Positions 1 to 64,000 of a stretch of 64,000 nucleotides of DNA are shown one piece after another; positions within the stretch are counted from its first letter, which is position 1, and the number at the start of each line of letters is the position of its first letter. Below the pieces are notes generated by a model. The model had not been told where the DNA came from and searched no databases. It saw only the letters and a program-made list of their open reading frames with translations. This DNA comes from Asterias amurensis (Eukaryota; Echinodermata; Asteroidea; Forcipulatida; Asteriidae): positions 7,514,501 through 7,578,500 of the forward strand of contig NC_092666.1 in assembly GCF_032118995.1 (NCBI RefSeq), read 5' to 3'. Made by a program: the position numbers and the translations under genes.

Positions 1-19
1 ATCACAGGCATATTACTCG

Positions 20-92
20 GGTGAGATTGGAACCCACGACCCTTGAAATTCTAGAGCAGTGTCATACCAACTAAACCACATAGATTGCCCGG
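20..92 (-). mobile_element. tRNA-derived SINE head (left copy)
   Basis: Read on the minus strand this has a tRNA-like pol III promoter: a box A-like GTGGTTTAGTTGG (66-80 region) and a box B-like GGGTTCCAATC (25-36), about 40 bases apart. A short flank (GAGGCAG and TTC) resembles the SINE head at 31455-31550. It is not a credible functional tRNA: acceptor-stem pairing is not evident and it sits in repeat DNA. Its duplicate is at 50377-50449. Confidence 0.6.
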
Positions 93-1483
93 TGGCTACA
101 CTAGAGGCAGTTCGGATATTATGTTTTAGCAGCGGGTACTGCGAACGATTTATTAATGTTAAATTTGCATCGGGGATAAAGAATATTCATTTTGTTTTTT
201 ACCCACACACACCGACGTGTGTTAGCACTGTACATATGCCTACTCAGTACTCGGTACTCATATTTATTAAACCATCCTTCCACCATGGTTAATCTTAAAA
301 CGAAATGGTGCATTGCCAACTGCTCATGAAAGCTGTGGGACATCTTAAAGTTTGTCCCGTTGTTATACAGAGAATCTTGCATCATCCATTTATTCCAATA
401 ACAAGTCAAGGAAATAGTTGACATTCCTAGTTCAATGAAGCATAACCCTGTGTAGAAGTGGCGCTAGAAAATTTAGGTCAGACCGCTATACGCCATAGGA
501 TACATGTCAATACCTTACATTATAGTAAATCAGTACTATCGAGAAACGATGTATAAAAAAGTGGAGCCGACTGGGGTTTACACTGACTTGCCATTCGAAA
601 CAGCATTATTTCGACTGAAAGCTCCAGTCGATCACAAACGCAACATCAAACGAGGCTGATGTAAGATTTAAAGAGCTTTGAGCGGGGAGAGGCACAACAG
701 CTAACAATAGCGAGAAAATAGCACCGTTTTCATTTCTGCGGACAGTTGGAAATTCGGTTGGGAAAACTGATACAAGCAAATCTGGTCGGATAACCATCAT
801 CCAACGTCTCGAGAGATGGGAGAAAAACCAGCATTTCCTCAGAGGACAGACAGAGAGTTTTAGTATCAGAGGAGGCATCCAAGAAAGAATTGGAGCTAAG
901 AAGACCGTAGATGCCAAGATGGCTACAGGACACTTTCTGCAAACTCTCATCTTTTACGAGGTAATGAAACTGATGTGTCGGTGTAATTGTTATGTCGCCC
1001 GATACAGCACCCTATTTGATGCCTATACGCAAAGCAAAGGCGAATAAAAGTTGAGTTTTGTTCGGTGGGAGGACTTAGCGTTGGCTGCAAGAATGCAACA
1101 GCGCGGTAATAGTTGCCATACCTATAGACCTGGCGGCCATATACTTTCGTATTATTAAATATAGTGTACGGATTTACAGTACAAAGAGTCCTATACAGAT
1201 CTACCATTCCTAGTTCATCGAAGCATTACCAGGTGTTTTTTTAAAGCAAAGGAGGCGCTAGAAGATTACAGTTCAGCCCGTTATACGCCAAATAGTCTAG
1301 TCTTTAAAGGCCCCCCAAAAATGACTTGACCTGTAGACGAAATTCCAACACCACATCGAAAAAGTAGAAAAAAAGCAAGCAGGTAAAATATGCATTGTTT
1401 GTGAAATTTCAAGTTGCCATTTTGCCTCTAGGTACATTAATGTATGTATGTATCCCTGGTAGTAGTCAAAGTTATATCATTTT
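93..1483. other. No recognised gene; duplicated unique sequence
   Basis: I recognise no gene or repeat family here. A stop-free plus-strand stretch of about 360 bases (682-1041) carries a GTAATG donor-like site after a Phe-Tyr-Glu run near 959, and the minus strand is open over 606-950, but neither resembles a known protein and this length is expected by chance. A short ATGT microsatellite lies near 1439-1452 and is one unit longer in the right copy. Confidence 0.5.
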
Positions 1484-1746
1484 CACAAATATGCCTCAAA
1501 ATTGAGTGGTTTTCGTTTTACCTCGTCGATAAACACGGTCGGCCATTTATGGGAGTCAAAACTTTGACTCCCATAAATAGTCGACCGAGTTAGTTCACGA
1601 CGTAAAATGAAAACCGTGCAATTTTGAGTGATACTTGTGTGGATCATTATATTCTACTTTTAAAACATCTTTCTAACCATATGCAAACGGTTTCAAACGC
1701 TGTTCATAGACCAACTCGTCCGATCTAAGGCAACGTGTTCCTTTAA
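1484..1746. mobile_element. Truncated TTAA-type fold-back element
   Basis: This is the centre and right arm of a palindromic element whose full version is at 52218-52587. The centre is the inverted pair GGGAGTCAAA / TTTGACTCCC around 1551-1572. The right end reads GGCAACGTGTTCCTTTAA. The left arm is missing because of a deletion relative to the right copy. A third member is at 34598-34987. It has no coding capacity. Confidence 0.85.
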
Positions 1747-2689
1747 TGAGGTTCCAAACTTTACAAGTTTTTTATCCCTAGCCCTGTCATGGGGGTTCCA
1801 GTATAATTTAATTAAATTTGTTTAATTAAGATTACGTGCGTAACAAGCCCCTACAAATGCTTGCAATAATGAGTGCACCTTTTTAAGGCCTGACCACACA
1901 AGGTCAGTAGATGTTAGGGAGGTTGACAGCCTTACCTAGTGGTGCCCAGTCTAAGGTGTCCAGCATAATTTAAAGCGCAAGTGACATAATTATTTCAATA
2001 ACTTTTAGTGCATTGTAATACGTGACGTAATACTTATTAAACTAAGTTCAGTCCCAAAAAATACTTAAACCCCCATAACCCTGCTAGAGATAATACTTTT
2101 GCAACCCCTCTCTAATATCTTCCGTTCCAGTGGTGACCGGTCCAAGGCGACAGACATAAATTAAAGCAGTCTCGCATTTCTTGTTAGGCATTAAACGCAA
2201 GTAACTTAAATTAAACAAATTTAGTTTCACTTTATTGTCACCTTAGATGCTTTATTTGGTAGGGTTAGTTTCAAGAGACAATTGCATGCAAATTCAGTGT
2301 GACAGTGATATCAATAGACCGATCCAGAAGGCACCGCTCACGACGCACGTGTGATCAAGAACACGTGGGGCTCTCCAATGTTTTTCTGCAGAACTCTGCC
2401 GCGCGCACCAAGATACGCGCACACATGTCGGACCTTCGTTGCTTTGTGATTGGTCAATACGCAATTGGGCGTAGCTTAATGAATCGGTCTATTAAACAAC
2501 TATCAGGGCGTGTGCACACATAAACTAGTGGAAATAACAGGCGAAAACGGCAATTTGAACTTGTGCAAGTTTCCAATATTTCTAAACTTGTATACATTTT
2601 CTATGCTTTGTATTTTTAAGTTTCAAGAAACGTTTGCATTAAAATTTGAGGTGAAAGTTTTCTTAATTGTACTACTATCTGGGCCTAAG
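1747..2689. other. No recognised gene; duplicated unique sequence
   Basis: AT-rich sequence with no supported gene. Two small indels separate it from the right copy: about 40 bases near 2349-2387 and about 15 bases near 2483-2500 are present here and absent at 53188 and 53285. Short open frames (2299-2523, 2510-2755) have no recognisable similarity. Confidence 0.5.
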
Positions 2690-5600
2690 AATGTTCAAAT
2701 AGAATTGAAAATATTGGCCAAAAGTAGGCGTCCTTTTTTGGCTTGCATCGCTTAGATCCAAGCCACAGACACAAAACAAAAACACTAAACTGTAGCCAAT
2801 GATTTACGCTTTCCGTTGGTGTATAGTATGTGCGAATCAAATAATGTATTGGATATTATATGGGCCTCCGTGTAGTGTCATTATTTGGAGAAAAACTTAC
2901 TTTTTTAGCCTTTTTCTCCCTTAGGGTGAGGGGTAGCTTTTTCGCCGCCCGTGTTGCGCAGATTTATGCGTCAGACACGAAACAATTATAAACGTGTAGC
3001 CCTTGAATGGGGCTTTCCTCTGGTTTATAGTATGTGTGGATCAACAATATTCTTCGGGTTCAAAATAACCTTTGTACTTTGAATTTCTCTCCAGAACGGC
3101 TAATATTGACGTCCGGAAAACACTCTTCGTGCCAACCATTCGGAGTAGGCTTGCTCAAACACTTTTTGAGCACCACGGAGTTGATGTAGGGTCTCATCAA
3201 GTTGATTATCGGATGTGGTATTATTCAAGCCACACACAGGTACCCTGATTATTTCTCTAGCCTACCAAGTTCAGGAATAATGGTCAAGTTCACAGACTCT
3301 GAGCGAACTTGTATGCCAACCATTTTCGGCACCCCGTTGCCTGGCGTTTTCAAACTTGACCAAAATGGCCGAAAATGGCTCCCTCCTTTGTCGGCTTGCA
3401 TCGCTTAGATCCAAGCCACAGACACAAACCAAAGACATGAAACTGTAGCCCATGTTTAGCGCGACCGTTGGTGTATAGTATGTGCGAATTGTATAATGTC
3501 TTGGATATGATATGGGCCTCCGTGTAGTGTCATTACTTGGAGAAAAACTTACTTTTTTAGCCTTTTTCTCCCTTAGGGTGAGGGGTAGCCTTTTCGCCGC
3601 CCTTGTTGCGCAGATTTATGCGTCAGACACGAAACAATTATAAACGTGTAGCCCTTGAAGGGGGTTTTCCTCTGGTGTATATTTTGTGTGGATCAACAAA
3701 TTTCTTTGGGTTCAAAATAACCTTTGTACTTTGAATTTCTCTCCAGAATGGCTAATATTGACGTCCGGAAAACACTCTTCGTGCCAACCATTCGGAGTAG
3801 GCTTGCTTAAACAATTTTTAAAGCACCACGGAGTTGATGGAGGGTCTCCGCAAGTTGATTATCGGATGCGGTATTATTCAAGCCACACACAGGTACCCTG
3901 ATTATTTCTCTAGCCTACCAAGTTCAGGAATAATGGTCAAGTTCACAGACTCTGAGCGAACTTGTATGCCAACCATTTTCGGCACCCCGTTGCCTGGCGT
4001 TTTCAAACTTGACCAAAATGGCCGAAAATGGCTCCCTGCTTTGTCGGCTTGCATCGCTTAGATCCAAGCCACAGACACAAACCAAAAACATTAAACTGTA
4101 GCCCATGATTAGCGCTTTCCGTTGGTGTATAGTATGTGCGAATCAAATAATGTATTGGATATTATATGGGCCTCCGTGTAGTGTCATTATTTGGAGAAAA
4201 ACTTACTTTTTTAGCCTTTTTCTCCCTTAGGGTGAGGGGTAGCTTTTTCGCCGCCCGTGTTGCGCAGATTTATGCGTCAGACACGAAACAATTATAAACG
4301 TGTAGCCCTTGAATGGGGCTTTCCTCTGGTTTATAGTATGTGTGGATCAACAATATTCTTCGGGTTCAAAATAACCTTTGTACTTTGAATTTCTCTCCAG
4401 AACGGCTAATATTGACGTCCGGAAAACACTCTTCGTGCCAACCATTCGGAGTAGGCTTGCTCAAACACTTTTTGAGCACCACGGAGTTGATGTAGGGTCT
4501 CATCAAGTTGATTATCGGATGTGGTATTATTCAAGCCACACACAGGTACCCTGATTATTTCTCTAGCCTACCAAGTTCAGGAATAATGGTCAAGTTCACA
4601 GACTCTGAGCGAACTTGTATGCCAACCATTTTCGGCACCCCGTTGCCTGGCGTTTTCAAACTTGACCAAAATGGCCGAAAATGGCTCCCTCCTTTGTCGG
4701 CTTGCATCGCTTAGATCCAAGCCACAGACACAAACCAAAGACATGAAACTGTAGCCCATGTTTAGCGCGACCGTTGGTGTATAGTATGTGCGAATTGTAT
4801 AATGTCTTGGATATGATATGGGCCTCCGTGTAGTGTCATTACTTGGAGAAAAACTTACTTTTTTAGCCTTTTTCTCCCTTAGGGTGAGGGGTAGCCTTTT
4901 CGCCGCCCTTGTTGCGCAGATTTATGCGTCAGACACGAAACAATTATAAACGTGTAGCCCTTGAAGGGGGTTTTCCTCTGGTGTATATTTTGTGTGGATC
5001 AACAAATTTCTTTGGGTTCAAAATAACCTTTGTACTTTGAATTTCTCTCCAGAATGGCTAATATTGACGTCCGGAAAACACTCTTCGTGCCAACCATTCG
5101 GAGTAGGCTTGCTTAAACAATTTTTAAAGCACCACGGAGTTGATGGAGGGTCTCCGCAAGTTGATTATCGGATGCGGTATTATTCAAGCCACACACAGGT
5201 ACCCTGATTATTTCTCTAGCCTACCAAGTTCAGGAATAATGGTCAAGTTCACAGACTCTGAGCGAACTTGTATGCCAACCATTTTCGGCACCCCGTTGCC
5301 TGGCGTTTTCAAACTTGACCAAAATGGCCGAAAATGGCTCCCTGCTTTGTCGGCTTGCATCGCTTAGATCCAAGCCACAGACACAAACCAAAAACATTAA
5401 ACTGTAGCCCATGATTAGCGCTTTCCGTTGGTGTATAGTATGTGCGAATTGTATAATGTCTTGGATATGATATGGGCCTCCGTGTAGTGTCATTATTTGG
5501 AGAAAAACTTACTTTTTTAGCCTTTTTCTCCCTTAGGGTGAGGGGTAGCTTTTTCGCCGCCCTTGTTGCGCAGGTTTATGCGTCAGACACGAAACAATTA

Positions 5601-6905
5601 TAAACGTGTAGCCCTTGAATGGGGCTTTCCTCTGGTTTATAGTATGTGTGGATCAACAATATTCTTCGGGTTCAAAATAACCTTTGTACTTTGAATTTCT
5701 CTCCAGAACGGCTAATATTGACGTCCGGAAAACACTCTTCGTGCCAACCATTCGGAGTAGGCTTGCTCAAACACTTTTTGAGCACCACGGAGTTGATGTA
5801 GGGTCTCATCAAGTTGATTATCGGATGTGGTATTATTCAAGCCACACACAGGTACCCTGATTATTTCTCTAGCCTACCAAGTTCAGGAATAATGGTCAAG
5901 TTCACAGACTCTGAGCGAACTTGTATGCCAACCATTTTCGGCACCCCGTTGCCTGGCGTTTTCAAACTTGACCAAAATGGCCGAAAATGGCTCCCTCCTT
6001 TGTCGGCTTGCATCGCTTAGATCCAAGCCACAGACACAAACCAAAAACATTAAACTGTAGCCCATGATTAGCGCTTTCCGTTGGTGTATAGTATGTGCGA
6101 ATTGTATAATGTCTTGGATATGATATGGGCCTCCGTGTAGTGTCATTATTTGGAGAAAAACTTACTTTTTTAGCCTTTTTCTCCCTTAGGGTGAGGGGTA
6201 GCTTTTTCGCCGCCCTTGTTGCGCAGGTTTATGCGTCAGACACGAAACAATTATAAACGTGTAGCCCTTGAATGGGGCTTTCCTCTGGTTTATAGTATGT
6301 GTGGATCAACAATATTCTTCGGGTTCAAAATAACCTTTGTACTTTGAATTTCTCTCCAGAACGGCTAATATTGACGTCCGGAAAACACTCTTCGTGCCAA
6401 CCATTCGGAGTAGGCTTGCTCAAACACTTTTTGAGCACCACGGAGTTGATGTAGGGTCTCATCAAGTTGATTATCGGATGTGGTATTATTCAAGCCACAC
6501 ACAGGTACCCTGATTATTTCTCTAGCCTACCAAGTTCAGGAATAATGGTCAAGTTCACAGACTCTGAGCGAACTTGTATGCCAACCATTTTCGGCACCCC
6601 GTTGCCTGGCGTTTTCAAACTTGACCAAAATGGCCGAAAATGGCTCCCTCCTTTGTCGGCTTGCATCGCTTAGATCCAAGCCACAGACACAAACCAAAAA
6701 CATGAAACTGTAGCCCATGATTAGCGCTTTCCGTTGGTGTATAGTATGTGCGAATTCAATAATGTCTTGGATACGATATGGGCCTCCGTGTAGTGTCATT
6801 GTTTGAAGAAAAACGTACGTTTTGAGCCTTTTTCCCTTAGGGTAAGGAGTAGCTTTTTTGCTGCCCTTTTTGCGCAGGCCTTGAATAGGGATTTGGCAAG
6901 GGGGT
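2690..6905. repeat. 653-bp satellite array, about 6.5 units
   Basis: Homologous landmarks recur exactly every 653 bases (3202, 3855, 4508, 5161, 5814, 6467). Two unit variants alternate. Type A carries GTTGATGTAGGGTCTCATC and type B carries GTTGATGGAGGGTCTCCGC; the order is A-B-A-B-A-A, so the left part is a 1306-bp higher-order dimer. Both edge units are diverged. A 68-75 residue open frame recurs in every unit, but only because the repeat is homogeneous; there is no known domain. The right copy of the duplication has about four units fewer. Confidence 0.95.
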
Positions 6906-7573
6906 ATTTTGGGTGCGTGGTTCTAGTCATGGTGCGAAAAAAAAGAACTTTGCAAAAATCTGACGTAAAGTAAACGTCTTTGATTAATACTCGTCGTTAT
7001 GCAAATCTTTAGTCTCGAGAATTTGGGAGCAATTCTGCCTAAAGTGAGCGCACTTTTGTGCTTTTGGAGGCTTATTAGTGAGTAATTATTTTTTTTACTT
7101 TCATTTCACGTCAGATTGTCTACTTTCCGGGGGGGAAATGCTAAAAAATCATCTTTTTTAGTAATTACAAATAGTGCCTTTAACAGCTTATGGAACTAGC
7201 CCATGGATGTATGACTTCTTACATCATCTCATACCTGACCAATTATAACTCAGAAAGTAAAAGCCCGTGAAGATTCCATTGATCGCTACTGCTATAAGAT
7301 CGTATTGATTAAGAAGAGCGCTTTTGTGATCCAATTTCTTTGTTATATTTGGTGTGGGGCTTGCATGCTCCTTGGCTAATTTGAATGTGAATAGCCCAGT
7401 TGTGAATAGTTCTTCTCAAGTAAGCACGTGATTGAGTGGAAATTTCTGCTACGAAACCTGCACACAGCACGGTTGAGTGACTCGTCAATATGCCGCGGTT
7501 GGAAGTGCTTGTTGGTGGATCTGTGTGCTGTGCTGTTTTGCTTTGCTTTGCTGTGCTATGTTTTGTGAGTACT
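6906..7573. other. Junction between two satellites; no recognised gene
   Basis: Duplicated unique DNA separating the 653-bp and 12-bp arrays. Near 7160-7188 a short piece (AGTAATTAC, then AGTGCCTTTAA) resembles the end of the TTAAAGGCAGTGG element found many times at 18-50 kb; it is at most a small remnant. Nothing else recognised. Confidence 0.45.
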
Positions 7574-10225
7574 GTTTCAGTTGTAGTTTCAGTTGTAGTT
7601 TCAGTTGTAGTTTCAGTTGTAGTTTCAGTTGTAGTTTCAGTTGTAGTTCCAGTTGTAGTTCCAGTTGTAGTTCCAGTTGTAGTCCCAGTTGTAGTCCCAG
7701 TTGTAGTCCCAGTTGTAGTCCCAGTTGTGGTCTCAGTTGTGGTCTCAGTTGTAGTCTCAGTTGTAGTCCCAGTTGTAGTCCCAGTTGTAGTCTCAGTTGT
7801 AGTCCCAGTTGTAGTCCCAGTTGTAGTCTCAGTTGTAGTCTCAGTTGTAGTCTCAGTTGTAGTCTCAGTTGTAGTCTCAGTTGTAGTCTCAGTTGTAGTC
7901 GCAGTTGTAGTCGCAGTTGTAGTCGCAGTTGTAGTCGCAGTTGTAGTCGCAGTTGTAGTCGCAGTTGTAGTCTCAGTTGTAGTCTCAGTTGTAGTCTCAG
8001 TTGTAGTCTCAGTTGTAGTCCCAGTTGTAGTCGCAGTTGTAGTCGCAGTTGTAGTCGCAGTTGTAGTCGCAGTTGTAGTCGCAGTTGTAGTCGCAGTTGT
8101 AGTCGCAGTTGTAGTCGCAGTTGTAGTCGCAGTTGTAGTCGCAGTTGTAGTCGCAGTTGTAGTCGCAGTTGTAGTCTCAGTTGTAGTCTCAGTTGTAGTC
8201 TCAGTTGTAGTCTCAGTTGTAGTCTCAGTTGTAGTCTCAGTTGTAGTCTCAGTTGTAGTCTCAGTTGTAGTCTCAGTTGTAGTCTCAGTTGTAGTCTCAG
8301 TTGTAGTCTCAGTTGTAGTCTCAGTTGTAGTCGCAGTTGTAGTCGCAGTTGTAGTCGCAGTTGTAGTCGCAGTTGTAGTCGCAGTTGTAGTCGCAGTTGT
8401 AGTCGCAGTTGTAGTCGCAGTTGTAGTCGCAGTTGTAGTCGCAGTTGTAGTCGCAGTTGTAGTCGCAGTTGTAGTCGCAGTTGTAGTCGCAGTTGTAGTC
8501 TCAGTTGTAGTCTCAGTTGTAGTCTCAGTTGTAGTCTCAGTTGTAGTCTCAGTTGTAGTCTCAGTTGTAGTCTCAGTTGTAGTCTCAGTTGTAGTCTCAG
8601 TTGTAGTCTCAGTTGTAGTCTCAGTTGTAGTCGCAGTTGTAGTCGCAGTTGTAGTCGCAGTTGTAGTCGCAGTTGTAGTCTCAGTTGTAGTCGCAGTTGT
8701 AGTCGCAGTTGTAGTCGCAGTTGTAGTCTCAGTTGTAGTCGCAGTTGTAGTCGCAGTTGTAGTCGCAGTTGTAGTCGCAGTTGTAGTCTCAGTTGTAGTC
8801 TCAGTTGTAGTCTCAGTTGTAGTCTCAGTTGTAGTCTCAGTTGTAGTCTCAGTTGTAGTCTCAGTTGTAGTCTCAGTTGTAGTCTCAGTTGTAGTCGCAG
8901 TTGTAGTCGCAGTTGTAGTCGCAGTTGTAGTCGCAGTTGTAGTCGCAGTTGTAGTCGCAGTTGTAGTCGCAGTTGTAGTCGCAGTTGTAGTCGCAGTTGT
9001 AGTCGCAGTTGTAGTCGCAGTTGTAGTCGCAGTTGTAGTCTCAGTTGTAGTCTCAGTTGTAGTCTCAGTTGTAGTCTCAGTTGTAGTCTCAGTTGTAGTC
9101 GCAGTTGTAGTCTCAGTTGTAGTCGCAGTTGTAGTCGCAGTTGTAGTCGCAGTTGTAGTCGCAGTTGTAGTCGCAGTTGTAGTCGCAGTTGTAGTCGCAG
9201 TTGTAGTCGCAGTTGTAGTCGCAGTTGTAGTCGCAGTTGTAGTCGCAGTTGTAGTCGCAGTTGTAGTCGCAGTTGTAGTCGCAGTTGTAGTCGCAGTTGT
9301 AGTCGCAGTTGTAGTCGCAGTTGTAGTCGCAGTTGTAGTCGCAGTTGTAGTCGCAGTTGTAGTCGCAGTTGTAGTCGCAGTTGTAGTCTCAGTTGTAGTC
9401 GCAGTTGTAGTCGCAGTTGTAGTCGCAGTTGTAGTCTCAGTTGTAGTCTCAGTTGTAGTCTCAGTTGTAGTCTCAGTTGTAGTCGCAGTTGTAGTCGCAG
9501 TTGTAGTCGCAGTTGTAGTCGCAGTTGTAGTCGCAGTTGTAGTCGCAGTTGTAGTCGCAGTTGTAGTCGCAGTTGTAGTCGCAGTTGTAGTCGCAGTTGT
9601 AGTCGCAGTTGTAGTCGCAGTTGTAGTCGCAGTTGTAGTCGCAGTTGTAGTCGCAGTTGTAGTCGCAGTTGTAGTCGCAGTTGTAGTCGCAGTTGTAGTC
9701 GCAGTTGTAGTCGCAGTTGTAGTCGCAGTTGTAGTCGCAGTTGTAGTCGCAGTTGTAGTCGCAGTTGTAGTCGCAGTTGTAGTCGCAGTTGTAGTCGCAG
9801 TTGTAGTCGCAGTTGTAGTCGCAGTTGTAGTCGCAGTTGTAGTCGCAGTTGTAGTCGCAGTTGTAGTCGCAGTTGTAGTCGCAGTTGTAGTCGCAGTTGT
9901 AGTCGCAGTTTTAGTCGCAGTTGTAGTCGCAGTTTTAGTCGCAGTTGTAGTCGCAGTTGTAGTCGCAGTTGTAGTCGCAGTTGTAGTCGCAGTTGTAGTC
10001 GCAGTTGTAGTCGCAGTTGTAGTCGCAGTTGTAGTCGCAGTTGTAGTCGCAGTTGTAGTCGCAGTTGTAGTCGCAGTTGTAGTCGCAGTTGTAGTCGCAG
10101 TTGTAGTCGCAGTTGTAGTCGCAGTTGTAGTCGCAGTTGTAGTCGCAGTTGTAGTCGCAGTTGTAGTCGCAGTTGTAGTCGCAGTTGTAGTCGCAGTTGT
10201 AGTCGCAGTTGTAGTCGCAGTTGTA
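7574..10225. repeat. 12-bp satellite array, 221 units
   Basis: Tandem repeat of AGTTGTAGTNNC, consensus AGTTGTAGTCGC, 2652 bases or 221 units with almost no length change. Variation is nearly confined to two positions, giving unit types TT, TC, CC, CT and CG. The left edge holds TT, TC and CC types, the middle has blocks of CT and CG, and the right several hundred bases are almost pure CG. Because 12 is divisible by three and only one frame meets TAG, five of six frames stay open, producing apparent proteins of more than 900 residues with four-residue repeats (VVVA, SCSR, TTTA, LQLR, CDYN). These are not genes. Confidence 0.97.
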
Positions 10226-12673
10226 GCCACATCGCAGAGGGTGCCTGACTACGAGCCACATCGCAGAGGGTGCCTGACTACGAGCCACATCGCAGAGGGT
10301 GCCTGACTACGAGCCACATCGCAGAGGGTGCCTGACTACGAGCCACATCGCAGAGGGTGCCTGACTACGAGCCACATCGCAGAGGGTGCCTGACTACGAG
10401 CCACATCGCAGAGGGTGCCTGACTACGAGCCACATCCCAGAGGGTGCCTGACTACGAGCCACATCCCAGAGGGTGCCTGACTACAAGCCACATCCCAGAG
10501 GTCGCCTGCCTAAAGGACATCATCCCATGTGATTGAAGCACATCAAACATTGGTAGATGGCTAGAAAATGATCTTGTTAATTCATTGGGTCTCGGTTTAA
10601 AACTTGGTCCCTCTTACAAAGCATGGTGGTTTAGACCCCCAAATGGTGTTGGAAGTCCCATCCCCTACAAGGTTCCTTTCCTTCGATAAATGCCTTTAAA
10701 AGTGCTTGTCCTAGCCGAATTTTTTTTAAATCTTTTTAGTGCCTGACTACAAGCCACATCCCAGAGGGTGCCTGACTACAAGCCACATCCCAGAGGGTGC
10801 CTGACTACGAGCCACATCCCAGAGGGTGCCTGACTACAAGCCACATCCCAGAGGGTGCCTGACTACAAGCCACATCGCAGAGGGTGCCTAACTACGAGCC
10901 ACATCGCAGAGGGTGCCTGACTACGAGCCACATCGCAGAGGGTGCCTGACTACGAGCCACATCGCAGAGGGTGCCTGACTACGAGCCACATCGCAGAGGG
11001 TGCCTGACTACGAGCCACATCGCAGAGGGTGCCTGACTACGAGCCACATCCCAGAGGGTGCCTGACTACGAGCCACATCCCAGAGGGTGCCTGACTACAA
11101 GCCACATCCCAGAGGTCGCCTGCCTAAAGGACATCATCCCATGTGATTGAAGCACATCAAACATTGGTAGATGGCTAGAAAATGATCTTGTTAATTCATT
11201 GGGTCTCGGTTTAAAACTTGGTCCCTCTTACAAAGCATGGTGGTTTAGACCCCCAAATGGTGTTGGAAGTCCCATCCCCTACAAGGTTCCTTTCCTTCGA
11301 TAAATGCCTTTAAAAGTGCTTGTCCTAGCCGAATTTTTTTTAAATCTTTTTAGTGCCTGACTACAAGCCACATCCCAGAGGGTGCCTGACTACAAGCCAC
11401 ATCCCAGAGGGTGCCTGACTACGAGCCACATCCCAGAGGGTGCCTGACTACAAGCCACATCCCAGAGGGTGCCTGACTACAAGCCACATCGCAGAGGGTG
11501 CCTAACTACGAGCCACATCCCAGAGGGTGCCTGACTACGAGCCACATCCCAGAGGGTGCTGACTACAAGCCACATCCCAGAGGGTGCCTGCCTAAAGGAC
11601 ATCATCCCATGTGATTGAAGCACATCAAACATTGGTAGATGGCTAGAAAATGATCTTGTTAATTCATTGGGTCTCGGTTTAAAACTTGGTCCCTCTTACA
11701 AAGCATGGTGGTTTAGACCCTAAATGGTGTTGGAAGTCCCATCCCCTACAAGGTTCCTTTCCTTCGATAAATGCCTTTAAAAGTGCTTGCCCTAGCCAAG
11801 TTTTTTTGTGTGAATCTTTTTAGTGCCTGACTACAAGCCACATCCCAGAGGGTGCCTGACTACGAGCCACATCCCAGAGGGTGCCTGACTACAAGCCACA
11901 TCCCAGAGGGTGCCTGACTACAAGCCACATCCCAGAGGGTGCCTGACTACGAGCCACATCCCAGAGGGTGCCTGACTACGAGCCACATCCCAGAGGGTGC
12001 CTGACTACGAGCCACATCCCAGAGGGTGCCTGACTACGAGCCATCATCCCATGTGATTGAAGCACATCAAACATTGGTAGATGGCTAGAAAATTATCTTG
12101 TTAATTAAAGGGCTCTCGGTTTAACACTTGGTCCCTCGTAGAAAACATGTTGGTTTAGACCCCCAAATGGTGTTGGAAGTTCCATCCCCTACAAGGTTCC
12201 TTTTCTTCGATAAATGCCTTTAAAAGTGCTTGCCCTAGCCAAGTTTTTTTGTGTGAATCTTTTTAGTGCCTGACTACAAGCCACATCCCAGAGGGTGCCT
12301 GACTACGAGCCACATCCCAGAGGGTGCCTGACTACAAGCCACATCCCAGAGGGTGCCTGACTACAAGCCACATCCTAGAGGGTGCCTGACTACGAGCCAC
12401 ATCCCAGAGGGTGCCTGACTACGAGCCACATCCCAGAGGGTGCCTGACTACGAGCCACATCCCAGAGGGTGCCTGACTACGAGCCATCATCCCATGTGAT
12501 TGAAGCACATCAAACATTGGTAGATGGCTAGAAAATTATCTTGTTAATTAAAGGGCTCTCGGTTTAACACTTGGTCCCTCGTAGAAAACATGTTGGTTTA
12601 GACCCCCAAATGGTGTTGGAAGTTCCATCCCCTACAAGGTTCCTTTTCTTCGATAAATGCCTTTAAAAGTGCT
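10226..12673. repeat. 29-bp minisatellite alternating with 190-240-bp spacers
   Basis: Blocks of a 29-bp unit (GCCACATCSCAGAGGGTGCC plus TGACTACRA) alternate with spacers that begin near CATCATCCCATGTGATTG and end in CTTTTTAG. Spacers lie at about 10504-10739, 11115-11353, 11586-11823, 12043-12266 and 12486-12673 (last one partial). Left blocks use the TCGCAG variant and later blocks TCCCAG. Spacers are of two kinds, differing in their left junction and in internal substitutions. The composite unit of block plus spacer is therefore itself repeated. The right copy has four spacers. Confidence 0.95.
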
Positions 12674-12894
12674 TTAAAAGTCAGTTTAAGCATTTTTTTA
12701 AGCAGTAGTCCTGTGATGATCATCTGGGACCAATTTTATAGAGCTGTTTAGGCAGAAATATTGCTAAAACAGTTCTCTATTATTTTATGCTTGGATCCTT
12801 TTTGTGCCTATAAGCATCTCTATGAAATTTGCCCCTGATGATCTATGTCTTTATATGGTTTGTACTTATGTAGTACATTGTAATTTTCTTTCAG

Positions 12895-13612
12895 ATGATT
12901 GTGACGACTGCTTTCCAGCCATCCCGTCAACCTGGACCATGAAGATGTGACAGCACAGTACAGAGAGAGAGAGATACATCATGGCTTGAGGCAGCTACAT
13001 ACCAGGGTCCCAAATGGAATATGAAGGTAAGATGTCTTTTAAGTTAAGCTTGACTTTCAAGTTTAGAAGTCAATTAAAGTGCATAAAATTGACATTTCTT
13101 GGGTCTCATAATTAAAGTTAGTCCCATTTACCTTGCACGAATACTGTTAAAGGGCCAGGAGCGTCACTGAGTGAGGGATATGCATGCTTTATAAAAAGCC
13201 ATTATTGTTACTATTATGCACAAATCTTCGATCTTTAAATCCAAGTCGCAATCTAACTGGTTTATTTTTCGGTTTTTGATCATATTACAGGACTAACGCA
13301 GTCGAACAACTTTGAGTTGGACACATCAAGATGCTGAGCCACCTTATGCCGTACCATTTAAAGTCAGCATAGCATACAACATCATCATCACCACCTCATC
13401 TAAGGCGTCATGACAACAGATGAACACATTGTCAACAGAATGGAACCCAAGTACACGAATGAGACGAAGAGACAGACCAAGTTGGCGTTAGATGGATGAC
13501 ATCAAGCAATAAGCACAAGAAAGATCAAGGTGGAATGGTGATGAAGAAGCCTTCCTTCTGCAGTATGGAGCCACATAGGCTAGATATTATGTCACTTACA
13601 AAAAAAAAAAAA
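12895..13612 (+). other. Exon-like pair of unknown noncoding transcript
   Basis: Two segments look spliced. The first, 12895-13026, lies between a TTTTCTTTCAG acceptor and a GTAAGATG donor. The second starts at 13291 after a CATATTACAG acceptor and ends at an A-run at 13600-13612. Neither has a sustained open frame. The second holds a LINE-like tail (separate entry). The same arrangement is conserved at 61334-61465 and from 61730. A spliced noncoding RNA, or a retroposed copy ending in poly(A), are both possible. Confidence 0.25.
13441..13578 (+). pseudogene. Possible C-terminal relic of a LINE reverse transcriptase
   Basis: One frame reads an Arg-rich stretch (RMRRRDRPSWR), an in-frame TAG, then MDDIKQ and an acidic end (FLLQYGAT) before a stop. 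The basic patch followed by W-MDD-I resembles the C-terminal tails of some endonuclease-type LINE proteins. It is short. The left copy has TAA where the right copy (61880-62017) has CAA. I see no catalytic motif, so the assignment is weak. Confidence 0.3.
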
Positions 13613-13690
13613 GATTTGTGAAGATTTCACATTTCGTTGGCCTGTTTAATTCATTCTTGGAAGTATATGTGCTTTTAGAAATATTGTCAA

Positions 13691-13912
13691 CATACATGAA
13701 ATGAGGTACTTCATTACAAGTATGTAGACAGAATACATAATAAACTTGTATCGAGGTACTATACAAGTTCATGTATTCACATACAAAAATTGCATGTTTG
13801 TAATGAGGTACTTCATTACAATCATGTAATTATAACATGCTTGCAATAAAGTACCTTATTGCAAGTATGTAAAAGCTTCATGTGCGTAATGAAGTACCGC
13901 ATTACAACCATG
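13691..13912. repeat. Cluster of five GTAC-centred palindromes
   Basis: Four 34-bp imperfect palindromes lie at 13691-13724, 13793-13826, 13836-13869 and 13879-13912, with a shorter relative at 13743-13769 (perfect 9-base arms AACTTGTAT / ATACAAGTT). Arms follow CATGNTTGNAATGA around a central GTAC; the third and fourth (13793 and 13836) each have one arm mismatch, the first has three and the fifth four. Centres are 43-53 bases apart. The cluster is conserved at 62130-62351. Confidence 0.85.
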
Positions 13913-14277
13913 AAACAAGTTAAGTTAATTTGTAATGCAGTTTGCTAATTACAAAATACGAAACAACATAATTTTATTTGTAGTAAATTCATAACAAATA
14001 AAAAGAGAATTTGTTTTAATGAGTTTGTTTAAGTGTTTATTAGACATTAAGTTTTGTATTGTTACTACTTAATTTGAATAATGAATCAAATATAAAATGT
14101 AACTTTTGTAATGTGTCATTCTGTCTATCAATTATTTATTAGTCTAATTGTTTACATGGTATTTGTTCTGGGGTAGCTTACATGGTGGCCACCATACTTT
14201 GTTGTTGGTAACTCTGAATAAAGCTTTTAATGTGAAAGGTCATGCCATTGTGTCGTGTGAAAATGGAGGTTGGTTAA
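13913..14277. other. AT-rich spacer; no recognised gene
   Basis: Duplicated AT-rich DNA between the palindromes and the 51-bp array. An AATAAA lies near 14218 and a 60-codon frame starts at 14148, but the frame has no recognisable similarity and runs into the array. Confidence 0.4.
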
Positions 14278-15716
14278 GAGTACTCATTAAACGAGTTTAT
14301 TTAAGTACAAGGGTCATGACAATGTCATAGGGTACTCATTAACAAGGTTATTTAATTACAAAGGGAATGACAATGTCATAGAGTACTCATTAACGAGGTT
14401 AATTAATTACAAAGGGAATGACAATGTCACAGAGTACTCATTAACGAGGTTATTTAGTTACAAAGGTCATGACAATGTCATATAGTACTCATTAAAGAGG
14501 TGATTTAATTACAAAGGTATTGACAATGTCATAGGGTACTCATTAACGAGGTAAATTAATAACAAAGGTGATGACAATGTCATAGAATACTCATTAACAA
14601 GGTTAATTAATTACAAAGGGAATGACAATGTCATAGAGTACTCATTAACGAGGTTATATAATTACAAAGGTGATGACAATGTCATAGAGAACTCATTAAC
14701 GAGGTTAAATAATTACAAAGGGAACGGCAATGTCATAGAGTACTCACCAATGAGATGATTTAATTACAAAGGTATTGACAATGTCATAGAGTACTCATTA
14801 ACGAGGTTATATTAATTACAAAGGTGATGACAATGTCATAGAGTACTCATTAAAGAGGTTATATTAATTACAAAGGTGATGACAATGTCATAGAGAACTC
14901 ATTAACGAGGTTAATTAATTACAAAGGGAATGGCAATGTCATAGAGTACTCACCAAAGAGATGATTTAATTACAAAGGTATTGACAATGTCATTGAGTAC
15001 TCATTAACGAGGTTATATTAATTACAAAGGTGATGACAATGTCATAGAGAACTCATTAACGAGGTTAATTAATTACAAAGGGAATGGCAATGTCATAGAG
15101 TACTCACCAATGAGATGATTTAATTACAAAGGTATTGACAATGTCATAGGGTACTCATTAACGAGGTTATTTAATTACAAAGGGAATGACAATGTCATAG
15201 AGTACTCATTAACGAGGTTAATTAATTACAAAGGGAATGACAATGTCATAGAGTACTCATTAACGAGGTTATTTAATTACAAAGGGAATGACAATGTCAT
15301 AGAGTACTCATTAACGAGGTTAATTAATTACAAAGGGAATGACATTGTCATAGAGTACTCATTAACGAGGTGATTAAACTACAAAGGTGTTGACAATGTC
15401 ATAGGGTACTCATTAACGAGGTTATTTAGTTACACAGCTAATGACATTGTTTAGCTGTATAGAGTACTCATTAACAAGGTTGAATAATTTCAAAGGTCAT
15501 GACATTATCTGTATAGAGTACTCATTAACAAGGTTTTATAATTACAAAGGTCATGACATTGTCTTAGCTGTATAGAGTACTCATTGACAAGGTTTTATAA
15601 TTACAAAGGTCATGACATTGTCTTAGCTGTATAGAGTACTCATTAACAAGAATTAATAATTACAAAGGTCATGGCATTGTCTTAGCTGAATAGAGTACTC
15701 ATTAACAAGATTTTAT
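14278..15716. repeat. 51-bp tandem array, about 28 units
   Basis: Units contain the perfect palindrome GAGTACTC, then ATTAACGAGGTT, AATTACAAAGG and a near-palindrome GACAATGTC. Most units are close to 51 bases. The last few, from about 15440, are about 60 bases because TTAGCTGTATAG is added between GACATTGTC and GAGTACTC. The TTAATTAATTAC variant alternates irregularly with TTATTTAATTAC. The right copy (62717-63848) has about six units fewer. Confidence 0.93.
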
Positions 15717-16380
15717 ACTATAATAATAATATAAAATAATAGTGATAAATAATTTTCAGAGAGGGGTAACATTACAAATAAGCAATTGTTGTAGTGGTTA
15801 CACACTCAAATTTATTACGATCCCTTTTGTGGGGTGGGAGATGACAACCTTCACGTGGTCCACCCTGTTGTTAACTAATTGTCATCAAACAATACAGCTG
15901 TATATACGTATGTATATATAGCTCTATGCATTTAACCAGTAACCCCATCAGGCTCGATGAACTTTCAAGAATGTTCATGATCAGTCAATGACCATGCCTA
16001 AAACAGTTCATAACATGTTCATTAGAGCAGATCATGAACCAAGTTCAAGAACTGTTTATCTGTTCAATTGATGGACGTTTGATAGGGGAACAAAAGGGAA
16101 GCGACGAGTTCTTTATTGGCCTTTTAAAACCAGCAGGGTCATTGCCAGGTGATAAAGGCCCGAGCAGATGGCGAGGGCCTTTATTGCACGGCAACATACG
16201 TTTAAGAACAAGTCACTACTCTTTTATTCCCATTAATAGTAATGCCCTTTTGTTAAAAAGCGCGCTTAGAAATAGATATGTGTGCGCACTTACATTACGC
16301 CCTGTTACTAAAAGCTATGAATTGCGTGTTTGGCATGAGTATATTGGCGTACGTGCAAGCCTGACACGCGGAAGCCAGCC
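15717..16380. other. No recognised gene; end of visible duplication
   Basis: The left part, to 15868, is still duplicated at the right window edge. A 168-codon open frame starts at 16034, but its second half lies in the 194-bp repeat and it matches nothing I know; I treat it as chance. No other structure recognised. Confidence 0.4.
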
Positions 16381-17694
16381 GGTTATAAACAGCTCCAGCT
16401 GGGCCCAATTTCATGGCTCTGCTTACAGTAAGCAGAGAATCAGTGCTTACCGAAGCAGGGAATTCTGTGTATACGGCAAGCGTACTTCACAGGTTAGCGG
16501 AAAATTTTGGCTTTTGCGCGTGCCTACTCCACATTTCTAGGCATTCTGCGCTTAAAAGGCTAGCAATGAAATCCGGTTATAAACGGCTCCAGCTGGGCCC
16601 AATTTCATGGCACTGCTTACGGTAGGCAGAGAATCAGCGCTTACGGTAGCAGGGAATTCTGTGTATACGGCAAGCGTATTTCACTGGTTAGCGGCGAATT
16701 TTGGCTTTTGCGCATGACGTTTCTAGGCATTCTACGCTTGAAAGGCTAGCACATAAAACCGGTTATAAACAGCTCCAGCTGGGCCCAATTTCATGGCACT
16801 GCTTACAGTAAGCAGAGAATCAGCGCTCTCCGAAGCAGGGAATTCTGTGTATACAGCAAGCATATTTCACGGGTTAGCGGCAAATTTTGGCTTTTGTGCG
16901 TGCCTACTCCATGTTTCTAGGCATTCTACGCTTTAAAGGCTAGCACATAAAGCCGGTTATAAACAGCTCCAGCTGGGCCCAATTTCATGGCACTGCTTAC
17001 GATAAGCAGAGAATCAGCGCTTACGGAAGCAGGGAATTCTGTGTATACAGCAAGCATATTTCACGGGTTAGCGGCAAATTTTGGCTTTTGTGCGTGCCTA
17101 CTCCATGTTTCTAGGCATTCTACGCTTTAAAGGCTAGCACAGAAAGCTGGTTATAAACAGCTCCAGCTGGGCCCAATTTCATGGCACTGCTTACGATAAG
17201 CAGAGAATCAGCGCTTACGGAAGCAGGGAATTCTGTGTATACGGCAAGCGTATTTCACAAGTTAGCGGCGTATTTTGGCTTTTGCGCATGCCTACTCCAC
17301 GTTTCTAAACATTCTACGCTTAAAAGCCTACCTCAGAAATTTGGCGCTTGCACGTAAGCGGGGAATCGTGATGGTAACTCCACGTTTCTATGCATTCTCT
17401 GCTTAAAAGGCTTGCACAGAAAGCTGGTCATAAACAGCTCCAGCTGGGCCCAATATCATGGCTCTGCTTGCCGTAAGCAAAGAATCAGCGCTTACGGAAG
17501 CAGTGAATTCTGTGTATATGGCAAGTGTATTCACGGGCTTGCGACGAATTTTGGCTTTTGCGCAAACCTACTCCACGCTTCTAGGCATTCTACGCTTAAA
17601 AGCCTACCTCAGAAATTTGGCGCTTGCACGTAAGCGGGGAATCGTGATGGTAAGCGCGGAATTCGGCGGTAAGCAGAGCCATAAAATTGGGCCC
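16381..17694. mobile_element. Palindrome-ended MITE with internally amplified 194-bp repeats
   Basis: Units beginning GGTTATAAACAGCTCC occur at 16381, 16575, 16761, 16955 and 17149 (spacing 186-194) and, in diverged form, at 17426, the last one separated by 277 bases that include extra sequence. The first unit holds GGGCCCAATTTCATGGCTCT (from 16401) and the far end holds its inverse, AGAGCCATAAAATTGGGCCC (to 17694). The block therefore has terminal inverted repeats, with the inner part amplified in tandem. A single, reversed, non-amplified relative is at 49063-49310. Confidence 0.8.
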
Positions 17695-18540
17695 TGGTCA
17701 TTCTCAACCATTTAAACACCTCAGGTGTAGCGCTCTCAACCAATAGGAGTAGCGAAACAGTCTTGGGTATTTATGAATGGATTTTTATAAATTTCATGAA
17801 TTTTCAGTAAAACTTCCGTCTAAGCTTTCTTAGTTTGCAGTTTATTAACTTTAATGCATTATCATAACTCGACTGTGTATCAGCTCCCTGGCATTATGTT
17901 ATTTTTAGTATCCGTTTGTCATTGCTGGTAATGCTCATTAACATAATTATCAATCACTTTACTTTGAAGTGTTTTCTTTTGCCATTAGGTCTAAGCTATA
18001 GTAAGTTTTAAAATGTTCAATTTGTGTTGCCAGGTTTTTATTCATTCAAACTTACATTTATCTTCATGAAATCAAGTACAAACAATTGGTTTTGTAAAGG
18101 ATAACCAATAAACAAAGCTGTTTATTGAGGCAGAGAAAAATAGAGCTTAACATTCAGTGTACAAGTATGGCTTTTGAGTAAAATAAATGCATTGGTCATG
18201 TGAAACAGGAAACAACTGTGTGATGTAGACTGATCATTGTAAAAAATAGTAGAAATACCCCTGCCCTGTAAAACAACCGTGCATTGTTTTGTCAAAATGT
18301 CAAAGGAAAAGGGGCCTGTGTGAATTATGATTTGTTAACCTATAAAAAATCCGGAAAAACCTTAAGTTATTTGGTTTGTATCCCACTCCAGTGAATTTGT
18401 CTTTGTTCACCCCAAAATCATTTACAATTTGCCCAGTCAGTAATTTCCTTTGATATGATTTGAAACTTTGCACGGTGGAAGTTTTATTAAAGAGATAGTA
18501 CACAGTAAAACATCTGTTTTGAGAAGTGTTTGTTTTAAAG
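17695..18540. other. AT-rich DNA; nothing recognised
   Basis: No open frame of note, no repeat family I recognise and no clear splice-bounded exon. A 67-codon minus-strand frame at 18300-18503 is unsupported. Confidence 0.4.
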
Positions 18541-19830
18541 ACCGTTGGTTAACGATTCTTTATGCCAGAACTTCAAACATAGAACTAATCTGCAACAAAA
18601 CATTTCAAAAAGTGATTGCGTTTTTAAAAACCTGTGTAATTTGTGTCAACATGGAAAGAATTTTCCCTTTATATAGGAATACAAGCTGGAAAGCATTACC
18701 GCTGTAACGATTCTTATGTTCAATTTGTGAGAGGGGTTCAAAATTGTTACACCTTTTTCATCCCCATAATGTACAAAAAAGATGAAATGTTTCTCAAAAT
18801 GCGATTATCTAAAGCTGTTTACTAAGCTTCACCGCAGTTATAAGTTTTTACTGACCCATTATTTGAAAGTTGAATATTATCTATAGGAATACAATCTGGG
18901 AGGCAATAAAGGCACTGTACACGTTTGGTAATTGTCAAAGACCAGTATTCTCACTTGGTGTATCCCATCATAAGCATAAAATAACAAGCCTGTCATAATT
19001 TGGGCTCAATTGGCCATCGAAGTTGCGAGAAAACATTTGGTGTGCTTGCAGCTAGGAATAAAATACTTCTAGCTAGAAGTCTTTTAATATTTTAGTTAGA
19101 AATAACCCCTTTCTCAAAAATTACGTTACTTCGGAGGGAGTCGTTTCCCAGAATGTTTTATACCATGAACAACCGCTCTCCAATGCTCGTTACCAAGTCA
19201 GTTTTTAAGTTAATTGTTTTGAGTAATTACCAAACGTGTACCTTCCCTTTACACTTCTCATTTTAATTATTTGGGAGAATAAAAATAGGAAGGATAATCC
19301 CAATAGGAATATAATCTGAGAAGCATTACCGCGGTAATGCGTGTTATGATCGGGGAGGGGGGGTCAAGCGTTTGTAACAGGAAGCGAAATATAATTTTTT
19401 TATCTAAAACTTGCACTGTAGGGCCTACTATCCAACTGCTATAGGCCCTACTCCTCACCGCATGTATAAAGTTTTATGGCATTCCAGAGTTCAATATGGT
19501 CCAACTGGAAAGAATTTAGTCAAATTAGGATACAATAGGGATACAATCCGAGAAGCGTTACTGCGGTAATGCTTTTATATTCAATTTGGGGGGGGGGGGG
19601 GGGAGGGGAGGGAATAAAAAGTGGTACCCCGTTTTCCATACCCGGACGTAAATGTACTTCTTAAACGATGCATTGTACTATCCAAAGCTGTCGTACTTCT
19701 TACCACTTAGATTTTTTTCCACTGGTTTTTCAGAGTTTCATTGTCATAATGGGAAGAATAGTTCATATAGAAACACAATCTGAGAAGCATTACCGCAGTG
19801 ACGCTTCTTACATTAAATTTTGGGGTCGCC
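18541..19830. repeat. Degenerate repeat of about 220-240 bp
   Basis: A motif reading ATAGGAATACAATCTGAGAAGC then ATTACCGCGGTAATGC recurs in diverged form near 18670, 18885, 19300, 19530 and 19765, usually followed by TTCAATTTG and a G-run (up to 14 G at 19588). Spacing is about 215-235 except where a TTAA-type element interrupts. Units are old and strongly mutated. Confidence 0.6.
18916..19252. mobile_element. TTAAAGGCAGTGG palindromic element, diverged copy
   Basis: Begins AAAGGCACTGTACACGTTTG and ends GAGTAATTACCAAACGTGTA, the inverted ends of the commonest element of the window. It interrupts the degenerate repeat at 18541-19830, so it inserted later. Non-coding. Confidence 0.75.
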
Positions 19831-19832
19831 AG

Positions 19833-20220
19833 AAGCCATTGGACACTATTGGTAATTGTCAAAGACCAGTCTTCCCACTTGCTGTATCTCAACATAATAT
19901 GCATATAATAACAAACCTGTGAAAATTTGGGCTCGATTGGTCGTCGGAGTTGCGAGATAACTATGAAAGAAAAAAACACCCTTGTCACGCAAAATTGTGT
20001 GCTTTCAGATGCTCGATTTCGGGACCTCAAATTCTAAACTTGAGGTCTCGAAATCAAATTCGTGGAAAATTACTTCTTTCTCGAAAACTACCCACTTCAG
20101 AGGGAGCCGTTTCTCACAATCTTTTATACTACGAACCTCTCCCCATTACTCATTACCAAGTAAGGTTTTATGCTAATAATTATTTTGAGTAATTACCAAT
20201 AGTGTCCACTGCCTTTAAGC
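19833..20220. mobile_element. TTAAAGGCAGTGG palindromic element
   Basis: Both ends carry the family terminus (GACACTATTGGTAATTG at left, CCAATAGTGTCCACTGCCTT at right). The centre is the inverted pair GGGACCTC / GAGGTCTC around 20011-20047. About 390 bases, non-coding. Short open frames over it are accidental. Confidence 0.85.
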
Positions 20221-21022
20221 TATTTTCTGTGCTTAGCAAGTGTTTGTGCTTCCAGGCATAATGAAATTAGGCCTACGTTCCAGTCTATTTCCTGGCAGGC
20301 AATACATTCCACTGCTCATATTATGAAAAATGCTGTATGATAACGACCAAATAAATAGAAGGCTGGATTTCTGCACAAAAATATTGGAAAAAGTCATACA
20401 AATTGAACTTTGATAGCGCCCTCTATTGACAGGCTAATTTCATTATGATTCAAATTATATCGCCAATTGTTCTTCACCAATGTTCTCCAATAATTTCACG
20501 AAATCGCCTTAAAAATTACAGATTATTCTTCATCCATCAACCAGTTAATTCTCGCCCGTGCGTGCAGTATAGAAATGAGTAGGACTTTTCTTCTTTTGTT
20601 ATCTCTAAAGATGGGATATTGGTATTTTTTAAGTATGGGGCTCGTGATCAGTGTGATGATCAATCATTGATGGTTTGCTGCGTGCATGGGAAAGTTTGTT
20701 ATTTACCAGTTACGATATGGTAGTGTTTTACCGTAGTTACAGAAGTTCCGGAGTACCCAATCATCAAGTGGTTGATTATTAAGGTTACTAGTACTGTGTT
20801 TCTTCTCTTTGGGCCTAATAATAATCCAGTTGATCTCATTGTTTTGTGTACATGCTGTATTACCTATAAAAAAATTTTTAATAATAATTGACACTAGGCC
20901 TAGGCCTGTTTCGTTGTCTACGGATATGTGATGTGTGCTTTGTTTACCCACGCCTGCTTCTTCTATTCTGTGGAAGAGGTAAAGACATCACCAATCAGTG
21001 GTAAAGCTCGTTCATTTCAACA
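20221..21022. other. Region upstream of a candidate gene; no promoter recognised
   Basis: AT-rich with no recognised repeat. If the candidate gene starting at 21023 is real, its promoter and 5' UTR would fall here, but I see no convincing TATA box or initiator. Confidence 0.3.
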
Positions 21023-21032
21023 ATGGATGAAG
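21023..21032 (+). CDS. Candidate first coding exon of unidentified host gene
   Basis: The context CAACAATGGATGAAG is followed by GTAAGTG, a near-consensus splice donor. Translation could start at the first ATG (phase 1 at the donor) or at the second ATG, 21027 (phase 0). Only the second keeps the next candidate exon open if the acceptor at 21096 is used. The exon is tiny and rests only on a good donor next to an ATG. Confidence 0.3.
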
Positions 21033-21096
21033 GTAAGTGAAGATTGAACAACTTCTTTCCAATTTTCTCATTTGCTTTCACCTTTTTTGTTTACAG

Positions 21097-21258
21097 TACA
21101 GTACTCTTGATGTTGGAACTGTAATACTTACCTTCATTGGTGATGATCAGTGTTGTAGCCATGGTGGGCGACGGTGGGCGGGCCTGCCCAGTACTGACAT
21201 GTTCCGCCTGGCACTTCAGCTGAAAAACAGACTGCCAATACCACAACTAGTTCCAATG
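21097..21258 (+). CDS. Candidate coding exon of unidentified host gene
   Basis: A pyrimidine-rich acceptor (CCTTTTTTGTTTACAG) precedes 162 bases, exactly 54 codons, open in one frame and ending at ATG followed by GTAGGT. The product ends in a hydrophobic and basic run (FRLALQLKNRLPIPQLVPM). The frame stays open past the donor to 21321. I do not recognise the protein. The join to the exon at 25927 needs either a downstream acceptor (25934) or a missed exon, because phases otherwise disagree. Confidence 0.35.
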
Positions 21259-21348
21259 GTAGGTCTTGTATTGCATAATGGTCATCAGCCAGTGAGGCAG
21301 TTGAACATCTTCTGTGATTAATTTGTGGGCAGAAGTTTTATTGGGCTC

Positions 21349-21900
21349 TTAAAGTCACCTGGAAGTGGTATTTTTTAAAAATAAAGCTTTTGTCACTAAT
21401 GTGTTTTGATGAGTGGAATGTGAATCAGTTAACTAAGGTTTTAAAAAATCAGTTCTTATGTTATTTACAAATTTAACAGTAGACCCCGACCCGAGAAGGC
21501 GCTGTTCGTGACGTCAATCGAGGCAGACTTTGCCTGTAATGCGTAGAGTAAACACAATTGCAAAATGTACGGACCAAGTCGTGAGTTTGTACTTTTAAAA
21601 ACAAACAAAAATGTTTTTTTCCGGCAATGCCGACCAGGTGTATTGCTGCTGAATGCAGAAAAACACTTTTTGAAATGTACCAACTCACGACTTGGACGTA
21701 CATGTACTTTGCACGTGTGTTTATTATACGCATTGCAGGCAAAGTCTGCCTCGAATGGTGTCACAAAAGGGGTAGGCGGAGTCAGCCCCCCAAACAACTT
21801 TATATATTTTTTTAACATATATATCGTGACAAACAATTACTAAAAAAATTATATACTCTAATGTTTGAAAGAAAAAAATTGTACTTCCAGGTGACTTTAA
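21349..21900. mobile_element. TTAA-ended fold-back element (AAAGTCACCTGG family)
   Basis: Starts TTAAAGTCACCTGGAAGT and ends ACTTCCAGGTGACTTTAA, perfect inverted ends of 18 bases. The interior also pairs: GAGGCAGACTTTGCCTG near 21521 is inverted at 21737-21753, and CAAGTCGTGAGTTTGTAC near 21575 has an inverse near 21680. About 552 bases. Overlapping open frames on both strands simply reflect the palindrome. Non-autonomous; TTAA suggests a piggyBac-type target. Confidence 0.85.
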
Positions 21901-22149
21901 GTTTGTACAATGATGCTTTAAGGCAAAATGAGTTGTCTTTCGACCCTTGTCATTTTTTATTTAATTTTTGGAAATCTGAAAAGAGCAAAAGCTATACTCT
22001 GCTACTTTGAAAACTCTAGGTTTATACAACCTTTTGTTCAAAATTTATGAAAGGAGATAACACCATGAGATCTGAGCAACTGAAAAAGGTTGAAAGCCCT
22101 TTCTGGTTTAAAACCCTTTACATCCACATGTATGAACTGCTAGACAAAC

Positions 22150-22657
22150 CGCTTAGGCCTGCAGACATCCCGCTCCTCCGCCCCTTTGACATAATATCGG
22201 AGGAACCACCTGCAACCGAGTGGAAATGACCAAAAACACTTTTCCAAAAACAAAGTGTCACCCGCCAGACAAATGTTTTGCTGCATTTGGCCTGGCAGAC
22301 GCTCTGCTCCCCCCCCCCCCCAACTTTGTATAGGGAATGGTGTTATTGGTCATTTCAACTTGGTTTATGTGGCTCCTCCGATGTTTAACCTGGGGGTTGG
22401 GAGAGGAGGAGTCTGGCGGGCCCAATGCAGCAAAAACCTTGTCTGGCGGCTGATACTGGTTTGGGGAATAGTGTCATTGGTCATTTCAACTTTGTTTGAG
22501 GTGGTTCCTCTGATGTTTACTTAAGTAGGGGGGGGGTGTCGGGCGGGCCCAATGCAGCAAAACTTCTGTCAGGCAGCTGAATACTGGTATTAAGAATAGT
22601 GTTAATAATCGTCCTAATTCTCTATGGTCATTTCAACTGCGGGGGGGTGTCTGGCGG
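22150..22657. repeat. G-rich 120-bp array, left block, with inversion
   Basis: Units carry TGGTCATTTCAACTTGGTT, GGTTCCTCCGATGTTTAACC, a G-run, then GTCTGGCGGGCC and AATGCAGCAAAAC. From 22150 to about 22310 the units read in the inverse orientation (CCGCCAGACAAATG, GGAGGAACCACC). The switch falls at the run of C near 22311, after which units are direct. The array is cut at about 22657 by the LINE and resumes at 25279. Confidence 0.85.
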
Positions 22658-25278
22658 GCCCCTGGATGGCGGGCCCCTAATTCGCGGGTCGCCTGGAAAA
22701 TTACCACGTCGTGTAAGGGAAACCTTCCAGTACCACAAAACGGACCTTGTTCATTTCCAGACTTTGCTAGCTGCAGTTCCTTGGGGAGTGATTGACTACA
22801 ACGACATTAACGATGCTTGGGATACGTTCAGTGATTTCTTCCTCAATTGCGTCAAAGAGTGTGTTCCTGTCCGAAAAGGTAGCAAGAGAGCTAAGCCCTG
22901 GATCACCGAGGAACTTCATCGGCTCATCCTTGAGAAGCAAAGGTTGTTTAAACGAGCTCGTGTAAGTGGAACTGAGACAGCTTGGAAACAATTTAAACTT
23001 GTCAGGAACAAAGTACGCAATCTCTCCAAAAGGGCGTACAGTGAGTTCGTAACTGATTTGTTTAAGAAAAGAGATAATCGGAAAACTTTCTGGTCTTTTG
23101 TGAAGTCCAAACGCAAATCTTCTCAATCTACCAATTCTTATTTCATCAATGGTGAAAATATAAGTGACCCATCTCGGATTGCAAATGAGTTTAACTCTCT
23201 TTTCGCCAGTTTTTTCTCCGGATCCACCGACCAGGACCGTGTCACTTCTCCCACGTTGGAATTTCCCCCGTTGGAACGTTTTTCCATCACTTCAACTCAA
23301 GTTTCGTCTGAGATTCGGAATCTTTCCGCACACAAAGCATATGGACCTGATGGTATTAGCGCCCAAATGTTGAAACTTGCTGCCCCAGCCATTGTTCCTG
23401 TTCTCACAACTTTTTACAACCACACTCTTGCTTCAGGTTGTCTTCCAAGTGCGTGGAAACGTGCTAATGTAGTGCCCGTCTTCAAAAAAGGAGAAAAGAG
23501 CAACTTGATCAATTACAGACCCGTTTCTTTGACTCCAATAATCTGCAAGCTTTTAGAAAAAATCTTGTGTCGTCAAATTCTCAACCACTGTCAAATCAAC
23601 GGACTTGTAGCTGACCGGCAACATGGGTTCATTCCTGGGAGGTCTTGTTCTACAGCATTGGTGTCAGCTAGTTCTCGATGGCTTCAATCTTTGGACGCAC
23701 GGGTACCTGCAGTGGATGTAATCTCCTTAGATTTCAGTCGTGCGTTTGACACTATAAGCCACGATATTCTTGTTAAGAAACTCCAACTTTGCTACAACAT
23801 AAAGGGTGCTGCTCTTGACTGGATTGAGTCGTTTGTAACAAACCGCCTGCAACGAGTTGTCTACAAAGGCTTTACTTCAGACTGGCTACCGGTCGGTTCA
23901 GGAGTGCCACAGGGCTCTGTACTTTGCCCCCTGCTCTTTGTTTTGTACGCGAACGATCTTCAGCTTCAACTTTCTTCAAACCTTGTACAGTACGCAGATG
24001 ACACATTTTAGTTGAAAAATGTTACAACTGACGCGCCGGATTCTCTACTTCAGAAGGACCTAAACACTATAGTTAACTGGGCTAAATTGAACTGTTTGCG
24101 CTCAAATGCTGACAAGTGCAAATCGATACGGTTGACTTGGCGACGTATGAGCAAACCAGAATACAATCTTGGAAACTCCCCCCTGGAATGTGTGGACTCC
24201 ATCAAGCTTCTAGGCTGTATATTCCAGGGTAACTTATCTTGGGATCTACAAGTGCAGGCTGTTACTTCAAAATGTAATAGACTGATTGGTTTGATTCGCC
24301 TCATCTCTGGCAACTGTCCTTCGTGCGTATCGCTCCATTTGTTCAAGACTCTTGTGCAGCCAATCTTGGACTACTGCTCACCCGTCTGGTGGGTTCACCG
24401 TAAAAAACACATCATATCAATCTAATCGGTACAGCGCAGAGCCAGCAGGATGATACTTCGGCAAACATATATGGAACAGCCTTATCAAGAAAGACTGAAG
24501 ACTCTGGGTCTTATGTTGCTGTCTGACAGAAGAATTTTTTTAAACATTTGCTTTATTGTAAAACTGTTGATGTCCACTCGGTATAGTTTTATGAATGACT
24601 TAACTAATCTGTCTAAAGTCAACTCCCGTCACACAGAATTGCTCACTTTTCATCACCTAAAACCTAGGACGGATGCTTATAAATTTTCTACCATTGTTCG
24701 CTTTCCTAAAATGTTCTCAGAGCTCACTTTGGATACCAGGAATGTTTTGATTTTGGAGGGGTACAAGTCCTTTCGTATGAAGCTGAGGGGGGAATTTTTA
24801 GTATGTTTAAAGTGCTAGTGGTTTTAATTGTCTAAGGGGTCTTTGTGCTTTTTGGGTGGTGTTTGGGGAGGCTCTCTGCTATCATTGTCCTCGAGCCCAG
24901 TGGGTTGGCATGAATCTGTGAGGGTGCACTCTGTGCCAATTTTATTTTTTCTGGGGTTTTTTAGTCCATTCTATGTTTTTTATTATTTTCAATTGTTGTC
25001 CCTTCCTCTTATCGCTGCGGTGTTTTGTTGTGGGTGTAGTTTTTTGTTTTCAATAGTCTGATTTTGTTGTGTTTTAATGATTTCTATTGTGTGATTCTTA
25101 AATGTTTCAGTGCAATCACCTTTTTATATTGTATAATTATATTTTTATCGTTGGCAGGGGTCTGGTTTTACACATCTTTTGATGACAGTTTTATACTTTT
25201 GTTTTAGCCTTGACAGCCCCTGTACAACTTGCAACTATTGTGTATGTCTAAAGATTTAAAATAAATAAATAAATAAAA
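22658..25278 (+). mobile_element. 5'-truncated CR1/Jockey-group LINE inserted in the G-rich array
   Basis: The element carries the endonuclease-reverse transcriptase linker, the reverse transcriptase and its C-terminal region, a 3' UTR of about 450 bases and a tail of AAAT repeats at 25259-25278. The endonuclease domain is absent, the usual result of incomplete target-primed reverse transcription. Flanks are G-rich array units: the left ends near GGCGGGCCC and the right resumes at ATGCAGCAAATG, the next bases expected in the unit. No long target-site duplication is obvious. The clade is inferred from motif style; Crack, Daphne or related groups are possible. Confidence 0.85.
22683..24818 (+). 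pseudogene. LINE reverse transcriptase ORF, two in-frame stops
   Basis: A single frame runs the whole length, broken by TAG at 24009-24011 and TAA at 24423-24425. Numbering from an upstream in-frame codon at 22599: the linker (RKTFWSFVKSKRK) is near residue 165, PDGISAQML near 250, the SLTPIICKLLEKI fingers motif near 310, HGFIPGRS near 347, LDFSRAFDTISH from 377, GVPQGSVLCPLLF from 435 and YADDTF from 465, directly before the first stop. The catalytic aspartates of motif A and YADD are present; the Gly usual after SVL is Cys. After the stop the thumb and C-terminal region continue (KLLGCIFQGNLSW, RASRMIL, FSTIVRFPKMFSEL). No frameshift is needed, so the insertion is fairly young. It cannot encode an active element. 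Confidence 0.88.
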
Positions 25279-25660
25279 ATGCAGCAAATGTTTTGTCGGG
25301 CGGCTGATACTGGTATTGGGAATAGTGTCATCATTTGTCATTTCAACTTGGTTGACAAGGGGGTCTGATATTTAACGTGGGGGGGGGTCTGGCAGGCCTA
25401 ATGCAGCAAAACCTTTGTCTGGTGGCTGATACTGGTATTGGGAATAGTGTCATCATTGGTCATTTCAACTTGGTTTTAGGTGGTTCCTCAGATGTTTAAC
25501 CCAGGAGAGGGGGGGGGGTGTCTGGCGGGCCCAATTCAGCAAATCTCAAGTTTGGTGGCTGATACTGGTATTAATTATAGTGTTATTGGTCCTTTCTCTA
25601 TCTGGTCATTTCAACTGCGGTTCCTCTGTTGTTTAACCCAGCTACTAGCATACTTGTTGT
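25279..25660. repeat. G-rich 120-bp array, right block
   Basis: Continuation of the array at 22150 after the LINE: three direct units with CAGCAAAACCTTTGTCTGG, GGCTGATACTGGTATTGG and TGGTCATTTCAACTTGG, and G-runs at 25379 and 25509. Right of it, 25661-25926 holds nothing I recognise. Confidence 0.85.
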
Positions 25661-25926
25661 TATTAAATTATGGGCTCTTACGTTTTAAAAGAATACCAGG
25701 TCGACGCGTGGGGTCAGGGCTGGAGCTCCAGAAAGGGGGTGTTTTTAGAATTATGTATTTCAAGAGGCAGTATCACTGAGTATGGATTGAATTTTTGGTG
25801 CATCTTCATAAACCCTTGGAGTATCAAGAAGACGACAGGCCTAACCATGCCGGATTAACATGAGTTGAGATTTGTGAGTTTGGTGTTATTTACCGAGCTT
25901 TGTTTGTTTTGATTGGCTGTTTGCAG

Positions 25927-25977
25927 GGAAGAGGTTGAATCAAGGAAGAGGCTTAGTGAGAACAATGCAGAGGACAA
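25927..25977 (+). CDS. Candidate internal exon, Lys/Arg/Glu-rich host protein
   Basis: An acceptor (GGCTGTTTGCAG) precedes 51 bases encoding EEVESRKRLSENNAEDK. The donor at 25978 is GTAGTT, a weak match. The exon ends with two bases of a Lys codon completed by the first G of the exon at 26903, so frame and residue are restored across the junction. It begins with one base completing a codon, or at 25934 if the second AG is used. The product is highly charged and probably helical. A repeat-tailed element abuts the donor. Confidence 0.45.
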
Positions 25978-25979
25978 GT

Positions 25980-26290
25980 AGTTTATTTATTTGTTTATTT
26001 ATTTATTCACCCAGGCTTTAAAAACTTCAAAACACACAGCAACAATAAGTAGAAATGTATAACTTTTGCATTATTAGTAAAATAATTAGAGACATATCAA
26101 CAAAAAGCAAGCAGAAGCCTATATGGATTGCCCAATAGGGAACCAAATCACTATTCAGTTCTTGAATTGGTCTCAACATTTTGACTAGCTTGCTCTAGCC
26201 ATCGTCAAGAGACTGACTCCGGGGTAGTGCAGTTACATATGATCCTATAAAGCTAAAGTAGCTGGGACAACTTTCTATACCTGCGCCAGG
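25980..26290 (-). mobile_element. Truncated retroelement with TAAA tail
   Basis: Read on the minus strand, the sequence ends at TAAATAAATAAACAAATAAA, a microsatellite-like tail typical of non-LTR or Penelope-like elements. The motif CTTGACGATGGCTAGAGC and CAAAATGTTGAGACC, which pairs CTAGC/GCTAG-like stretches, resembles 3' ends of Penelope-like elements as I remember them. No coding region remains. The tail begins about four bases after the exon ending at 25977. Confidence 0.45.
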
Positions 26291-26625
26291 GTATATTTAC
26301 AAAGCAGGACAGTTCTTTTCAGAACAAGTTTCCCCAAAATCTGATATTCTACTCTTTGCGGTAGTAAAATAAAGCAAGACAGTTCTCTAAAGAACAAACT
26401 CTACCTGGCAAGTAGAAACACACATGGTGTTTGTTACCGCAAACCAAATACAATTGATACCTCACCATGCAAAGCCTAAATTCTTTTGTACCCTTTTCAC
26501 TGATGAAAGAGGTTTCTAAAAAAAGTATTGCCTTGTTAGTGATTTCCAATCCATGTTTAGTTTCACCTCACATGTAGGTACTTTTTTCCCCAAAAGACTT
26601 CGTTGGATTAAAACACAAGTGCTTT
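26291..26625. other. Intron-like DNA, nothing recognised
   Basis: A 66-codon minus-strand frame (26349-26549) has no recognised similarity. A pair of near-identical CAGTTCT..AGAACAA stretches at 26309 and 26379 suggests an old small duplication. Confidence 0.35.
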
Positions 26626-26667
26626 ATTTGTCTTTAAAAAGACAAATTTGTCTTTAAAAAGACAAAT
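26626..26667. repeat. Two adjacent perfect palindromes
   Basis: ATTTGTCTTTAAAAAGACAAA occurs twice, back to back, each copy a perfect hairpin (TTTGTCTTT / AAAGACAAA). Confidence 0.9.
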
Positions 26668-26902
26668 AGGTAATTAATATCTGCAAATTATTTATTATGG
26701 CCCATCAAAATGAACTAGGCATTTCTGAGCTTTTAAGAAACTGGTGATTGTTAAATGTAATACTGTAAAAAATTAACTATGCCTAGTGCTAGTGATCAAA
26801 TGCACACAAAACATGCAACTACACATGTAGATCCTTCAGACTGAATTTCTTCGTTTAACAGCAGCTGATGTAAATTTGTCCGATATTTGTTGTCTATTGT
26901 AG

Positions 26903-26960
26903 GTTGCGTAGAGAAGCCCTACAGAAGTACATTCGGCGAGCAGTAGCATCTAGACAAACG
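26903..26960 (+). CDS. Candidate internal exon, Lys/Arg/Glu-rich host protein
   Basis: Acceptor TGTCTATTGTAG and a strong donor GTAAGT bracket 58 bases. The first G completes the codon from 25977, then the frame reads LRREALQKYIRRAVASRQT and ends in phase 0, which matches the exon at 30783. The amphipathic basic pattern suggests a helix or coiled coil. Agreement of phase at both sides is the best evidence for a real gene in this window. Protein family not recognised. Confidence 0.5.
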
Positions 26961-27129
26961 GTAAGTACAGTCTTTCTAATGATTTTTCTCCTGTAGATGA
27001 TCAGCGTATATTAATAGAAACATGAGTCTTTAATCAATAGTTCTTTTCCTAACCAACACTATTCAAAAAGAGACTCACACGGTGTTATCACAAAATGTTC
27101 TTATAGTTATAATTCCACCATACAAAGTT

Positions 27130-27440
27130 TCAAATTCTACTAATGGTGGTGGGCATCAAATAGGTGGGGGTGGGGTGTGACAAGGGGAGAGGGGCACAAG
27201 ATCAAATGTCCCCCCCCCCCATCTTTTTGACCACCTTGATCATGAAGCCAAAGTATTGCACTGTGTAAGACCAACCCTGTGTCTCGCCATGGGCATTAAT
27301 CCTGGGGGCTAAGGGACCTTGTCAAAACTCATCCTGGACAGCCAACGGACGGGCGCCCGTCCAGGACCAGGTTTCTGTCCCATGTTCAATTCCCTTGTAG
27401 TGATTACTTTATCGGACGGGCTATAGGACGAGCTCGCAGT
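27130..27440. repeat. Dispersed repeat, inverted relative at 28725-29470
   Basis: CCTTGTCAAAACTCATCCTG at 27316 and GTATTGCACTGTGTAAGACC near 27252 both recur in inverse orientation, near 28890-28910 and 29320-29340. It contains a short palindrome GACGGGCGCCCGTCC near 27349. Old and diverged; family unknown. Confidence 0.6.
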
Positions 27441-28724
27441 GACTGGCCTTCACCAGAGATCATTTGTTTACAAACCGCAGAGTGTTTAGATTGCTATCTA
27501 CTGGAAAACAAGCAGGGGGTCTCCCGAGGGCCAGTTTGCGGTTTCACACTGGGCTTCAATGACCTTGAGTATTTACTACAGACAAATTGGTCATATCTTA
27601 AGCTCTCTGTGCATTTCAATTTGTAACTTTTTAACAGGATGGGTTTCAACGTTTTTATTTCAGTCTGTGGACAAAATTGCAATTGTCTTTATTGTCTATG
27701 TTGTTCTTCTGCGTCAATAAAAGCTTATTTAATTATTTGAGATCCTAGAGAATCAGTTTCAACATATCAACAAGAAAAGTTTTCGAACAAACGGGGTACC
27801 TTGTTTTATTACAGTTTGGAACAATGAGACGGATCCGATTCTCGTATCTTTCACTATTAATGGTCAACTTAAACTTGAAGGCACTCGAATGTAATTGTGT
27901 TGCATCAACCCCCCAAAAAACTCAGTTCATTAAAAAGTTTAAATCGGTCGGGGTGTTTTTAATTACAGTATATATACTTAATTTAACTCATTATCAACAA
28001 AAGGATAGAAGTTTTATGCACTTAAAATGTACGCATTTTAAATAGATATCTTACAATGGTATTTTCAAAATTGTACGCAGTGATTATAAAATGTTAAAAA
28101 GCAAACGGTTCTTACGGTATATATTTCCTTAAAACAAAAGTCACAAACGTCAAATGATGAATTAGGATCAACACAATAAACAGTCAGTTTTATGTTTATG
28201 CATGTTGGTGCCATTCAATCTAGTGGGACAACCCCTTTTAAAATCTTTAGATTAAAATCTAATTATTTGAGAAATCCATGTTATTAAACAGCACCTTTAC
28301 AATGATGTATCCCTTTTGATGCATCGTGATTGAATAGAAATTATCCTGAAAGTAATTTAGACAATAAATAACCTTGGAACATCACCCCACAATCCAACAA
28401 GTTTGAAGTGTTATGGTCCATTTTTGAAGGGTATAAATCTTTGAAGGGAATTTCCTGTGTATGAACGGGTGGCCATGATTAGCATCCATGTGGTTATTTT
28501 TCAAGATGGTGGATAATTTCACCAATATTGCAATAAGTTTTCATTTGATGCTTTATATTTTTCATTGGTTTAATTTTTATAAACCTATACAATTTAGGAA
28601 TGGAGAATAAAACACCGTTAACGGTTTACATGAGCTATGCTAGTATAATCTTTCCTACAGTGACCTCCAAACAGTCAGTCCAGACTTGCCCCAAACCGCA
28701 AACCCCAGGTTTGTTTAGTTAGTG
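27441..28724. other. Intron-like AT-rich DNA, nothing recognised
   Basis: No supported exon or repeat family. Short frames at 27494-27682 (minus) and 27824-28045 (plus) have no recognisable similarity. Confidence 0.4.
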
Positions 28725-29470
28725 TTTAATGAGCCAGTGAAACCGCAGAGCGCTCAGTGGGGTGCCTTGGGTACTGTGTATCGGACGGGAATACACATTT
28801 CATCGTGTGGAACCTTGTTCCATATGAACTCCCATCCTGTGGCCCGTCCGACAAAAATGTGACATCGGACGAGCCTCGTCCTGTGGTCTGTCCAGGATGA
28901 GTTTTGACAAGACCCCTAAGGATGACACAACTTTTTAGAAGGGTGGGGGACACTATATCAAACGTCCCCCTCTCAAAATTGACCGAAGATTGCACCACAG
29001 AGCATCTAAAATGCAGAATTTTCCCGTGCCTATAGACGATGTGACCTCTGACATCACACGAAAACCATAACATGATTCGCGCGCATACTGCCAGGCAAAA
29101 CCTTTGTGTTTTGGCAGCCAGCTAGAAAATGTACGCAATCTTACTGTGACTGCGCAACTCAGGTGCCCGGCGAAACATGACGTATAGAGTGTTTTGTCAA
29201 CAGAGGGTGGTTTGAATGTAAACATGGTCACATCGTCTATAAGCGGGCCTGGACCCTATGCTGTTTGGCTTCTCACACAAATGCTCAAACATTATGATTG
29301 ATGCCATTGACGGGACACAGGGTTTGGTCTTATACGGTGCAATACTTGAGTTTCAAGATAAAGACAAGTCATTAGATACGGCAAACATTTGAGTTTATGC
29401 CCTCCACCCTTCAAAAATGGGGGGGGGGGGGATAGTCCCTTCCACTGTTTCAAGGGGGAGGTGCAATTTT
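28725..29470. repeat. Dispersed repeat, inverted partner of 27130-27440
   Basis: Carries the inverse of the 27 kb copy (CAGGATGAGTTTTGACAAGA at 28894, GGTCTTATACGGTGCAATAC at 29326) with additional sequence between. It includes GATTGCACCACAGAGCATCT (28988), a phrase that recurs in the degenerate repeats at 30.0-30.6 kb. Confidence 0.55.
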
Positions 29471-29525
29471 GTCAACGTTTGAGCAATAGTGTGAGAAGCC
29501 AAACAGCATCTAGGATCCAGGCCTG

Positions 29526-29907
29526 ATTAAAGGCAGTGGACACTATTGGTAGTGACTCAAAATAATTATCAGCCTAAAACCTCACTTGGTAACGTGCAAT
29601 GGGGAGAGGATGATAGTATCAAACATTGTGAGAAACGGCTCCCTCTGAAGTGTCCTAGTTCCCGAGAAAGAAGTAATTTTTCATGAAATTCATTTCAAGA
29701 TCTCAGATTTAGAATGCCAGGTCTCGAAATCAAGCATCTGAAAGCACACTACTCTGTGTGACAGGTGTTTTTTTGTTTTGTGCATTAATATCTCGCAACG
29801 ACCGATTGAGCTCAGATTTTCACAGGTTTGTTATTTTAGGCATTTTGAGATACACCAAGTAAGAAGACTGGTCTTTGAAAATTACCAATAGTGTCCAGAG
29901 TCTTTAG
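29526..29907. mobile_element. TTAAAGGCAGTGG palindromic element
   Basis: Starts TTAAAGGCAGTGGACACTAT and ends ATTACCAATAGTGTCCAGAG, with the central inverted pair GATCTCAG / GGTCTCGA around 29698-29736. About 380 bases, non-coding. Confidence 0.88.
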
Positions 29908-29929
29908 GCGAGCCCGGACTCATTTGCCC

Positions 29930-30760
29930 CCTACAACTTGTGTCATGTATGTAGATCCGTACTTGAAGATGCTGTTAACTCAAAAGGTTCTACTGCTGCT
30001 CACATTTTAAAGGCTTTGCTCTATTCCATTCTTTTTGCCTCTTGTTGACAGTTGCCCTAAGATTGCACCACAGAGCATCTAGAATGTGAACTGTTCCCAG
30101 GCCCTTAAACGGGCCCGACCCACGCCGTAAAGGTTTCACACGAGCATGCTTATAGATCCGCACATGAAGATGATGTTAACCAAAAAGGTTATACAACTGC
30201 TGCTCACATTTAAAAGGCTTTATAAATGTTCTGTTCCATTCGTTTTGCCTATTGGCCTAAGTTTGCACCAGAGAATCTAGAATGCAAAGTTTTGCCCAGG
30301 CCGAAAAAGGTTTTGCGTTCCGCTTTATAGCATGCTCCATCTTTAATTGGTTTGCCCTACCAACAAGCCCCCACCCCCTTTATAGAATTTCCTGTCTTAA
30401 TCCACCCTTGACGATGCTAGGAATGAACCGCCGTCTGAGCATTATATGTAGAAATAATTTGTATACGCAGCTATAATTGAATTGGTTTTTAGCTAATAAC
30501 CAGGATAGCAATTAAATGGTGCATCATTTGTCATAGCTCGAAATAGCCATTAAATTCCAAGATCTCAGATGGGGCACATCTTCCCTCAGACTCATAAGAT
30601 TGCACTAGAGAGCATAAATGGCCTTAAAATTTTCCTGGGGCCCTTAAGCGAGGCGGGACCCCACGCCGTAGATGGTATGACTAACGATGTTCCTCCCCCC
30701 ATCTTTCAAGACAGATTGACGTCGATGCTAATGGTCACTCTAAACAAATTATAACATTAT
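29930..30760. repeat. Degenerate 200-bp repeats
   Basis: GATCCGTACTTGAAGATGCTG at 29955 recurs as GATCCGCACATGAAGATGATG at 30157, about 202 bases on, with matching downstream text (CTGCTGCTCACATTT, TGTTCCATTC). The phrase around CACGCCGTA recurs at 30121 and 30661, and GATTGCACCA-type text near 30063, 30262 and 30588. Old, low-copy array. Confidence 0.6.
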
Positions 30761-30782
30761 GAATGTTTTCTCATTTTCTCAG

Positions 30783-30863
30783 TTGCACAAAACCCAAGAG
30801 AGCAAAAGAGCTGAGCTGGAGAGTCAAATGAAGGATAACAAGAAGCGGAGGAAGACTCTGTAA
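30783..30863 (+). CDS. Candidate terminal or internal exon of the basic host protein
   Basis: A pyrimidine-rich acceptor (TTTTCTCATTTTCTCAG) is followed by 27 codons, LHKTQESKRAELESQMKDN then KKRRKTL and TAA. It continues in phase 0 from 26960. The run KKRRK is a good nuclear-localisation candidate and the part before it looks coiled-coil. The exon may end here, or it may splice at CT/GTAAGA (30859), a better donor than most here, into 31704, where the frame continues. Family not recognised. Confidence 0.5.
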   Translation: MHKTQESKRAELESQMKDNKKRRKTL

Positions 30864-30913
30864 GAGACACTGTTTTTTTTCTTATTCAAGATTACATCTC
30901 AGCAACACCGTAC

Positions 30914-31291
30914 TTAAGGGTTTGGATACCTTTTGTACAACACAAAACTCAATGTCAACAGATATACATTAAACTATCCGGTTTGAAGATAATGGTGGTA
31001 GAAGGCTTCTAAAATATTACTTGCCTTGCTGAGGTTGTAAGTTTTGAGAAATGAGTAAAACAATATTATGAAAGTAGTTTTTGTTTCATGAAACAAAAGT
31101 GATCTTAGCATGTAAAACGTATTTACGCTACTCTCCTGAAAACCTTGCTGTTTGATTTTGCCTTTTGTTTTCTTCGCAAAACTTTAAAACTAATGTTGCT
31201 AAAATTGTATAGTACATGTACATCATTCACAGTGCATAGGGATTTATGTAATGGGCAAAATTGTTATACAAAAGGTACCAAAACCCTTTAA
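30914..31291. mobile_element. TTAA-ended fold-back element (GGGTTTGG family)
   Basis: Starts TTAAGGGTTTGGATACCTTT and ends AAAGGTACCAAAACCCTTTAA in the inverse sense. The interior contains a second inverted pair (TTTTGTTTCATGAAACAAAA, near 31078). About 378 bases and non-coding; TTAA ends suggest a piggyBac-like target. Confidence 0.88.
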
Positions 31292-31454
31292 AGATACAAC
31301 TTTGTACTTGTTTTTGAGATCGTCATTCCTTTTATCGATTGTCCCTGAATGAGAATGCATTTATTAACTCAACCATTTCTGGGTTTATAATTTGTTTTTA
31401 ACCTTTACACTGATGTGTTTTAACCACTGTACCCTGTGAAAACAAATATAGTAT

Positions 31455-31550
31455 GCAAATCACTCGAGTGGGATTTGAACGCGCGACCTTTGCATTGCTA
31501 AAGCAGATGTCCTACAACTAGACCACCGAGCTAGCCCGATGGCTAGAGGC
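31455..31550 (-). mobile_element. tRNA-derived SINE head
   Basis: On the minus strand it has a box A-like TAGCTCGGTGGTC (31518-31533) and a box B-like GCGTTCAAATCCC (about 31470-31482), about 50 bases apart, as in a tRNA. Beyond it GAGGCAGCTCAAATCC matches the flank of the SINE head at the window start. Not a functional tRNA gene on this evidence. Confidence 0.6.
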
Positions 31551-31703
31551 AGCTCAAATCCTGGGTTTAAAAAACTGACTGACCCATAACCCTATTAACA
31601 ATAAATAATTGTAGTGCCAGTAGTAAAAATTCTTGTTGTTACTGTCCAAATTGCTTGTATTAGAAATGTAAAGTTATTGTGTAATGTTTATTTTCATCTG
31701 CAG

Positions 31704-31754
31704 CACGCAGCAGCGCTGGAGTGGGAGTGAAAAGATCACCTTTTGTCACAACAG
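31704..31754 (+). pseudogene. Possible sixth exon, apparently cut by LINE sequence
   Basis: The acceptor TTTATTTTCATCTGCAG is strong. If the exon at 30783 splices at 30859, the frame continues as TQQRWSGSEKITFCHNS. It then runs into LINE sequence, and no donor is visible before it. Either the exon was truncated by the insertion or this is a chance acceptor in front of a LINE fragment. Confidence 0.3.
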
Positions 31755-32175
31755 TGGAGTCAGTGCTACTATACGGAGATGAGACCTAGACCCTAACCAC
31801 CAGGATGGAGAAGTCTCTGGATGGTTGCTACACCAGGATGCAGCGTATGACCCTAAACATCCCCTGGCAAGACCACATGAGAAACTCCAATCTGTATGCT
31901 GGCTGGCCAAAGGCTACAGAGAAGATCCGTGAACGCCGCCTCAAGCTTGCTCGGCACTGTGTCCGCCACTCAGAGCTTGCCCCTTGCCCAATCATCCTCT
32001 GAGAGCCCACCCAAGGCAAGGCTTCTCGTGGGAGAAGATGACTCTCCTACCTAGACACACTGAAATGAGACATCGGCTTGACCAGCGCTGAAGAACTACG
32101 CTCCTTCATGCTGGACCGGAACATCTGGAGAAAAATCACTGAGCAGGCTCGAGCCTCTAGATGGCGCTTGACTTG
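31755..32175 (+). pseudogene. LINE reverse transcriptase C-terminal fragment
   Basis: The translation reads SVLLYGDET, a stop, TLTTRMEKSLDGCYTRMQRM, NIPWQDHMRNSNLY, EKIRERRLKLARHCVRHSEL and, after more stops, LDRNIWRKITEQARASRWR. This order is typical of the C-terminal part of endonuclease-type LINE proteins (a YGSETW-like motif, then a basic domain). At least three in-frame stops. No catalytic core, endonuclease or tail is present. Clade not resolved. Confidence 0.75.
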
Positions 32176-32286
32176 ATTGATTGGGAGTATGATTCAAACT
32201 GCGAGCAGCTCATCAGGCCTCATCCAAAACACCTGTAATCATAGTCTATAGTGATGGTACCCAAGCCCATCAAGAGAGCCCCATAG

Positions 32287-32649
32287 TCTGCCGACCAGAA
32301 CACCAATGGGAATCTTGAGGTTCAGGTGGTCACCAAGCAAAATCCTAAGGAGAGGTCAGATAAGACTGGTGAGGTCCACCATTTTGAAGTCCAGTCGCTC
32401 AGACGACGTCATTTTTGTCACAGTGATGAATTTGGTAATGCTTCACCAAAGTCAGTCGGTTCAGAGCCTCCATCGCCAACACGATCAACGGAGAAATCTC
32501 CAAGGAAAGATGCTGTCATCCCATCACCTTGGGGTTCACCACAGAAATCCCAAGGTGATGAGCTCTCTGCAGCGTTTCCTGGTCATCACACCAGAAGCAT
32601 CAGCCATAAGAAAGTACCGGAAGAAGGCGTCAATCCCGAAGTTTTTTAA
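32287..32649 (+). CDS. Candidate Ser/Pro-rich coding exon, unidentified
   Basis: An open frame of 120 codons ends in EGVNPEVF and TAA. It is rich in Ser, Pro, Lys and Glu, with proline-directed phosphosite-like motifs (SEPPSPTRSTEKSPRK, IPSPWGSPQKS), as in disordered nuclear proteins. A stop lies just upstream and the codons before it read PKPIKRAP in the same frame, so either an acceptor ends at that TAG or the exon carries a nonsense change. It could be a later exon of the gene at 21-31 kb; the link is unproven. Confidence 0.35.
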   Translation, partial: SADQNTNGNLEVQVVTKQNPKERSDKTGEVHHFEVQSLRRRHFCHSDEFGNASPKSVGSEPPSPTRSTEKSPRKDAVIPSPWGSPQKSQGDELSAAFPGHHTRSISHKKVPEEGVNPEVF

Positions 32650-32773
32650 ACAGGTTTTATTGTTTTGTTATCCTTGAGTTTTATACATATTAACTGCAAC
32701 AATGACGCTACAGTTGTACCAGTTGCTTTTAAATGTATTAAACCACCTCAGATGTATAATTATTTAACTTGGC

Positions 32774-32931
32774 TTTTAAGACACTGGACACTATTGGTAA
32801 TTGTCAAACACTAGTCTTCACAGTTGGTGTATCTCAACATATGCACAAAATAACAAACCTGAGAAAATTTGAGCTCACAAAGTTTTATACTATCACCCTC
32901 TCCCCATTACTCATAATCAACTGGTATGCAG
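32774..32931. mobile_element. TTAAAGGCAGTGG element, internally deleted
   Basis: Starts with GACACTGGACACTATTGGTA and passes from GAGCTCA directly to AAGTTTTATACTATCACCCT, skipping the usual centre. The right terminus is also missing. About 160 bases. Confidence 0.75.
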
Positions 32932-33133
32932 TGCTAACCCCTAAATGAATTAGCACCGTGGACTTGTTAATGCCTTTATCAAATTATGTGACAGGATGCC
33001 ATACACAAAGCAAACCCTTTCCATAAGGGCATGAATACAACAACAAATTAAAAAAATTATATGATGTTATATGGGATAGTAGGGTTTGTATAAAAAGCAA
33101 AACTTATAACAAGGAACAAAGTTAACTTACTGT

Positions 33134-33476
33134 TTTAAAGGCACTGTACACATTTGGTAATTACTCAAAATAGGCCTTTATTAGCATAAAACATTATTTG
33201 GTAACGAGCAACGGAAGACTGTTGATAGTATAAAACATTGTGAGAAACGACTTCCTATAAAGAGATAATTTCTCACTAAAATAATATATATAAAAATTGG
33301 CCAGAAGCACACTATTTTATACAACAAGGGTGATTTTTTCTTTCATCAGTTTCTTGCAACTTCAATGAACAGTTGAGTCCAAATTTCCACATTCTTGTTT
33401 CTTTATGCATATATGTTCGGATACACCGAGTAAGAATACTGGTCTTTGACAAAAACCAAACGTGTTCAGTCCTTAT
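33134..33476. mobile_element. TTAAAGGCAGTGG element, diverged copy
   Basis: Left end TTTAAAGGCACTGTACACAT; right end CAAAAACCAAACGTGTTCAG. The central GAGACCTC palindrome is largely lost. About 340 bases. Confidence 0.8.
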
Positions 33477-34371
33477 TGTTTTTGTTTTTTTAAATTAAGA
33501 TGCGTACTGCCTGTGATAGTATTAACAAACCATGCAATGTACTTGTACAGTAGCATTAACATCAGTACCCAATTTCATATAGCTACTTTTAGCAAGCACA
33601 AACAATAGAGTTATATATAAGAACTAGAGCGCGCACTGACCTATATACGCGCCCCGGTATGCGAGCAGGCGGCCATTTTTTAAGTTGACAACACAGCTAT
33701 CTCACAGCGTGTGTTTGTGCGGCCATTTTGTAAGTTGAACAAACAGCATCGCAGTGTAGTGCTCTGAAAACCTGTTGTTTCCAGTCCGCCGTTTCGAAAA
33801 TACCAGGGTCTTTTTGAAACGCAGGTATTTTTACAGGTCAGGATCCAAAAGTACTTAAAGTCTGCTATATCCATTCGCCGTTTCTAAAACGCCCAGATAA
33901 TTCGAACCCTGATGTTGTAGCGCCACCAACTGGCGGTGTATTCCTCGGCTGCTGAAACGGCGGAGATCCTGAAACTGGTCCGTGAACTGGACCACACAGC
34001 CGGTGTGTATTTTCATAATTGTAAGGGCCTACAATAAGTATTCTGGCAAGGGAAGATCTATTAAGGTATGTTATGGAAAACCAAAGCAAAATTATTTATT
34101 TTGGTAGCGTACCTTACTTCAGTCATCAGTGTTCAAACAAGAGTACTTCTTTTATTGACTCGAAATTGCCCAACTTTAACTTGCATATTCCTTTGTAAAG
34201 TACATTACTTACCAATGCATAGTACACAGTACATGTGTACATCATAAGACATGTGCAATATTACCAGATACAGTACTTCTGCAGTATTATCTAACCTGCA
34301 CCAATAAAATGCCTAAAAACTTTACAAATGGTCACTCAGGATTATGTTACACTTTAAAAAAAGGTCGGAAA
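33477..34371. other. No recognised gene; small internal duplications
   Basis: GCGGCCATTTT plus TAAGTTGA occurs at 33670 and again at 33720, about 50 bases apart. CGCCGTTTC occurs at 33787 and 33877, and its inverse near 33954. Nothing coding is supported. Confidence 0.4.
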
Positions 34372-34493
34372 AGTTTCCGTATGGCGCCACCACTTTTTCA
34401 TTCGAAATAAAATAATATAGTATCTAATTTACCTGATTGATATATCCCTTTTTGTAAAAATGAGTGAAAAGGTGGTGGCGCCATACGGAAAGT
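34372..34493. repeat. Hairpin with 30-base arms
   Basis: The left arm TTTCCGTATGGCGCCACCAC at 34374 is matched by the inverse GTGGTGGCGCCATACGGAAA ending at 34491, with further pairing inward (TTTTTCATT / AATGAGTGAAA). The loop is about 57 bases. It looks like a small fold-back element. Confidence 0.88.
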
Positions 34494-34597
34494 TATCCAA
34501 ATGGTCAGATTTAGCGGAACTTGAGTGTAGTAGGCAACAAAATAGTTTGTTAATTCGGTTCACAATTACTGACTGAGCATTTTGATTGACACCAGTA

Positions 34598-34987
34598 TTA
34601 AAGGAACACGTTGCCTTGGATCGGACGAGTTGGTCAAAACAAAAGCGTTTGTAACCGTTTTTTATAAAATGCATATGGTTGGAAAGATGTTTTAAAAGTA
34701 GAATACAATGATCCACACAAGTTTGCCTCGAAATTGCGTGGTTTTCCTTCTACTATGTGAACTAACATGGTCGGCCATTTATGGGAGTCAAAATTTTGAC
34801 CCCCATAAATGGCCGACGTGTTAGTCGACGAGGTAAAAGGAAAACCACGCAATTTCGAGGCATGTTTGTGTGGATCATTGTATTCTACTTTTACAACATC
34901 TTTCTACCCATTCGCATTTTACAAAAAACGGTTACAAACGCTTTTCAAAGACCAACTCGACCGATCCAAGGCAACGTGTTCCTTTAA
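34598..34987. mobile_element. TTAA-ended fold-back element (AAGGAACACG family), complete
   Basis: Starts TTAAAGGAACACGTTGCC and ends GGCAACGTGTTCCTTTAA, with long pairing arms (TGATCCACACAAGTTTGCC inverse to GGCATGTTTGTGTGGATCA) and the centre GGGAGTCAAAATTTTGACCCC. About 390 bases; nearly the whole element can fold as one hairpin. Related copies lie at 1484-1746 and 52218-52587. Confidence 0.9.
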
Positions 34988-35065
34988 TGTTGCACTATGT
35001 CTATGAGTATGATTGAATGATGATGATGTTGTTTTGCAGAATTATTATGGGCACCTGAGTGGCTG

Positions 35066-35448
35066 AAAGGCAGTGGACACTGTTGGTAATTGTCAAAGAC
35101 TAGTCCCCACAGTTAGTGTATCTCAACATATGCATAAAATAACAAACCTGTGAAAATTTGAGCTCAATTGGTCATTGAACTTGCGAGATAATGAAAAAAA
35201 AAACACCCTTGTCACACGAAGTTGTGTGCGTTTAGATGGTTGATTTCGAGACCTCCAGTTCTAAATCTGAGGTCTCGAAATCAAATTCGTGGAAAATTAC
35301 TTCTTGCTCGAAAACTATTGCACTTCAGAGGGAGCCGTTTATCAAAATGTTTTTTACCATTAACCTCTCCCCATTACTCCGTACCAAGTAAGGTTTTGTG
35401 CTAATTATGTTTTTGAGTAACTACCAATAGTGTCCACTGCCTTTAAAG
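35066..35448. mobile_element. TTAAAGGCAGTGG palindromic element
   Basis: Left end AAAGGCAGTGGACACTGTTG, right end AATAGTGTCCACTGCCTTTAA, centre GAGACCTCCAG / CTGAGGTCTC at 35248-35278. About 383 bases, non-coding. Confidence 0.9.
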
Positions 35449-36025
35449 TCAAATTTGAAAAGTTGCAAAAGCCCATTCACCCAATTCCAGAACCTTGGGA
35501 ACTAGCACTTAAGCATCACGTACTAGTTGCGATACGTAACTCTCCTCCCGACGGCCGCCAGGCCATAGGGTTACGAGATTCTTTTGATCGGAAACAGTTG
35601 ATCTGGTCCAACACATACAATTTCGACAGCTAGTCACCAGATTTGCCCCATCTTTACCACTTTCAAAAATCATGACACAAATTCTGAGGGTACGAACTTA
35701 ATCCGCAATGTCTAATGCAGCCTTCCATAATACTCAAAACACCATTTAGAATATTTTTCGAAGAACAATGGACAAAAACTTACAGATCCTGGAGCGATTC
35801 CCAGGTTCATATTTTGAACCTGTCGCATCAAACGCATTATTTTGTTGATGGGCTAAATGGGCTAAACCATTCTGTAAAATGGTTCCTGACTATTGAAAGT
35901 AAAAGTTAAACTTTTTTTCGTTGGAGCAGGTGATACTCTTTGAAATACCATTCACTCAAACAAATCTATTTTTTTATGTTTGGGGCCAAACATCTGACAT
36001 AGCATCTTTTAGCCGCTCAAGTGCC
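35449..36025. other. Intron-like DNA, nothing recognised
   Basis: Two 64-67 codon frames (35430-35633, 35715-35909) are unsupported. No repeat family recognised. Confidence 0.4.
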
Positions 36026-36422
36026 CTTAAAGGCAGTCGGACACTATTGGTAATTACTCAAAATAATGTTCAGCACAAATCTTTTCTTGGTGACGAGTAG
36101 TAGGGAGAGGTTGATGGTATAAAACATTGTGAGAAACGGCTCCCTCTGAAGTGCCATAGTTTTCGAGAAAGAAGTAATTTTCCATGAATTTGATTTCGAT
36201 ACCTCAGATTTAGAACTTGAGGTCTCAAAATCGACCATCTAACATGTCCTAACGCACACAACTTTGTGTGACAAGGGTGTTTTTTCTTTCATTATTATCT
36301 TGCAACTTTGATGACTGATTGAGCTCAAATTTTCACAGGTTAGTTATTTTATACATGTGTTGAGGTACACCAACTGTGGAGGCTAGTCTTTGATAATTAC
36401 CAAAAGTGTCCACTGCCTTTAA
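36026..36422. mobile_element. TTAAAGGCAGTGG palindromic element
   Basis: Left end TTAAAGGCAGTCGGACACTA, right end AAAGTGTCCACTGCCTTTAA, centre ATACCTCAG / TTGAGGTCTC at 36209-36228. About 395 bases. The TTAA at both outer ends is intact. Confidence 0.9.
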
Positions 36423-36609
36423 ATCCTGTGAATTGAGTCAACCAATTATTTTATTGCATACTAATTCAGGTTCCGATAAATCTGACCATTTGTAGGAAGT
36501 TAAATACTTTGTTAGTGCAGTTTAGTTATTTTAGTGAGTTTTATTGTGTCCATATTATTTAGTGATTTATGGTTGTACATTTACTCTTTTTCGATGTGCT
36601 TTTTACATA

Positions 36610-36905
36610 CATCTAGGCCTAAATCCCATGCCATATTCAAAATTCATCAAGAGGGACCAATACAATACATCAGGCCTGTATGCTATTGCTTCGTTTTTGA
36701 AAGGGCAAGCGCACCAAGGCATTTTCTCTTGGAAAAGGGGAGGAAATTATAAATTTGTACTGGAGCATTTCAAGGGCACCAAGGCAATGACCAGGGGCCA
36801 GGGAGGCAATCACCTTTGGTGCCACAGTGAAGTATCATACATCTAGGCCTAAATCACATGCCATAGATTAGTCCAAATTCATCATGACAGACCAATACAA
36901 TACTA
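36610..36905. repeat. Two-copy direct repeat
   Basis: ACATCTAGGCCTAAATCCCA, then GACCAATACAATAC, at 36610-36670 recurs at 36838-36900 about 228 bases on. Probably a small local duplication or two halves of an unknown repeat. Confidence 0.6.
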
Positions 36906-37217
36906 CATGTAAATAGCTTCATACATGTTTTACTGTTAGTTCATGTCAGCGCTATGACAGAATTAGTCTTTAAACAATCTAGTAATCTGCAAAAATAAAT
37001 TAACTGATTTTTGTCTGTCTTTCTTCTTACATAATTTACAAGCTAGATCCCAGTGTAGCCGTTAACATCCCAATGTCAACACGCACACAAGTAAACTTTC
37101 AAGACGTTTTCCTAAGCCCAAGACAAAACAGGTGTCAAGGACATCCCTGTGTAGGAAGAAGCATTCTTCGCCCAGGTCCGGTGAGAAGGTGGCTCGAAGT
37201 AGTGAGACGTCTCACAG

Positions 37218-37304
37218 TCGGGATTGAGAATCGACGAAATTGGAGGAAAATACACCCTGCAGAAGAATGGATACAATGAGATTGCTGTTGTGGCTGAGTG
37301 TGAG
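37218..37304 (+). CDS. Candidate internal exon of unidentified host gene
   Basis: A frame reading RIDEIGGKYTLQKNGYNEIA then VVAECE ends at GAG followed by a GTAACT donor, in phase 0. Possible acceptors are ACGTCTCACAG (37217) and ACCCTGCAG (37260). Upstream, another frame is Lys/Ser-rich (LSRRFPKPKTKQVSRTSL) up to a stop at about 37225, so the coding stretch may start earlier with a frame break. Joining to 41447 keeps phase 0. The family is not recognised. Confidence 0.35.
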
Positions 37305-37346
37305 GTAACTTTTACAAGATTCAAATCCATCAAAGTCAACAATCGA

Positions 37347-40300
37347 GCAAAGCAGAGGTTACTTTGTATTGGGATTAGTGTTGTGGGTCATTTAAACATG
37401 GTTTTATTAGGCTACTCTGATGTGGGGGGGGTGTGTCTGGCAGGCCTAATGCAGCAGAAAACTTGTCTGGTGGTTGATACTTATTGTATGATGAATAGTG
37501 TTATTGGTCATTTCAACTTGGTTGGAGGTACTTTCTCAGATGGCAAACCCAAGGAGAGGGGATAGAGGGTGTCTGGCAGGCAAAAAAGAGCAGACAACTT
37601 GTCTGGCTGTTGATCTTTTCTTTGAAAATAGAGTTACTGGTCATATTCAACTTGGTTTCAAGTGGTTACTCCAATGTTGGGTGAGGGGGGGGGGTGTCTG
37701 CATTGTCTGGTGGCTGATACTATGTATTCGGTATATTTTTTTGGTAATTTCAACATGATTTCAGGTGGTTACTCTGACGGGGAGGGGGGGTTGTCTGGTG
37801 GGTCTAATGCAGCAAAACTTTTGTCTGGCGGCTCAAACATGTACGTTGTTTAGGAAATAGTGTTTTTGATCATTTCAACATTGTTTCATCGCGTGGTTCC
37901 TCCGATGTTGGGGGGGGTGTATGGCAGCCTAAAGCGGCAGACAGTTTGTATGGCGGTTAATGCTTGTATGGAGAAAAGTGTTATTAGTAATTTCAACTTG
38001 GTTTTGACCAAGAGAGGGGAAGGGGGTGGTGTTCTAAGATGGTAAACCCAGGGGGGGGGGTGGGTGTCTGGGCGCAAAATGCAGCAGACAATTTGTCTAG
38101 TGGCTGATACTTTTCATTGGCAATGCTGTTATCGTTCATTTGAACTTCGTTTCAGGTGGTACTTCGGGGGGTGGGGGTGCTTTCCATGGCAGGCCTAATG
38201 CAGCAAAGCAGAGTCTACTTTGTATTGGGATTAGAGTTTTGGGTCATTTAAACATAGCTTCATGGGGCTCCTCTGATGTGGGGAGGGGGGAGGTCTGGCT
38301 GGCCTAATGCAGCAGAAAACTTGTCTAGTGGTTGATGCTTGTATGAAGAATAGTGTTATTGGTCATTTTCAACTGCAGGTACTTTCTCAGATGGTAAACC
38401 CAGGGAGAGGGGATATAGGGTGTCTGGCAGGCAAAATGGGGCAGACAATTTGTCTGGCTGTTGATCTTTTCATTGGGAATAGTGTTACTGGTCATATTCA
38501 ACTTGGTTTCTAGTGGTTACTCCAATGTTGGGTGGGGGGTGTCTGCATCCTTACACAGCAAAACATTGTGTGGTGGCTGATACTATGTATTCGGTATACT
38601 TTTTTTGGTCATCTTAACATGGTTTCAGGTGGTTACTGTGATGGTTAACCCAGGGGGTGGGGAGGAGGGGGGTGGTTGTCTGGCGGGCCTAATGCAATAA
38701 AACAGTTGTCCGGCGGCTTATACATTGTTTAGGAAATAGCGTTTTTGGTCATTTCAACATTGTTTCAGGTGGTTCCTCCGAGGGTGGGGGGGGGGGCCTA
38801 AAGCGGCAGACAATTTGTCTGGCAGTTAATGCTTGTACATGTTGTATGGAGAAAAGTGTTATTGGTCAATTCAACTTGGTTTTGACCCAGAGAGGGGGAG
38901 GGGGTGGGTGTCTCTTGAGGCAAAATGCAGCGGACAATTTGTCTAGCAGTTGATGCTTTTCATTGGGATAGTGTTATTGGTCATTTCAACATGGTTTCAG
39001 ATAGCTCCTCCGATGTTGGGGGAGGGAGGGGGTGTGTCTGGCGGGCCTAATGCAGAAGACATGTTGTTTGGTTGTTGATACTGGTTGGAAGAGTAGTGTT
39101 TTTATTGGTCATTTCGACTTGCTGGGAGGTAGTTCCTCAGATGGTAAACCCAGGGAGGGGGCGGAGGAGGTATCAGGGCGCGCAAAATGCAGCAGACAAT
39201 TTGCCTCGTGGTTGATACTTTTCATTGGCAATGGTGTTATTGGTCATTTGAACTTGGTTTCAGGTGGTTCCGATGGTGGGGGGGGGGGGGGGGGCGGTGT
39301 TGTCCATGGCAGGCCTAATGCAGCAAAGCAGAGGATACTTTGTATTGGGATTAGTTTTTTTGGGTTATTTAAACATGGTTTCATAGGGCTCCTCCGATGT
39401 GACGGGGAGGGGTGTGTTTGGCTGGCCTAATGCAGCAGACAATTGATCTGGTGGGTGATACTTGTATGGAGATTAGTGTTGTTGGTCATTTCAACTTGGT
39501 TGCAGGTATTTTCTCAGATGGTAAACCCAGGGAGAGGGGATAGAGGGTGTCTGGCAGGCAAAATGCAGACAATTTGTCTGGCTGTTGATCTTTTCATTGG
39601 GAATAGTGTTACTGGTCATATTCAACTTGGTTTCAAGTGGTTACTCCAATGTTGGGTGAGGGGGGTGGGGGGTGTCTGCATTGTCATGATTGTCTGGTGG
39701 CTGATACTATGTATTCGGTATACTTTTTTTTTTTTTGGGGGGGGGGGGTGTCTGCATTGTCATGATTGTCTGGTGGCTGATACTATGTATTTAGTATACT
39801 TTTTTGGTAATTTCAACATGGTTTCAGGTGGTTACTCTGATGCATAACCCAGGGGGCGGGGAGGGTGTTGTCTGGTGGGCCTAAATGCAGCAAAACATTT
39901 GTCTGGCGGCTCACACGTTGTTTAGGAAATAATGCTTTTAATCATTTCAGCACTGTTTCATCAGGTGGTTCCTCCGATGTGGGGGGGGGGTGTATGGCAG
40001 CCTGTCTGGTTGTTGATACTTGTTTAAAGAATAGTGTTATTGGTCATTTTCAACCCAGGGAGAGGGGATAGAGGGTGACTGGCGGGCAAAATGCAGCAGA
40101 CAATTTGTACGGATGTTGATCTTTTTATTGGGAATATTGTTACTGGTCATTTCATTTTGGTTTCAGGTGGTTCCTCCAATGTGGTCATTTCAACATGGTT
40201 TCAGGTGGTTACTCTGATGGTTAACCCATGGCATGGGGGGGGGGGGGGGGGTTGTCTGGCGGGCCTAATGCAGCAAAACATTTGTTTGGCGGCTCATACG

Positions 40301-40470
40301 TCGTATAGGAAATATTGATTTTGGTCATTTCAACATGGTTTGAGGTGGTTCCTCTGATTTTTTTTTTTGGGGGGGGCGTGTCTGGCGGTTGATACTTAAA
40401 CGAAGAATATCGTTACTGTTCATTTCGACTTGGTTTTAGGTGGTACCTACAATGTTTGATTCAGCTCATT
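37347..40470. repeat. G-rich 120-bp tandem array, large block
   Basis: About 25 direct units of roughly 120 bases, each with TTGGTCATTTCAAC, TGGTTTCAGGTGG, a G-run of 6-17, GTCTGGCGGGCC and ATGCAGCAGACAATTTG. A longer period is superposed: the phrase AACCCAGGGAGAGGGGATA appears near 38397, 39525 and, without the C, 40048, and diverged near 37546, each within similar neighbours. Many spurious open frames arise. It is the same family as 22150-25660. Confidence 0.9.
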
Positions 40471-40699
40471 ATATTGCGTCTTTGTTGGGTGTCCATGGCA
40501 AACATCCATATCTGACTATGTCAGGTTATCCAGTAAATGTTCTGTACTCAAATATTGGTACCTTGTTCGTTTAACCAAAGTGCTCTGGGCTCTGGATGAG
40601 ACAAGACCAACACAACTTGAAAAAGAGTCAAGGAACGGAACTGTTATGTAGGTTTTTAACAAACACAGATAGAGATGATGAATATTTAACAGCATCATT

Positions 40700-41236
40700 T
40701 AAAGACAGTGGAAACTATTGGTAGTTGTCAAAGACCAGTCTTCTGTATCTCAACATCTATTATGCATAAAATAACAAACCTGTGAAAATTTGAGCTCAAT
40801 TTGTCGTCGAAGTTGCAAGATATGAATGAAATAAAAAACACCCTTGTCACACGAAGTTGTGTGCTTTCAGATGCTTGATTTCGAGACCTCAAATTATAAA
40901 TCTGAGGTCTTGAAATCAAATTCGTGGAAATTACTTCTTTCTCGTAAACTACGTCACTTCAAAGGGAGCTGTTTCTCGCAATGTTTTATATTATATAACA
41001 CCCAAGCAGATTCTTGCCATTTGATTGCAGGATTGTCCGTTACGTGTTAGCAAATAATCTGAGGTCTTGAAATCAGATTCATGGAAAACTACTTTTTACT
41101 CGAAAACTATGTCACTTCAGAGGGAGCTGTTTCTCACAATGTTTTCACAATGTTCTTTATTATCGAACTCTCCCCATTACTCGTCACCAAGTAAGGTGTT
41201 ATGCTAATAACTTTTTTGAGTCATTACCAATAGTGA
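40700..41236. mobile_element. TTAAAGGCAGTGG element with interruption and partial duplication
   Basis: The left half (GGAAACTATTGGTAGTTGTC) runs through the centre to AATGTTTTATATTATA at about 40996. About 60 foreign bases follow, then AATCTGAGGTCTTGAAATCA repeats the centre and the right half is read again, ending ATTACCAATAGTGAGC. This looks like two overlapping element pieces joined. Confidence 0.75.
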
Positions 41237-41446
41237 GCATATGAACTTCTCTTTACAAGGATTTCACTTACTTATTTTTCTGCTCTCATATTTTTCTTGT
41301 TAAGTACCAACACCCACCACATTGATAGGTGCCCAGTCCTGCTGTGATTTATTTCGTTATTCATTTTTATTTCAACATGTCTTGTAATGTTTTGTATTCA
41401 GGGGGTGTTGCTAATTTATCATCCGTCTTCTTATCTGTATCTCCAG

Positions 41447-41527
41447 GTCCATGCCTTTTTTATTAAACTGTGCTTGGAAAGACTGGTACCAGGGAAGACT
41501 GCCCAATACGCTTGCCAGAGTTTTTAA
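41447..41527 (+). CDS. Candidate terminal exon of unidentified host gene
   Basis: Acceptor CTGTATCTCCAG, then 26 codons VHAFFIKLCLERLVPGKTAQ, YACQSF and TAA. The pattern FFIKLCLERL is amphipathic and helix-like. Phase 0 matches the donor at 37304. A second frame, also open, reads MPFLLNCAWKDWYQGRLPNT and continues to a GTATTG donor at about 41533, so the true frame is uncertain. Not recognised. Confidence 0.35.
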   Translation, partial: VHAFFIKLCLERLVPGKTAQYACQSF

Positions 41528-41576
41528 AGAAGGTATTGTTTTCAAACGAATCCATACAATTCATATAATTCATTCG

Positions 41577-41652
41577 GATTACAACAATAGCTGATGGTAC
41601 TGTACTTGTTTGTAGATTACAACAATAGCTGATGGTAGTGTACTTGTTTGTA
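41577..41652. repeat. 38-bp direct duplication
   Basis: GATTACAACAATAGCTGATGG at 41577 recurs at 41615 with one difference downstream. Two copies only. Confidence 0.85.
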
Positions 41653-41879
41653 ACAATAGAGAAAAACAAAATAAATACAGACAAAATAACAGTTTGTGAA
41701 GATTGGTATAAAAACCTTGTTGGTCTTTGACATTGTAAGGTTGATTTTTGGGGGTTATAATTGTGCAGTATTTCTATCTTACGTGACATTTTGGTTTATC
41801 TTATTTCATTTTTTTTCTCATGTTGTGTGTGTGTTTTTTCGGCATGTTCTTACTGTATTTTTAACCAAATAACTTTAAT

Positions 41880-41920
41880 CAGTCAATCAATCAATCAATC
41901 AATCAGTCAATTACTCAACT
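41880..41920. repeat. AATC microsatellite
   Basis: About seven AATC units with flanking imperfect AGTC units. Confidence 0.9.
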
Positions 41921-42114
41921 AATGCTAGTTGTTTATTATACAGAGTGCGATCCACTGTATAACCAGCCGTTGATTTCACCAAACTCTTCCTAACTTAGGA
42001 TATAATCTAATGGCTTAGGACGAGTTAAGTTCCGTAACCATACTAGTTAAGACACATTGAACCCTTCCTTAAGTTGGGATGAGTAAATTGTCCTTACTCT
42101 AGATCGGGATTAAT

Positions 42115-42616
42115 CCTAGACTTGTGGACAAGTCATTAAATTGGCCCCACGCGCTGAGATAGTGCTCGCATGAGAGCACTCTCGCGTGAACTGATGGTTT
42201 CCGATTATGACTCTGAGGAGTCATAATCGAGAGAGAGCACTGTCTCAGCCCGAGGGGCAGATTTAACGACTTGTCCACAAGTCTAGATTCATCCTAGACT
42301 TGTGGACAAGTCGTTAAATCGACCCCACGCGCTGAGGAGTCCAAATCGGGGAGCCATCAGTTCACGCGAGAGCACTGATCTCGTGAGAGCACTATCTCAG
42401 CCCGAAGGGCAGATTTAACGACTTGTCCACAAGATTAATCCTAGACTTGTGGACAAGTCGGTAAATCGGCCCCACGCGCTAAGGAGTCGAAATCGGGGAG
42501 CCATCAGTTCGCGCAAGAGCATTGATCTCGTGAGAGCGCTATCTCAGCCCGAGGGGCCGATTTAACGACTTGTCCACAAGATTAATCCTAGACTTGTCCA
42601 CAAGTCTAGATTATTC
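42115..42616. repeat. Tandem array of fold-back units
   Basis: Three units, about 42117-42286, 42295-42433 and 42442-42580, each begin TAGACTTGTGGACAAGTC and end GACTTGTCCACAAG. The interior also has inverse pieces, such as GAGAGCACT around CTCGCGTGAAC. A half-unit, TAGACTTGTCCACAAGTCTA, closes the block at 42588-42607. Each unit alone can form a hairpin. Family unknown to me. Confidence 0.88.
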
Positions 42617-42739
42617 CTAGCTTTTTTTTTTTTATTGCCGGCGTTTGCAGCAAACTTCGGGTCAGGAAAGTGTGGACTTGGGGAAATTGACATGGCAAGG
42701 CTCCCCACTATATCTCTGAATTGCTTCAAGTTTACACTT

Positions 42740-43610
42740 TGTCATGGAGTCTTTGATCATGTTCCATGCTTCTCCTCATTGAACCCCAGTCTCAACACTC
42801 ATGGAGTGACAGGTCTTTTTCTTCAGCTTTGCCATGCATCTGGAACATCATCATCATCATCATCATCGTCGTCGTCATCATTCTCTTAATACATTATGGG
42901 GACGTTAAGCTGCCAAACCAATGGGTTCTAATGCTCTTCGCCACAGCTGCCATGCAGATACTCAAAGTCCGCAAGGTAGGCAGGGGCGGGATCCTCCCCG
43001 TGCGTCGACATTCAGCTTAATGGTCACATGGGAAGGTGTATCCTCTGGGATGTCATCAATGATGGTGGTCTCCGAGATTGTTGCATTAGTGATGAAGTAG
43101 ACACTTTAGGCTGAAGGCTTGGAGCCTTCCTGTGTCGTCTGCCCGGAGTGTCCATGTTTCTGAGCCAAAGAGTAGGACGAGGAGGACACAGGTAGTAAAT
43201 ACCTTCAGCTTGGTTGTGAGCTTCAGGCGTTTGTTTCTCCAGACACAATCTCATTGGCCAAAGGTGGATGAGGCAAGTCCAAGACGTCGGAGAATGTCGG
43301 GGGAGGATGAGCCGGAGGAATGGATGTCACAGTCGAGATACCTGAACTTCTGTGTAATTTGGACAGAGTTACCCTCAACGTTGACTGAAGCAGGTGTTTG
43401 GCGGAGGTTGGTACAGTTCTGGATCTTGGTTTTTGCCCATGATGTGTGCATCCCCATCATCTCAGCTTCTTCCTCGAATCTTTGGAGTGAGGAACAGTGC
43501 AGCGTCGTACTGGCACTCTCTACCACTTAATCTTGGATCTTTTCTTTGTACCACAAAATTTAAATCTAATCAAAACTTATCTTATGCCACAGGTTTTCAA
43601 TTAGGACTAA
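42740..43610 (+). pseudogene. CR1/L2-type LINE C-terminal relic, interrupted
   Basis: One frame gives SWSDRSFSSALPCIWN up to 42846. The expected continuation of the motif, SLPLNLGSFLCTTKFKSN, is found at about 43514-43567. The combined order RSFS-A-P-IWNSLP then F-FK-S is the usual C-terminal signature of CR1/L2-type proteins. The 660 bases between are a foreign insertion in the opposite orientation. Only about 60 codons of this element survive. Confidence 0.6.
42847..43507 (-). mobile_element. Reverse-oriented LINE fragment nested in the CR1/L2 relic
   Basis: On the minus strand it encodes LQRFEEEAEMMGMHTSWAKT then KIQNCTNL, and KFRYLDCDIHSSGSSSPDIL then RRLGLASSTFGQ, the reverse transcriptase region after the catalytic core of another LINE clade. 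A frame change follows, then WLRNMDTP, corresponding to the YGSETW motif. At its 3' side (42847-42885) is a run of GAT/GAC triplets, a tail typical of RTE-like elements. It is 5'-truncated, with no catalytic motifs left. Confidence 0.65.
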
Positions 43611-44038
43611 TTTTGTTGTGTCTGTTTTCTTTAATTTTGTTTTTGGTTTTTACTACGCCTTGAACACCCAGCATGGTGGATATGTGCACATTACAAGACT
43701 TTAGTTTTATCATTACTTTTAGTTAATACCAGGCAGGCCAACCAAGGGTATTTTTTAATTTGGAAAAGAAAAAGAGCTAACACCAAAACAAACCCAGTCA
43801 ATTAATTATTATATTTCTATCGGATTTCTTTATTTTTCTTAGATAGCCAGCACCACATACTTCTTCGCAAGAGAGTACTCTTTCCAGCCAATCAAATGGA
43901 TCACTACAAGAAATCTCGCTTGGCCAATCAAAGCAAGCCTCTTATAAAATGAATGAAACAACGGCTCAGATTGGTCAGACACCTAGACGAATCAGGAGGT
44001 ATGATATTCAACCCTGAACTATTAGTAATAAAAAATGG
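43611..44038. other. No recognised gene
   Basis: AT-rich sequence with nothing identified. CAGCCAATCAAATGG and TTGGCCAATCAAAGC (43876-43942) contain CCAAT-type boxes, but no transcript evidence accompanies them. Confidence 0.35.
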
Positions 44039-44389
44039 TATAATAATAATAATAACAAGTTCTTATATAGGGCATTTCACAATAAACCGTATCAATGCGC
44101 TTTACATTAGTCCCCTGGTCATTGAGCCAATAAACATCCCTTTAATCTTTCTCAGCTCCCATTAGGGAGTATACAGCCCCGAGCTGCTGTGCACTCCAAA
44201 AGCTTTTCATTCACAATATCAACCTCTACCCTGGCAGGTACCCATTTATACCCCTGGGTGAAGAGAAGCAATTATAGTAAAGTATCTTGCTCAAGGACAC
44301 AAGTGTCACGACCGGGATTTGAACCCACACTCCGGTGAATTCAGGCAGAACTTGAATTCGATGCTCTTAACCACTCGGCAGCGACACTC
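44039..44389 (-). mobile_element. Full-length-looking tRNA-derived SINE
   Basis: On the minus strand it starts GAGTGTCGCTGCCGAGTGG with box A at about 44363-44380 (TGCCGAGTGGTTAAGAGC) and box B at 44314-44326 (GGGTTCAAATCCC), followed by a long body and a 3' end AAGCGCATTG, TATATAAGAAC and ATT repeats. The head resembles a tRNA with a long variable arm (Ser/Leu type). Its 3' end matches the LINE at 47290-48146. About 350 bases. Confidence 0.85.
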
Positions 44390-44625
44390 TATGATAAACA
44401 AGTTTTATTTATCATTTCGAAAATTGGTGTGACTTCGAAGTAAAAGTAGTGACATTTTGTGAAGTTATAACACTTTCAAGTAATGTGTTTTAATGGTTTT
44501 CAAATTCGAAAACAATCTGTTTATTATGTCTATAACACTCATGTATGCAACTATGGTGAAATTGGCGTTTCATGCATTTGTCACTTATTATTATGTCCTG
44601 AGTAGCTCGGACATTATTTTATTAA

Positions 44626-44988
44626 AAAAGCACTGGACACTTTTGGTAATTGCTCAAAATAATTGTTAGCATACAAACTTTTTTGGCAACAAGCATTGGA
44701 GAGCTGTTGGGGAGCATTGTGATAAACAGCTCCCTCTGAAGTAATGTGGTTTTTTAGAAAGAAGTAATTCTCACTGAAATAATTGAATTTGATTTCATGA
44801 CCTCAGAACTGATTTTGAGGTCTCAAATTCAGGCATCTGAAATCACACAACTTCGTGTGACAAGAGTTTTTTTCTCCCATTATTATCTCACAACTTCATA
44901 GTATGAACAGTTGAGTTCAAGATGTTGAGATACACGTAGTGAGAAGACTGGTCTTTGACAGTTACCAAAATGTGTTCAGTGTCTTTTT
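44626..44988. mobile_element. TTAAAGGCAGTGG element, diverged copy
   Basis: Left end AAAGCACTGGACACTTTTGG, right end AAAATGTGTTCAGTGTC, centre GACCTCAG / TGAGGTCTC at 44799-44825. About 360 bases. Confidence 0.85.
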
Positions 44989-45102
44989 TTTGACAAGGTT
45001 AGATTGAAAATTGCAACCAAACTTTCTACTCAGTCCTGCTAGGGTCATTTTTTATTTGAAGAAATTAATCAATGTATTTAATTCAACTTTTTTCTGTTTT
45101 AT

Positions 45103-45452
45103 TAAAGGCACTGGACACTAACGGCAATTACCTAAAATAATTGTTAGCAATGGAGAGCTGTTTATGGTATAAAACATTGTGAGAAACGGATCTCTCTGAA
45201 GTAACGTAGTTTTTTAGAAAGATGTAATTTCTCGCAAAAACATTTGCATTGAGTTCAAGACCTCAGCTGAGTTATCAGCTGATGTCTCGAAACTTTTGCG
45301 ACAAGGGTGTTTTTTTCTTTCATTATAATCTTGCAAGCTCGATGACCAGTTGATTTCAAATCTTGACAGGTTTGTTATTTAAAGCATATTTTGAGATACA
45401 CCAATGAGAAAACTGGTCTTTGACAATAACCAAATGTGTCCAGTGCCTTTGA
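45103..45452. mobile_element. TTAAAGGCAGTGG element, diverged copy
   Basis: Left end TTAAAGGCACTGGACACTAA, right end AATGTGTCCAGTGCCTTTGAA. The centre contains AAGACCTCAGCTGAGTTATC. About 350 bases. Confidence 0.85.
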
Positions 45453-46109
45453 ACATTTCAAATGTAGAGGCTAGTTTAATAATGTTTGATGCAACTTGTC
45501 CTCCGTCTTTATGCATTGAAATGTATGTAATAAGATTGTATTTCTGGCTTGATCTGCTTAGTGTCTTGCCATTTACAAGATGCCAAATGCCAAGTCTCCG
45601 TTTTAACTCTGTAAATAAAGTAAGTTTTTAACCAGTTTAAAAAACGGGTTTAAATGTTACTTTTAATCTTTGGGCCACAACCCCTCTTGGGTTATAAACT
45701 TAGGCATGTTCTTATAAGTCTTAGATAAAAAAACTTTTATTCAAAGGCCATTTTCACTATTATACTATCACCCTGATATTGTTTCACACTCAAATAACCA
45801 TTTTCTCCTGCGTATAGGATGCCGTGTATCTGAGCTTTAAGGTAGACACCAAATCACATTAAATCTATCTGTGTGGCTTATTTGGTATCTTAGAAGTGAG
45901 AATCATGAATTTAATTTTAACAAACAATTGATATGGTGGTAGGCTTTTAATGTATGTTGTTGAACCGCCACATTTATTTGGTTGATTTTTCCTTACATGC
46001 CAAGTGCCTTGTATCTTGTATGCAGGAAAGGACTGAAAACAAATCACTGAAATCATTCTGATCGGTAAATTTTACTGTCCAAGTTCTTGGTCTACGTTCT
46101 GTTTAACTG
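45453..46109. other. Nothing recognised
   Basis: AT-rich DNA with no supported exon or repeat. Frames at 45404-45631 (plus) and 45865-46056 (minus) are short and unsupported. Confidence 0.4.
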
Positions 46110-46264
46110 GGGTCCCTTGCTTAATTTTAGCATGGTTGTAAACTGTAGCAATGTTTAACAAAATTTCGCAAGAACACTTGGGCAGTAGAAACAAATTGTT
46201 GTCCTTTCACATGACTACATCTTTGTAAAATTTAACAACCATGCTACAATTTAGCAATGGACCC
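46110..46264. repeat. Small fold-back element
   Basis: GGGTCCCTTGCTTAATTTTA followed by GCATGGTTGTAAA is inverted as TTTAACAACCATGC followed by TACAATTTAGCAATGGACCC. Arms are about 35 bases, with about 85 bases between. Confidence 0.85.
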
Positions 46265-46408
46265 TTGCTAAACGTGCTCTCGTGTAAATTAAGCTTTAAG
46301 TGTGATCTGTAAACTCGAATAATACTTCTTGTTTTACGAGTCGATATGGTGCTACCTAGGTGTCTGTAATTTTATACATTCTCGTTTCTTGTTTCGTTTT
46401 TGTTTTAG

Positions 46409-46798
46409 TTAAAGGCAGTGGACACTAATGGTAATTTCTAAAGACTTCTCTTCACAGTTGGTGTATCTCAACATTATATGCATTAATTAACAAAGCTGTG
46501 AAAATTTGAGCTCAATCGGTCGCCGAAGTTGCGAGATAATAATGAAAAAGAAAACACCCTTGTCACAGGAAGTTGTGTGCTATCAGATGCTTGATTTCGA
46601 GACCTCAAATTCTAAATCTGAGGTCTCGAAATCAAATTCATGGAAAATTACTTCTATTCCGAAAACTGCATTACTTCAGAGGGAGCCGTTTCTCACAATG
46701 TTTAATACTATCAACCTGTTCCCATTATTTGTCACCAAGTAAGCTTTTATGCTAATAATTATTTTGAGTAATTACCAAAAGTGTCCACTGCCTTTAAG
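46409..46798. mobile_element. TTAAAGGCAGTGG palindromic element
   Basis: Left end TTAAAGGCAGTGGACACTAA, right end AAAGTGTCCACTGCCTTTAA, centre GAGACCTCAAATT / AATCTGAGGTCTC at 46599-46628. About 390 bases and one of the best preserved. Confidence 0.92.
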
Positions 46799-47206
46799 CA
46801 ACCAAAAAGTTATCTTAATATTTTTTTTTCACAAATAAAAATAAACAAATAAATAAATAAACAATAGGAGAGAAGAGAGAAAAAACTAAGCTAAATAAAT
46901 TTGGAAATAATTTAACAACAAAGAAGATTGGATACAAAGCAAAATATTGTAGGAGAGGGTTTTGATTTCATTCTTTGTCAAAGACCACTTACTATAAAAG
47001 CATTCAGTCTTTCTGAATAATTTCCAGGGTCTCCATAATTTGTCTTGAAAGATTGAGAGATTGGGTCAATTCTAAATCGGTATAAACGTATTGCTCGCCT
47101 AAGAAAATCAATTACATTTTAAACAAATCTTGTTTAAAAGCTCACGACACTACTGGCAATTATTCAAAATAATTGTAAAAAAAATAACAACTTACTTTAC
47201 CAAAAA
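46799..47206. repeat. Tandem duplication, first copy (uninterrupted)
   Basis: Contains AAAAAGTTATCTTAATATTT, an A/T-rich stretch ending AATAAACAATAGG, then about 335 bases (46868-47200) with TAGGAGAGGG, AGACCACTTACTATAAAAGC and CTCGCCTAAGAAAATCAA. It ends with the start of a diverged TTAAAGGCAGTGG element at 47136. The same order restarts at 47200. Confidence 0.85.
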
Positions 47207-47289
47207 GTTATCTTAATAGTTTTTTTTGCAAAACAACACTGAATACAAAAAAAAAATTAAAAAAAATAAAAAAAAATAAACAATAATAA

Positions 47290-48146
47290 TAATAATAATT
47301 ATAGCTAATTCTTATATAGCGCATTTCATAACTGAAAGAAATACCAATGCGCTTAACAAAAAACAAAAGGCAAACAATAAAGCAACCAATAACAAAAAAT
47401 ACGCTAACAAAATGCAAACGAAAGGATTACACTGAACAGAAGGCAATAGAAAACAAATGGGATTTGAGCAGAGTTTTGAATTGTTCCATGCTCTGTGGAG
47501 AGCGGATGTAGCCAGGAAGAGAGTTCCAAAGTTGGGGGGCGGCACTAGAGAAAGTCCTTGAACCGAAGGATTTAGTTCGAACGGGTGGTATGGTGAGAAG
47601 ATGTTGTGATGATGAACGGAGTGGACGGGCTGGTACATAAGGGATGATGAGGTCAGACAGGTAGCTAGGGCATGTTCTATGGATTGCTTTAAACGTAGTG
47701 ATGAGGAGCTTGTATTGAATTCTAAAAGAGATGGGAAGCCAGTGTAATTCTTTCAGAACCGGAGTGATGTGTTTGCGCTTAGTAGAACGTGAGACCAGAC
47801 GGGCAGCGGAATTCTGGATACGTTGAAGTTTAGCTATGTCTTTTGGGGGAATGTCAAACAAGAGAGAGCTGCAGTTATCCAGAAGGGAGCTTACAAATGA
47901 GTGGACCAGAATCTCTGTAGTTTGCTTATCGAGAAGATGGCGCACTTTGCCGATTCTATAAAGTGCGAATAAGGCTTTGCGACATACTATGTTCAGATGC
48001 TGGCGTAGAGATAGATGGCTGTCTAGTGTCACCCCAAGATCCCTCACTGCACCACTACATGAGACCCGGGTCTCACCAATGTGTACAGGAGGTAATTCTT
48101 GAGATCTCTTCTTCTGTGAAGTAACATGGAGAATTTCCGTCAATAT
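47290..48146 (-). mobile_element. 5'-truncated L2/CR1-type LINE inserted in the second duplicate copy
   Basis: The minus-strand frame (48146 to 47427, about 240 codons, intact to its stop) encodes the C-terminal part of a LINE protein: VRDLGVTLDSHLSLRQHL, KLQRIQNSAARLV, HWLPISFRIQYKLL, RTKSFGSRTFSSAAPQLWNS and LPGYIRS. This is the classical L2/CR1 order after the catalytic core. The 3' UTR runs through AAGCGCATTGGTATTTC and CTATATAAGAATTAGC to ATT repeats at 47280-47300. The larger frame extending to 48272 includes flanking DNA. No catalytic YADD remains. Confidence 0.85.
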
Positions 48147-48480
48147 GAGAGAAGAGAGACAGAAAGAAAATAAGCTAAATAAATTTGGAACTAATTTAAC
48201 AACAACGACCACTTGGATACAAAGTAAAATATTGTAGGAGAGGGTTTGATTTGATTCCTTATCAAAGACCACTTACTATAAAAGCATTTAGTCTGATTAA
48301 TTTCCAGTCTCTCCATAATTTGTCTTGAATGATTGAGAGATTGGGTCAATTCTAAATCAGTATAAATGTATTGCTCGCCTAAGAAAATCAATTACTTTTT
48401 AAACAAATCTTGGTTAAAAGCTCACGGCACTACTGGCAATTATTCAAAATAATTGTAAACAAAAATAACAACTTACTTGG
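48147..48480. repeat. Tandem duplication, second copy (right part)
   Basis: Matches 46868-47200 with scattered differences (for example AAGCATTTAGTCTGATTAAT versus AAGCATTCAGTCTTTCTGAA). It lies directly after the LINE insertion. Confidence 0.88.
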
Positions 48481-48666
48481 TAACGAGCAATGAAGTTGTC
48501 TTGAATTCAAGCATCTGAAAGCACACAACTTGTGCGACAAGGGTGTTGTTTCCTCCATTATTCTCTCGCAACATTGACGACAAAGAGTTCGAATTTTCAC
48601 TGGTTTGTTACATGTATGTTATGCGTATGTTGATAAACACCTACCAAACGTGTCAAGCGCCTTTAA
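48413..48666. mobile_element. TTAAAGGCAGTGG element, short diverged copy
   Basis: Left end TTAAAAGCTCACGGCACTAC, right end ACGTGTCAAGCGCCTTTAA; most of the left interior is lost. It overlaps the end of the duplicated segment. Confidence 0.7.
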
Positions 48667-49031
48667 ACAAATTGTAACCAAACATGATATTATATTCAGA
48701 AGATCAATATTAAGTTTTAATAAAAAGCTTGTTCTTACTTACTTTTTTCCAAAATTGAAAAACTTATGGCTAGTTGACACAATAAGTGCACCATATCCTC
48801 AATATTATGGTTAAAAATGGTTCAATCTGGATAAAAACATCATTAACCATGAACCTATGAAGAAATAAAATATGAAACCATCTCCAACTGACATCCTTTC
48901 GGAATTACGCTTTCCACTTATTCCAAATTTTGAAAGGACCTCGAACTTTGTCCATTAATCTGTTGTTAAGAGATTTAACCAGGAATGAAGACTGATTGGG
49001 AAAATTATTATCTAGCAATGCTTCAATATTC
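48667..49031. other. Nothing recognised
   Basis: AT-rich, no exon or repeat family identified. The frame at 48605-48814 is unsupported. Confidence 0.4.
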
Positions 49032-49603
49032 AAGGCACTGGACACCTTTGGTCAAAGACCAGGGCCCTACTTCATGGCTCTGCTTACCGCAGAATTCTGC
49101 CCTGATGATCACGATTCCCCGCTATTGCAAGCGCCGAGTTTTTGCGTTAGCCTTGTATGCGTAGAATGTCTAGTAACGCGGAGTACACACGCACATAAGC
49201 CAAAATTCGTCGATAACCTGTGAAATACGCTTGAGGTTATAGTTCATTGTTCCCTGCTTCCGTAAGCGCCGATTCTGTGCACGGTACAAGCAACGGGCTG
49301 AATTTTTGCCCAGTCTTCTCACTAGGTGTATTTCAAGAAATGCATAAAGTAATAAACCTGTGAAAATTTGGACTCAATATTTGTCGTCGAAGTTGCAAGA
49401 GATTGTGTTGACAGATGCTTGAATTAGAGATCTCATCTGAGGTCTCGAATATAAAAAACTACGCTACTTCATTCAGAGGGAGCCTTTTCTCACAATACTT
49501 TGTACTGTCAACAGCCCTTCATTGTTTGTTTTTTACAAAGCTAGTTTGTTTGCTTACAATTATTATTTGAGTAACTACCAAAGTGTCCATCAGTGCCTTT
49601 AAG
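49032..49603. mobile_element. TTAAAGGCAGTGG element carrying a nested insertion
   Basis: Left end AAGGCACTGGACACCTTTGG to GACCAG at 49062; interrupted to 49310; resumes TCTTCTCACTAGGTGTATTT and ends GTGTCCATCAGTGCCTTTAA. Without the insert it would be about 320 bases. Confidence 0.85.
49063..49310 (-). mobile_element. GGGCCC-type MITE nested in another element
   Basis: Begins GGCCCTACTTCATGGCTCTG and is the reverse of the 16.4-17.7 kb element, single copy and not amplified. The right end has a degenerate inverse (GGGCTGAATTTTTGCCC). CAG (or CCAG) occurs on both sides, at 49060-49062 and 49311-49313, which fits a 3-4 base target-site duplication. Confidence 0.8.
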
Positions 49604-49695
49604 CGATGGGTTTAAGTGTTTATTCCAAGAAGTAGGGCATAGGTATTGCGTTTGCTTTAAAATGGAAATCACACAGTGAGCGCAAAATCTGCCGT

Positions 49696-50106
49696 TAAAG
49701 GCAGTGGACACTATTGGTAATTGTCAAAGAATAGCCTTCACAGTTGGTGTATCTCAACATATGCATACAATAACAAAAAACTGTGAAAATTTGAGCTCAA
49801 TCGGTCATTGGAGTTGCGAGACAATGAAAGAAAAATAACCCTAGTCAGATTAAGTTGTGTACGTTTAGATGGTTGATTTCGAGACCTCAAGTTCTAAATC
49901 TTAGGTCTCGAAATCAAATTCGTGGAAAATTACTTCCTTCTCGAAAACTATGGCACTTCAGAGGGAGCCGTTTCTCACAATGTTTTATACAATCAACCTC
50001 TCCCCATTACTCGTCACAAAGATAGGTTTTATGCCAACAATTATTTTGAGCATGGAGGTAGGATAAGAAATTTTGAGTAATTACCAATAGTGTCCACTGC
50101 CTTAAA
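49696..50106. mobile_element. TTAAAGGCAGTGG palindromic element
   Basis: Left end TTAAAGGCAGTGGACACTAT, right end AATAGTGTCCACTGCCTTAA, centre GAGACCTCAAG / CTTAGGTCTC at 49880-49910. A 28-base extra piece lies near 50050. The remainder to 50358 (about 250 bases) shows nothing I recognise. Confidence 0.9.
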
Positions 50107-50376
50107 GCAGCTACATACTGGGACCAATTTCGTAGGCATGCAGGAATACAAAAAAACGTAAGCACATAAAAGTATTGCTTAGCAGAAACAGATTGTTAGC
50201 AAAAGAAGTTTGCATATTGTGGCTATCGTGGTATTTATGAGATTGGGTCCAGATCGGATCTCAGGTTCCAGATCCACCAAAGTAAGGTGCGCGACATGAG
50301 GATTTTTACAGTTACACACAGATGTGTTTAATAACCTTGTAAACTAAGTACTTGTAAAATCACAGGCATATTACTC

Positions 50377-50449
50377 GGTGAGATTGGAACCCACGACCCT
50401 TGAAATTCTAGAGCAGTGTCATACCAACTAAACCACATAGATTGCCCGG
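50377..50449 (-). mobile_element. tRNA-derived SINE head (right copy)
   Basis: Duplicate of 20-92, with the same box A and box B motifs on the minus strand. One G is missing in the adjacent CTCGGTG. Confidence 0.6.
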
Positions 50450-52217
50450 TGGCTACACTAGAGGCAGTTCGGATATTATGTTTTAGCAGCGGGTACTGCG
50501 AACGATTTATTAATGTTAAATTTGCATCGGGGATAAAGAATATTCATTTTGTTTTTTACCCACACACACCGACGTGTGTTAGCACTGTACATATGCCTAC
50601 TCAGTACTCGGTACTCATATTTATTAAACCATCCTTCCACCATGGTTAATCTTAAAACGAAATGGTGCATTGCCAACTGCTCATGAAAGCTGTGGGACAT
50701 CTTAAAGTTTGTCCCGTTGTTATACAGAGAATCTTGCATCATCCATTTATTCCAATAACAAGTCAAGGAAATAGTTGACATTCCTAGTTCAATGAAGCAT
50801 AACCCTGTATAGAAGTGGCGCTAGAAAATTTAGGTCAGGCCGCTATACGCCATAGGATACATGTCAATACCTTACATTATAGTAAATCAGTACTATCGAG
50901 AAACGATGTATAAAAAAGTGGAGCCGACTGGGGTTTACACTGACTTGCCATTCGAAACAGCATTATTTCGACTGAAAGCTCCAGTCGATCACAAACGCAA
51001 CATCAAACGAGGCTGATGTAAGATTTAAAGAGCTTTGAGCGGGGAGAGGCACAACAGCTAACAATAGCGAGAAAATAGCACCGTTTTCATTTCTGCGGAC
51101 AGTTGGAAATTCGGTTGGGAAAACTGATACAAGCAAATCTGGTCGGATAACCATCATCCAACGTCTCGAGAGATGGGAGAAAAACCAGCATTTCCTCAGA
51201 GGACAGACAGAGAGTTTTAGTATCAGAGGAGGCATCCAAGAAAGAATTGGAGCTAAGAAGACCGTAGATGCCAAGATGGCTACAGGACACTTTCTGCAAA
51301 CTCTCATCTTTTACGAGGTAATGAAACTGATGTGTCGGTGTAATTGTTATGTCGCCCGATACAGAACCCTATTTGATGCCTATACGCAAAGCAAAGGCGA
51401 ATAAAAGTTGAGTTTTGTTCGGTGGGAGGACTTAGCGTTGGCTGCAAGAATGCAACAGCGCGGTAATAGTTGCCATACCTATAGACCTGGCGGCCATATA
51501 CTTTCGTATTATTAAATATAGTGTACGGATTTACAGTACAAAGAGTCCTATACAGATCTACCATTCCTAGTTCATCGAAGCATTACCAGGTGTTTTTTTA
51601 AAGCAAAGGAGGCGCTAGAAGATTACAGTTCAGCCCGTTTTACGCCAAATAGTCTAGTCTTTAAAGGCCCCCCAAAAATGACTTGACCTGTAGACGAAAT
51701 TCCAACACCACATCGAAAAAGTAGAAAAAAGCAAGCAGGTAAAATATGCATTGTTTGTGAAATTTCAAGTTGCCATTTTGCCTCTAGGTACATTAATGTA
51801 TGTATGTATGTATCCCTGGTAGTAGTCAAAGTTATATCATTTTCACTTCAAATTTTGAAATCAATTTTGAAACAACCCAAAACAATGTATCACGTAGAAA
51901 AAAAGGAACCACGAAAAATAGTCATAACTGCATGAATTCAAAATTGTCTGTTTTCGCCTGTTTTATACTATGTGTATGTGTGTACACGCCCTGATAGTTC
52001 CAGAATAATTGATATCTTGTCATATGTCTCTTGAAACAAGGTAACCCTCCCGAATAATGTATCAACCATATTCGAGGTATCACAAATGCAAATACATTTT
52101 AATTGAATTTGTACATTTAGAGTTACGCGCGTACTATGCACTAACAAGTAATGCAATAATGACTGCGTCTTTAAATTATGTTTGACGTCTTGGACTTAGC
52201 ACCCTAGGTTGAAAATG
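50450..52217. other. Duplicated unique DNA plus 370 bases absent from the left copy
   Basis: Matches 93-1486 with a few substitutions. From 51847 to the fold-back element at 52218 the sequence has no counterpart in the left copy and includes no recognised gene. Confidence 0.6.
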
Positions 52218-52587
52218 TTAAAGGAACACGTTGCCTTGGATCGGTCGAGTTGGTCTTTGAAAAGCGTCCTGTAACCGCTTGTTATGGTTAGAAAGATGTT
52301 GTAAAAGTAGAATACAATGATCTACACAAATATGCCTCAAAATTGAGTGGTTTTCGTTTTACCTCGTCGATAAACACGGTCGGCCATTTATGGGAGTCAA
52401 AACTTTGACTCCCATAAATAGTCGACCGAGTTAGTTCACGACGTAAAATGAAAACCGTGCAATTTTGAGTGATACTTGTGTGGATCATTATATTCTACTT
52501 TTAAAACATCTTTCTAACCATATGCAAACGGTTTCAAACGCTGTTCATAGACCAACTCGTCCGATCTAAGGCAACGTGTTCCTTTAA
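52218..52587. mobile_element. TTAA-ended fold-back element (AAGGAACACG family), complete
   Basis: Starts TTAAAGGAACACGTTGCC and ends GGCAACGTGTTCCTTTAA, 370 bases, with the centre GGGAGTCAAAACTTTGACTC. It shows the state before the deletion seen at 1484. Confidence 0.92.
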
Positions 52588-53477
52588 TGAGGTTCCAAAC
52601 TTTACAAGTTTTTTATCCCTAGCCCTGTCATGGGGGTTCCAGTCTAATTTAATTAAATTTGTTTAATTAAGATTACGTGCGTAACAAGCCCCTACAAATG
52701 CTTGCAATAATGAGTGCACCTTTTTAAGGCCTGACCACACAAGGTCAGTAGATGTTAGGGAGGTTGACAGCCTTACCTAGTGGTGCCCAGTCTAAGGTGT
52801 CCAGCATAATTTAAAGCGCAAGTGACATAATTATTTCAATAACATTTAGTGCATTGTAATACGTGACGTAATACTTATTAAACTAAGTTCAGTCCCAAAA
52901 AATACTTAAACCCCCATAACCCTGCTAGAGATAATACTTTTGCAACCCCTCTCTAATATCTTCCGTTCCAGTGGTGACCGGTCCAAGGCGACAGACATAA
53001 ATTAAAGCAGTCTCGCATTTCTTGTTAGGCATTAAACGCAAGTAACTTAAATTAAACAAATTTAGTTTCACTTTATTGTCACCTTAGATGCTTTATTTGG
53101 TAGGGTTAGTTTCAAGAGACAATTGCATGCAAATTCAGTGTGACAGTGATATCAATAGACCGATCCAGAAGGCACCGCTCACGACGCACTGCAGAACTCT
53201 GCCGCGCGCACCAAGATACGCGCACACATGTCGGACCTTCGTTGCTTTGTGATTGGTCAATACGCAATTGGGCGGAGCTTAGTGAAACTATCAGGGCGTG
53301 TGCACACATAAACTAGTGGAAATAACAGGCGAAAACGGCAATTTGAACTTGTGCAAGTTTCCAATATTTCTAAACTTGTATACATTTTCGATGCTTTGTA
53401 TTTTTAAGTTTCAAGAAACGTTTGCATTAAAATTTGAGGTGAAAGTTTTCTTAATTGTACTACTATCTGGGCCTAAG
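52588..53477. other. Duplicated unique DNA, no recognised gene
   Basis: Counterpart of 1747-2689 with two small deletions relative to it. Nothing coding recognised. Confidence 0.5.
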
Positions 53478-55082
53478 AATGTTCAAATAGAATTGAAAAT
53501 ATTGGCCAAAAGTAGGCGTCCTTTTTTGGCTTGCATCGCTTAGATCCAAGCCACAGACACAAAACAAAAACACTATACTGTAGCCAATGATTTACGCTTT
53601 CCGTTGGTGTATAGTATGTGCGAATCAAATAATGTATTGGATATTATATGGGCCTCCGTGTAGTGTCATTATTTGGAGAAAAACTTACTTTTTTAGCCTT
53701 TTTCTCCCTTAGGGTGAGGGGTAGCTTTTTCGCCGCCCTTGTTGCGCAGATTTATGCGTCAGACACGAAACAATTATAAACGTGTAGCCCTTGAATGGGG
53801 CTTTCCTCTGGTGTATATTTTGTGTGGATCAACAAATTTCTTTGGGTTCAAAATAACCTTTGTACTTTGAATTTCTCTCCAGAATGGCTAATATTGACGT
53901 CCGGAAAACACTCTTCGTGCCAACCATTCGGAGTAGGCTTGCTTAAACGTTTTTTAAAGCACCACGGAGTTGATGGAGGGTCTCCGCAAGTTGATTATCG
54001 GATGCGGTATTATTCAAGCCACACACAGGTACCCTGATTATTTCTCTAGCCTACCAAGTTCAGGAATAATGGTCAAGTTCACAGACTCTGAGCGAACTTG
54101 TATGCCAACCATTTTCGGCACCCCGTTGCCTGGCGTTTTCAAACTTGACCAAAATGGCCGAAAATGGCTCCCTCTTTTGTCGGCTTGCATCGCTTAGATC
54201 CAAGCCACAGACACAAAACAAAAACATGAAACTGTAGCCCATGATTAGCGCGACCGTTGGTGTATAGTATGTGCGAATCCAATAATGTATTGGATATGAT
54301 ATGGGCCTCCGTGTAGTGTCATTATTTGGAGAAAAACTTACTTTTTTTAGCCTTTTTCTCCCTTAGGGTGAGGGGTAGCTTTTTCGCCGCCCTTGTTGCG
54401 CAGATTTATGCGTCAGACACGAAACAATTATAAACGTGTAGCCCTTGAATAGGGCTTTCCTCTGGTGTATATTATGTGTGGATCAACAATATTTTTCGGG
54501 TTCAAAATAACCTTTGTACTTTGAATTTCTCTCCAGAACGGCTAATATTGACGTCCGGAAAACACTCTTCGTGCCAACCATTCGGAGTAGGCTTGCTCAA
54601 ACACTTTTTGAGCACCACGGAGTTGATGTAGGGTCTCATCAAGTTGATTATCGGATGTGGTATTATTCAAGCCACACACAGGTACCCTGATTATTTCTCT
54701 AGCCTACCAAGTTCAGGAATAATGGTCAAGTTCACAGACTCTGAGCGAACTTGTACGCCAACCATTTTCGGCACCCCGTTGCCTGGCGTTTTCAAACTTG
54801 ACCAAAATGGCCGAAAATGGCTCCCTCCTTTGTCGGCTTGCATCGCTTAGATACAAGCCACAGACACAAACCAAAAACATGAAACTGTAGCCCATGATTA
54901 GCGCTTTCCGTTGGTGTATAGTATGTGCGAATTCAATAATGTCTTGGATACGATATGGGCCTCCGTGTAGTGTCATTGTTTGAAGAAAAACGTACGTTTT
55001 GAGCCTTTTTCCCTTAGGGTAAGGAGTAGCTTTTTTGCTGCCCTTTTTGCGCAGGCCTTGAATAGGGATTTGGCAAGGGGGT
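53478..55082. repeat. 653-bp satellite array, about 2.5 units
   Basis: Two full units (landmarks at 53991, type B, and 54644, type A) between the same diverged edge units as in the left copy. The array differs from the left one by very nearly 4 x 653 bases. Confidence 0.95.
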
Positions 55083-55750
55083 ATTTTGGGTGCGTGGTTC
55101 TAGTCATGGTGCGAAAAAAAAGAACTTTGCAAAAATCTGACGTAAAGTAAACGTCTTTGATTAATACTCGTTTTTATGCAAATCTTTAGTCTCGAGAATT
55201 TGGGAGCAATTCTGCCTAAAGTGAGCGCACTTTTGTGCTTTTGGAGGCTTATTAGTGAGTAATTATTTTTTTAACTTTCATTTCACGTCAGATTGTCTAC
55301 TTTCCGGGGGGGAAATGCTAAAAAATCATCTTTTTTAGTAATTACAAATAGTGCCTTTAACAGCTTATGGAACTAGCCCATGGATGTATGACTTCTTACA
55401 TCATTTCATAGCTGACCAATTATAACTCAGAAAGTAAAAGCCCGTGAAGATTCCATTGATCGCTACTGCTATAAGATCGTATTGATTAAGAAGAGCGCTT
55501 TTGTGATCCAATTTCTTTGTTATTTTTGGTGTGGGGCTTGCATGCTCCTTGGCTAATTTGAATGTGAATAGCCCAGTTGTGAATAGTTCTTCTCAAGTAA
55601 GCACGTGATTGAGTGGAAATTTCTGCTACGAAACCTGCACACAGCACGGTTGAGTGACTCGTCAATATGCCGCGGTTGGAAGTGCTTGTTGGTGGATCTG
55701 TGTGCTGTGCTGTTTTGCTTTGCTTTGCTGTGCTATGTTTTGTGAGTACT
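55083..55750. other. Junction between satellites, no recognised gene
   Basis: Counterpart of 6906-7573 with few substitutions. Confidence 0.45.
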
Positions 55751-58700
55751 GTTTCAGTTGTAGTTTCAGTTGTAGTTTCAGTTGTAGTTTCAGTTGTAGT
55801 TTCAGTTGTAGTTTCAGTTGTAGTTCCAGTTGTAGTTCCAGTTGTAGTTCCAGTTGTAGTCCCAGTTGTAGTCCCAGTTGTAGTCCCAGTTGTAGTTTCA
55901 GTTGTAGTTTCAGTTGTAGTCTCAGTTGTAGTCTCAGTTGTAGTCTCAGTTGTAGTCCCAGTTGTAGTCCCAGTTGTAGTCCCAGTTGTAGTCCCAGTTG
56001 TAGTCCCAGTTGTAGTCCCAGTTGTAGTCCCAGTTGTAGTCGCAGTTGTAGTCGCAGTTGTAGTCGCAGTTGTAGTCGCAGTTGTAGTCTCAGTTGTAGT
56101 CTCAGTTGTAGTCTCAGTTGTAGTCTCAGTTGTAGTCTCAGTTGTAGTCTCAGTTGTAGCCGCAGTTGTAGTCTCAGTTGTAGTCTCAGTTGTAGTCTCA
56201 GTTGTAGCCGCAGTTGTAGCCGCAGTTGTAGCCGCAGTTGTAGTCGCAGTTGTAGTCGCAGTTGTAGTCTCAGTTGTAGTCTCAGTTGTAGTCTCAGTTG
56301 TAGTCTCAGTTGTAGTCGCAGTTGTAGTCGCAGTTGTAGTCGCAGTTGTAGTCGCAGTTGTAGTCGCAGTTGAAGTCGCAGTTGTAGTCGCAGTTGTAGT
56401 CGCAGTTGTAGTCGCAGTTGTAGTCGCAGTTGTAGTCGCAGTTGTAGTCGCAGTTGTAGTCTCAGTTGTAGTCTCAGTTGTAGTCTCAGTTGTAGTCTCA
56501 GTTGTAGTCTCAGTTGTAGTCTCAGTTGTAGTCTCAGTTGTAGTCTCAGTTGTAGTCTCAGTTGTAGTCTCAGTTGTAGTCTCAGTTGTAGTCTCAGTTG
56601 TAGTCTCAGTTGTAGTCTCAGTTGTAGTCTCAGTTGTAGTCGCAGTTGTAGTCGCAGTTGTAGTCGCAGTTGTAGTCGCAGTTGTAGTCGCAGTTGTAGT
56701 CGCAGTTGTAGTCGCAGTTGTAGTCGCAGTTGTAGTCGCAGTTGTAGTCGCAGTTGTAGTCGCAGTTGTAGTCGCAGTTGTAGTCGCAGTTGTAGTCGCA
56801 GTTGAAGTCGCAGTTGTAGTCGCAGTTGTAGTCGCAGTTGTAGTCGCAGTTGTAGTCGCAGTTGTAGTCGCAGTTGTAGTCGCAGTTGTAGTCGCAGTTG
56901 TAGTCTCAGTTGTAGTCTCAGTTGTAGTCGCAGTTGTAGCCGCAGTTGTAGCCGCAGTTGTAGCCGCAGTTGTAGCCGCAGTTGTAGCCGCAGTTGTAGC
57001 CGCAGTTGTAGCCGCAGTTGTAGTCTCAGTTGTAGTCTCAGTTGTAGTCTCAGTTGTAGTCTCAGTTGTAGTCTCAGTTGTAGTCGCAGTTGTAGTCGCA
57101 GTTGTAGTCGCAGTAGTAGTCGCAGTTGTAGTCGCAGTTGTAGTCGCAGTTGTAGTCGCAGTTGTAGTCGCAGTTGTAGTCTCAGTTGTAGTCTCAGTTG
57201 TAGTCTCAGTTGTAGTCTCAGTTGTAGTCTCAGTTGTAGTCTCAGTTGTAGTCTCAGTTGTAGTCTCAGTTGTAGTCTCAGTTGTAGTCTCAGTTGTAGT
57301 CTCAGTTGTAGTCTCAGTTGTAGTCACAGTTGTAGTCTCAGTTGTAGTCTCAGTTGTAGTCTCAGTTGTAGTCTCAGTTGTAGTCTCAGTTGTAGTCTCA
57401 GTTGTAGTCTCAGTTGTAGTCTCAGTTGTAGTCGCAGTTGTAGTCGCAGTTGTAGTCGCAGTTGTAGTCGCAGTTGTAGTCGCAGTTGTAGTCGCAGTTG
57501 TAGTCGCAGTTGTAGTCGCAGTTGTAGTCGCAGTTGTAGTCGCAGTTGTAGTCGCAGTTGTAGTCGCAGTTGTAGTCGCAGTTGTAGTCGCAGTTGTAGT
57601 CGCAGTTGTAGTCGCAGTTGTAGTCGCAGTTGTAGTCGCAGTTGTAGTCGCAGTTGTAGTCGCAGTTGTAGTCGCAGTTGTAGTCGCAGTTGTAGTCGCA
57701 GTTGTAGTCGCAGTTGTAGTCGCAGTTGTAGTCGCAGTTGTAGTCGCAGTTGTAGTCGCAGTTGTAGTCGCAGTTGTAGTCGCAGTTGTAGTCGCAGTTG
57801 TAGTCGCAGTTGTAGTCGCAGTTGTAGTCGCAGTTGTAGTCGCAGTTGTAGTCTCAGTTGTAGTCTCAGTTGTAGTCTCAGTTGTAGTCTCAGTTGTAGT
57901 CTCAGTTGTAGTCGCAGTTGTAGTCGCAGTTGTAGTCGCAGTTGTAGTCGCAGTTGTAGTCGCAGTTGTAGTCGCAGTTGTAGTCGCAGTTGTAGTCGCA
58001 GTTGTAGTCGCAGTTGTAGTCGCAGTTGTAGTCGCAGTTGTAGTCGCAGTTGTAGTCGCAGTTGTAGTCGCAGTTGTAGTCGCAGTTGTAGTCGCAGTTG
58101 TAGTCGCAGTTGTAGTCGCAGTTGTAGTCGCAGTTGTAGTCGCAGTTGTAGTCGCAGTTGTAGTCGCAGTTGTAGTCGCAGTTGTAGTCGCAGTTGTAGT
58201 CGCAGTTGTAGTCGCAGTTGTAGTCGCAGTTGTAGTCTCAGTTGTAGTCGCAGTTGTAGTCTCAGTTGTAGTCTCAGTTGTAGTCTCAGTTGTAGTCTCA
58301 GTTGTAGTCGCAGTTGTAGTCGCAGTTGTAGTCGCAGTTGTAGTCGCAGTTGTAGTCGCAGTTGTAGTCGCAGTTGTAGTCGCAGTTGTAGTCGCAGTTG
58401 TAGTCGCAGTTGTAGTCGCAGTTGTAGTCGCAGTTGTAGTCGCAGTTGTAGTCGCAGTTGTAGTCGCAGTTGTAGTCGCAGTTGTAGTCGCAGTTGTAGT
58501 CGCAGTTGTAGTCTCAGTTGTAGTCTCAGTTGTAGTCGCAGTTGTAGTCGCAGTTGTAGTCGCAGTTGTAGTCGCAGTTGTAGTCGCAGTTGTAGTCGCA
58601 GTTGTAGTCGCAGTTGTAGTCGCAGTTGTAGTCTCAGTTGTAGTCGCAGTTGTAGTCGCAGTTGTAGTCGCAGTTGTAGTCGCAGTTGTAGTCGCAGTTG

Positions 58701-59591
58701 TAGTCGCAGTTGTAGTCGCAGTTGTAGTCGCAGTTGTAGTCGCAGTTGTAGTCGCAGTTGTAGTCGCAGTTGTAGTCGCAGTTGTAGTCGCAGTTGTAGT
58801 CGCAGTTGTAGTCGCAGTTGTAGTCGCAGTTGTAGTCGCAGTTGTAGTCGCAGTTGTAGTCGCAGTTGTAGTCGCAGTTGTAGTCGCAGTTGTAGTCGCA
58901 GTTGTAGTCGCAGTTGTAGTCGCAGTTGTAGTCGCAGTTGTAGTCGCAGTTGTAGTCGCAGTTGTAGTCGCAGTTGTAGTCGCAGTTGTAGTCGCAGTTG
59001 TAGTCGCAGTTGTAGTCGCAGTTGTAGTCGCAGTTGTAGTCGCAGTTGTAGTCGCAGTTGTAGTCGCAGTTGTAGTCGCAGTTGTAGTCGCAGTTGTAGT
59101 CGCAGTTGTAGTCGCAGTTGTAGTCGCAGTTGTAGTCGCAGTTGTAGTCGCAGTTGTAGTCGCAGTTGTAGTCGCAGTTGTAGTCGCAGTTGTAGTCGCA
59201 GTTGTAGTCGCAGTTGTAGTCGCAGTTGTAGTCGCAGTTGTAGTCGCAGTTGTAGTCGCAGTTGTAGTCGCAGTTGTAGTCGCAGTTGTAGTCGCAGTTG
59301 TAGTCGCAGTTGTAGTCGCAGTTGTAGTCGCAGTTGTAGTCGCAGTTGTAGTCGCAGTTGTAGTCGCAGTTGTAGTCGCAGTTGTAGTCGCAGTTGTAGT
59401 CGCAGTTGTAGTCGCAGTTGTAGTCGCAGTTGTAGTCGCAGTTGTAGTCGCAGTTGTAGTCGCAGTTGTAGTCGCAGTTGTAGTCGCAGTTGTAGTCGCA
59501 GTTGTAGTCGCAGTTGTAGTCGCAGTTGTAGTCGCAGTTGTAGTCGCAGTTGTAGTCGCAGTTGTAGTCGCAGTTGTAGTCGCAGTTGTAG
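55751..59591. repeat. 12-bp satellite array, about 320 units
   Basis: Same unit as at 7574. The first twelve units show the same variant order as the left copy (six TT, three TC, three CC) and then the order diverges. A GCCGC variant (AGTTGTAGCCGC) is present in blocks here (for example 56936-57020) and absent from the left array. The last 950 or so bases are pure CG type. Five frames are open over most of the length; the long frames are not genes. Confidence 0.97.
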
Positions 59592-61113
59592 CCACATCGC
59601 AGTTGTAGCCACATCGCAGTTGTAGCCACATCGCAGAGGGTGCCTGACTACGAGCCACATCCCAGAGGGTGCCTGACTACAAGCCACATCCCAGAGGGTG
59701 CCTGCCTAAAGGACATCATCCCATGTGATTGAAGCACATCAAACATTGGTAGATGGCTAGAAAATGATCTTGTTAATTCAAGGGGTCTCGGTTTAAGACT
59801 TGGTCCCTCTTAGAAAACTTTTTGGTTTAGACCCTCAAATGGTGTTGGAAGTCCCATCCCCTACATGGTGTCTTTCCGTTGATGTATGCCTTTAAAAGTG
59901 CTTGCCCTAACCAAGTTTTTTTGTGTGGATCTTTTTAGTGCCTGACTACGAGCCACATCCCAGAGGGTGCCTGACTACGAGCCACATCCCAGAGGGTGCC
60001 TGAATACGAGCCACATCCCAGAGGGTGCCTGACTACGAGCCACATCCCAGAGGGTGCCTGACTACAAGCCACATCCCAGAGGGTGCCTGCCTAAAGGACA
60101 TCATCCCATGTGATTGAAGCTCATCAAACATTGGTAGATGGCTAGAAAATGATCTTGTTAATTCATTGGGTCTCGGTTTAAAACTTGGTCCATCTTACAA
60201 AGCATGGTGGTTTAGACCCCCAAATGGTGTTGGAAGTCCCATCCCCTACAAGGTTCCTTTCCTTCGATAAATGCCTTTAAAAGTGCTTGTCCTAGCCGAA
60301 TTTTTTTTTAATCTTTTTAGTGCCTGACTTCAAGCCACATCCCAGAGGGTGCCTGACTACAAGCCACATCCCAGAGGGTGCCTGACTACGAGCCACATCC
60401 CAGAGGGTGCCTGACTACAAGCCACATCCCAGAGGGTGCCTGACTACAAGCCACATCCCAGAGGGTGCCTGCCTAAAGGACATCATCCCATGTGATTGAA
60501 GCACATCAAACATTGGTAGATGGCTAGAAAATGATCTTGTTAATTCATTGGGTCTCGGTTTAAAACTTGGTCCCTCTTACAAAGCATGGTGGTTTAGACC
60601 CCCAAATGGTGTTGGAAGTCCCATCCCCTACAAGGTTCCTTTCCTTCGATAAATGCCTTTAAAAGTGCTTGCCCTAGCCAAGTTTTTTTTGTGTGAATCT
60701 TTTTAGTGCCTGACTACAAGCCACATCCCAGAGGGTGCCTGACTACGAGCCACATCCCAGAGGGTGCCTGACTACAAGCCACATCCCAGAGGGTGCCTGA
60801 CTACAAGCCACATCCCAGAGGGTGCCTGACTACGAGCCACATCCCAGAGGGTGCCTGACTACGAGCCACATCCCAGAGGGTGCCTGACTACGAGCCACAT
60901 CCCAGAGGGTGCCTGACTACGAGCCATCATCCCATGTGATTGAAGCACATCAAACATTGGTAGATGGCTAGAAAATTATCTTGTTAATTAAAGGGCTCTC
61001 GGTTTAACACTTGGTCCCTCGTAGAAAACATGTTGGTTTAGACCCCCAAATGGTGTTGGAAGTTCCATCCCCTACAAGGTTCCTTTTCTTCGATAAATGC
61101 CTTTAAAAGTGCT
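59592..61113. repeat. 29-bp minisatellite alternating with 190-240-bp spacers
   Basis: Four spacers at about 59700-59937, 60084-60320, 60468-60706 and 60926-61113, separated by short blocks of the 29-bp unit. The first spacer is more diverged than any in the left copy. Confidence 0.95.
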
Positions 61114-61333
61114 TTAAAAGTCAGTTTAAGCATTTTTTAAGCAGTAGTCCTGTGATGATCATCTGGGACCAATTTTATAGAGCTGTTTAGGCAGAAATAT
61201 TGCTAAAACAGTTCTCTATTATTTTATGCTTGGATCCTTTTTGTGCCTATAAGCATCTCTATGAAATTTGCCCCTGATGATCTATGTCTTTATATGGTTT
61301 GTACTTATGTAGTACATTGTAATTTTCTTTCAG

Positions 61334-62052
61334 ATGATTGTGACGACTGCTTTCCAGCCATCCCGTCAACCTGGACCATGAAGATGTGACAGCACAGTAC
61401 AGAGAGAGAGAGATACATCATGGCTTGAGGCAGCTACATACCAGGGTCCCAAATGGAATATGAAGGTAAGATGTCTTTTAAGTTAAGCTTGACTTTCAAG
61501 TTTAGAAGTCAATTAAAGTGCATAAAATTGACATTTCTTGGGTCTCATAATTAAAGTTAGTCCCATTTACCTTGCACGAATACTGTTAAAGGGCCAGGAG
61601 CGTCACTGAGTGAGGGATATGCATGCTTTATAAAAAGCCATTATTGTTACTATTATGCACAAATCTTCGATCTTTAAATCCAAGTCGCAATCTAACTGGT
61701 TTATTTTTCGGTTTTTGATCATATTACAGGACTAACGCAGTCGAACAACTTTGAGTTGGACACATCAAGATGCTGAGCCACCTTATGCCGTACCATTTAA
61801 AGTCAGCATAGCATACAACATCATCATCACCACCTCATCTAAGGCGTCATGACAACAGATGAACACATTGTCAACAGAATGGAACCCAAGTACACGAATG
61901 AGACGAAGAGACAGACCAAGTTGGCGTTAGATGGATGACATCAAGCAACAAGCACAAGAAAGATCAAGGTGGAATGGTGATGAAGAAGCCTTCCTTCTGC
62001 AGTATGGAGCCACATAGGCTAGATATTATGTCACTTACAATAAAAAAAAAAG
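61334..62052 (+). other. Exon-like pair and LINE-like tail (right copy)
   Basis: Counterpart of 12895-13612. Acceptor and donor sites are conserved (61334-61465; second segment from 61730). The LINE-like tail at 61880-62017 lacks the second stop found in the left copy. The A-run is interrupted by a T. Confidence 0.25.
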
Positions 62053-62129
62053 ATTTGTGAAGATTTCACGTTTCGTTGGCCTGTTTAGTTCATTCTTGGA
62101 AGTATATGTGCTTTTAGAAATATTGTCAA

Positions 62130-62351
62130 CATACTTGAAATGAGGTACTTCATTACAAGTATGTAGACAGAATACATAATAAACTTGTATCGAGGTACTA
62201 TACAAGTTCATGTATTCACATACAAAAATTGCATGTTTGTAATAAGGTACTTCATTACAATCATGTAATTATAACATGCTTGCAATAAAGTACCTTATTG
62301 CAAGTATGTAAAAGCTTCATGTGCGTAATGAAGTACCGCATTACAACCATG
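62130..62351. repeat. Cluster of five GTAC-centred palindromes (right copy)
   Basis: Same five palindromes as 13691-13912. Two substitutions lie in the arms: the A of CATACATG is T here, improving pairing of the first, and GAGG is AAGG in the third. Confidence 0.85.
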
Positions 62352-62716
62352 AAACAAGTTAAGTTAATTTGTAATGCAGTTTGCTAATTACAAAATACGA
62401 AACAACATAATTTTATTTGTAGTAAATTCATAACAAATAAAAAGAGAATTTGTTTTAATGAGTTTGTTTAAGTGTTTATTAGACATTAAGTTTTGTATTG
62501 TTACTACTTAATTTGAATAATGAATCAAATATAAAATGTAACTTTTGTAATGTGTCATTCTGTCTATCAATTATTTATTAGTCTAATTGTTTACATGGTA
62601 TTTGTTCTGGGGTAGCTTACATGGTGGCCACCATACTTTGTTGTTGGTAACTCTGAATAAAGCTTTTAATGTGAAAGGTCATGCCATTGTGTCGTGTGAA
62701 AATGGAGGTTGGTTAA
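62352..62716. other. AT-rich spacer, no recognised gene
   Basis: Counterpart of 13913-14277, essentially identical. Confidence 0.4.
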
Positions 62717-63848
62717 GAGTACTCATTAAACGAGTTTATTTAAGTACAAGGGTCATGACAATGTCATAGGGTACTCATTAACAAGGTTATTTAATTACAA
62801 AGGGAATGACAATGTCATAGAGTACTCATTAACGAGGTTATTTAATTACAAAGGTTATGACAATGTCATAGAGTACTCATTAACGAGGTTAATTAATTAC
62901 AAAGGGAATGACAATGTCACAGAGTACTCATTAACGAGGTTATTTAATTACAAAGGTCATGACAATGTCATATAGTACTCATTAAAGAGGTGATTTAATT
63001 ACAAAGGTATTGACAATGTCATAGAGAACTCATTAACGAGGTTAAATAATTACAAAGGGAACGGCAATGTCATAGAGTACTCACCAATGAGATGATTTAA
63101 TTACAAAGGTATTGACAATGTCACAAGAGTACTCATTAACGAGGTTATATTAATTACAAAGGTGATGACAATGTCATAGAGAACTCATTAACGAGGTTAA
63201 TTAATTACAAAGGGAATGGCAATGTCATAGAGTACTCACCAATGAGATGATTTAATTACAAAGGTATTGACAATGTCATAGGGTACTCATTAACGAGGTT
63301 ATTTAATTACAAAGGGAATGACAATGTCATAGAGTACTCATTAACGAGGTTAATTAATTACAAAGGGAATGACAATGTCATAGAGTACTCATTAACGAGG
63401 TTATTTAATTACAAAGGGAATGACAATGTCATAGAGTACTCATTAACGAGGTTAATTAATTACAAAGGGAATGACATTGTCATAGAGTACTCATTAACGA
63501 GGTGATTAAACTACAAAGGTGTTGACAATGTCATAGGGTACTCATTAACGAGGTTATTTAGTTACACAGCTATTGACATTGTTTAGCTGTATAGAGTACT
63601 CATTAACAAGGTTGAATAATTTCAAAGGTCATGACATTATCTGAATAGAGTACTCATTAACAAGGTTTTATAATTACAAAGGTCATGACATTGTCTTAGC
63701 TGTATAGAGTACTCATTGACAAGGTTTTATAATTACAAAGGTCATGACATTGTCTTAGCTGTATAGAGTACTCATTAACAAGAATTAATAATTACAAAGG
63801 TCATGGCATTGTCTTAGCTGAATAGAGTACTCATTAACAAGATTTTAT
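62717..63848. repeat. 51-bp tandem array, about 22 units
   Basis: Same units as 14278-15716, including the longer 60-bp forms at the right end. Missing units come from the middle of the array, since both edges match. Confidence 0.93.
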
Positions 63849-64000
63849 ATTATAATAATAATATAAAATAATAGTGATAAATAATTTTCAGAGAGGGGTA
63901 ACATTACAAATAAGCAATTGTTGTAGTGGTTACACACTCAAATTTATTACGATCCCTTTTGTGGGGTGGGAGATGACAACCTTCACGTGGTCCACCCTGT

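Follow-up and report, generated by a model that had tools for sequence, protein, structure and literature searches.

The most important finding of our analysis was that the 64,000 nucleotides of Asterias amurensis DNA studied here (the window) carry two collinear direct copies of one sequence, A (positions 1-15868) and B (50359-64000), both of which run off the window, and that these copies are probably the products of a genuine recent tandem duplication, plausibly made by unequal exchange and followed by fast turnover of minisatellites. We infer that A and B truly stand in series in the animal and that crossing-over and end joining were the mechanisms at work. The layout, as obtained by BLAST comparison of the opening 30 kb with the closing 19 kb and of the whole window with itself, was as follows:

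1-15868, forward strand: copy A, the match extending to the window start
15869-50358: middle of 34.5 kb, with remnants of LINE-type reverse transcriptase and other repeats
50359-64000, forward strand: copy B, the match extending to the window end
A 1-1486 with B 50359-51846: BLAST chain block, direct
A 1484-2348 with B 52325-53189: BLAST chain block, direct
A 2386-4267 with B 53189-55054: BLAST chain block, direct
A 5345-10226 with B 53521-58403: BLAST chain block, direct
A 11881-15353 with B 60320-63817: BLAST chain block, direct
A 14584-15868 with B 62716-64000: BLAST chain block, direct

Copy A (15868 bp) is 2226 bp longer than copy B (13642 bp), and the offset from A to B accordingly falls from 50358 bp at the left end to 48132 bp at the right end. 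The 64000 bases contain zero N. An earlier note on this DNA had described A and B as matching in order and orientation, with coordinates that proved right in the BLAST comparison; its half a dozen differences in the first 1.5 kb correspond to 4 mismatches and 3 small indels in the block 1-1486/50359-51846, and the matches that it saw reaching both window edges were recovered as chain ends at 1 and 64000. With both copies at the window edges, neither their true extent nor the period is bounded within the window. The same note called the 34 kb in between unrelated to the copies, which holds for most of the middle; at E 1e-3, its only similarity to A or B is one foldback element, a palindromic sequence (34597-34989) resembling B 52218-52589 at 81-85%.

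Outside the tandem arrays, 22 of the 5110 aligned sites differ between the copies, i.e. 0.431% (95% confidence interval 0.270-0.652%), a count made over six single-copy stretches (with mismatch rates of 0.27, 0.23, 0.91, 0.86, 0.38 and 0.66%) from which the arrays, A 2349-2385 (an indel) and 12675-12693 (an array edge) were left out. Among the single-copy alignments, those of some 860, 1490 and 1580 bases are more than 99% identical and, in our judgement, exceed chance by far. Of the small indels outside the arrays, the main ones measure about 37 bp (A 2349-2385, in single-copy DNA) and 15 bp (A 2483). The longest exact run shared by A and B measures 816 bp, so that long accurate reads (of HiFi length) should separate the copies. 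The SNPs are slightly clumped, with a variance-to-mean ratio of 1.69 in 300-bp bins (p = 0.039) and six SNPs in the largest cluster within 300 bp (p = 0.093), both judged against 5000 random placements. Such clumping would show in mosaic alleles, in duplicates made by exchange between homologues and in gene-converted duplicates.

The window likely comes from the published A. amurensis assembly, which was assembled by hifiasm using PacBio HiFi reads that amount to 25.97 Gb over 483 Mb, about 54x, and then thinned by Purge_haplotigs, and for which a k-mer heterozygosity of 0.96%, heterozygous SNPs at 0.632%, seven duplicated BUSCOs among 954 (0.7%) and a TRF coverage of 13.95% of the assembly length are given (PMC11090083). 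The divergence between A and B lies at or slightly below this mean allelic difference; the probability of finding 22 or fewer mismatches at a rate of 0.632% is 0.0365 in a test that is rough, as rates vary along the genome. The view of the earlier note that low divergence together with changes in array length looks allelic agrees with the comparison of 0.43% with 0.632%, and a young duplication fits the same figures.

Nearly all of the length difference between the copies resides in tandem arrays and one deletion. Four arrays and the deletion, of about 480 bp, together give a net 2175 of the 2226 bp, and the remainder consists of small indels. The arrays are:

A 2731-6877: 653-bp array, 6.4 units
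B 53519-55054: 653/654-bp array, 2.4 units
A 7578-10226: 12-bp minisatellite CAGTTGTAGTCG, 220 whole units
B 55755-59591: 12-bp minisatellite, 319 whole units
A 10225-12674: 29-bp repeats with higher-order periods of 443 bp and 614 bp
B 59624-60934: 29-bp repeats with a higher-order period of 382 bp
A 14277-15717: 51/59-bp array, 26.0 copies of the 51-bp unit (TRF)
B 62716-63849: 51/59-bp array, 20.0 copies of the 51-bp unit (TRF)

In the 653-bp array of A, unit 2 is identical to unit 4 and unit 5 to unit 6. The first unit differs between A and B at 17 of 652 sites, and the partial units at the array end match at 228 of 229 sites. In the 12-bp minisatellite, the variant maps of A and B have the first eleven units in common and then diverge. 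This array turnover apparently postdates the separation of the copies, as indicated by the identical units within A and by the near-identical partial units at the array ends of A and B. Duplication of units would explain this pattern, and so would gene conversion, and turnover after the split fits either real copies or alleles. We also observed that several frames on both strands of the 12-bp minisatellite (7578-10226 and 55755-59591) are open for hundreds of codons. These frames appear to be open owing to the repeat only, and were not counted as genes; gene finders could make false protein calls there.

A difference outside the arrays is associated with a palindromic element, for which the relevant features are:

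B 51847-52324: 478 bp that are missing from A, where the join lies at 1484-1486
B 52218-52587: complete palindromic MITE with TTAA at each end, of which A retains only what lies rightward of the deletion (1484 onwards)
34597-34989 (middle): second complete copy of the MITE family, aligning end to end with B 52218-52589

The right part of the 478-bp stretch falls inside the MITE of B, and the deletion has cut the element in A. The presence of a complete copy in the middle that aligns from end to end with that of B indicates that the B form is ancestral and that A carries a deletion. Terminal inverted repeats are present (outer arms of 50 nt at 92% and inner arms of 119 nt at 85%), and the copies at 52218 and 34597 have TTAA at either end, a motif that is its own reverse complement and may represent a target duplication or belong to the inverted repeat. 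The element is a candidate MITE of the piggyBac type. The deletion ends have three bases, CAC, in common (A 1484-1486); short shared bases of this kind are often left by end joining.

We found no duplicated gene in A and B in a partial search, in which four ORFs of copy A were among 18 scanned with Pfam. These 18 ORFs were picked by hand, mostly as the longest, from 311 ORFs (at least 50 aa, start before 50359) in a list made after masking of the 12-, 29- and 51-bp arrays, a procedure by which short exons could be missed. The ORFs of copy A (682-1044 on the forward strand and 122-463, 609-953 and 6539-6922 on the reverse strand) gave zero Pfam matches, at an E-value cut-off of 0.01 for the first and of 0.1 for the others. 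Among the 14 ORFs of the middle the sole match above the cut-off was RVT_1; one other ORF showed a sub-threshold match to Ly-6_related (E 0.038; 14.7 bits, below the cut-off of 24.4). A tandem unit of ribosomal or other RNA genes was rejected as well, with zero Rfam matches at the gathering score in the window.

The RVT_1 match (E 2.7e-24 on the first piece) belongs to a LINE-type reverse transcriptase remnant at 22581-24815, a single reading frame interrupted by two stop codons. Among the best 120 of 3488 proteins, its close relatives come from A. amurensis and Patiria miniata, and some of the best relatives carry endonuclease/exonuclease domains, which are a LINE feature. The region at 22.8-24.5 kb shares 97% of 200 residues, and 82% of another 301 aligned positions, with one A. 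amurensis protein among these 120, which was taken for a different copy of the same element. Another ORF, of retrotransposon type, places the window in this sea star or a very close species:

47430-48272, reverse strand: retrotransposon-type ORF, of which the aligned part (47430-48113) is 100% identical over 228 aligned residues to an A. amurensis protein among the best 120 of 2020

The middle holds several further repeats. Divergent repeats at 37345-40464, spaced by about 130-380 bp, have G runs and T runs on the forward strand, with a strong GC skew (0.389 at 38-40 kb), and related pieces, at 22.2-22.6 kb and 25.3-25.6 kb, flank the reverse transcriptase. A 194-bp tandem array lies at 16377-17653, with related inverted pieces at 49054-49280. 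An interspersed family of up to about 390 bp occurs in both orientations (19833-20220, 29524-29906, 35066-35448, 36039-36426, 46410-46799 and 49697-50081); its members are 80-91% alike in most of the longer matches listed and 60-73% alike in some ungapped ones.

The course of events that we propose would start with a direct duplication of a unit of about 50 kb, or with the copying of some 16 kb or more to a nearby position. Unequal crossing over is its most likely origin; this may have involved the two homologous chromosomes and so left two alleles in series. Once separate, the copies would have accumulated changes of about 0.4% in their single-copy parts, A would have lost about 480 bp through end joining at the 3-bp microhomology, and the four tandem arrays would have grown, shrunk or become homogenised fast and independently. 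As unequal crossing over between homologues would put real alleles in series, an allele-like look is not evidence for an artefact. Real copies are favoured by their collinearity within one 64 kb stretch, by the zero N and by exact runs that do not exceed 816 bp, which falls short of proof, as neither gap filling nor a graph error would be visible in the letters. Against them count the divergence at the level of alleles, the slight clumping of SNPs and the failure to identify a junction repeat, the latter because neither copy ends inside the window. A related and unlikely reading is that of a standing copy-number polymorphism, in which exchange between homologues put two alleles of a minisatellite-laden unit of 50 kb in series, possibly within a longer macrosatellite.

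The earlier note had left the choice between a tandem duplication and two haplotypes in series, and both survive: a divergence of 0.43% fits either, and the zero N speaks against a false duplication made at the scaffold level. A false (heterotype) duplication, in which the assembler set two alleles one after the other within a contig or a gap-filled scaffold, is the most serious competitor and is still clearly less probable than real copies. It would account for a mismatch count within or just below the allelic range, for the large differences in array length, such as alleles show, and for the clumped SNPs. In the study by Ko et al., 61-92% of the residual false duplications in long-read (VGP) assemblies lie on one scaffold, some of them joined without a gap and some by stretches that lack read support (PMC9516828). 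The same study describes false pairs as most often separated by a gap, whereas our window is free of N (PMC9516828), and a gapless false series would require an overlap by which the downstream side of one copy leads back to the upstream side of the other. The combination of HiFi reads, hifiasm, thinning by Purge_haplotigs and only 0.7% duplicated BUSCOs, as given in the genome report, also argues against it and makes false duplications look uncommon in that assembly, if this is indeed the source of the window (PMC11090083). Ko et al. further mention a tandem duplication that is real but allele-specific, contained in one contig and covered at haploid depth (PMC9516828). A real duplication on one homologue may thus show haploid depth, and spanning reads outweigh depth as a test.

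Two other arrangements were considered. The matches touch both edges and leave room for more copies, so the window could represent about 1.3 units of a macrosatellite-like tandem family that has at least three copies of an approximately 50 kb unit; a further copy is not seen within the 64 kb, and we give this arrangement a low probability. That a single, very large mobile element has A and B as its terminal repeats, as direct copies flanking a middle of 34.5 kb might suggest, is extremely improbable. The sole Pfam match above the cut-off in the 14 ORFs of the middle is a reverse transcriptase with LINE-like relatives, the A/B match does not stop within the window, although a terminus would require it to, and we know of no LTR element for which terminal direct repeats of at least 13.6 kb would not be far out of range. 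A giant LTR-like element was therefore rejected on repeat length, on the type of reverse transcriptase and on the lack of an inner terminus.

If the duplication is real, as we consider probable, it is a young one with an internal clock, in which the interiors of minisatellites were largely rearranged against a single-copy change of 0.4%. If the polymorphism reading is true, array turnover could be timed against single-base change in the adjoining DNA, and if the duplication is false, this is another spot where an assembly overstates copy number. General understanding remains unchanged in either case, real or false.

Hypervariable minisatellite (VNTR) loci are characterised by shared array ends, turned-over interiors and a copy number that varies between close copies. 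The arrays of A and B resemble them in all these respects (shared ends, turned-over interiors and different copy numbers), and nothing notable goes beyond the norm of such loci except the occurrence of four arrays inside 16 kb. Another useful comparison is that with the Sp185/333 cluster of the sea urchin, which consists of tandem segmental duplications of 4.2-4.6 kb, mostly gene-bearing and bounded by GAT repeats, for which unequal crossing over between homologues has been put forward and of which the repeats and mismatched alleles hampered assembly (PMC5103432). Both cases concern direct, nearby copies in an echinoderm with tandem repeats associated with the units; unlike Sp185/333 as described there, the period here is about 50 kb, the four scanned ORFs of A have no Pfam match and the arrays lie inside the copies (PMC5103432). 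With heterotype false duplications, as portrayed by Ko et al., our copies share the divergence at the level of alleles, the common record and the same orientation, and they differ from the typical case in having no gap between them (PMC9516828). Seen beside these systems, the duplication of A and B is of an ordinary kind, whether as an event or as an error.
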